A DNA stretch of 27,853 nucleotides from a virus: IMG/VR virus record IMGVR_UViG_3300045953_000275, positions 1 through 27,853 of that record; one strand, given 5' to 3'. Shown here piece by piece: positions 1 to 27,853 of the stretch. Every line of letters begins with the position of its first letter. Within the stretch, counting starts at the first letter, position 1. The position numbers and the translations under genes were made by a program. Below the pieces are notes generated by a model, which saw nothing but the letters and a program-made list of their open reading frames with translations, was not told the DNA's origin and did no database searches.

Positions 1-45
1 GCCCTTCAACTTGCGGGCGATTTCACGTTTGTCTTTTCGAGCCAT
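1..45 (-). CDS. Partial CDS, N-terminal 15 residues only
   Basis: Only the start of this gene lies in the window. An ATG at 43-45 (minus strand) follows a good ribosome site, GGAGGT, about six bases upstream, and opens a reading frame starting MARKDKREIARKLKG that runs off the left edge. The peptide is very basic. It is the next gene in the series of small leftward genes that begins at 786. No function can be given from 15 residues. Confidence 0.6.
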   Translation of the reverse strand, partial: MARKDKREIARKLKG

Positions 46-84
46 CGAACACCTCCAGTGGGAAGGAAAGGAAGGATCCAAGGA

Positions 85-106
85 CCGGCCCGCTTGCGAG
101 GGCCGG
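85..106 (-). terminator. GC-rich hairpin after the 75-aa gene
   Basis: A perfect 7-bp stem (CCGGCCC/GGGCCGG) closes an 8-base loop just downstream of the stop codon of the 75-residue gene. On the minus strand it is followed by a pyrimidine-rich stretch but no true T-run. It could be a weak terminator or an mRNA 3'-end stabiliser. A similar hairpin lies at 829-852. Confidence 0.4.
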
Positions 107-118
107 CGGCTTCGAGCC

Positions 119-346
119 TTACTCCACCGCCAGGCAATTGTCGGCGATGTAATCTTCGCCGCGGTCGCGAAGGAACTCCTTCGCCTTTTCGATCATCGTC
201 GCGTCGATCTTCAGCGTGTGATGCCCAACGTAAGGCGAGTAGTCCCGCTTGGCTCGAATGCCCGCGGCTTTCATATCGCGAACAAGTTCGAGAACTTCAG
301 ACGACTCATCGCTCCAGCATCCGATCCAATTGATTGTCTTCGACAT
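119..346 (-). CDS. Small hypothetical protein (75 aa)
   Basis: A 75-residue acidic/basic mixed protein starting MSKTINWIGCWSDESSEVLE, with no signal peptide or membrane segment. The pattern suggests a compact alpha/beta fold: a beta-strand, a helix (SSEVLELVRDMKAAGI), a strand, then a helix rich in charged residues (IEKAKEFLRDRGEDYI). The ATG is preceded by TTGGAGTTTATGCA, the same type of ribosome site as the next gene upstream. It belongs to a run of very small leftward genes between 786 and 1. I do not recognise a family. Small phage proteins in such positions are often host-takeover or regulatory factors, but nothing here shows that. Confidence 0.7.
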   Translation of the reverse strand: MSKTINWIGCWSDESSEVLELVRDMKAAGIRAKRDYSPYVGHHTLKIDATMIEKAKEFLRDRGEDYIADNCLAVE

Positions 347-379
347 TGCATAAACTCCAAGGGAAGGTTGGGAACTGAA

Positions 380-622
380 CTAGCAATCGAGCGGGCCGAA
401 CCCTTCATCGGGGCCGGCGATTTCAAGCGACCACTTGCGGATGAACCGCGTCATCTGGTGGGCGTTCGTCTGAAGGGTCCGCACGGTCGCGTTGCCGGGC
501 CATTGAATCTCCAGCGTGAGAGCGGTTGTATGGCCGATGTGCTTCGCGGCGACGCACACGACCCTCATATCGGTCTCGTGATTGATCCAGCGATCGCCGC
601 GATTGTATTTGCGTTGAGACAT
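380..622 (-). CDS. Small hypothetical protein (80 aa)
   Basis: An 80-residue protein starting MSQRKYNRGDRWINHETDMR. It alternates short hydrophobic strands (MRVVCVAAKHI, TTALTLEIQWPG) with polar loops, which suggests a small all-beta or OB/SH3-like fold. It ends in a helix-like stretch around MTRFIRKWSLEI and an acidic tail. There is no export signal. The start is supported by TTGGAG about eight bases upstream, inside the repeated leader sequence CCTTGGAGTT that also precedes the 75-residue gene. The gene is leftward and separated from its neighbours by about 33-35 bases. Function is unknown. Confidence 0.7.
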   Translation of the reverse strand: MSQRKYNRGDRWINHETDMRVVCVAAKHIGHTTALTLEIQWPGNATVRTLQTNAHQMTRFIRKWSLEIAGPDEGFGPLDC

Positions 623-657
623 ATTCGAACTCCAAGGAAGGTTGTGACGCGGTTTGG

Positions 658-786
658 TTAGTCGAGCCGCTCTTCGTGAATGTGGTGAAGCTCAACTCGG
701 TCTTCATCGTGGTGGCCGACTTCAATGCCCAGCTCGTGGGCGGTGAAGGCGGCGAGGACAACTGCGATCGCGATTCGGAACAACAT
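658..786 (-). CDS. Short exported or membrane peptide, His-rich (42 aa)
   Basis: A 42-residue peptide starting MLFRIAIAVVLAAFTAHELG. The first 15 residues form a hydrophobic helix after one basic residue, so it is either a signal peptide or a single membrane anchor. The remaining part is strongly polar and contains six histidines and several acidic residues (GHHDED, ELHHIHEERLD). The ATG at 784-786 has GGAGAT seven bases upstream, which argues that this short frame is real even though a longer frame reads through it from 1362. It is the first gene of the small-gene run after the long non-coding stretch. A metal-binding tail is a guess from composition only. Confidence 0.55.
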   Translation of the reverse strand: MLFRIAIAVVLAAFTAHELGIEVGHHDEDRVELHHIHEERLD

Positions 787-828
787 GGGAAATCTCCAGG
801 GAAGGTGGAGGAAAGGAAACGTTGAAGA

Positions 829-852
829 GCGGGCCGGCTTTCGACGGCCCGC
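829..852 (-). terminator. GC hairpin upstream of the 42-aa gene
   Basis: A perfect 8-bp stem (GCGGGCCG/CGGCCCGC) encloses an 8-base loop. It resembles the hairpin at 85-106, whose loop is also eight bases and nearly the same sequence. No T-run follows it closely on either strand. It may be a leader structure or attenuator rather than a terminator. Confidence 0.35.
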
Positions 853-1173
853 GGTTTCAACATTTGCATTCAAGAAAGTTCGCGACAAGATCGTCTTCGG
901 CGATTGGACCGCGGCCATGCTCCTGTCAGGTGGACTCCCAGAGCGGAGGGCCGCGGCGGGGTGGTTCGCTGCGTGAAGAAGATTTCGTCGGGGTCCGTTC
1001 GAGTCGCCCCAGCCCTTTCGCTGGACGCCCGCTCCCGCGGGATCGGCGGCTCTTCGGTCTGCCCCTTTCTTCTGAACTGTTCTGGACCGGCTTTGCGGCG
1101 TCCTCCTCGCGTCCTTTCCTGTCGCTTCACAGCGGTGGTCGGGGGTCGCGGGGTCGTTCGCGTTTGCTTGGTG

Positions 1174-1223
1174 GCGGGGGGCAACCGATCCCCCCGCAGC
1201 CGGCTTCGAATTGTCAAAGATCA
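1174..1223 (-). promoter_or_regulatory. boxA-like motif followed by a GC hairpin (nut-like)
   Basis: On the minus strand 1223-1211 reads TGATCTTTGACAA. Its first twelve bases match the E. coli boxA antitermination motif TGCTCTTTAACA at 10 of 12 positions. Thirteen bases further on is a perfect 8-bp hairpin with an 8-base loop (arms GCGGGGGG at 1190-1197 and CCCCCCGC at 1174-1181 on the minus strand). A boxA followed by a stem-loop is the arrangement of lambda-type nut sites. The stem is larger than a classical boxB and no N-like protein is visible, so antitermination is only a suggestion. Confidence 0.35.
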
Positions 1224-1333
1224 AACCACCAACCGAGACACCATTCTCCCAAATTATCGTCCAAATTGCAAAAGGATTTTTGGACCGGGCCGCGGATTGG
1301 GTCGTAAACTGAGACAGGTCTACGACATAAAAT

Positions 1334-1353
1334 TTCCGGATTTCCATCCGGAA
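1334..1353 (-). terminator. Perfect 8-bp hairpin with short AT tail
   Basis: Arms TTCCGGAT and ATCCGGAA enclose a 4-base loop. On the minus strand the hairpin is followed by ATTTTATG, a short AT-rich tail that gives it some resemblance to an intrinsic terminator for transcripts coming from the tail operon. The tail is too short to be confident. Confidence 0.35.
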
Positions 1354-1407
1354 TGTTGACATTTGTAGACGTTTCCGCGAGTTCCTGGAGGGAATTTGCG
1401 GGGCCGC

Positions 1408-1431
1408 GGAATCGGGTCGAAAATCGGGTCG
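1408..1431 (-). repeat. Two 12-bp direct repeats (CGACCCGATT plus two bases)
   Basis: On the minus strand two tandem 12-base units, CGACCCGATTTT then CGACCCGATTCC, lie at the outer end of the left long inverted repeat. A degenerate third unit (CGACCCAATCCG) lies at 1293-1304. The same unit is present in three tandem copies at 26663-26698 on the plus strand. They look like binding sites for a protein acting at both ends of the late operon. Confidence 0.55.
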
Positions 1432-1521
1432 CCTTTGGGCGAAACCCGCGGGCCGCTCGCGAAACGCAGAGCGATAATTTCGTCCGCGATCCGCGGCCCC
1501 CCACAGCGGAGAATCGGGTAA
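1422..1521 (-). repeat. Left copy of a diverged 100-bp inverted repeat
   Basis: Read on the minus strand, this block begins TTACCCGATT, contains TGTGGGGGGCCGCG and CGAAATTAT, and ends TTTCGCCCAA, three bases, CGACCCGATT. The plus strand at 26573-26672 carries the same blocks in the same order with identical spacing. By hand alignment about 69 of 100 positions match without gaps. The conserved blocks are separated by segments that have diverged almost completely, which suggests selection on sites rather than recent duplication. This copy sits directly behind the last tail gene. Confidence 0.7.
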
Positions 1522-1578
1522 TCGCCTTCTTTCACGCAGACCAAAGTGTGGTTAGTAAACTACACACCGAAGGCGATT
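1520..1578 (-). terminator. Nested hairpin after the last tail gene
   Basis: A 10-bp outer stem (AATCGCCTTC at 1520-1529, GAAGGCGATT at 1569-1578) encloses a second hairpin of about eight pairs built from GTGTGGTT and AAACTACAC, with one G-T pair. It lies 38 bases behind the stop codon of the 360-residue tail gene. It has no T-run, so if it ends the late transcript it would do so as a processing or stabilising structure. Its left arm overlaps the TTACCCGATT end of the long inverted repeat by two bases. Confidence 0.45.
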
Positions 1579-1616
1579 GAAGAGTGCCAATTGGCAAAAG
1601 TTTGGGCGAAATTATT

Positions 1617-2699
1617 TCAGAAGAGCTTCGCCGCGGCGTAATTCGGAATCAAGTTCGCAGTTGCCCACCAATCGACCGCGGCGTTTGGCAGATCCGTGTG
1701 AATGCGAATGCGGTACTTGTCGTTCTCGTTCGCGGCGAATTGCCACGACGCTCGCAGATGATGCCAGAAGTAGTCGTGCGATCCGAACGATCCGATACCA
1801 CGCGGCACGATGTCTGCGTTGAGCGTATGCGTGTGCGAGTTGAGGCTGTGCGAGTGCGGATCCGAACCACCGGTCCCGGTGTTCGTCGGCGTCGGACCGC
1901 CGGTCACCGCGTTCGATAAGAACTTCCAATCCATCAGTGAGGTATCGAGCGTGATCCAACTCTCCCATCCGCTGCCTACGTCGCGGGAAACTTGAAGGCG
2001 AGCATCGACGTGCGTTGCCGGCGAGACACCGCTAAGGATGTATTCGATTCCGACGTTGACGTCCACCTCCAGAGAGTAGAGCACACCAAGCAATCCGCCT
2101 CCGCCCGCCTTCGCAATGATTTTGATTTCGGTTCCGCTTGCCTCCGTCGTTACCAAGCGGTGGCCTTCGTTGATGCCGAGTACTCCCCATGGGATGAGCG
2201 ATGGAATCGTGGTGACCCCGAGTCCCGACTGAACGAAGCTAGACGCGTACCATCGCGGAACGCGGATCGGACAGATGGTCCAGACGTCGTTGAACTTGAA
2301 CGCCCGAGCCCACTCGTTGTTGTTGAACTTGAACGGAGAAGAGTTGTAGACTTTCTGAAATGACGTGAGCCCGGACCAACTCACGTCGCCGCTGACCGCG
2401 TCCACCTTCGGAGCGTAGAGTGCGGCCAGACCGCTCGACATTACCGCACCCGGCGGTCCGTCGTGCTGTGACGAAAGTGGCGTGCCGGGAATGCCGTTCA
2501 CCTCCTGGATAAAAGCCAATGCATAGGATTGGAACGGCTCCGCATTGTCCACCGAGAGTGTCGGGCCGGCGGGACCGTTGTTCAACTGCAAACCAGGAGC
2601 GACGTTCAACCGCTCAGACCACTCGACGCGGTCGCACATCTCGTTCCACATCTCTGCGGAGACACGGTCGCCTTGCTTCAGCCGGCGAAGCTTTTTCAT
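1617..2699 (-). CDS. Putative tail fibre / distal tail protein (360 aa)
   Basis: This is the last gene of the late operon. It starts MKKLRRLKQGDRVSAEMWNE, with an N-terminal helix (GDRVSAEMWNEMCDRVEW) typical of small phage structural proteins. A beta-rich middle follows, then a Gly/Thr-rich hinge near residues 265-280 and a histidine cluster, HxH-x4-HxH, at residues 282-291. Such HxH arrays bind metal ions along the axis of trimeric fibres, for example in the T4 short tail fibre. The C-terminal third is rich in aromatic residues, as in a receptor-binding tip. The start overlaps the preceding stop codon by 4 bp. Position after the tape measure supports a tail-tip or fibre role. I do not recognise the family. 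Confidence 0.6.
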   Translation of the reverse strand: MKKLRRLKQGDRVSAEMWNEMCDRVEWSERLNVAPGLQLNNGPAGPTLSVDNAEPFQSYALAFIQEVNGIPGTPLSSQHDGPPGAVMSSGLAALYAPKVDAVSGDVSWSGLTSFQKVYNSSPFKFNNNEWARAFKFNDVWTICPIRVPRWYASSFVQSGLGVTTIPSLIPWGVLGINEGHRLVTTEASGTEIKIIAKAGGGGLLGVLYSLEVDVNVGIEYILSGVSPATHVDARLQVSRDVGSGWESWITLDTSLMDWKFLSNAVTGGPTPTNTGTGGSDPHSHSLNSHTHTLNADIVPRGIGSFGSHDYFWHHLRASWQFAANENDKYRIRIHTDLPNAAVDWWATANLIPNYAAAKLF

Positions 2700-3508
2700 G
2701 TCAGCAGTTCCTTCAAGTTCGCAGTCTCGTATGGAGGAGTCGCACCAGTCGTCGCGTTCCGGACCGGCTCCCAGACGAGAGTGTCCGGGTTGAGTGAGTT
2801 GTTCCAGCCATGTCGGTTATAGATGAACTTCCCGACGAACTTCCAGCTCTTATCTCCCAGGAGTGTGACCGAGCGGTTCACGTTCGGACCATCGAATAGG
2901 ACGGTCTCCGGTGCTCCACCGAATAGCGTCGCGGAGTTGACTTTCCCAACCATATCTTGGATGGTAGTCCACTTCGGTTTCTTGACTCGTGGGAGCTCCA
3001 TCGTATAGGTTACGAGCGGGAGTCGGATATTGCGATTCGCGGTTTTGCGTTGAGCTGCTGGGATACCGGTCGATCCGATCTTTACCGGTACCGTGAGGAT
3101 CTCGCAAGAGTAGTCGAGCGATTGCGTCAAGAACGTAATGTCTTCGGGGCCGTCGCTCGCGTCGTCTTCTTCCCATGGCGGGACTGAATACTTGATCGTG
3201 AGCTTCGCCTTCGCATAGAAGGGGCCGGTGTCCCACGAACCGTTGCCCATCTCGCCATGTGGTTCGACGTCGACGCTGCTGCAACGCAGTCGAGTAAACG
3301 GAAGGAAGACGTCCGCTCCGACTCGGACGTCCTTGCCGTTCGCATCTTGGTAGACGTAGCCCATTAGGAACTGGATCGATGGGATGAGATGGGCTCCGTC
3401 GCAGACTGCGATCCGCGTCGCACTCGCGGAATCTTCCGTGAAGCTAAGCTTGCCGCTACCTTCAATCTCGACGAGCGACGACGGTTGAGGAAACAGATTA
3501 AGTGCCAT
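2696..3508 (-). CDS. Putative distal tail / baseplate-type protein (270 aa)
   Basis: A 270-residue soluble protein starting MALNLFPQPSSLVEIEGSGK, with no export signal. It is mostly beta by pattern (alternating hydrophobic residues, for example LTIKYSVPPW, MELPRVKKPKW) and contains an acidic loop EEDDASDGPED. It begins one base inside the stop codon of the tape measure gene and overlaps the following fibre-like gene by 4 bp. In siphovirus late operons the gene after the tape measure normally encodes the distal tail protein or tail-tip hub, and length and strand content fit that class. Nothing in the sequence proves it, so the assignment rests on position. Confidence 0.55.
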   Translation of the reverse strand: MALNLFPQPSSLVEIEGSGKLSFTEDSASATRIAVCDGAHLIPSIQFLMGYVYQDANGKDVRVGADVFLPFTRLRCSSVDVEPHGEMGNGSWDTGPFYAKAKLTIKYSVPPWEEDDASDGPEDITFLTQSLDYSCEILTVPVKIGSTGIPAAQRKTANRNIRLPLVTYTMELPRVKKPKWTTIQDMVGKVNSATLFGGAPETVLFDGPNVNRSVTLLGDKSWKFVGKFIYNRHGWNNSLNPDTLVWEPVRNATTGATPPYETANLKELLT

Positions 3509-5160
3509 TATGGTCCGACTCCAGAGCTGCCCTTGACAGCGTCAACGAGTTCCTTGTGGTTCGTATCGTTCTGTTGGACGAGCTTCTCAACGCCCAACGC
3601 GGTCGCTTCCGCCATCTGGGCGGTCTTCTTCGCGGCGTCTTCCTCGAAGCGGCCCGTGAGATTCCGCTTGAACACCTCCTCCAAACCACTGATCGATGCC
3701 TTGATCTCCTTCGCCTTGCCGCCTCCTTCGAGCGAGTCGAACATCTTTCCGATATCGAGCGATTCGCCGATTCCTTCACCGGTCTCTTCAGCGGACTTCT
3801 CCATCTTCTGCAAGCGGTCCGACCACTTCTGGCCGTGTTCCTCCCACCGCTTGCTGAAATCGGTGCCTTCGAATTTCTTGAACTCCGGTGCGGTCGCGAA
3901 CTCCTTCATGTCCTGCTTCATCAGACCGATGATCTCGTTGAAGCCTTCGCGTCCGCCGGTCTTAATCATCCGCCAGAGATTCTTCCAGATCGCCCCGAAG
4001 TTGTTACCGACGTTCGTCCAAAGCTGGAGGTAGTTCTGCCCGGTCGTCTGGGCGATGTCCCAGAAGTTGTTGAAGAACCATTCGATGTACGCCCATGCGT
4101 TGTCGGCGAACCACGCGACGCGGTCCGCAATCCCGGTCACGACTTCTTCAACGGTCAACGACGCCATCTCCCAGTAGAGGTCGAAGTTCGATACGACTTC
4201 GATCGCGGCGTAAACGGAATCGACGACGTACTTCGCCCAGTTCGCGAATGTCTCTCCCCAGCCCCGCAACGCAGTCGCGTTCTCCTGGATGAAAGCAATG
4301 CCGTCCTTGGTCATGCCCATGAAAACCTTCAGGGCCGGGATGAGGATGTTGCCGATCTCCACGCCAAGGTCCGAGAGAGCGGCCCACAATCCCTTGCTCA
4401 TGTTGGCGAACGAGTCGGCGGTGCGTGTCGCGTCGCCGCTCGCGTCCTTCGTTCCTTCCAGGATCATGTTGAGTCGAGCGAGGACTTTCTGCTGCTCCGA
4501 CGCCGCGGCAGTTCCGCCGGCGACGCCCATCTTCATGAGCTCTGCATTGAGCGTGGTTTCGTTGATGATCACGCCATACTTCCGGACCGCTTCCGCGTTG
4601 CCAATCAAGGCGGACTTGAATCCCTCCATGACCTCAGTGTCCACTTCGTTGTTGAAGCTGGCGACGTCAGTCGCAAGCTTGGTCAACGTAACGGACATCA
4701 TCGCCCCTTGGTCGTTGGTAAAGCCCATCGGGCGGAAGAGAGCTTGAATCCCCGAAGACATGGTGTAGAGATCTAGCTTCGACCGCCCGACGGACGCACC
4801 AAACTCGTCAAGAGCTTTGCGAGCGGACACGGCCCGGTCGCCGAAGACGTAGTCGAACTTGCTGCCGACTTCTCCCATGTCGCTCGCGAGACCGATCGAT
4901 CCGACCGTTACGGATTTGATCAAGGTCAAGAGTTGTGCCAGCCCCATCGTCGCCATGTTCCACGCTTGGTTGAGCATGACTCCGAAGAGAGCGGCGGAGC
5001 GGCCCATCGCGGAGAAGCCTTCGCGTGTATCCTTCTCCAGCTTATCCATGCCGCGGCGTGCGTCGTTGAGTTCCTTCTCGACGTTGTCGAGCGACCGCAG
5101 GAGCTGCTGGTCGCGTGCTTCGATCCGAAGCATCAGACTGCCGGCGTCGAACGCCATCAT
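3508..5160 (-). CDS. Tail tape measure protein (550 aa)
   Basis: This protein sets tail length during assembly and is later ejected with the DNA. The N-terminal 60 residues (AGSLMLRIEARDQQLLRSLD, then a helix ending KLEKDTREGF) resemble the coiled-coil start of many tape measures. Hydrophobic, Gly/Ala-rich helices follow (MATMGLAQLLTLIKSVTVGS, IGNILIPALKVFMGM). A Trp/Phe-rich membrane-like stretch lies near residues 330-400, and the C-terminal part is charged and coiled. It starts seven bases after the end of the frameshifted chaperone, the standard place. The usual rule of about 1.5 angstrom per residue gives a tail near 80 nm, so this is a short tape measure. Confidence in the class is high from order and composition. 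Confidence 0.85.
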   Translation of the reverse strand: MMAFDAGSLMLRIEARDQQLLRSLDNVEKELNDARRGMDKLEKDTREGFSAMGRSAALFGVMLNQAWNMATMGLAQLLTLIKSVTVGSIGLASDMGEVGSKFDYVFGDRAVSARKALDEFGASVGRSKLDLYTMSSGIQALFRPMGFTNDQGAMMSVTLTKLATDVASFNNEVDTEVMEGFKSALIGNAEAVRKYGVIINETTLNAELMKMGVAGGTAAASEQQKVLARLNMILEGTKDASGDATRTADSFANMSKGLWAALSDLGVEIGNILIPALKVFMGMTKDGIAFIQENATALRGWGETFANWAKYVVDSVYAAIEVVSNFDLYWEMASLTVEEVVTGIADRVAWFADNAWAYIEWFFNNFWDIAQTTGQNYLQLWTNVGNNFGAIWKNLWRMIKTGGREGFNEIIGLMKQDMKEFATAPEFKKFEGTDFSKRWEEHGQKWSDRLQKMEKSAEETGEGIGESLDIGKMFDSLEGGGKAKEIKASISGLEEVFKRNLTGRFEEDAAKKTAQMAEATALGVEKLVQQNDTNHKELVDAVKGSSGVGP

Positions 5161-5167
5161 CCGTCTC

Positions 5168-5874
5168 CTACTTCAGCGTCCCCTTCGCCTTCATCAGAGC
5201 AAGCACCGCGGCAGCTTCGGCACCGGGCCGCACAGTGATTGTCTTCTTCTTCATCGACTCCGGAGTTGGGAACTCGTTCTTCGAATAGTTCAGGAGCTGA
5301 GGGTAGGTAAGCCGCTTAACAGCTCCCGGCGACGCCCACGGATATCTTTGGGCGAGGAACCAGTAGACGTATTCCCAGTCGACGACTTCCTCGCCTTCTG
5401 GCGTCGTCGACTGCGGGAGTTTTTTGACAGCTCCTCCACCATGTCGAGGCTGTTGCCGAAGCCACTCGCTTCCTGAATCTGTTCCAGGATTCGTTCACGC
5501 AGCTCCTTCTGCTGCTCCTTGAACCAAGCGAGGACTTCCTCTTCAGTCTCCTGGGGGAGAGTCTGGCGGATGGAGAGCCACAGCAGGAACGCCATGCCGG
5601 CGTCGGTGAAGAAGTATTCGCGGGCCGCGGGCGTATTCAACTGCCCGAGACGCTTGCGGTCTTCGTACGCTTGCAGAGCGACCGCCTTCTGGACCTCGAC
5701 GTTGAGGTCCTTGATCCGCTCTTGCAAACCTTCGAGCGGATCCGGCTGCGACGCTCGCACGCGGCTCCGCATCAACGCGACGTCTTCTCCTCCCCATGGC
5801 ATGAAGGGGATGAGCTTCCCCTTGTACATGTTGGTTGGACCAACGCCGGCGGCTTTCTCTTGAGTGGTGGTCAT
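5168..5874 (-). CDS. Tail assembly chaperone gpGT-type frameshift product (235 aa)
   Basis: Read with a -1 shift at the heptamer AAAAAAC (minus strand, 5425-5419), the upstream chaperone frame continues past its normal stop for about 82 codons and ends at a TAG at 5168-5170. The added part begins LPQSTTPEGEEVVDWEYVYW and ends AAAVLALMKAKGTLK. Its Trp/Tyr-rich start and small size match the T domain of gpGT proteins, which bind the tube protein while the G domain coats the tape measure. The stop lies seven bases before the tape measure start. I translated the extension by hand from the sequence. The fraction of ribosomes that shift cannot be seen. Confidence 0.8.
5290..5874 (-). CDS. Tail assembly chaperone gpG-type (194 aa)
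   Basis: This is the unshifted form of the tail chaperone, starting MTTTQEKAAGVGPTNMYKGK. Its helical centre (residues 40-75, LEGLQERIKDLNVEVQKAVALQAYEDRKRL) and a second helix-rich block ending ILEQIQEASGFGN fit the alpha-helical G domain. After the slippery site at codons 150-152 (TCA AAA AAC) the zero-frame tail turns Arg/Ser-rich, as expected of a poorly constrained extension. The gene lies between the tube protein and the tape measure, as in lambda and most siphoviruses. The ribosome site before this ATG is weak. The ATG is chosen because it gives the conserved position and spacing. Confidence 0.8.
   Translation of the reverse strand: MTTTQEKAAGVGPTNMYKGKLIPFMPWGGEDVALMRSRVRASQPDPLEGLQERIKDLNVEVQKAVALQAYEDRKRLGQLNTPAAREYFFTDAGMAFLLWLSIRQTLPQETEEEVLAWFKEQQKELRERILEQIQEASGFGNSLDMVEELSKNSRSRRRQKARKSSTGNTSTGSSPKDIRGRRRELLSGLPTLSS
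5419..5425 (-). promoter_or_regulatory. -1 programmed frameshift heptamer AAAAAAC
   Basis: The sequence TCA AAA AAC in the chaperone reading frame contains the canonical X XXY YYZ slippery site A AAA AAC. Shifting back one base joins the chaperone frame to an open frame of about 80 codons that otherwise has no start of its own. Such sites are conserved in the G/T chaperone genes of long-tailed phages. Confidence 0.8.
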
Positions 5875-5924
5875 GATTCAGGTGTCCGAGATTGGGGATG
5901 GGATTGTTCGCGGGCCGGCGTCTA

Positions 5925-6335
5925 CTAGTAGTACGACCAAGCACCGTTCGATTCGCAGGTCGCCGAGAAGGACTCGACGGTACCGGCATTGATGTCGACT
6001 TCGTACGAGAGATTCTTCACGACGCACGGCACGCTAATGCCGGTGCTCGCGTCGAAGCCAAGCTTCGCAGTGCCCTTGACGCCAACGCCCAGGCCGGTGA
6101 GAACGGCTTCGACCTTGCCAGCGTCCGTCACTCGCTTGCCTTCGATGTTGAACGTCGCAGCCTTGTTGCCCGGCTCCGTCATCTTGAAGCCGCCGGACTT
6201 CGACGTGGCGTATCGATCGGTATCGACTTCGCCATTGAATCCCCATTTGCCGAGTTCCAGCTCCGTCTCCGCTCCGCCACTCGGAGTGAAGAGGAACTTA
6301 CCATTCGTTCCAGAAAGGGTCGGACCAGCAGGCAT
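5925..6335 (-). CDS. Major tail tube protein (136 aa)
   Basis: A small beta-rich protein starting MPAGPTLSGTNGKFLFTPSG. It has the features of siphovirus tube subunits: an N-terminal strand pair, the phrase ELELGKWGFNGEVDTDRYATS, Gly/Thr/Asp-rich loops and a final strand (INAGTVESFSATCESNGAWS) describing a modified-property pattern common in this class. It contains no export signal. It is directly upstream of the tail chaperones and downstream of the tail terminator candidate, the expected order. At 136 residues it is short but within the range of single-domain tube proteins. Confidence comes from order plus composition. Confidence 0.72.
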   Translation of the reverse strand: MPAGPTLSGTNGKFLFTPSGGAETELELGKWGFNGEVDTDRYATSKSGGFKMTEPGNKAATFNIEGKRVTDAGKVEAVLTGLGVGVKGTAKLGFDASTGISVPCVVKNLSYEVDINAGTVESFSATCESNGAWSYY

Positions 6336-6346
6336 CGTGTTCTCCT

Positions 6347-6778
6347 TTACGTTCGGGACCGTTGTTTGAGAAGGACGTACGTATCGAACGCCCGACCGAT
6401 GCCACCGTCGTCAACGACGCGGCCACCGTCCGAACGCTCCCAGCTAACGCACGTACCGTCGTCGAGTGTCGGGATCAACTCGTCGAGGACGTCGCGATAA
6501 AGTTTCTGGCATTGGCGAGCGAGTGCCAGGTCCGCCAGATAGACCGTGATCTGAATCTGCTCTTCGAACCATCGACCCTTCGACGACTGCCCTGCCTTTG
6601 TTTCGCCGACGGTCGTGATCGTCGCATACGGAACGTCAACCTTTGTCGCTCCAGGCAGCTCCGCATCCGGATCCTCTTGCCGACCCTGCGAGATGTTCGC
6701 CGCCGGCAGGATCGCGTTGAGCGGAGCGTTCGCGGCCCATGCGAGGCTGATGCTGTTGTACAGGTTAGTCGCCGGCAT
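6347..6778 (-). CDS. Tail terminator / tail completion protein (143 aa)
   Basis: A 143-residue protein starting MPATNLYNSISLAWAANAPL. Its pattern matches the tail-terminator (lambda gpU / HK97 gp10-neighbour) class. It has an N-terminal helix, a loop with a PYATI motif (VDVPYATITTVGET), a long beta-strand (EEQIQITVYLADLALARQCQ) followed by a helix ending in a DELIPTLDDG turn, and a C-terminal beta hairpin. These proteins form a hexameric ring that caps the tail tube and joins it to the head. It lies between the gp10-like gene (1 base gap) and the tube gene. The exact family is not certain. Confidence 0.65.
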   Translation of the reverse strand: MPATNLYNSISLAWAANAPLNAILPAANISQGRQEDPDAELPGATKVDVPYATITTVGETKAGQSSKGRWFEEQIQITVYLADLALARQCQKLYRDVLDELIPTLDDGTCVSWERSDGGRVVDDGGIGRAFDTYVLLKQRSRT

Positions 6779-6779
6779 G

Positions 6780-7190
6780 TTAGCCTCCAGTGAACGACTT
6801 GAGTCGAGTGCCGACGATCGCTTCGAGATCCTTCTTCCGTGCAGCGAAGCGGGGCCGGAAGACCGGGCGTGCTTCCATCTTCACGGTACCGTACTCAAGG
6901 TCCGACCAGTACTGTGCGCCTTCAGTTGCTCCGACTTCGACGACTAGTTCACCTTCGAAGTACTCGATTTCCTTGCGGAGATTGCCGCTCCGCTTCCGCG
7001 GGTATTCTCCTGGGGATGAACCGATGACGCGGACGCCGCCTCGCGGCCCGACGACGATGTCCGCCGGCTGGTTGAGAGCTTGCCGAATGTCGCGGACGAG
7101 CACCTCCGCCGCTTCGACGAGACCGGCCTGAAGGGACTCGCGGGTATGCCCCTTGATGGCGGCTTTGCGGAATGTAAGAGTGGCGGTCAT
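6780..7190 (-). CDS. HK97 gp10-like head-tail joining / tail completion protein (136 aa)
   Basis: A basic 136-residue protein starting MTATLTFRKAAIKGHTRESL. The phrase GSSPGEYPRKRSGNLRKEIEYF followed by QYWSDLEYGTVKMEARPVFRPRFAARKKDL is the signature order of gp10-type proteins: a G-x-Y-P-R-K-S-G-x-L block, then an E-Y-G-T block and a final R-P-F/R-P-x-F helix. These proteins act at the head-tail joint or tail completion. The start overlaps the preceding stop by 4 bp (ATGA). The gene order gp10-like, terminator, tube is typical. I consider this one of the clearer tail-side assignments. Confidence 0.78.
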   Translation of the reverse strand: MTATLTFRKAAIKGHTRESLQAGLVEAAEVLVRDIRQALNQPADIVVGPRGGVRVIGSSPGEYPRKRSGNLRKEIEYFEGELVVEVGATEGAQYWSDLEYGTVKMEARPVFRPRFAARKKDLEAIVGTRLKSFTGG

Positions 7191-7846
7191 TTCGGTTGTG
7201 GAGTGCGAGCAAGCTCGCAGTCGATCGCGGTCAAGTCCCCGAGGATGTCCTTGCCGGTGTATCGCAGGACGTGGTATACGACGCCGGCGGAGTCGACGAT
7301 CCGCTGTCCAGCGGCGACGACCGTCTCACCCGGTAGGAAGATCGTGTGCGTAACGCGAACGCGGCGTCGTTCGTGCTCGACGACCAGCTCCTGTGCGACT
7401 TCCTGAATCTTCCCCAGGGCATTGCCGATGGTATGCCAGCTCCGCTTGGCGACAAGGTCGTCGCTCTTCGCGAAGTTGGCGGCTTGGATTTGGAGTGGCT
7501 CCGTCAAGGCGGAGCGGAGAATGGAACGCTTGCACCACGCCCGGTACGTACCGGCGTATCCAGCTTTGTCGAGTGCGGTGATGCTCCACAGTTCCGTCCC
7601 CTTGAACGCTTCGATTAAGCCGCCAACCTCCGGCAGGTCCGATGCGAACTCCGAATGCATCAAGTTAAACTTGGCATCCTGAACCGTATACGTACCGCCG
7701 GAGGCGGCAGCCTCCCGGACACTGACTGCTGAACGCAACACATGCGGCACGACCCGCGATCGGTCCGTTCCTGGGAAGTGAACTCGGACCTCTTCGAGTC
7801 CGTCGGTCACCAGCAGGTCGTTCGCGATGTCAGGTTGGGCCGGCAT
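7187..7846 (-). CDS. Putative head-tail connector-region protein (219 aa)
   Basis: I place the start at the ATG at 7844-7846 (MPAQPDIANDLLVTDGLEEV), because the longer frame begins inside the preceding gene and lacks a ribosome site, while AGGA lies about nine bases before this ATG. Residues 1-90 are polar with a Val-rich strand region (VREAAASGGTYTVQDAKFNL). The C-terminal half includes FLPGETVVAAGQRIVDSAGVVYHVLRYTGKD, a beta-hairpin pattern like head-tail stopper proteins (lambda gpFII / SPP1 gp16 class, which share a property such as 'D..G..Y.V'). It ends with a 4-bp overlap into the gp10-like gene. Position and C-terminal pattern suggest a stopper domain, with an extra N-terminal domain I cannot name. 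Confidence 0.6.
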   Translation of the reverse strand: MPAQPDIANDLLVTDGLEEVRVHFPGTDRSRVVPHVLRSAVSVREAAASGGTYTVQDAKFNLMHSEFASDLPEVGGLIEAFKGTELWSITALDKAGYAGTYRAWCKRSILRSALTEPLQIQAANFAKSDDLVAKRSWHTIGNALGKIQEVAQELVVEHERRRVRVTHTIFLPGETVVAAGQRIVDSAGVVYHVLRYTGKDILGDLTAIDCELARTPQPK

Positions 7847-7856
7847 GGTTCGCGTC

Positions 7857-8090
7857 CTATGGGTAGAGCTGGCTGACTTCCTCGACGATCTCCTCGCCAT
7901 CTTGTTCGTTGTCGATCATGAGCTTGAGCTCTTCGATCTTCGCGACGAGATAGGCTTGGTATTCCGTCCAGGTGAAGGATCGTCCCTCCGCCGAGTAAGT
8001 CAACTTGGGAGAACGCGAAAGCTCAACGAGTTGAGCGGCGTAGTTCTCTCGCGTCTGCTCCAGAGCGGCTTTGACGGTGGGCGACGACAT
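7857..8090 (-). CDS. Small hypothetical protein in connector position (77 aa)
   Basis: A 77-residue acidic protein starting MSSPTVKAALEQTRENYAAQ and ending DGEEIVEEVSQLYP. It is predicted mainly helical: one helix at residues 6-25 and another at 43-60 (EYQAYLVAKIEELKLMID), with an aromatic turn between them. It shares one base with the preceding stop codon (8090). Very small helical proteins at this place in head-tail operons are common and may take part in head completion. No family is recognised and nothing else is specific. Confidence 0.65.
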   Translation of the reverse strand: MSSPTVKAALEQTRENYAAQLVELSRSPKLTYSAEGRSFTWTEYQAYLVAKIEELKLMIDNEQDGEEIVEEVSQLYP

Positions 8091-8455
8091 TAGTCCTCCA
8101 GTTCCTCTTCAAGATCCCAGTCGCCCTTGCCGTCGTCGGGCCGCTTGGTGTTGGCGAGCTGCTGCTCACCGTTCTCGTTGACGACGATGCCATGCTCGTT
8201 CGTCAAACAATCGGCACCGGGCCGCGAGAACTTCGGCTGGTGATCACTCGACACGATGCCGGCGATCGCCTTGTACTTCTCCCAGGCGTCCTCGACGTTC
8301 GTCGCATCAACGACGATCTTCGGACCGCCAGGTAGCTCGACAAGAATCGGGCGGGTCTCCGCCTTCTTCAAGCCGGTGAACCGGCGGAGCAGCACCTTGC
8401 CGCCGCTCGGCTTCGCGGGAGCGGCTGCGGGAGCAGCCGGCTTTGCCTTCGCCAT
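8090..8455 (-). CDS. Hypothetical protein after the capsid gene (121 aa)
   Basis: A 121-residue protein. The first 20 residues are an Ala/Pro/Lys-rich low-complexity leader (MAKAKPAAPAAAPAKPSGGK). A compact middle follows with a strand-rich phrase (TRPILVELPGGPKIVVDATN) and a helix, EDAWEKYKAIAGI. The tail is strongly acidic (GDWDLEEELED). The middle reads like a small protein that recognises or modifies a surface rather than an enzyme. It lies between the capsid gene, separated by 98 bases holding hairpins, and the connector genes. Minor head proteins or head-fibre bases are common here. Function unknown. Confidence 0.65.
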   Translation of the reverse strand: MAKAKPAAPAAAPAKPSGGKVLLRRFTGLKKAETRPILVELPGGPKIVVDATNVEDAWEKYKAIAGIVSSDHQPKFSRPGADCLTNEHGIVVNENGEQQLANTKRPDDGKGDWDLEEELED

Positions 8456-8492
8456 GATTGAGTCTCCGTTGTATTGAGTGTTCGAGAAGAAT

Positions 8493-8520
8493 CCCGCGGG
8501 CGAGTCGCCCCGCCCGCGGG
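8493..8520 (-). terminator. 10-bp GC hairpin behind the capsid gene
   Basis: A perfect 10-bp stem (CCCGCGGGCG/CGCCCGCGGG) with an 8-base loop lies 33 bases past the capsid stop codon. A second small hairpin (GCGGC, three bases, GCCGC) at 8535-8547 directly follows the stop. No T-run is present. Structures of this kind behind highly expressed capsid genes often stabilise the mRNA 3' end or cause partial termination. Confidence 0.45.
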
Positions 8521-8553
8521 GATGGTATCAGACTGCGGCGAAGCCGCGGCCGA

Positions 8554-9750
8554 CTAGGCGTTGTAGACCTTCACGACCTTCCGCGGCTCGATGACCGCGG
8601 GAGCACCACGCTCGCTGGCCTTCCAGCGGAGCACGATGTCCTGCGTGAACTCGGGTTCGCTGTTCGACGGAGCCTGGACCACCGTCAGCGGCCAGTTCTC
8701 CATCCACGTGAACGCACCCTTGAAGTCGCCCATGAACCACCAGTGGGCCGCGTCGGAAGCCGACACGCCGCTGGCGATGAGCCGGCGATACATGAACTTG
8801 CTGAAGGTCAGCTGGTAGTTCTGCATCGTGTTCGGAGCGTCGCTGATGACGACGCCCGACTGCGTGCGGACTTCGTGGCGAGTCGCGTTGAGAACGCGAC
8901 CGAAGATGTGCCGACGAACCGGCATCGCGACGATCTGGTTCGCGTTGAGCACGATCGGCTCGCTGGTGTTCGGTTCGAGCATGTTCAAGAAGAGCTGCTC
9001 GACCTCGTCCACCTTCGTCCAATCGAACGCGGTCACACCGGAGTCGACGCCGGACTTGACGTTGATCCACGGAGTCGCGGTCTGGTACGTGTTGTAGGTC
9101 GTGCCCCGCCACTTGAAGGTGTTGGTCACGCCCAGGATCATGTCCCAAATCCGCTTCTCCTTCCGTCGCATCAAGACCTCGCCGACTTTGCCGGCTTGAG
9201 CGAGGACAAGCTTCGTGCGGTCGAAGAAGAGAGTCTCCTTCGTGACCGACACGATGCGGCCCTTCTTCGTGGTCGCCGGCGTCTCGACGTAATCCTCGTT
9301 GAAGCCGATCTGCGGATACGGCATTCCTTCGTGGATGTTGTCGTCGATGTCGTCGGTGAAGCCGGTCACACCGGGGATCTTCTCCCCATTGAGATCCGTC
9401 TTCGTGTTGTCGATCAGGGCCGCAGCCATGAACTCTTCCTGCTGGTAGCCCTCCATCACCCGGTTGTAGAAGATCTGCCCGGTGATGTTGCTGAAGCGGG
9501 AAAGGTCGATGCCGCTGGCCTGCGATTCGAGCAACGTCAAGCCGCCGCTCTTCTGCGGGCCGAGTGCCCGAATCCACTCGTGTCCGACCGCGTGGCCATC
9601 GCGATCGACGACCAAGCACTCCGCGAGGTCGCGAAGGCTGAAGTCGTCCGGCTTGAAGACCTTCTCCGTCAAGCCGGTCTGAAGGTGGCGGACAGCTTCG
9701 TCCGCTCCCTTCGCTTCGACGAGTTGTCGAATTTTCTTCACGTTCAACAT
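8554..9750 (-). CDS. Major capsid protein, HK97 fold (398 aa)
   Basis: The shell subunit of the head. The ATG at 9748-9750 (MLNVKKIRQLVEAKGADEAV) is chosen because AGGAGA lies about eight bases upstream; the longer frame lacks a site. Residues 120-175 (EGMPYPQIGFNEDYVETPAT, then KGRIVSVTKETLFFDRTKLV) match the E-loop and spine region of Mu gpT-like HK97-fold capsid proteins. Further phrases include a P-domain helix and ANQIVAMPVRRHIFGRVLNA. The C-terminal part is rich in Trp/Phe (WWFMGDFKGAFTWMENWPLT), with an A-domain-like finish VVIEPRKVVKVYNA. It sits behind the protease/scaffold and decoration genes, the classical order. Length is normal for this family. Confidence 0.85.
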   Translation of the reverse strand: MLNVKKIRQLVEAKGADEAVRHLQTGLTEKVFKPDDFSLRDLAECLVVDRDGHAVGHEWIRALGPQKSGGLTLLESQASGIDLSRFSNITGQIFYNRVMEGYQQEEFMAAALIDNTKTDLNGEKIPGVTGFTDDIDDNIHEGMPYPQIGFNEDYVETPATTKKGRIVSVTKETLFFDRTKLVLAQAGKVGEVLMRRKEKRIWDMILGVTNTFKWRGTTYNTYQTATPWINVKSGVDSGVTAFDWTKVDEVEQLFLNMLEPNTSEPIVLNANQIVAMPVRRHIFGRVLNATRHEVRTQSGVVISDAPNTMQNYQLTFSKFMYRRLIASGVSASDAAHWWFMGDFKGAFTWMENWPLTVVQAPSNSEPEFTQDIVLRWKASERGAPAVIEPRKVVKVYNA

Positions 9751-9814
9751 GAGCTCTATCTCCTGGAATGAATTGTTGGAATGGAAACGAACCAGCCAGC
9801 GGGTGGGCCGCGGA

Positions 9815-10294
9815 CTAGGCCATGACTTGAGCACCGCCGCTCATGACGCGGCTGAACACTTCGACGAAGACCTTGGTCGTGTTCGAACCGTACCGCTTCG
9901 CGACGCGGCCGATCGCCAAGTTCTCGGTCGCGACCGCCACGACCTTCTGCTTCTCCAGAGCGTTGCCGGCCTGCTTCGCCGGCCCGACCAGAGCACCGAG
10001 TTCGAACGTCGCGGCGGCACAGTCAAACTCGTGCACGCCGGCGGTGTTCACACGGATCGGGTTGGTGTCGCCATTGCGGCTCCGCTCTTGAGCGACGCCA
10101 AGGAACTCGTCGTGGAATTCCTCCTGCGTCGTCGCAAGGTTGGTGTTCCAGACATGGTCGGCAGCGGAGGCCACGGCACCGTTGGTCTCCATCTCAATGA
10201 GGTCGCCGACCTCGATGACGGTCGCCGAAGCGACCTCTTTCGTGACCACCGGACGGCAGTCACCGTAGTGCCAAGACTGAGCACGATCGGACAT
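9815..10294 (-). CDS. Putative head decoration protein (159 aa)
   Basis: A 159-residue soluble protein starting MSDRAQSWHYGDCRPVVTKE. Its beta pattern (VIEVGDLIEMETNGAVASAA, a short helix, then DEFLGVAQERSRNGDTNPIR) resembles the DUF2190/lambda gpD-like decoration or head-stabilisation class, in which a strand and a 'G-D-L-V' turn are followed by 'F-L-G-V-A'. It lies directly between the protease/scaffold gene and the capsid gene, where decoration proteins are normally encoded. It ends in an Ala/Gly-rich strand. Family assignment is by pattern, not by a search. Confidence 0.7.
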   Translation of the reverse strand: MSDRAQSWHYGDCRPVVTKEVASATVIEVGDLIEMETNGAVASAADHVWNTNLATTQEEFHDEFLGVAQERSRNGDTNPIRVNTAGVHEFDCAAATFELGALVGPAKQAGNALEKQKVVAVATENLAIGRVAKRYGSNTTKVFVEVFSRVMSGGAQVMA

Positions 10295-10360
10295 GATTCA
10301 TCTCTCCGTTTGGTTGTTGTCGAAATTGAAACGAACCGGACGCGGCGACGGGCCGACGAC

Positions 10361-11047
10361 CTAAACGAGCAAGCTCTGCAGATCCGCCTTCTCGATCTTC
10401 GACTCCGCGAGGTCCTTGCCCTGCGGCTTGGACTTCGGCTTCGCTCCGCCGGCGGCAGCGGCCCGCGGTCCGAGAGTCGATGCGGCGGGAGCAGCCGCTC
10501 CAGCCTTCTCGCCCCAGCTCTCGATGAGCTCGGTCCGCTCGTCTTCATCGTCCATCGCGAGGAGCGACTTCAACTGGACCGGCGTCGGCGTGAACCCCTT
10601 GCTCTCGCAGAGAGTGCGGATCTCGTCCTTCTTCTCCAGGACCGCGAGCCGCTCCGCGGTTTTGTCTTCCGCCAGCTCCTTGCCCTTCGGCTTCGGAGCC
10701 GGCTTCTTCAGCTTGCCCGCCGGCTTCTCGCCGGTGTCTTCGGGGACTTCCTCTTCCTCGCCTTCCGCGGCGGCAGCTTCAGCATCCTGCATCGAATCAT
10801 CGATGAGGTCGAGAAGCTTCGCGATCTTCTTCCGCTTGGTCGCGATGTCCATGGACTCGTCCATGAAAACCGCAGCGGCCATCTTCGCGGTGGCAGCGAG
10901 CGGGGTGTCGGGAGCGGATGCCGTCTCCGGTTCCGCGGCAGCGGCTTCGAGCAGGTCCGCTAGCTCTTCATGCTCGCTGACGCCTTCCAGGAATTCCGCC
11001 ATCAGCCGCTGGCGGGACTTGGACTTCTTCTTCAGTTTCACGGCCAT
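10361..11047 (-). CDS. Nested head scaffold protein (228 aa, in-frame internal start)
   Basis: Inside the protease gene, and in the same frame, an ATG at 11045-11047 is preceded by AAAGGAGGAAG at ideal spacing, a much better ribosome site than chance would give. Translation from here yields MAVKLKKKSKSRQRLMAEFL and the whole Glu/Ala/Lys-rich C-terminal domain, which is predicted helical and low-complexity, as scaffolds are. Lambda C/Nu3 and many other phages make their scaffold in this way, as a second product of the protease gene. The same MAVKLKK start is used for the portal protein at 14830. Production of both products is inferred. Confidence 0.7.
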   Translation of the reverse strand: MAVKLKKKSKSRQRLMAEFLEGVSEHEELADLLEAAAAEPETASAPDTPLAATAKMAAAVFMDESMDIATKRKKIAKLLDLIDDSMQDAEAAAAEGEEEEVPEDTGEKPAGKLKKPAPKPKGKELAEDKTAERLAVLEKKDEIRTLCESKGFTPTPVQLKSLLAMDDEDERTELIESWGEKAGAAAPAASTLGPRAAAAGGAKPKSKPQGKDLAESKIEKADLQSLLV

Positions 11048-11599
11048 TGAGCTTCCTCCTTTATCTTCGAACAGGGACATGTTGGTCGCCGGATCCGCAA
11101 CCAGATCCACCGACCGGACAAGGGTGATGCTCTCCACAAAGTCGCCATCGGCAGAGGCTACGCCGCTTGCGTTGTGGCTGAGCCCGAGGTTGCTCGGGTC
11201 GTTCTCTACGTCGTACTCGAACTGCGGTGCGAGTACATGTTTCTTGTTGTAGTGCAGATCGCCGTACACACCATCTTCTTCCGGCGTCCGGCCCTCAACG
11301 AATTGGACGTTGTGAAGCTTGCCGAAGCGATCGCGGTACGAGCGACTCGCTCCAAGCTTCGTGCGATCCTGGGGATGATCCACGTTGATCGCTTTGCCTT
11401 CGTACAAGCCGGTGCAGGTTCGCATGCAATCTCGCGTGTAGCCATAGCCATGGGCCGACTTCGACCCAAGGATCTTGACGCGATAGACAACGCCTTTGTC
11501 GAAGTCGTACTTCGGCTTGGAGCCGAAGTCAATCGACTCCGTGAGATCGCGAGTGCGGCGTTGACCGCGGAGTTGGCGGATGCGAGCGGCGAGTTTCAT
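10361..11599 (-). CDS. Prohead maturation protease with scaffold domain (412 aa)
   Basis: A serine protease that cleaves head proteins during maturation, fused to a scaffold domain. I use the ATG at 11597-11599 (MKLAARIRQLRGQRRTRDLT) because GGAGGA precedes it; the longer frame starts inside the preceding gene. The N-terminal 180 residues hold INVDHP (candidate catalytic His75) and SNLGLSHNASG (candidate Ser141), followed by the hallmark stretch ITLVRSVDLVADPATNMSLF seen at the end of Mu gpI/U35-type phage protease domains. From residue 185 on it is a charged helical scaffold with Ala/Pro/Lys-rich linkers. It lies between the Mu F-like and decoration genes. The catalytic residues are assigned by pattern. 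Confidence 0.75.
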   Translation of the reverse strand: MKLAARIRQLRGQRRTRDLTESIDFGSKPKYDFDKGVVYRVKILGSKSAHGYGYTRDCMRTCTGLYEGKAINVDHPQDRTKLGASRSYRDRFGKLHNVQFVEGRTPEEDGVYGDLHYNKKHVLAPQFEYDVENDPSNLGLSHNASGVASADGDFVESITLVRSVDLVADPATNMSLFEDKGGSSMAVKLKKKSKSRQRLMAEFLEGVSEHEELADLLEAAAAEPETASAPDTPLAATAKMAAAVFMDESMDIATKRKKIAKLLDLIDDSMQDAEAAAAEGEEEEVPEDTGEKPAGKLKKPAPKPKGKELAEDKTAERLAVLEKKDEIRTLCESKGFTPTPVQLKSLLAMDDEDERTELIESWGEKAGAAAPAASTLGPRAAAAGGAKPKSKPQGKDLAESKIEKADLQSLLV

Positions 11600-11657
11600 G
11601 GTAGTCCTCCAGTCTGCGAGATTGTAAGGTTGAGGCTCAAGTTCCGCAAAAGGTCTT

Positions 11658-13139
11658 TCAGATCGTGGAAACAAGCCGGGCCGTAACGAAGATGATCTTG
11701 CCGCGGGTCGCATCGAAGATCATTACGTCTTCGCTGCCGTCCAGGTTCCGGACGTAGCCGAGGATCTTCCCGCTGCCGCGGTTCTTCCCTTGACGGTACT
11801 GGACGCGAGCACCGATCGTCAAGCCGCGGCGGGCCGCAAGTGTGTTACTCGGCAGCTCCTTGACGACCCGCTCTCCATCCTTGCGGGTCTTCGGAACGTC
11901 GATCTTCTTTCCTTTCTTCGTCGTGACCTGCTGTGTCTTCTTTCCGGAGAGGATCTTCTGCTTGCCGCGTTCAGCCGCTTCCGCTTTCTGCTTCTCAACC
12001 TTCAGCTTCTCTTGCTTGGCGTGCCACTCCCGCGTACCGACAAGCTTCGCGTTCTGCTCCGGCGTCGCACCACGAATGCCAGCCCTGAACTTCTTCGGTT
12101 TGCCGGCCCGCTCCGCATCGCGAAAGCGGCGAAGCGTCTTCTCATCGACGTCGTGTTCGATATCCTTGACGGTCGGCTTCATTTTGCCTGGCTCTTTGAC
12201 CGTCGCTTTCTTGACGTCCATCCCCTCTTGCAGCACCGGAGCGTACCCACATCGGCAGTTCGGTTCATCCGGTAGCGATGGTCGCGACGCCGCGGAGTAC
12301 TTCGCTCCCTTCGGCTTGTGTCCTTCCTTCCAGTAGATACGACCGCGGAGACCATTAGCATTCTCTTCGGTTGCTCGCTTGCGATGGTGCGGTCGAGTTA
12401 CCTCGTCGAGCGGATTGATGACGCGGTAACCAACGATCAACTCCGCGTAGTTCTCGAAGCTCTTCTCCGCGACTTCATTGTGGATGCGGGCCGCTTCCGT
12501 TCTCGCGATTCGCATCGCGGAGCTGGACAGGTTGCGGACATGCGGCTCCAGCTTCTTCGCAATCTGCTCCAGCGATTCACCTTTCGCCACACCCTTCGCG
12601 ATGATGTCGGCGACCTCCTTCTTATTCGTGATCTGCTTCGACCACTTCTCCATCCGCTCCTTGTACTTGCCGCTCTTGATGATCTTCGTTGCGACAGTCG
12701 GAGTCAGCTTCTTCTCTTGCGTATACTTGACCTTGCGAGCGGGGCCGGGATCCGGCGGCAGTGGGAGGATCTTCCGATCCGCGGGCCAGTCGTCTGTACG
12801 AGCGAGCAGGTCCTCTGCTTCGACCAGCTCCGCCTGCTCCTGGGAAATTGAGAGGAACATCGCCCGGTCGGTGGCCGCGAAGCTGGAGCGAGCGGTCCGA
12901 TCGAACTCTCTTCCCAGGAAGTTCACGATCTCCGCGGTTGCGGCCCGGATCGAATCCTTGAACCGGGTTGTCAAGCCGACAGCGGTCCCGCCTTTATCCA
13001 AGTGCTTGAGGATCTCCCGCCAATGCTTGATGACGATCGCTCGACAAGAGCGGGCAACGTCGTCGCTTTCGTACGCCATCTGGACGTACGCCCGCTCCAA
13101 TGCGAGGCGGAGACGTTCGCTGTTGGTGGAGTCTTTCAT
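11658..13139 (-). CDS. Mu gpF-like head morphogenesis protein (493 aa)
   Basis: A minor head protein of the Mu gpF / SPP1 gp7 family, which acts with the portal in head assembly and early infection. The core is at residues 195-305: VRNLSSSAMRIARTEAARIH and NEVAEKSFEN, then a turn with D-E-V-T-R-P-H and finally PDEPNCRCGYAPVL. The ARTE, TRPxH and CRCG elements are the family's hallmarks. After residue 310 comes an unusually long Lys/Arg-rich tail ending in a small beta domain (GLTIGARVQYRQGKNRGSGK). The gene overlaps the portal gene by 4 bp (ATGA). That basic C-terminal extension is not usual for gpF and may bind DNA. Confidence 0.85.
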   Translation of the reverse strand: MKDSTNSERLRLALERAYVQMAYESDDVARSCRAIVIKHWREILKHLDKGGTAVGLTTRFKDSIRAATAEIVNFLGREFDRTARSSFAATDRAMFLSISQEQAELVEAEDLLARTDDWPADRKILPLPPDPGPARKVKYTQEKKLTPTVATKIIKSGKYKERMEKWSKQITNKKEVADIIAKGVAKGESLEQIAKKLEPHVRNLSSSAMRIARTEAARIHNEVAEKSFENYAELIVGYRVINPLDEVTRPHHRKRATEENANGLRGRIYWKEGHKPKGAKYSAASRPSLPDEPNCRCGYAPVLQEGMDVKKATVKEPGKMKPTVKDIEHDVDEKTLRRFRDAERAGKPKKFRAGIRGATPEQNAKLVGTREWHAKQEKLKVEKQKAEAAERGKQKILSGKKTQQVTTKKGKKIDVPKTRKDGERVVKELPSNTLAARRGLTIGARVQYRQGKNRGSGKILGYVRNLDGSEDVMIFDATRGKIIFVTARLVSTI

Positions 13140-14830
13140 TCGCTACCGACCATCGATTCAGCTTCTTCGCGGCTTCGCTTGAAGAAGACCATCATCGCAT
13201 TGATCGCTTGCTCGCGATGGATGACGCCTTCCTTTAGCTTCGCCATAATCTCCAGGTACCCGGTGATACCGCCTGCCATGTTGAGCAGAGCGGCTTCCGG
13301 TTCTGTTGCGGCGACGACGTCTTCTGCCGGCGGGATGTAACCACCGCCCGCGGCTCCGAGATCCGGTTCGTCGCCCATCGGCAGGGCACCGCCTTCAAGA
13401 TGTGCCTGATCGAACTCATCGAAGTTCTTATCCTCTTGTGTGGTGTCGAGACCGAGTTCACCGCGGATGGTCTGCGGCGACTTGATCCGCTTCTCGACGT
13501 ACTTCGTATTGGCATCCGCGGTCGCGACCGGGTCGCGAGTAACTAATTGCGGCGGCTCCACGCAGATCTCGAAGTTGTCCGCACTACATTCACGCGGCAG
13601 CACATTCGCGTCAATGGCGTATTCAATCGCAGCCCAGATAAGCTCAAGGTCCGCTTCGATCGTGTCGGCTTGTTCGCTTTCGAAGAAGCGGACCGCCGGC
13701 GATTCGGCAACCATGGTGCTTGCGTAGTTCGCGTTGCTCGCATCGCTGCCGATCATGTACTCCGCGAGAGCCTTGCTGGATGCGATCGCTCGCAGCTCCG
13801 CACCAAGGACCGCGGTCCCATCCGCGGCACTGGAGTTGAGAGAAGGGAATTCGTATTCAGTGTCCTTGGTCGCGTCGATTACTGAACCGGGTCGGATCGG
13901 TTTGCCGCGGATAACCTCTTGCGTCACCGGATTTGTGTACGAGATCTTGGCTTGCGACGAAGCGAAGTTCCGAACGTTCGACGACGGTTTGTTATGCCGG
14001 CGGATCATCGCGATCGCGGCCCGTGTCTGAAGTAGCTGGCTCATGTTGGTGAGCAGCTGCTTGCCGCGGTCCAGGTTGTGGGCGATGCAAAAGAACGAAC
14101 TCAAGCCGCGTTTGCAGTTAACGTCGACATTCGCTTTGCGGTGCTGGACTTCATGGGCTGGTACCTCCTCGCCATCGACGAAGTACATCTCAACCGTCTC
14201 GACGTCTTCCGGATCGGTCTTGATCCCATACGACGCGGACTGCTCCGCCTGCCACTCTGGCGGTGTCGTCACTTGACCCGGCTCGACGAAGCGGAAGCGG
14301 GCGTACCCGTCTCCCTGGGGAAAGATACGGATAAAAACTTCTCCGTCTCGCTCGAAGCGGGTCCGGATCTCCTTCTGCCGGCGAGTCCACTTGTTCGCCT
14401 TCAGCAACTGGTCGATGAAGTTCTGCAGCTTGCGGCGGTGTGGCTCGAAGCGGGCGTCGTAACCGGCGACGTACTTTGCTTTAATCTTGACTTGGTACGT
14501 ATGCCCCTTGCCGACGATGAACGAACGCATGTTCGTCAGGTAGCCTTGTGCGTACGGATTGCGGGAGATCTGCCGGCTCTTGATTCGAATCCGCCGATGG
14601 TCGTGTTCAGTCTCCCACGGCTCCGTCTGCTCGTGGTTGTATCCCATCTTGCCGACCGGGTCCCATGGTTCGCCAGTCGCGTCGTCGATGTACGCGGCCC
14701 GCTTGTCCACCAGATTGTCGAGCCAATCCCACTGCGACTCAAGCAGCTTCATCTCCAGCTCCAGGGACCGCCGCTCGATGGCTTCGGTTAGGTCCACAGT
14801 GCTCTGTCGCTTCTTCAACTTAACGGCCAT
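13136..14830 (-). CDS. Portal protein, lambda gpB-like (564 aa)
   Basis: The dodecameric ring at the head vertex through which DNA is pumped. It starts MAVKLKKRQSTVDLTEAIER and has the gpB-like order: an N-terminal helical arm, RKIxSRQISRNPYAQGYLTN at about residues 85-105, the WTRRQKEIRTRFERDGEVFI strand-helix (residues 148-167), and HRKANVDVNCKRGLSSFFCI (231-250), matching the 'R-G-L/V-S' turn. The TTAAP-like clip and stem region follows, and FESEQADTIEADLELIWAAI lies in the C-terminal part. It ends in an acidic/Gly linker and a C-terminal helix. It overlaps the terminase gene by 11 bases. Length is typical. Confidence 0.88.
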   Translation of the reverse strand: MAVKLKKRQSTVDLTEAIERRSLELEMKLLESQWDWLDNLVDKRAAYIDDATGEPWDPVGKMGYNHEQTEPWETEHDHRRIRIKSRQISRNPYAQGYLTNMRSFIVGKGHTYQVKIKAKYVAGYDARFEPHRRKLQNFIDQLLKANKWTRRQKEIRTRFERDGEVFIRIFPQGDGYARFRFVEPGQVTTPPEWQAEQSASYGIKTDPEDVETVEMYFVDGEEVPAHEVQHRKANVDVNCKRGLSSFFCIAHNLDRGKQLLTNMSQLLQTRAAIAMIRRHNKPSSNVRNFASSQAKISYTNPVTQEVIRGKPIRPGSVIDATKDTEYEFPSLNSSAADGTAVLGAELRAIASSKALAEYMIGSDASNANYASTMVAESPAVRFFESEQADTIEADLELIWAAIEYAIDANVLPRECSADNFEICVEPPQLVTRDPVATADANTKYVEKRIKSPQTIRGELGLDTTQEDKNFDEFDQAHLEGGALPMGDEPDLGAAGGGYIPPAEDVVAATEPEAALLNMAGGITGYLEIMAKLKEGVIHREQAINAMMVFFKRSREEAESMVGSE

Positions 14831-16442
14831 AGTTCACCTCAAGTGTGTCTCCGATCCCGTCATCGAACGAGACCGTCTCACCAAGTAAATCCAACGCAAT
14901 GCGGGTCGCCATCTCCGCGGCGTCCGGCCCGTCGTCGTGGTCGCCATTGGGGAAGTCGCGTGTTTGTTCGTGAAGCTTCACAGCTCCCTTGCTCCCCGAG
15001 CGAAACCGGATTCGTCTCTTCGCCAGAAGCGGCGACAGCCGGCGAATGCGGACCTTCTTATTGACTCGATTGTCGATCTTCTCGATCGGGACATCCACGT
15101 CCGCTTCCCGCATGGCTTCGGAAATGTCCTCTGCGAGCAGCTCTTGGAACTGGTTGACTTCGCAGCCGAAAGCAGTAGGTCGGAATCTTCGTAGGATCTC
15201 GACTGTGTCGTCGACGATCCGGTCTGTAGAACGACGGTCGATGCTTGCGTCGAAGTAGAAGATACCACGATGATCGACAACGAGCTTAACGATTGCTGAG
15301 GGATCACCATGCCGAGCGTCCTTTCCTTTCGACGGGTCGAGAGCGACGACGCGGGCCGCGTGTTCGGAGACTGGCGGCCAGTCCTTGAACCAGAGATCGT
15401 CGCCTTCGAAGTACTCCTCTGGCCATTCGCATGTCTCGGGATTGAGCGGGTTGCCCTGCTTCTCCGCTTCGAATTCTTGATGGCCCATCTCCGCTCGCAG
15501 CTTCATAAGCATGTAGAGCGGTTCGCGATCTGGCCACAGAAGCTCGCAACCTTTCTCCATCTCTCGTCGATTCTTCCGGAAGAATTCAGCCGCTCGCTTC
15601 TCGTACTCTGGGTCGTCGACGTCGAAGTAGATCGACTCCCACTTCGCCCAGAGATCCATCCGGACAGGCCACTTCACGATCGACTTGAAGACCGCCGGCT
15701 TGAGACTCAAGTCGCGGTGCGTCTGCCAACCGGACGTCCGCAGAAGCTTCATAACAAGGCAGTCGCGATGGATCGCGGTGCCCATCGCGAGGATGTTCGT
15801 CTTGTCGTCGCCCATCGATAGGAGCGTGCGATTGAACCATGTCCGGACGCGGTCCCGCATCCGCGTCGAAGTAATGTGCTCGTCGTTCTCCGGATCGTCA
15901 ACGATGATGAGCGAAGGACGATGCTGCCGCTTGCGAGCACCGCGAATCCTGGAGAGAGTACCGACGGCCCGGATGACGCAGCCATTCCGCATCTTGATGT
16001 ACTTGTCCTGCCAGATCGGGCCGACGCCGCAGGCTTCCGGATAGTCCGCGGCGAGAGCGGCGTTGTCCTCCAGTTCCTCCTTGATGGAGCGGATGTGGTC
16101 AACCGCTTGCGTCACGGTGTCGGACGAGATGATGATGTACGACTCGCGACCAGAAACGGCCCGTCGCAGCGGGAGCGTCAACGATCCGGTTGTGCTCTTG
16201 GCTCCGCCACGCGGGCCGACGACGGCAATCCTGCCGCCGCGTCGATCGAAGCTTTCGTCCGCCTTGCGTCCGATCCAGCGGTGCATGCCGCTGGGTTCGT
16301 TCACGTAGTAGTGCGGGAGATAGTGCTTGCCCCAAGGAAGCAACGACAGCGAGTCGGACGCAGGCGGTAGATACCCCGCGAACCGACTCGCAGCCATGCG
16401 ACGGAACTCCCGCACACCGGTCTGGACGACGAACCTACGCAT
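14820..16442 (-). CDS. Terminase large subunit, ATPase-nuclease (540 aa)
   Basis: The motor that pumps DNA into the head and cuts it. The ATPase half shows a Walker A motif GPRGGAKST (residues 76-84) after a beta-strand, and a Walker B motif LIIVDDPEND (178-187). The Q/C-motif region SDTVTQAVDHIRSIKEEL lies between. The nuclease half has RVVALDPSKG with D369 as first metal ligand, GCEVNQFQELL with E428, and NGDHDDGPDAAEMATRIALD with D505/D508. The gene overlaps the upstream gene by 8 bases and reaches the portal gene. The large subunit class follows the terminase_6/gp17-like order. Length is normal. Whether the phage uses cos or headful packaging cannot be told. Confidence 0.92.
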   Translation of the reverse strand: MRRFVVQTGVREFRRMAASRFAGYLPPASDSLSLLPWGKHYLPHYYVNEPSGMHRWIGRKADESFDRRGGRIAVVGPRGGAKSTTGSLTLPLRRAVSGRESYIIISSDTVTQAVDHIRSIKEELEDNAALAADYPEACGVGPIWQDKYIKMRNGCVIRAVGTLSRIRGARKRQHRPSLIIVDDPENDEHITSTRMRDRVRTWFNRTLLSMGDDKTNILAMGTAIHRDCLVMKLLRTSGWQTHRDLSLKPAVFKSIVKWPVRMDLWAKWESIYFDVDDPEYEKRAAEFFRKNRREMEKGCELLWPDREPLYMLMKLRAEMGHQEFEAEKQGNPLNPETCEWPEEYFEGDDLWFKDWPPVSEHAARVVALDPSKGKDARHGDPSAIVKLVVDHRGIFYFDASIDRRSTDRIVDDTVEILRRFRPTAFGCEVNQFQELLAEDISEAMREADVDVPIEKIDNRVNKKVRIRRLSPLLAKRRIRFRSGSKGAVKLHEQTRDFPNGDHDDGPDAAEMATRIALDLLGETVSFDDGIGDTLEVNYGR

Positions 16443-16986
16443 TGCGGAAGATGAAGACGATGTTGAACTTTACGTTGCCGCCAACCGCGGCGAACTTGAG
16501 GAGGTGGTTGGTAACGTCGTTGATCGCCCAAGCTGGATCGGTGCCGCATTGGATTCCGATCGCTGCACCTTTCGGGATGATCAAGACCGCGGTGTCGGAG
16601 TTGATGAATGCGTTCCAAGCGGCCCCACTACCTTCACCGCCGACGTGCAAAGCACCGTCGTTGCCGGCGTCGCCGACGTTCTCGATGACAGCTCCGACGA
16701 GCTCGACGTTCGCTTGAGCGAGACCGATGTTGTCCTGGCCCGGCCCCATGCCGATATCCAAGCCGGCGAGGTCGTAGAGGTCGAGGACTTCGCTGCCGCC
16801 GCTCGCGAGCGTTCGACTCTTCGACTGCAAGCCGTTCGACGCTTGGTTCGCAGCGGAGCCGTTCGCCAGCGTAACCTTCGGCGTTGTCGAGATGTTGTAT
16901 TGTGTTTCACCGCTGTCGGTGAGGATGTTCTTCAGTAGGGCCGCGAAGCTAATCTGCATCGACCCCGATTCTAGTCTGGCGGTCAT
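16435..16986 (-). CDS. Structural-type hypothetical protein between terminase genes (183 aa)
   Basis: I start at the ATG at 16984-16986 (MTARLESGSMQISFAALLKN); AAAGGAGG lies eight bases upstream, and the longer frame would use TTG. The sequence is Gly/Ala/Asn-rich and predominantly beta, with a final strand pair (LKFAAVGGNVKFNIVFIFRN) and a middle phrase LIIPKGAAIGIQCGTDPAWA that looks like a jelly-roll edge. No catalytic motif or membrane segment is visible. It resembles the 212-residue gene at 23364-24002 in style, so both may be virion surface proteins. Its place between the small- and large-terminase genes is unusual for a structural gene. Confidence 0.6.
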   Translation of the reverse strand: MTARLESGSMQISFAALLKNILTDSGETQYNISTTPKVTLANGSAANQASNGLQSKSRTLASGGSEVLDLYDLAGLDIGMGPGQDNIGLAQANVELVGAVIENVGDAGNDGALHVGGEGSGAAWNAFINSDTAVLIIPKGAAIGIQCGTDPAWAINDVTNHLLKFAAVGGNVKFNIVFIFRNA

Positions 16987-17471
16987 TCCCAATCCTCCTT
17001 TGATTCCGCCAGGATGCCGAGGTCGCGGGCGATGTTCTTCCGCACTTCGGGATCGTGGACGTATTTGGTAACGATGTTGAAGAACTTCTCAAGCTGTCCT
17101 TGAATCTCTTCATCGGTCAGCTGCCGCGATTCCGCTTTCTCCAGGAGAAGGTGGACGAAGTTAAAGTTACCGCGGCGTGCATGGCGAAGGATGATGTCCG
17201 CGAGCTCTTGAGCGAGACATGCGTACTTGTCGGGCCGCTTGAATGCCGGCCCCTTCAATCGATCCTTCAACCACTTGACAATCGAACCGGAACCAGGCGG
17301 GCGACCCAGCGGGTTCCCGCTCTGGCCCGGTTTGAATTGATAAGCACGAAGGTGGTCAGCGTTGCGTTTCGCTTCCTTTACGCTTGGCTTGCCGTCAGTG
17401 GTACGCGATGGTCCAACCGCTCCGGCGTTAGTGCCTTCGTCGCGTTTACGTTTGCGAAGCAAGACGGCCAC
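16983..17471 (-). CDS. DUF5681-type protein, candidate terminase small subunit (162 aa)
   Basis: Residues 44-60 (YQFKPGQSGNPLGRPPGSGS) are the clear hallmark of DUF5681 proteins, which are commonly found next to large terminases and serve as DNA-recognition or small-subunit proteins. The N-terminal 40 residues are basic and disordered-looking. A helical part follows with SIVKWLKDRLKGPAF, LAQELADIILRHARRGNFNF and an acidic C-terminal helix. It is about 4 bp overlapping with the next gene (16983-16986). This is the first packaging gene behind the exported-protein group. Small-subunit function is inferred from family and position. Confidence 0.7.
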   Translation of the reverse strand: MAVLLRKRKRDEGTNAGAVGPSRTTDGKPSVKEAKRNADHLRAYQFKPGQSGNPLGRPPGSGSIVKWLKDRLKGPAFKRPDKYACLAQELADIILRHARRGNFNFVHLLLEKAESRQLTDEEIQGQLEKFFNIVTKYVHDPEVRKNIARDLGILAESKEDWE

Positions 17472-17497
17472 GCTAACCTCCTTCGCTCACCGTTTCG

Positions 17498-17959
17498 TTA
17501 AGGCAACGCCGGCTCAAGCCGACCAGCCCCTGCCGCCGCGGGCAACTCCTGGGGGAGAGCAGGCTGAAGGTGCCTTGCTCCGCCTCCGATCGAGTAGTCC
17601 GCCGGCGGGGGAGTCTCCGCGTCCGGGTACTCCGGCTGGACGCCGGCGACTACCGGGTAGCCCGGCGGGTGGAAGCCACCGACGGTGGCACCGCCTGCAC
17701 ACTCGCAGTGCCCAGTCGTTGCTACGCACGCACACGCGGGGGATTGGAAGTCAGCCGACGCGGAGCAGCTGCCGCCGCGGCATCCGCGAATGACGCGGGC
17801 CGGAGCGGAGAGCACGCGGCGGAGCGGCCTACGACGCCAGGTCCGCGGACGCAGACCGGCTTCAGCAACGCCATCCGGCCCGCAATCAACGATCGGGAGC
17901 GGGCCGACACTGGCGACGAGAGCCAGGACGCCCACGAGCAAAGCTTGCATACCACGCAT
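17498..17959 (-). CDS. Exported Cys-rich protein (153 aa)
   Basis: The start is the ATG at 17957-17959, with AAGGAG at good distance (the ribosome site overlaps the end of the preceding frame). It begins MRGMQALLVGVLALVASVGP, a classical signal peptide. The mature part is Arg-rich, then has a run of cysteines (about eight, including CRGG, ACACVATT and CECAGG), then Pro/Gly/Tyr-rich low complexity. Such composition suggests a disulfide-bonded surface or envelope protein. It is the fourth gene of an exported-protein cassette together with the papain-like and thioredoxin-like proteins. The family is not recognised. Confidence 0.55.
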   Translation of the reverse strand: MRGMQALLVGVLALVASVGPLPIVDCGPDGVAEAGLRPRTWRRRPLRRVLSAPARVIRGCRGGSCSASADFQSPACACVATTGHCECAGGATVGGFHPPGYPVVAGVQPEYPDAETPPPADYSIGGGARHLQPALPQELPAAAGAGRLEPALP

Positions 17960-17960
17960 A

Positions 17961-18272
17961 TCAAGTTCTCCTTGCTGTGCGGTTGACGATCGCAGTACAG
18001 AATCGCAGCACCGCAATTGCAATTGAGCCGAACATCACCATGGCGACGAGCTCACGGATTGTTTTCGGCAACCTCCACCATTCGTTCAGACCGTTCCAGA
18101 ACTCGGACCAGCGGGTGGACGCCGACGAGTCGCGGCCCTGCGGCGGATCGTTTGGACCACGGTCTCTTGTGAAGAACCGCCACCGCTCCGCATGTTCTCG
18201 ACGAGTTCTCGCAGGTAGGTCGCGATCTGATCGTCGAGCGAACCGGGTGTCGTCTTTGCTCGCATTTCCCAC
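17961..18272 (-). CDS. Possible small membrane protein, start uncertain
   Basis: An open frame of 103 codons with a GTG start and a hydrophobic segment at its end (LVAMVMFGSIAIAVLRFCTA). Its first half overlaps the C-terminal code of the thioredoxin-like gene and is Arg-rich, so it is probably not translated. The plausible gene is the part after the upstream stop at 18086, giving about 26-45 residues with one membrane segment. No good ribosome site precedes any candidate start, and the stop lies within the leader of the Cys-rich gene. I report it as tentative. Confidence 0.3.
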   Translation of the reverse strand: MGNASKDDTRFARRSDRDLPARTRREHAERWRFFTRDRGPNDPPQGRDSSASTRWSEFWNGLNEWWRLPKTIRELVAMVMFGSIAIAVLRFCTAIVNRTARRT

Positions 18273-19201
18273 GCACGCAATGCAACCAATGCGAACAAAA
18301 GTAGGATCTGCATTCCGCTTCCATTCGAGAACAAACGCTCTAGGATACCCCCCTGCTGCGGCGTCGCTGCGACTTGTTGCTGCATATCCGGCGGGAAGTT
18401 GAGCGGCTGGGGAGGACGCGGCGTGAACGGGTCCGCTGTCGGCACCGTGAACGGTGCCTGCGTCGCCCCTGCCGTAGGGTCCGATGGTGCCTCCGGTTCA
18501 TCTTCATCCGCTTCTGCACCCTCCGCAGATGCTCGATACGGAGCTGGCCGCGGGTAACCTTCCGCTGCCATCTTCGCGGCGTATGCACGGACGTCCTTCG
18601 TGAACCGCTCCGCGAGCTTCTTCGGATTGCCGTCGTACCCGGTGTACTGTGCGACGACCGTCTTCGCCGGCCCCCACGAATCATTCCGCGGCGGCTGGAT
18701 AACGATCGTCGGGGTGCCGTGTACGAAGTACCGCTTGAGTCGATCCTTCTGCGTCTCGTCGTGAATGTCGTAGACGTTGAAGTGGGCCCATGCTTTGTGC
18801 GGCTCCGGTGCTTCGATGAACGCCTTCAGGAAGTCGCTCGTGCGGAAGTCGCTGATCAACTGGTCGCACGGAGGACAACCCTTCTGCTTGAACACCGAGA
18901 TGAACCACATGTGGTTGTCATCGGGCGGAGGGGCCGTCGCAGAGATGACCGCATCCTGCGTTGCTCCACGCGGCCCTTCGCCGGCGACGACGAGGCTGTT
19001 GCCGCGGCGGATCGCTTCCGACGCATGCACCTCGACGACACCGAAGTTTGGCTGCTCCGGCTCATCAAGCTTCGGCTCCTCCTTCCGAGGCTCCAACTTG
19101 CCGACGCTTGGTACGGTCTTCTGCTCGACATTGGGGGTTTGTCCCCAGGAGATGCTTGAGACTGCGAGCAGTCCCATGAACAATCCGATCTTCTTCAACA
19201 T
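18086..19201 (-). CDS. Exported thioredoxin-like protein with CPPC motif and C-terminal membrane segment (371 aa)
   Basis: A signal peptide (MLKKIGLFMGLLAVSSISWG) leads into a thioredoxin-like domain: MWFISVFKQKGCPPCDQL has C109-P-P-C112, and HGTPTIVIQPP (161-171) supplies the cis-proline loop after the central strand. The surrounding strands and helices fit the fold. A Pro/Glu-rich linker (residues 215-285) follows, then a hydrophobic segment (MQILLLFALVALRAWE, 297-312) and a basic tail. This is a membrane-anchored oxidoreductase or binding protein acting outside the cytoplasm. It is in the exported-protein group before the packaging genes. CPPC is a reactive-disulfide motif, but its substrate is unknown. 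Confidence 0.75.
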   Translation of the reverse strand: MLKKIGLFMGLLAVSSISWGQTPNVEQKTVPSVGKLEPRKEEPKLDEPEQPNFGVVEVHASEAIRRGNSLVVAGEGPRGATQDAVISATAPPPDDNHMWFISVFKQKGCPPCDQLISDFRTSDFLKAFIEAPEPHKAWAHFNVYDIHDETQKDRLKRYFVHGTPTIVIQPPRNDSWGPAKTVVAQYTGYDGNPKKLAERFTKDVRAYAAKMAAEGYPRPAPYRASAEGAEADEDEPEAPSDPTAGATQAPFTVPTADPFTPRPPQPLNFPPDMQQQVAATPQQGGILERLFSNGSGMQILLLFALVALRAWEMRAKTTPGSLDDQIATYLRELVENMRSGGGSSQETVVQTIRRRAATRRRPPAGPSSGTV

Positions 19202-19245
19202 GACGAACTCCTTCTAACCGGGATTGAGAAACGAACGTTCGTGAA

Positions 19246-19806
19246 CTACCTCCACCACGCGACGTACTCAGGGTAGTGCGGCGGCGGAGGTGCCTTCAGA
19301 ATGACGACCCAATATCCAGAGTTGCGGTGGTGCCGCTTGAACTCCGAATCCGTGTACTCGTCGATACGCTTCGCCGAGTTGTTGTTGCAAACCTTCCATG
19401 GCTTCGGATCGCTAGGATCCGGATTGAACCAGAACAAAGTCTGGAAGTGTGAACTGAAGCAGCCGATCGCTGTCATGCGACCGGTGCGTGCAGCCCACTT
19501 CATCCAGTCGTACGTACCATCGCCGGTCACATTATAGATCGGCATGTTCCGCCGGTCCGCGTAACCCTCAACGCGGGATGGACCGGAACCGCCGCGGACC
19601 GCGGGGCCGTACTCGGTTGACCATAGCAGCGTGCTGGCCTTCGGTTCATTCTGCCAGATGCCACACATACCGATGCTGCACTGAACGCACGACCCGTCCG
19701 GATTGCGGTACCAATACCGCACCTCCGGATCGAGCTGGAGCTGGTCCTGGGCAGCGGCCACCAGCGGGGCCGCAAGGACAAGGATAAGAGCGATGAATCT
19801 TTTCAC
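19246..19806 (-). CDS. Exported papain-like / C39-like protein (186 aa)
   Basis: A signal peptide (MKRFIALILVLAAPLVAAAQ) is followed by a mature domain beginning with a Cys cluster, PDGSCVQCSIGMCGIW (C40, C43, C48). It continues with AARTGRMTAIGCFSSHFQTL (H120) and KVCNNNSAKRIDEY (N141-143). A Cys near the N terminus, a His about 80 residues later and an Asn about 21 residues after it is the order of papain-like cysteine peptidases. No canonical QxxxxxC/GSCW box is seen and the assignment is moderate. It could cut the host wall or envelope, or modify a virion component. It is 2 bp from the next structural gene. Confidence 0.6.
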   Translation of the reverse strand: MKRFIALILVLAAPLVAAAQDQLQLDPEVRYWYRNPDGSCVQCSIGMCGIWQNEPKASTLLWSTEYGPAVRGGSGPSRVEGYADRRNMPIYNVTGDGTYDWMKWAARTGRMTAIGCFSSHFQTLFWFNPDPSDPKPWKVCNNNSAKRIDEYTDSEFKRHHRNSGYWVVILKAPPPPHYPEYVAWWR

Positions 19807-19808
19807 AG

Positions 19809-20201
19809 CTACTTGACCTCCATTTCAAAGGGAAGGATAATCAGTTGCTCGTTCGCGTTGTTTGGCGTAAGCGTGTATACAACGCGGTACACGCGACCAA
19901 TTGTCAGGAAAGGGGGAGTGGTTCGGTTGGGCGGAGTGTGCGAGAAGTTGTACTGCTCGCCGGTAAACTCGCTGGTCTGCGGAGCGTGGAGAACGTCGGC
20001 AGGATTGATCGACGCTTCCGCATAGCCTTCGACTTCGACTAGCTCCTTGTGTGGAAGCTTGAGCTCATAGACCTTCCAGCCAACGCTCGCGATGTCTCCT
20101 GGGGTAAGTACCTCCTCGCCCCAGCCGGTGGCCAGGCCGCGGAACTCGATGGTGCCGCCGCTGGGGACTTCGAACCGCGGGATCAGGATTGGTTCGTTCA
20201 T
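19809..20201 (-). CDS. Hypothetical virion protein (130 aa)
   Basis: A 130-residue, beta-rich protein starting MNEPILIPRFEVPSGGTIEF. Alternating hydrophobic strands (GWKVYELKLPHKELVEVEGY, FLTIGRVYRVVYTLT, LIILPFEMEVK) suggest an immunoglobulin-like or jelly-roll domain of the kind seen in phage decoration and fibre-attachment proteins. There is no export signal or membrane segment. It overlaps the large fibre gene by 4 bp, so the two are probably translated together and this protein could be its partner or a trimerisation/attachment factor. Function is inferred from position and fold pattern only. Confidence 0.6.
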   Translation of the reverse strand: MNEPILIPRFEVPSGGTIEFRGLATGWGEEVLTPGDIASVGWKVYELKLPHKELVEVEGYAEASINPADVLHAPQTSEFTGEQYNFSHTPPNRTTPPFLTIGRVYRVVYTLTPNNANEQLIILPFEMEVK

Positions 20202-22342
20202 AGCTGGACAACCTCAGCGTGTCGCAAGCCGGCGACTACCGGGTAGGTATACCGGAACTGGAACGGCCCCTGCGTATAGACCGTGCGGAGCGGGGCCGAC
20301 ACGCTCGCTCGTGCTTCGATTCGTCCATCGAGACTCCACGTTCCGACCAGCACACCGACCGCAGTCGATTGGGCGGAGACGACGCCGCGGAGTCCCCAGT
20401 TTACGATGAGGTTCGTCGACGCAACATTCGATGCCGCTGCCGCAGATCCTGCGAACGACTTGATCGTGGAGAGGAATCCTGCCGCGGTTGATCCCGCCGA
20501 CAAGCTTCCCGATACGATGAGATCTCGCGACAGTGTCGCAAGAAGTCCTGCATGAGCGTCGACTCGGCCTGCGATTGATCGATCGACTGCCGCGGCGGCA
20601 GATACTCCACTGCTTGCATTGATTGTCCCTCCCATGAAAGGCTGCTTGTCAAGTCTCGCCGGCCCGACGACCGACGTGCACGCGAACGACGCGGCGATTA
20701 GCTTGGTCGAGGAGAGTAGGGCCGCGACGCCGGATTGCCCGGCGATCGTCCCACGCAACTCCCGATCCACGAGCGGAGCGGCAGCGAGTGAAGCATGGGC
20801 ATCGACTGTGCCCGAGAGACTCCACGTTGCAGCCAAACTTGCAGCGGCGATCGAGGCGGCATTGATCGAGCCGCTCAACGCTCGTGTGGGAGTTGCCGAT
20901 CCGTTCACGGTCGAGACGCATGTGACCGATCCGCTGAGCGACCATGTCGCGATGAGTACAGAGTTAGCGACGTTGGATACTCCGGACACGGAGCCGCTCA
21001 TGGCGAAGGTTACATTCGCTCGACCAGTGACGGACGACTGTGCGGTGATTGAGCCGACAAGAGCCGGCTGCATGTCGACTCGACCGGTCGCATTCGATAG
21101 AGCGGTCACTCCGCCGCTCAACGACGCGGTCTGGTAGATCATCGTTCCCTGGCATGTAACTTGAGCCGTGATCGTTCCGCGGAGTGCGGTGCTGTAGACC
21201 GCATTACCGTTGACCGTCGTGACAGCGGTGATCGAACCGCTGATCTCCTTGATAAAAGTCATCTCCGCGGTGCCGACGATACTGACCGCGGTTACGGTGC
21301 CGGCGAGGAAAGGCTGCTTGTCCATGCGGGCGTCACAGGTTGCAATCGCGGTCGCGACGCCGGCGAGCTCGCGATCGACGGCCATGCTACCATTGACCGT
21401 GGAGACCGCTGACGGAGTGACGTGCATACCGATCCCAGGATCCCAGACCGCAGCGGGAACATTTGAAACCGCGTCGATCGTGCCTTGAAGCTCCTTCTCC
21501 TTTAGCAGATCGGATGGGCCGCACGTCGAGACCGCCGCGATCGCTGGAGCGAGAAGGTTGTACGGGTCGACCGACATTGCGGCATTCGCTCCGGAGACCG
21601 CGGTACAGGTCGCTTGCATTAGTACGGTCGCAGCGAATCCTTTCGCGAAGTAAACAAAGTCGCGGCGGGATCGGTGCGACTTGAATTCACCAGCAGCGTT
21701 GCCACCGTTGCTTGACGACAGTACGTCCGTCGAGACTTCGTCGCGAAGACGAGCGGTGCCGAGTAGATGGATGAACTGATCGAGTCCGCGGCGGAGACCA
21801 CCATTCGTCGGCCAGAAGCCTTTCGCCAAAGCCGTGATCTCCTCGTCCGCCAGATTGCGACTCCAGATCGCGAGATTCGCAGCATGGCATTTCGGATCGC
21901 TTGACATCGCCCGAGCGGACGCAGCTTGGAGCCAGTTGCGTGTGTCGCTACTAAACGTCGGCATCGACGCTCCGCTCCCCTTCGACTGCTTTGAGTTCGT
22001 GTTGAGCTGCATGCCCATGTCCGAACCGCTCCAGTAGAAGTAGAACATGTTCCAAGTGTCGGCCGACCAACCGCCATACTGGGCGTGACTTCGCGTGTAT
22101 GTCGTTCCGTCGATATCGATCACGACATTGCCGGTCGAACCGGACATACCGTCGTGATAGATTGAGAAGCTATCCATCGCGGTCATATCGTAAACGTCAA
22201 AGAACCAATGCCGGGTAAAGTCCGACATGTTGTTCGAAGCGTACGACGGATTGAACCAGAGAGCAAGAGCTCCAGTCGTCGGGATCGCTCGCGTCCCGCC
22301 AGCGACAGTATAGCTTGATGAGCCTCGAAAGTTGCGAGCCAT
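20198..22342 (-). CDS. Tail fibre with LamG-like head and 20-residue repeats (714 aa)
   Basis: A large virion surface protein. Residues 1-175 resemble a LamG/concanavalin-like carbohydrate-binding sandwich: SYTVAGGTRAIPTTGALALW, a GNVVIDIDGTTYT strand, and the closing helix AAANLAIWSRNLADEEITAL seen in such domains. From about residue 240 to 690 a unit of close to 20 residues (pattern: L/x-G-S/T-I/V-x-A-x-S-x-V-x-G-x-A) recurs about 22 times. Its DNA period is 60 bp. The C-terminal 25 residues are different (TVYTQGPFQFRYTYPVVAGL) and probably attach to the particle. The start overlaps the previous stop as TAATG. Confidence 0.75.
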   Translation of the reverse strand: MARNFRGSSSYTVAGGTRAIPTTGALALWFNPSYASNNMSDFTRHWFFDVYDMTAMDSFSIYHDGMSGSTGNVVIDIDGTTYTRSHAQYGGWSADTWNMFYFYWSGSDMGMQLNTNSKQSKGSGASMPTFSSDTRNWLQAASARAMSSDPKCHAANLAIWSRNLADEEITALAKGFWPTNGGLRRGLDQFIHLLGTARLRDEVSTDVLSSSNGGNAAGEFKSHRSRRDFVYFAKGFAATVLMQATCTAVSGANAAMSVDPYNLLAPAIAAVSTCGPSDLLKEKELQGTIDAVSNVPAAVWDPGIGMHVTPSAVSTVNGSMAVDRELAGVATAIATCDARMDKQPFLAGTVTAVSIVGTAEMTFIKEISGSITAVTTVNGNAVYSTALRGTITAQVTCQGTMIYQTASLSGGVTALSNATGRVDMQPALVGSITAQSSVTGRANVTFAMSGSVSGVSNVANSVLIATWSLSGSVTCVSTVNGSATPTRALSGSINAASIAAASLAATWSLSGTVDAHASLAAAPLVDRELRGTIAGQSGVAALLSSTKLIAASFACTSVVGPARLDKQPFMGGTINASSGVSAAAAVDRSIAGRVDAHAGLLATLSRDLIVSGSLSAGSTAAGFLSTIKSFAGSAAAASNVASTNLIVNWGLRGVVSAQSTAVGVLVGTWSLDGRIEARASVSAPLRTVYTQGPFQFRYTYPVVAGLRHAEVVQL

Positions 22343-22848
22343 TACGTCTCCTTGACGGCAACTTGGTAGAGGTGAGCGGTTGCGGTTAGCGTATCGTTCG
22401 CATGATCGCCTTCACGCATAATGCGAAGGATGAAGAACTCGCCGGCAGCAAGCGAGTCCATGTCCGCTCCATCGGTGAACGTAATGTTGTCGTAGGCAAC
22501 TTCAGCGACGACGTTCGGCGTAGCGGCGTCGATCGTGTTGAAGTCATACGTATGCGAAGTGTCCAGGTCTTCGGCATCATCGGCGATGCGGCGGATCGCT
22601 GCAGCCCAACGACCATTGCCGCTTGTCGCGGCAGATCCCCACTTCAGCATAACGGTCAAACCACCGCCGGCGTACTCTTCGGTAAGGCGGCAGAACAAAT
22701 CGAGATACCGTTTGTTTGCGTCAATGGCAACCCAACGCTCCGTCGCTTCTGCCGGCGACGAGCCGCCTCCGAGTTCTTCTTGGTACATGCCCAGCGTTGC
22801 AGGTGGGCTAACGTTGTGGATCTCAACGCATGGTTTACCGCTAGCCAT
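22342..22848 (-). CDS. Virion-type hypothetical protein (168 aa)
   Basis: The start is the ATG at 22846-22848 (MASGKPCVEIHNVSPPATLG), with CAGGAGGTAGCG upstream; the longer frame is out-of-place. The protein is beta-rich, with GLTVMLKWGSAATSGNGRWA and DNITFTDGADMDSLAAGEFF, and an ending AHLYQVAVKET like the last strand of an all-beta virion domain. It has no export signal. It shares one base with the fibre gene's start (TAATG coupling), which suggests stoichiometric translation with it. It may be the base or collar of the fibre. Similar-sized proteins beside repeat-rich fibres are known, but I do not recognise a family. Confidence 0.62.
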   Translation of the reverse strand: MASGKPCVEIHNVSPPATLGMYQEELGGGSSPAEATERWVAIDANKRYLDLFCRLTEEYAGGGLTVMLKWGSAATSGNGRWAAAIRRIADDAEDLDTSHTYDFNTIDAATPNVVAEVAYDNITFTDGADMDSLAAGEFFILRIMREGDHANDTLTATAHLYQVAVKET

Positions 22849-22850
22849 CG

Positions 22851-23054
22851 CTACCTCCTGGGGAGAACGGGCCGCTCCGGCTTCGGCACCGGTAGCTTCT
22901 CGATTGTATGGTGAAGTTCGTGGTCGTGCTTGATGAAGATGTAGCCCGGCCCGCGGCACGACTCAAGCGAGCTGGCACAGACAAGAAGGACGATAAGTAT
23001 CGCTCCTCCCCAGAAGACCTTGTCCCAGAAGAGGTTCGGATTAGGATTCGACAC
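22851..23054 (-). CDS. Small single-pass membrane protein (67 aa)
   Basis: A 67-residue protein starting MSNPNPNLFWDKVFWGGAIL with one hydrophobic segment (GGAILIVLLVCASSLESC) and a long polar C-terminal tail rich in His, Lys and Pro (FIKHDHELHHTIEKLPVPKP). The Cys lies after the segment, but the residues before it are not a standard lipobox, so I do not call it a lipoprotein. The gene overlaps the preceding 85-residue gene by 14 bases and ends 2 bases before the next start. The shape (one membrane helix, charged tail) could suit a spanin-like or holin-accessory protein. That is a guess. Confidence 0.5.
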   Translation of the reverse strand: MSNPNPNLFWDKVFWGGAILIVLLVCASSLESCRGPGYIFIKHDHELHHTIEKLPVPKPERPVLPRR

Positions 23055-23298
23055 GGGTTACCTCCTTCACGTAGACACGAGTCTCGGGTCCAACCTTGAT
23101 GCCGACACCTCCTTTGCGTGCGGCCCAATCTTTATGCCAGTAGAAGCCGACGCGACCGTCAAGGACGACGTCGAACCAGATCTTGCAATCGACACCTGGA
23201 CGTCCGACGATGAAGACGCGATGGTCCGTACCGCAGAGGAACTCCGGGTTGATCCGGATGTCGTACTCCGCCGGCGGTAGCAGTATGTATCCGTCCAT
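23041..23298 (-). CDS. Hypothetical protein (85 aa)
   Basis: The start is the ATG at 23296-23298 (MDGYILLPPAEYDIRINPEF), chosen because GGAGGTCGCG precedes it closely. Another in-frame ATG 11 codons upstream is possible. Predicted beta-rich, with two or three strands (RVFIVGRPGVDCKIWFDVVL, a short turn, then GIKVGPETRVYVKEVTRVES). It has no membrane segment or export signal and resembles a small virion beta domain. It is flanked by the 67-residue membrane protein (14-base overlap) and the 212-residue virion protein. Function unknown. Confidence 0.55.
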   Translation of the reverse strand: MDGYILLPPAEYDIRINPEFLCGTDHRVFIVGRPGVDCKIWFDVVLDGRVGFYWHKDWAARKGGVGIKVGPETRVYVKEVTRVES

Positions 23299-23312
23299 CG
23301 CGACCTCCGCGA

Positions 23313-23349
23313 CCCGCCCGCTCCCAGTCATGATCCGAGAGCGGGCGGG
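23313..23349 (-). terminator. 11-bp GC hairpin in an intergenic gap
   Basis: Arms CCCGCCCGCTC and GAGCGGGCGGG enclose a 15-base loop between the 212- and 85-residue genes. The 11 pairs are all complementary. There is no T-run, so partial termination or mRNA processing seems more likely than true termination. The hairpin lies just before the ribosome site of the 85-residue gene and could mask it. Confidence 0.4.
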
Positions 23350-23363
23350 GCCGGTTAGCGGAT

Positions 23364-24002
23364 CTACTCGTCGACTTCTTCCCACTCGATGCCGAGGGCC
23401 GCGACCACGAAGGCGGCAGCGTTCGCGGCGAGAGCGAGTGCTCCGCCGGGCGGGATGCAGATCGAGCCGTTGAGGTCGTCGATCTGCTGCCAGGGAGCGT
23501 TCGTCTGAGCAGCGGTCTGGGCGACCTGCGAGACACCGTGCGGCATCAAGTAGGTCATCGCGACGACTGTCGCCGCGGTGACGAGCCGGGCCGCGGAGCC
23601 GGATGGGCTGGCCGCGTCTTGCAAGCGGGCCGACTGGATGAGGGCCGCGGTGCCCGAGACCGCATTAGTCAAGAGCGTGTTGGTCGCGTAGCAGAAGTGG
23701 CCCGCGACCATCGTGCCAGAGATGTAGCCGATCCGAGTGCGGAGCACGTGGAAGAGCTTGCCCGAGCCGATCGGATTGTGAAGGACGAACTGCTGCGTCG
23801 TGTTGCTGAAGATCGGCACTGTGACGCCGGCAGCAGGCGTCGAGCCGATGAAGATCCGCCGGCGAGCGGCCATCTCCGAATAAATGCCGCGGACGTTCAT
23901 TGCGGACGACTCGCCATAGCGGCCCCGCCACGCTTTGATCTCCGCTCCGTCGGGTGCTCGCGTCTGCGGCCCCACGACGCCAAGGACTTGTTGATCCGAC
24001 AT
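23364..24002 (-). CDS. Putative virion surface protein (212 aa)
   Basis: A 212-residue protein starting MSDQQVLGVVGPQTRAPDGA. It is Ala/Gly/Thr-rich and beta-dominated, and ends with ICIPPGGALALAANAAAFVV and ALGIEWEEVDE. The phrase 'P-P-G-G-A-L-A-L-A-A-N-A-A' plus a final I-x-W-E-E strand is typical of Planctomycetes and related phage surface proteins that I recall as jelly-roll or decoration-like. I cannot verify a family. There is no signal peptide or membrane segment. It sits with the other virion proteins of the fibre region, and resembles the 183-residue gene between the terminase genes. Confidence 0.6.
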   Translation of the reverse strand: MSDQQVLGVVGPQTRAPDGAEIKAWRGRYGESSAMNVRGIYSEMAARRRIFIGSTPAAGVTVPIFSNTTQQFVLHNPIGSGKLFHVLRTRIGYISGTMVAGHFCYATNTLLTNAVSGTAALIQSARLQDAASPSGSAARLVTAATVVAMTYLMPHGVSQVAQTAAQTNAPWQQIDDLNGSICIPPGGALALAANAAAFVVAALGIEWEEVDE

Positions 24003-24067
24003 ACCGTGTTCTCCTGGAAGTGGTTGAGTTGAGAGTCAGCTCCGGGAGGAGCCGGCGGCAGCTTGGA

Positions 24068-24460
24068 CTAGTCGAGCGTGACGTCGATCTCGCCGGCGTT
24101 GAACTTGGGCGTGTCGCCATTCGTGATGGACTTGCTCGTGGTCAACGCACCGTGAGCCAGCATGTTGCCGGCGGACGACGCATCGAAGAGAGCGAAGTGG
24201 GTAATCGTTCCCCACGAGCCGCTCGCGGTAGGGAAGGTGACCGCGTTCGTGTTGGCGGTCGCACCGCTCGCGGCGGCGTCCCAAGTGTTGCAGAGGGTGC
24301 GGGCGTAGTTGTTGCCCGAAGGTTCAGCGATCGAGCCACCGCTGTCCGTCGGATCCGCGGTGCTCAGTGCGACGTAGATGTTCGTCGGCACCGTGAAGCT
24401 CGCGACCTTGAACACGTGGTCGAGCAGCTTGTTCTCAAGGTAGTTCGAAAAGGATCCCAT
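24068..24460 (-). CDS. Phage tail-fibre-family protein (130 aa)
   Basis: A 130-residue protein starting MGSFSNYLENKLLDHVFKVA. The opening SNYLENKLLDHVF, the phrase VPTNIYVALSTADPTDSGGS, and GTITHFALFDASSAGNMLAH with the closing GALTTSKSITNGDT match a widespread phage family usually annotated 'tail fibre protein', in which the pattern is Y-V-A-L-x-T-x-x-P-T-D, then W-G-T-I-T-H-F-A-L-F-D. It is beta-rich, with no export signal. GGAGGT precedes the ATG, and a 336-base non-coding stretch lies upstream, so it probably begins a transcription unit for the fibre region. The name comes from recalled family resemblance. Confidence 0.72.
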   Translation of the reverse strand: MGSFSNYLENKLLDHVFKVASFTVPTNIYVALSTADPTDSGGSIAEPSGNNYARTLCNTWDAAASGATANTNAVTFPTASGSWGTITHFALFDASSAGNMLAHGALTTSKSITNGDTPKFNAGEIDVTLD

Positions 24461-24796
24461 GTAGACCTCCGTTCAAATTGCAATAGGACACTGTACAGTG
24501 CAACGTCCTCAAGCGGGCGGGTGTTTCGCAACACTCCGCCACGACGTCCCAACGAGCCTCCGACGCCAAGTCCGGACTCAACATCGACGCTGAAACTCCG
24601 CTGCTAGAGGTGCCGCATTCTCAGGCTGAGATTCTCCCGGAGAAACTGAAATTCCCCAAAAGGTCTTTCAGGCGGGGCCGCGAGAACGGAGCGGCGAGAG
24701 GACTTATGAAATTGCAAATTGCAAGATGCCGGCGTGCATCAGCCGGCCCCGAGCGAAGAGAATGCTCCAGGGGCCGCGTACCGTAAGGGAGCGGCG
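24461..24796. promoter_or_regulatory. 336-bp non-coding stretch with palindromes
   Basis: No credible gene is seen. The stretch carries a perfect 12-bp palindrome CACTGTACAGTG at 24489-24500 just upstream of the tail-fibre-family gene, flanked by AGGAC/GTCCT arms at 24485-24489 and 24505-24509. It also has two adjacent 13-bp palindromes with one central base (TCTCAG-G-CTGAGA at 24619-24631 and TTCTCC-C-GGAGAA at 24632-24644), a repeated 15-mer at 24657-24671 and an ATTGCAAATTGCAA block near 24710. A promoter with operators for the leftward fibre and head genes is the likely role. No clear -35/-10 pair was found. Confidence 0.45.
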
Positions 24797-25021
24797 TCAG
24801 GGGTGCTTACCGCTTGCCAACTCAATCTCTGTGCTCGTGCTCTCGCCGCGGAGACGCACGTTACTGAAGACTGCGGAGTGGAATTCCCGCCCATCGAACC
24901 AGCCGACCTCATACTGTACGTGGAGCGGCGGGCCGATCATGATGACCTTGAGTACGTTGCCGTTGACCGGGTCATCGACCGGACCGACATCGACTTCACT
25001 ACCCGGCTCGATTATGAGCAT
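24797..25021 (-). CDS. Small hypothetical protein (74 aa)
   Basis: A 74-residue protein starting MLIIEPGSEVDVGPVDDPVN with GGAGCC-type ribosome site (GAGGGAGCC) next to the ATG. It is beta-rich: V-x-V strands (VLKVIMIGPPLHVQYEVGWF), a FDGREF turn and two further strands, so a small OB- or SH3-like barrel is likely. It overlaps the previous gene by 23 bases. The pattern I-x-G-P-P-x-H-V-Q-Y-E-V-x-W-F-D-G is reminiscent of small phage proteins that read 'W-W-x-D-G' at a barrel end. No known function. Confidence 0.6.
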   Translation of the reverse strand: MLIIEPGSEVDVGPVDDPVNGNVLKVIMIGPPLHVQYEVGWFDGREFHSAVFSNVRLRGESTSTEIELASGKHP

Positions 25022-25223
25022 GGCTCCCTCCGAATATGCGAATGCGAATGAACGACTGGACGCTTACCTCTTCGGCTTCGGCCAGCTCGTTCAAGCGGGC
25101 CGCTTCCTCTTTTGTCAATCGGACAAGGACCTGCTTGTCCCGAATCGGCAGCTTCCCGCGGACCTTCGCCGCGAGAGCTGCTTGACGTTCGCCCCATCGT
25201 TGGGATTGTTCGAACTGGCTCAA
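24999..25223 (-). CDS. Possible ribbon-helix-helix DNA-binding protein (74 aa)
   Basis: A 74-residue protein starting MSQFEQSQRWGERQAALAAK. After a basic helical N-terminal part comes KQVLVRLTKEEAARLNELAE, then SVQSFIRIRIFGG: a short beta-strand followed by two helices with hydrophobic residues at the expected spacing. This is the layout of ribbon-helix-helix (CopG/MobC-like) DNA-binding proteins. It overlaps the next gene upstream by 4 bp. If it is a repressor or relaxase accessory protein, the palindromes between 24461 and 24796 are the closest candidate targets. The fold is assigned by eye. Confidence 0.5.
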   Translation of the reverse strand: MSQFEQSQRWGERQAALAAKVRGKLPIRDKQVLVRLTKEEAARLNELAEAEEVSVQSFIRIRIFGGSHAHNRAG

Positions 25224-25675
25224 GGCTTCGACTCCTGGGATGAACCAGTGTTGCCGGGCCGCTTCGGACGATCCGGCGGCACCGGTTCGAGCGGAAGGGC
25301 CGGCGTGAAGGGTTGGACCTCCATGTCGATGCGAGTGCGGACCGGTTCAGGCTGGATGAGCAGCTCGCGTCCGTCCGGCAACACATAGCGGATCTCAACC
25401 ATCGTCACGCTTGTCGTGACTCCGTCTGCGTCGATTGCGGCCACCGATTGCTCTGATGCAGAGATCTTCGGCTTGCCGTCTTGATCGACCCAACCGAACT
25501 CCCGAGCCTTCGTCGCCCAGTTGTTCGAGTCCACGTACGAGCTTCCGTTGCCGAGCAGCGATGCGATGAGCATCGCCAGCAGTCCGTACCACGTCCAGCT
25601 CCCAGCCTTGCTTGGTTGGGAGTTGACGGAGACGGAAACGGAGCCTTCGGATCCTTGCCTTGATGGACTGTCCAT
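25220..25675 (-). CDS. Hypothetical single-pass membrane protein (151 aa)
   Basis: I start at the ATG at 25673-25675 (MDSPSRQGSEGSVSVSVNSQ) because AAAGGAGAG lies just upstream; a longer frame continues through the preceding gene. It has a polar N-terminal part, a membrane segment (TWYGLLAMLIASLLG, residues 28-42), then a soluble domain with ISASEQSVAAIDADGVTTSV and VRYVLPDGRELLIQPEPVRT. It ends in a Pro-rich tail. This is a membrane-anchored protein with the bulk on one side. Overlaps the RHH-like gene by 4 bp. I do not recognise the family, and a virion role is not shown. Confidence 0.6.
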   Translation of the reverse strand: MDSPSRQGSEGSVSVSVNSQPSKAGSWTWYGLLAMLIASLLGNGSSYVDSNNWATKAREFGWVDQDGKPKISASEQSVAAIDADGVTTSVTMVEIRYVLPDGRELLIQPEPVRTRIDMEVQPFTPALPLEPVPPDRPKRPGNTGSSQESKP

Positions 25676-25713
25676 GTTCTCTCCTTTCATATCGGTTCTT
25701 GAGTTGACGGACA

Positions 25714-26427
25714 CTAGACTTGATCGCTCGCTTGAGACGATCCTTCTGTCGCTTCGCCATCGTCCTTGACCTCCTCTCCGACGACAGACGCAAGGGGATG
25801 TGCACAGGGGCCGTCGTGGCCTTTGTTGCGAGTGCAGGCTGCGTAGCCCGGTGTCGGCGGTACAAAACCGCACGGTATGTCCATATCATCGAACATGCCG
25901 CCGGTCGGTTGCTGCATCGCCGACTCGACGCTCGTGTCGGGGCCGCACCACTTTGGATAGTTCGCTTGCGAGAGCCGCCGCGAGAGCTCGCGGCACTTCG
26001 CTGGATGCATTGGGTATGTCCGCTTGGCGACGCCGCACGGTAAGCAGACGCCGGTGCGGTCCTTGTACGAGCAGTACCCGCAGTCCTCGCATGGTCCATA
26101 TGCGAGCCGCGGCTCCTTGCCATGCTCGACGATCCACACCATTGCGGACGACGGCCAGTCGCCGCGTTCGAGACTGGCTTCATGTGCGTTGTTGATCGCG
26201 GATTCAAGATCGGTCTCGTAGCTGCGGCGAGTCCGCGTCCGACCGTCCTTCTCGTATTCGCGTTCCCAGAAGAACGCGGCGTTGATGACAGGCGGATCCC
26301 AAGCCGCCTTGCGTGCTCGTCGAGCTGTGAGCCACTGCTTGTAGAGACGACGCCAAAGATAGGCGACGAACTCGAAGGCGACGACACCAAGCATACACGC
26401 CACGATGATCAAGAAACCAGTAAGCAT
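25714..26427 (-). CDS. Membrane-anchored Cys-rich protein (237 aa)
   Basis: This is the first gene of the late operon. The N-terminal MLTGFLIIVACMLGVVAFEF is a membrane anchor, followed by a basic segment (YLWRRLYKQWLTARRARKAA) and a soluble domain. Two Cys groups stand out: GPCEDCGYCSYKDRTGVCLP at residues 111-130, a zinc-ribbon-like C-x2-C-x2-C...C-x2-C arrangement, and IPCGFVPPTPGYAACTRNKG followed by HDGPCAH (185-210), a motif pattern I recall from Cys/His-containing proteins. A ribosome site AGGAG precedes the ATG, with a promoter-like TATACT about 95 bases upstream. Metal binding is inferred from Cys spacing. Confidence 0.6.
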   Translation of the reverse strand: MLTGFLIIVACMLGVVAFEFVAYLWRRLYKQWLTARRARKAAWDPPVINAAFFWEREYEKDGRTRTRRSYETDLESAINNAHEASLERGDWPSSAMVWIVEHGKEPRLAYGPCEDCGYCSYKDRTGVCLPCGVAKRTYPMHPAKCRELSRRLSQANYPKWCGPDTSVESAMQQPTGGMFDDMDIPCGFVPPTPGYAACTRNKGHDGPCAHPLASVVGEEVKDDGEATEGSSQASDQV

Positions 26428-26520
26428 CGCTGCTCTCCTATTTCGACCAAGATTCCTGAAATGGGCACCTTTCGATCGCCATCGGGTGGCGATTCTGATT
26501 CCAGATTGTGGGTCGCGTTA

Positions 26521-26526
26521 AGTATA
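26521..26526 (-). promoter_or_regulatory. Possible -10 promoter element TATACT
   Basis: On the minus strand TATACT lies about 95 bases upstream of the first late gene. It matches the sigma-70 -10 consensus at five of six positions. No convincing -35 was found at 16-18 bases, so the promoter, if real, probably needs an activator. The long inverted repeat begins 47 bases upstream of it. Confidence 0.35.
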
Positions 26527-26572
26527 TCCGTTTGAAACCACGATGAGGGGGTAGGCGGTGGGGTGGGGGTGG

Positions 26573-26672
26573 TTACCCGATTACGCACTGTGGGGGGCCG
26601 CGAATGTTGGGCGAAATTATTGTCCTCATTTTCTAGGCTCTTTCTTGCATTTCGCCCAACTTCGACCCGATT
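26573..26672 (+). repeat. Right copy of the diverged 100-bp inverted repeat
   Basis: Begins TTACCCGATT and ends CGACCCGATT on the plus strand, with shared blocks TGTGGGGGGCCGCG, CGAAATTAT and TTTCGCCCAA in the same order and spacing as the left copy at 1422-1521 (minus). It contains its own inner inverted repeat (TTGGGCGAAAT/ATTTCGCCCAA). Its inner end faces the start of the late operon, and its outer half overlaps the 3' part of the CsrA-like gene. Confidence 0.7.
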
Positions 26673-26874
26673 CTGAACCCGATTCCCGACCCGATTTTCG
26701 GAAGAGGCTGTCGTCCTTCAAATCGATGACGTGCGTCAACGTAAAGGAGTGCGGCCCCTCAAGGAGAAGGCGGACCTTGCTGTCCCCAACCTTCCCCACC
26801 TGGAGCACGAGCCGCTCCCCCGAGTGTTCGATCAGGATCCCTTCCGCCTTGTGTGCGTCAACGATGAGAGCCAT
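26626..26874 (-). CDS. CsrA-like small protein (82 aa)
   Basis: The ATG at 26872-26874 (MALIVDAHKAEGILIEHSGE) is used; it lies 2 bases past the stop of the next gene upstream. The first 55 residues, GILIEHSGERLVLQVGKVGD then SKVRLLLEGPHSFTLTHVID, resemble the strand order of CsrA/RsmA RNA-binding proteins (I-x-I/V-L-x-V, then K-V-R-L-x-x-E-x-P and a final V/T-x-H/R). The usual AP and R-E residues are altered (EGP, THV). The C-terminal 27 residues are Ser/Gly/Arg-rich and are encoded by 12-bp repeats. CsrA-like proteins control translation. Homology is only suggestive. Confidence 0.45.
   Translation of the reverse strand: MALIVDAHKAEGILIEHSGERLVLQVGKVGDSKVRLLLEGPHSFTLTHVIDLKDDSLFRKSGRESGSESGRSWAKCKKEPRK
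26663..26698 (+). repeat. Three tandem 12-bp repeats (CGACCCGATT type)
   Basis: Units CGACCCGATTCT, GAACCCGATTCC and CGACCCGATTTT follow one another at the outer end of the right inverted repeat, with a strict 12-bp period. They encode the Ser/Gly/Arg-rich end of the CsrA-like protein on the opposite strand. The left stretch has two such units at 1408-1431. Confidence 0.6.
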
Positions 26875-26876
26875 TG

Positions 26877-27503
26877 TTACTCCGGTTTGAAGCCGACAGC
26901 GGCGAGTGCGTCCATGCATTCCTGGAGACAGTGCGGTCCGAACTGCGGGATGGCCATGAGCTGGCTCCGCGTCTTGTTGAGCAGGTCGTGGATCGTGAAG
27001 ACCCCATCGCGGTGGAGCCAGCCCAGCGTCCGCTCCCCGATGCTCGTCATCTCCAGCCGCATGTCGAGAATCTCGGAGCGGGTCGGAGCGACCTTCCGCC
27101 GCGTCTCGGACTCGCGGGCCGCTTCACGGCAGACCGCGAAGAGCATGTCCCACCGCTCGCTCGCCATGGCGTGTGCGAAGCGGAGGAGGTACTTGCGGAG
27201 GAACTCCACGTCCACCGTCGGATGGATCCGCGTGCTCACGCCGGCAAGCAAGTCCGCGAGTGCTTCGTCCTTGGTGATGCCCTTGGTCCCCTTGTACCAA
27301 TCGCGAGGATCGACCTCCGGCTTCTCGTCGATCTCGTACTCGTCGCCCGGCTCCTGGGAGTAGAAGAGAGTGTCTGGGTCCACGTGCCCCAGCAGGACTT
27401 CGCGGCGTTGGTTCTTCGCCGGCCCGGTCCGCCGCTTCGCCTTGAAGCGAGGACCGCCGCGTCCTTCCCCGCCATAGTGCATCTTGTTATACTTCTTCGC
27501 CAT
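26877..27503 (-). CDS. Protein with RNA polymerase alpha-CTD-like C-terminal domain (208 aa)
   Basis: The start is the ATG at 27501-27503 (MAKKYNKMHYGGEGRGGPRF), with AAGGAGG upstream. Residues 152-208 (TSIGERTLGWLHRDGVFTIH, then DLLNKTRSQLMAIPQFGPHC, then LQECMDALAAVGF) follow the bacterial RNA polymerase alpha-CTD pattern: L-S-x-R-x-x-x-x-L-x-x-x-G-I-x-T-I-G-D-L, then L-x-x-I-x-x-F-G-x-x-S-x-x-E-x-x-x-x-L-x-x-x-G. The N-terminal 60 residues are basic and polar, and the middle is helical. Such a domain binds DNA UP elements or activators. The gene overlaps the winged-helix gene by 17 bases. A phage copy could redirect host polymerase. Confidence 0.7.
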   Translation of the reverse strand: MAKKYNKMHYGGEGRGGPRFKAKRRTGPAKNQRREVLLGHVDPDTLFYSQEPGDEYEIDEKPEVDPRDWYKGTKGITKDEALADLLAGVSTRIHPTVDVEFLRKYLLRFAHAMASERWDMLFAVCREAARESETRRKVAPTRSEILDMRLEMTSIGERTLGWLHRDGVFTIHDLLNKTRSQLMAIPQFGPHCLQECMDALAAVGFKPE

Positions 27504-27853
27504 TGGTTCCTCCTTGACGCTTGCGGCGGGCCGCGATCGCGGACGCCAGATGGCTTTCACCCGGTGCCATTTCCGTCCAGAGCTCACGCAGCTCCGGTGC
27601 CACATCGAAGTATTCAGGCTGTCGGCCGACGCTTACGCTCTGCGGCTGCTTGGCCGACGGCAGCAGCTGGCCGAGTACGAGCATGTCCTCGATACGCCGG
27701 TTGAGCGTCGTACGTGGGATGCGAGCGGCGTCGCAGAGATCGGGCCGCGGGATGTTGCGACCATCGCCCATCGCCATCATAGCCTCGATGATGTCGAGGT
27801 TGAAGCCGATGGCCGTGTCGAACGCGAGCCGCTCCACGAGCCGATGCTCGTCG
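27487..27853 (-). CDS. Winged-helix DNA-binding protein, cut by the window edge
   Basis: The frame stays open to the right edge, so the true start is probably outside the window; a GTG at 27837 is possible but has no ribosome site. The visible 121 residues include IIEAMMAMGDGRNIPRPDLC and AARIPRTTLNRRIEDMLVLG, a helix-turn-helix in which the second helix carries the basic recognition residues, followed by a beta-hairpin (VSVGRQPEYFDVAPELREL). This is a MarR/Lrp-like winged-helix layout. Together with the alpha-CTD-like and CsrA-like genes it forms a regulatory group before the late operon. Confidence 0.6.
   Translation of the reverse strand, partial: DEHRLVERLAFDTAIGFNLDIIEAMMAMGDGRNIPRPDLCDAARIPRTTLNRRIEDMLVLGQLLPSAKQPQSVSVGRQPEYFDVAPELRELWTEMAPGESHLASAIAARRKRQGGTNGEEV

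Follow-up and report, generated by a model that had tools for sequence, protein, structure and literature searches.

Mu-like phages and Tn7-like elements carry several protein-binding sites at each end, in inverted orientation, and their two ends are similar, but not identical. A different arrangement is displayed by the stoperators and operators of the Cluster A mycobacteriophages, i.e. the sites of the L5 repressor, which are asymmetric and dispersed over promoter and intergenic positions; they comprise more than 20 single 13-mers whose orientation follows transcription, and their reversal abolishes repression (PMC9283540). Here, analysis of a virus record of 27,853 bases, probably a fragment (the whole stretch is called the window below), revealed two related elements, copies A and B, in inverted orientation at the boundaries of a late gene block. 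We tentatively read the pair as diverged regulatory elements with multiple protein-binding sites, and assign this reading a probability of roughly 0.42.

1408 to 1526, minus strand (read from 1526 to 1408): copy A, with an ungapped identity of 83/119 to copy B
26568 to 26686, plus strand (read left to right): copy B, found by repeat search and by BLASTN against the window

An earlier reading from the sequence only had counted by hand about 69 agreements between minus 1521-1422 and plus 26573-26672; the computed ungapped agreement is the same (69/100), and the same diagonal continues over the 119 positions given above. Its view that chance would hardly produce such a match was borne out as well, since the per-shuffle maxima in 80 dinucleotide-preserving shuffles of the window range from 52 to 60, and the runner-up inverted 100-nt match elsewhere in the window reaches 57. 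In a repeat search of the window the two halves of the match occupy ranks 1 and 2 among 174 inverted pairs, and a BLASTN search of the window with one copy finds 70% identity over 114 nt, with an E-value of about 3.4e-10 to 3.6e-10. When gaps are allowed, local alignment of both noncoding regions scores 97, compared with at most 39 in 200 shuffles, and only a few columns are added. The window holds no third full copy, the next best site fitting 39 of the 83 conserved positions.

Identity along the alignment is concentrated in perfect runs of 10, 15, 9, 10, 10 and 10 bases on an ungapped diagonal, so that the conserved blocks at fixed spacing with diverged segments between them, as described before, are upheld. 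A central stretch of 28 nt (match columns 54-81) agrees at only 10/28 positions, and the runs of identity are fewer than expected by chance (18 versus a permuted mean of 25.8, p = 0.0008). Such blocky identity around an unrelated middle is unlike the uniform decay of once-identical repeats. The copies can be ruled out as a coding relic, half of the mismatches being transversions (18, next to 18 transitions) and their spread over the codon positions being even (12, 11, 13), without codon periodicity; for two of the three forward frames, a stop is present in one copy or the other.

26606 to 26660, plus strand: perfect 12-bp inverted pair GTTGGGCGAAAT / ATTTCGCCCAAC within copy B

The two copies might also act as RNA, either as leader and trailer of one late transcript that pair over a long range or by each folding on its own, and it fits with this that they would be about 70% complementary on one leftward transcript and that copy B is able to form the 12-bp stem listed above. 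We regard this as highly unlikely, however, as three of the inner ten pairs of that stem are broken in copy A, none of them compensated, while predicted folding is unremarkable in copy B (z = -0.68) and modest in copy A (z = -2.25), and no Rfam family matched the element. Taken together, blocks at fixed spacing and no conserved structure argue for protein-binding sites on the DNA, as far as two copies allow us to infer.

Short motifs of the blocks recur in and around the copies:

26665 to 26696, plus strand: three units of ACCCGATT (26665, 26677, 26689) at 12-bp spacing, in and beside copy B
1602 to 1616, plus strand: solo TTGGGCGAAATTATT, identical over 15 nt to copy B and adjoining the last tail gene's stop codon
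1287 to 1304, minus strand: CGACCCAATCCGCGGCCC, which nearly repeats the CGACCCGATTCCGCGGCCC of copy A's outer edge (1401-1419)

Copy A carries two units of ACCCGATT, at 1422 and 1410. The window contains seven in total, versus 1.0 expected by shuffling and 4 in the largest shuffle, and all seven fall within the two elements or adjoin copy B. Likewise, the exact copies of CGAAATTAT (3) and GGGCCGCGNAT (3) all lie within the elements or at most about 125 bp from them. Since the motifs were drawn from the elements themselves, their confinement is partly circular evidence, and independent weight rests on the extra motif copies only. Tandem units at 12-bp spacing would also suit a role in replication, for instance as the iterons of an origin or as a pair of polar fork barriers that face one another; fork traps consist of opposed asymmetric sites, which the pair resembles. 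But 12 bp is not a helical repeat and no replication gene was recognised in the window, so that we consider a role in replication improbable.

The block between the copies consists of siphophage head-and-tail genes, all of them leftward, including those for terminase, portal, Mu F-like head, cement-like, capsid, tail-completion and tape-measure-like proteins:

25714 to 26427, minus strand: first gene of the block, with a membrane-helix-like start (ORF and sequence, no family match)
14820 to 16442, minus strand: terminase large subunit (phrog_38, E = 1.2e-83; Pfam Terminase_6C)
13136 to 14830, minus strand: portal protein of the lambda family (PF05136; phrog_21)
11658 to 13139, minus strand: Mu F-like head morphogenesis protein (PF04233; phrog_115)
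8554 to 9834, minus strand: major capsid protein (PF25209)
3508 to 5160, minus strand: tape-measure-like protein (phrog_31409 and phrog_28918)
1617 to 2699, minus strand: last gene of the block, putative tail protein (ORF after the tail genes, no family match)

About 1.25 kb inside the block (24461-25713) is not cleanly assigned to genes. The enclosed 25 kb had been thought to be exactly the whole leftward run; this was an error, as leftward genes continue beyond both copies, namely an alpha-CTD-like gene and a partial HTH-like gene outside copy B and small genes outside copy A, and the pair therefore does not delimit the run.

This gene content bears on two further suggestions of the sequence-only reading. 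If the copies formed the termini of a mobile (or satellite-like) module of 25 kb, a transposase or integrase would bind them, and both their inverted orientation and their multi-block build are as in the ends of complex transposons; moreover, the terminase is 34% identical to those of the transposable phages JBD24 and FP_Mushu. Against this, the block holds structural or unassigned genes only, and Pfam and PHROGs revealed no recombinase (transposase or integrase) among its main interior ORFs, 24461-25713 being not fully covered. At the outer edges no target-site duplication above 4 bp was found, the candidate edges at 1395-1423 giving a single coincidence of 4 nt; the ends are only 70% identical over 119 nt, i.e. 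30% different and far from near-identical terminal repeats, and phage-like leftward genes run on beyond both. Left without support by these results, a mobile module is very improbable. Alternatively, the copies might be sites at which recombination inverts the 25 kb between them. This would accord with their opposed orientation and with the middle of the element being almost unrelated although the rest is conserved, but it is the least probable of the explanations considered: no recombinase was seen among the annotated genes of the window, a flipped late block would oppose the flanking leftward genes, and the orientation across copy A does not differ in an overlapping contig.

Copy B is noncoding; it occupies the gap that precedes the first late gene and is close to the alpha-CTD-like gene. 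Its neighbours are:

26631 to 26874, minus strand: possible small gene (ORF only), whose 3' end would overlap copy B; no family match in the searches made
26877 to 27503, minus strand: 208-aa protein with an RNA polymerase alpha-CTD-like region at residues about 140-205 (Pfam PF03118 and PDB matches)
27487 to 27852, minus strand: open-ended partial gene, HTH-like by eye from its sequence; no Pfam or PHROGs match

With 25 bits, the 208-aa protein exceeds the Pfam cut-off of 23.8 for the alpha-CTD family PF03118, and its best match to alpha subunits in the PDB has E = 1.7e-5. The DNA-contact residues of E. coli alpha are R265, N268, G296, K298 and S299; in the alignment to the PDB alpha subunits, the equivalents of R265 and G296 are kept and the other three are replaced. 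By its sequence, this protein is a possible candidate regulator near copy B. A search for sigma-70-type promoters found none at either copy, and searches of a literature collection for phage alpha-CTD regulators and for planctomycete phages gave no paper.

Copy A is noncoding as well; it follows the last tail gene and precedes the block of small genes, in a gap of 830 bp in which no gene was recognised and which is among the few large noncoding gaps of the window. Two hairpins flank it:

1334 to 1353, minus strand: hairpin with a T run, resembling a terminator of leftward transcription, on the downstream side of copy A
1520 to 1578, minus strand: AATCGCCTTC / GAAGGCGATT, forming the 10-bp stem of a perfect hairpin between the tail gene and copy A (DNA fold z = -3.31)

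Terminator-like sites in the region number three versus 1.7 in shuffles, and as this count is only slightly above the shuffled number, the evidence for termination is weak. Left of the terminator-like hairpin, the small leftward genes begin, and their run extends into L003, a contig that overlaps the window; the majority of their start sites carry CCTTCC followed by GGAG, whereas the late genes show an ordinary start signal or none, and no CCTTCC..GGAG. These differing start signals place copy A at the boundary of two kinds of gene.

Searches for relatives yielded a single other carrier, IMGVR_UViG_3300045968_000444, a near-identical contig which represents the same virus; wherever the two were compared from position 355 onwards, it does not differ from the window. 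It includes copy A and ends before copy B. Degenerate patterns of the element retrieved only this virus from 2.9 million viral contigs, apart from chance-level matches, and from 84,980 genomes a single hit in an Opitutae MAG, about the chance rate and without accompanying motifs, while 388 genomes of the same phylum gave one 29-nt match. The pattern scan of genome contigs demanded exact agreement at 19 positions and could therefore overlook a host repeat that has diverged. Phage and plasmid records contained nothing convincing; a match to Erwinia phages (27% of the query, hypothetical genes, E = 1e-3) was judged to be chance, and L052 matched one block, but without common genes or other motifs. 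A tandem scan with ACCCGATT gave 19 stretches, by estimate about the chance number, and only the contig of the same virus among them has the other motifs. Relatives of the terminase were found at 41 loci; the contigs of the closest ones (65-68% identity) are too short to reach either boundary, and in more distant ones the element is absent. A single-protein scan of viral contigs with the genes flanking the copies found no relatives besides the same virus. As no homologous element was found in a related phage, the inference of constraint rests on a single genome with its two copies.

A serious rival is that the copies are a dispersed noncoding repeat of REP- or MITE-like kind, derived from phage or host and copied twice into intergenic gaps, which bracket the late block by chance and have no joint function. 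With two copies, opposite orientation would be a one-in-two chance, the 830-bp gap of copy A is a likely landing place, being one of the few large noncoding ones, and fragments of the same motifs are present near copy A. However, a repeat common in intergenic regions, which the sequence-only reading had named as the finding that would undo its interpretation, did not emerge at the sensitivity used: the window is without a third full copy, and viral contigs, genomes, phage records and plasmid records gave nothing convincing. In addition, constraint accounts for the block pattern better than neutral decay does, and inspection revealed no terminal inverted repeats within the element itself. We therefore regard this explanation as rather unlikely, though serious.

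Among the three suggestions made at the outset, paired sites for a regulator fit best, given the blocks, the noncoding edges, the solo motifs and a possible regulator gene nearby, with the reservation that their orientation is opposite. According to the regulatory reading, the blocks of 9-15 bp would be the targets of a DNA-binding protein; this is probably a regulator of the phage, for instance one whose gene lies immediately outside copy B. At copy B, the bound protein may act on the start of late transcription, and at copy A it may act where the late transcript meets the following gene block, whose expression differs. Opposed orientation is unusual for sites serving two transcription units of the same direction, and it implies that the two copies cannot simply be promoters with the same use at both sites; an operator or an enhancer-like site that works independently of orientation would be needed. 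It also speaks against the regulatory reading that neither copy showed a sigma-70-type promoter and that the alpha-CTD-like protein appears to retain its DNA-contact residues only in part. A more specific version, in which a phage alpha-CTD-like protein binds the paired boundary element in opposite orientations, joins or insulates the ends of the late block and thereby switches the block on as a unit, seems quite unlikely. If the regulatory reading holds true, the locus would provide candidate late-control sites together with a candidate alpha-CTD-like regulator, and this for a group of phages in which the flanking genes gave no close relatives. In any case, the match should not serve as evidence of mobility.

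Compared with the Cluster A stoperators, the copies resemble these in occupying noncoding positions of a phage genome. Instead of many short intergenic sites oriented with transcription, however, there are two multi-block elements of ~120 bp, which are opposed relative to genes of the same direction. With the transposase-binding ends of Tn7-like elements and Mu-like phages, they have in common the inverted orientation, the multi-block build and the similar, non-identical sequences; but Mu-like sites lie at the physical genome ends, whereas here phage-like leftward genes are present outside both copies, no transposase was seen, and there is no target-site duplication. As for the candidate regulator, no alpha N-terminal domain was detected in the 208-aa protein and the other DNA-contact residues differ from those of RNA polymerase alpha, whereas residues about 140-205 match the alpha CTD (PF03118), with the key arginine and the DNA-face glycine aligned.

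Between copy A, one of the two diverged inverted noncoding elements of about 120 bases, and the last tail gene lies a hairpin, which, folded as DNA, beat 200 of 200 shuffled sequences. Within the leftward late block of head and tail genes that the two copies enclose, a protein resembling thioredoxins matched Pfam Thioredoxin_2 with an E-value of 4.7e-5, a score under the family cut-off.

1520-1578: hairpin with a perfect 10-bp stem
18086-19201, minus strand: thioredoxin-like protein with a signal-peptide-like start

In a segment of about 1.25 kb of the same block (24461-25713), open reading frames of both strands overlap, including one of 220 codons on the plus strand, leaving the coding strand ambiguous. 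Near copy B, the phage encodes a stand-alone protein resembling the RNA polymerase alpha C-terminal domain (26877-27503, minus strand), relatives of which were not found in the phage collection or viral contigs with the scans used.

The window diverges abruptly from the otherwise identical contig IMGVR_UViG_3300045968_000444 at about 355 (window 1-354 versus 1-2845 of the contig), just upstream of a gene start, and the genes on the far side differ between the two; a mosaic exchange, a population variant or an assembly junction may account for this. On the left side of copy A, a sequence of approximately CCTTCC(C/T)nnGGAG recurs at the starts of the small genes, standing upstream of most of them, and is absent upstream of the late genes:

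Window, minus strand: gene starts 46, 346, 622, 786
IMGVR_UViG_3300045968_000444: 303, 757, 1716, 2252, 2837

It recalls the start-associated sequences described in some mycobacteriophages.

Follow-up and report, generated by a model that had tools for sequence, protein, structure and literature searches.

An RNA polymerase alpha-CTD-type domain in a phage protein, with its closest match in a standalone protein family of Planctomycetota

In the window, that is, the whole 27,853-base virus record that was analyzed, the minus strand encoded terminase, portal, minor head, capsid, and tape-measure proteins. At one end lay the end of a putative primase-helicase gene, a gene for a 208-aa protein with an alpha-CTD-like domain, and a gene for a CsrA-like protein (Table 1). 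The first two of these overlapped by 17 nt. The comparisons in Table 1 are with L043, a 51.6-kb contig that was the only other phage found to cover this junction. A sequence-only reading of the window had given coordinates for the 208-aa gene; the gene at that interval was genuine, but its strand was found to be the minus strand.

Table 1. Features at the alpha-CTD locus of the window
Feature	Coordinates	Strand	Remarks
Alpha-CTD-like protein gene, 208 aa	27503-26877	minus	ATG at 27503, stop codon ends at 26877; open reading frame and codon-position G+C
Ribosome-binding site AAGGAGG	27509-27515	minus	5 nt ahead of the ATG of the 208-aa gene
Alpha-CTD-type domain, residues 138-205	26889-27092	minus	PF03118 above cut-off, PDB phmmer, model and Foldseek
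Putative primase-helicase, C-terminal end	27487-27852	minus	Cut by contig edge; 40% identical to end of L043 772-aa ORF
CsrA-like protein, 82 aa	26626-26874	minus	Begins 2 nt past the alpha-CTD gene's stop; 31% identical to L043 gene

The G+C content of the 208-aa gene at codon positions 1, 2, and 3 was 0.65, 0.43, and 0.86, respectively. A plus-strand ORF at 26874-27704 had values of 0.82, 0.50, and 0.61 and was rejected as a shadow frame. By charge count, residues 1-35 of the 208-aa protein were basic (12 K/R versus 2 D/E) and residues 36-75 were acidic; residues 76-137 are probably helical according to a low-confidence model, and residues 138-208 made up the alpha-CTD-like domain. Modeling the full-length protein from its single sequence gave a poor result (pLDDT 40.9). 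A candidate 2OG-Fe oxygenase domain in the middle part scored 16.1 bits, under the cut-off of 23.1, and was discarded. Scans of viral and genome collections and a tblastn search in phages returned no homologue of the whole protein. Pfam matches to the 208-aa protein included no alpha-NTD family, which would represent the alpha N-terminal assembly domain, so the protein should not be able to act as a core subunit of RNA polymerase (RNAP).

The C-terminal part had been recognized from two motifs, G-x-x-T-I-x-D-L and F-G-x-x-x-L-x-E, and both were found (GVFTIHDL and FGPHCLQE). The Pfam family PF03118 (RNA_pol_A_CTD) matched residues 146-201 with 25.4 bits (E 1.2e-5, cut-off 23.8), which was 13 bits more than the generic helix-hairpin-helix family HHH_5 obtained (12.3 bits); the alpha-CTD family was thus preferred, in agreement with the sequence-only reading. 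With the isolated domain (73 residues) the scores were 28.6 and 14.9 bits, respectively. A profile search of all 27,853 nt gave a single PF03118 match, the 208-aa gene. When PDB sequences were searched with phmmer, 46 of the 48 matches at E<=10 were RNAP alpha subunits (best E 1.7e-5). In 500 shuffles of the C-terminal part, the maximum with the standalone-class models described below was 4.8 bits versus 48 observed, and the alpha-CTD resemblance is well beyond chance.

The alpha-CTD fold was also recovered by structure prediction. The model of the isolated domain, built from a two-sequence alignment of the phage domain and one viral relative, had five helices and a mean pLDDT of 80.8. The first 16 PDB matches in Foldseek were RNAP alpha chains, the best with an E of only 0.027 at a probability of 1.00. 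In VIA-align, an alpha-CTD reached Z 8.9 (1.3 A over 57) versus Z 8.4 for Dmc1, which is a tie, and the N-terminal domains of RAD51/Dmc1 are therefore equal to the alpha-CTD as a fold match. Assignment to the alpha-CTD family is consequently carried by sequence, as the fold alone would not decide. Judged on that sequence evidence, the C-terminal domain is a genuine and correctly recognized alpha-CTD-type domain.

Residues of the domain were mapped on Salmonella RpoA, which has the residues expected from E. coli numbering at the positions scored (R265, N268, C269, G296, K298, S299, and E302); we take these to be DNA- or sigma-contact positions. The DNA-binding surface of the RpoA-CTD type (R265, N268, N294, G296, K298, S299, and E302) was not retained as a whole. 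The equivalents of R265, G296, and E302 were kept, and changes were found at 268 (G), 294 (Q), 298 (H), and 299 (C), as well as at the equivalents of 259 and 261. Asparagine occupied position 268 in all 22 standalone rows and in 17 of the 18 RpoA rows, and position 294 in every row of both classes (22/22 and 18/18). With these positions altered, the usual DNA and sigma contacts may be gone, and the changes at 268, 294, 298, and 299 make ordinary UP-element binding by the phage domain doubtful.

To place the phage by its host, the best 80 of 380 terminase relatives in a species-genome collection were kept. Records titled with Planctomycetota names held 78 of them, and the remaining two were in a Nealsonbacteria and a Campylobacterota record, each under 4 kb. 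These sequence matches point to a Planctomycetota host. Twenty Planctomycetota genomes, picked by hand and not at random from the records with terminase relatives, were searched with PF03118. Each of them had an RpoA-length open frame with a match, and most had a further, longer frame bearing two adjacent alpha-CTDs; the only such protein tested, that of L151, was a TPR protein. An extra alpha-CTD-like gene of a standalone class was present in 18 of the 20 genomes, in 17 as a short frame and in 1 within a longer open frame. With RpoA, the two-CTD protein, and this mini-gene, the alpha-CTD set of Planctomycetota is an enlarged one. The short host frames were about 84-151 aa. Standalone copies outside rpoA had been called rare, which does not hold given their presence in 18 of these 20 genomes and the existence of comparable phage proteins. 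When the phage protein was compared with 392 Planctomycetota genomes, 13 gave a match at E<=1e-5, which in 9 genomes was to a short frame. The host standalone gene had a conserved neighbor in opposite orientation at 15 of 18 loci, and the longest copy of this neighbor, the one tested (L177), was a UvrD helicase. Separately, an 893-aa Planctomycetota protein (L176, 785-3463, minus strand) matched PF03118 twice and Sigma70 region 4 once, with a relative in L175; by its matches it would be a combination of alpha-CTD and sigma-like parts. A plasmid match in OY725837 was set aside as an ordinary rpoA followed by rplQ.

The phage domain matched the standalone class more closely than the other classes. 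The standalone-class model scored 48.6 bits against it, 48.1 bits when built from 18 members chosen without the phage protein, and 42.2 bits when the two most divergent members were removed. The RpoA-class model scored 23.9 bits, and the models of the two TPR-protein domains scored 15.7 and 26.6 bits. Blastp separated the classes less, with a best score of 56.6 bits for the standalone class versus 47.8 for RpoA; the best identity to a Planctomycetota standalone protein was 44% over 71 aa. A tree grouped the phage domain with the standalone class (support 98/98 and 100/98) on a very long branch, and approximately unbiased (AU) tests did not reject kinship with RpoA or the TPR-type domains (p 0.16-0.39). 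Planctomycetota standalone proteins and the phage domain have in common 'F-T-[VI]-x-D-L-L' and a closing 'G-F'. In contrast, the standalone proteins retain N268, N294, K298, and T/S299, which the phage protein has lost, and the phage protein has about 137 additional N-terminal residues, whereas the family is otherwise little more than the domain itself. By sequence comparison, then, the phage domain appears closer to the host standalone family than to RpoA, and it was probably captured from that family, which is the best reading but unproven.

The gene neighborhood was compared with that of L043. The 772-aa ORF of L043 had weak matches to a CHC2 zinc finger (20.1 bits, cut-off 24.9) and Toprim_2 (12.6 bits, cut-off 22.2), and we read it, and with it the cut-off gene of the window, as a putative primase-helicase. 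An ORF at 27487-27837 had been considered a standalone winged-helix regulator and was rejected, being the C-terminal end of this longer, edge-cut protein. CsrA membership of the 82-aa neighbor was unconfirmed by profile, with scores below cut-off; the L043 CsrA-like protein scored 13.9 bits with the CsrA family (cut-off 27), the resemblance being one seen by eye. The CsrA-like query retrieved only the L043 contig in the viral search. In L043, the primase-helicase and CsrA-like genes were adjacent, the latter (8324-8698) following directly. PF03118 had no match in the whole L043 record. The junction in L043 thus has no alpha-CTD gene, indicating that the gene was either inserted in the phage studied here or lost in L043. 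Nor was there a PF03118 match in 41 records with related terminases, many of which were short fragments, and the sole match among 123 loci (L002-L124) was the rpoA of L044. The primase-helicase, the alpha-CTD protein, and the CsrA-like protein are probably made together, upstream of the structural genes.

The sequence-only reading had placed the gene directly before a late operon control region, and none was detected beside it. A scan limited to sigma70-like promoters found none in 23900-27853, terminator-like sites in the same interval numbered 2 (on the plus strand in each case) against an expectation of 2.9, and a repeat search found no repeat suggesting a control region. Two other minus-strand genes of the window were noted. 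That at 18086-19201, between the terminase end and the remaining structural-side genes, encoded a protein whose N-terminus resembles a signal peptide and which matched a thioredoxin-like domain slightly under the threshold (24.1 bits, cut-off 27). That at 20198-22342, like L043 12361-15444, encoded a long protein with many short L-x-G-x-V-x-A-x-S-x-x-x-G repeats; from these repeats, both are possibly fibre-like.

The alpha-CTD is one of the main sites at which activators dock on bacterial RNA polymerase. We tentatively favor the reading that the 208-aa protein is a host-derived adaptor that docks on DNA or protein and acts on transcription in a tailed phage of Planctomycetota, although we would put this at somewhat less than an even chance. 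A host standalone alpha-CTD gene would have been captured, would have diverged strongly, and would have been joined to a phage-specific N-terminal part. Binding to a phage target would fall to the N-terminal part; the alpha-CTD-like head would attach either to promoter DNA or to one of the usual partners of an alpha-CTD, the candidates being the RNAP holoenzyme and the host standalone or TPR-type alpha-CTD proteins. Such docking could skew host transcription at about the time when structural genes take over from replication genes. This proposal is consistent with the PF03118 score above cut-off and its preference over HHH_5, the standalone-class score and tree grouping, the Planctomycetota terminase relatives and the frequency of the standalone gene in such genomes, the retained R265, G296, and E302, and the other phages in which N-terminal parts are fused to alpha-CTDs. 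The tight packing of the gene between the primase-helicase and CsrA-like genes, together with its absence from the L043 junction, also argues for it. On the other side are the changes at 268, 294, 298, 299, and the equivalents of 259 and 261, the AU tests that leave RpoA or TPR-type kinship unrejected, the lack of a promoter signal in the interval scanned, and the fold tie with RAD51/Dmc1; interaction with RNAP is a prediction.

The main rival, which we consider rather unlikely, is that the protein is a DNA-gripping accessory of replication or repair, in which the alpha-CTD/helix-hairpin-helix fold only holds DNA and the partner is the primase-helicase of the overlapping gene. The gene overlap itself agrees with this, as do the tie with RAD51/Dmc1 and the altered DNA positions of the RpoA type. 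Genes around related domains agree as well: the conserved opposite neighbor of the host standalone gene was a helicase in its longest copy, and in the 227-kb IMG/VR jumbo contig 3300013120_000738 (L190), the gene for a related 104-aa protein overlaps a uracil-DNA glycosylase gene, with RecA-like and DnaB-like genes (names read from sequence) a few kb away. However, sequence favored the RNAP alpha-CTD family over HHH_5, L043 has the same primase-helicase end yet no such gene, and adjacency of phage genes is weak evidence of partnership.

Another scenario, taken from the sequence-only reading, which had also considered anchoring of host polymerase to phage promoters, is that the protein acts as a decoy, lowering host transcription by occupying UP elements or the partners of the alpha-CTD. 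A free alpha-CTD that cannot enter the polymerase core could presumably compete with that of the host, and R265 was kept. Phages elsewhere attack the alpha-CTD and remove it from host RNAP, as reported for Rac (PMC7552054). Nevertheless, the changed equivalents of N268, N294, K298, and S299 make an UP-element decoy less likely, the host's own free alpha-CTD protein already has these positions intact, and the gene adjoins replication and structural genes and is not in an obvious early host-takeover cluster; we regard the decoy as improbable. Just as improbable is a recently acquired accessory gene of no settled role, caught by chance from a host and now drifting, for although the protein had no whole-length homologue in the searched collections, a very long branch, and no counterpart at the L043 junction, its frame was intact, its codon positions were strongly biased in G+C, a good ribosome-binding site preceded it, and it was packed tightly between two genes of the same direction.

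A phage-made alpha-CTD-type protein of the standalone type would offer a handle on a host family that was widespread in the genomes examined and on transcription takeover by Planctomycetota phages. At present it is a sequence-level find. A literature search, with most subscription papers outside its reach, found no study of phage-encoded alpha-CTD proteins and none of standalone Planctomycetota alpha-CTD proteins. Among database records, 9 of the 50 BFVD matches listed (76 in total) bore the name of RNA polymerase alpha or of the alpha C-terminal domain, at weak E-values of 0.034 to 5.3. Seven of the 16 records matched in a phage collection were examined. Six were rejected as phage alpha-CTD proteins, having a full-length rpoA beside rplQ and thus being cellular DNA; phage-labelled records with a cellular rpoA-rplQ pair include OR844994, OR846589, MT835508, MT839913, MT837710, and MT836419. 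The seventh, from Bacillus phage vB_BmeM-Goe8, was the only phage alpha-CTD protein among them.

Compared with bacterial RpoA, the phage protein shares the Pfam family and fold of the C-terminal domain but lacks the alpha N-terminal domain and is altered at DNA and sigma positions. The L190 contig was the only one retrieved by an additional viral scan. Its 104-aa protein was likewise nearer the standalone class (55.2 bits versus 23.1 for RpoA), but is half the length of the phage protein and has a different N-terminus. It also matches the C-terminal end of phrog_1660, 'PmgS-like head morphogenesis' (PHROG, E 6e-5), which suggests that this family may hold an alpha-CTD-like domain. The Microbacterium phage proteins Atraxi gp24 and Mazun gp26 (Akonivirus; 139-141 aa, 'DNA binding protein') have a C-terminal PF03118 match of 42.7 and 50.5 bits, respectively; they are nearer the RpoA-CTD than the standalone class, and their N-termini and hosts differ from those of the 208-aa protein. 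Microbacterium phages Morrill and TrippleS also have 'DNA binding protein' genes with a PF03118-type domain.

The layout most like that of the phage protein was found in Goe8_c00050 (210 aa, annotated 'RNA polymerase subunit alpha', PF03118 78.1 bits), in which a phage-specific N-terminus of about 145 aa is followed by a C-terminal alpha-CTD. Its domain keeps R265, N268, and N294 and is not of the standalone class, with which it scored 34.7 bits versus 34.5 for RpoA and 41.4 for a TPR-protein domain. The Goe8_c00050 N-terminus is unrelated to that of the 208-aa protein and has a relative in phage SBSphiC (31.5% identity), where this N-terminal part occurs without an alpha-CTD. The alpha-CTD would therefore be an add-on in Goe8 or have been lost in SBSphiC. 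A broader scenario, and one we think unlikely as a whole, is that Planctomycetota run an enlarged alpha-CTD toolkit (RpoA, the TPR protein with its two alpha-CTDs, and the single-CTD mini-protein) from which the phage took the mini-protein, remodeled the surface that faces DNA, and added an N-terminal part of its own, so as to steer host RNAP as replication gives way to structural genes; phages whose hosts are unrelated would separately have done likewise with RpoA-like CTDs, making this a recurrent phage fusion module. Taken together, these comparisons indicate that the phage gene is uncommon but has precedents, and that it is of a kind already present, though uncharacterized, in phage databases.
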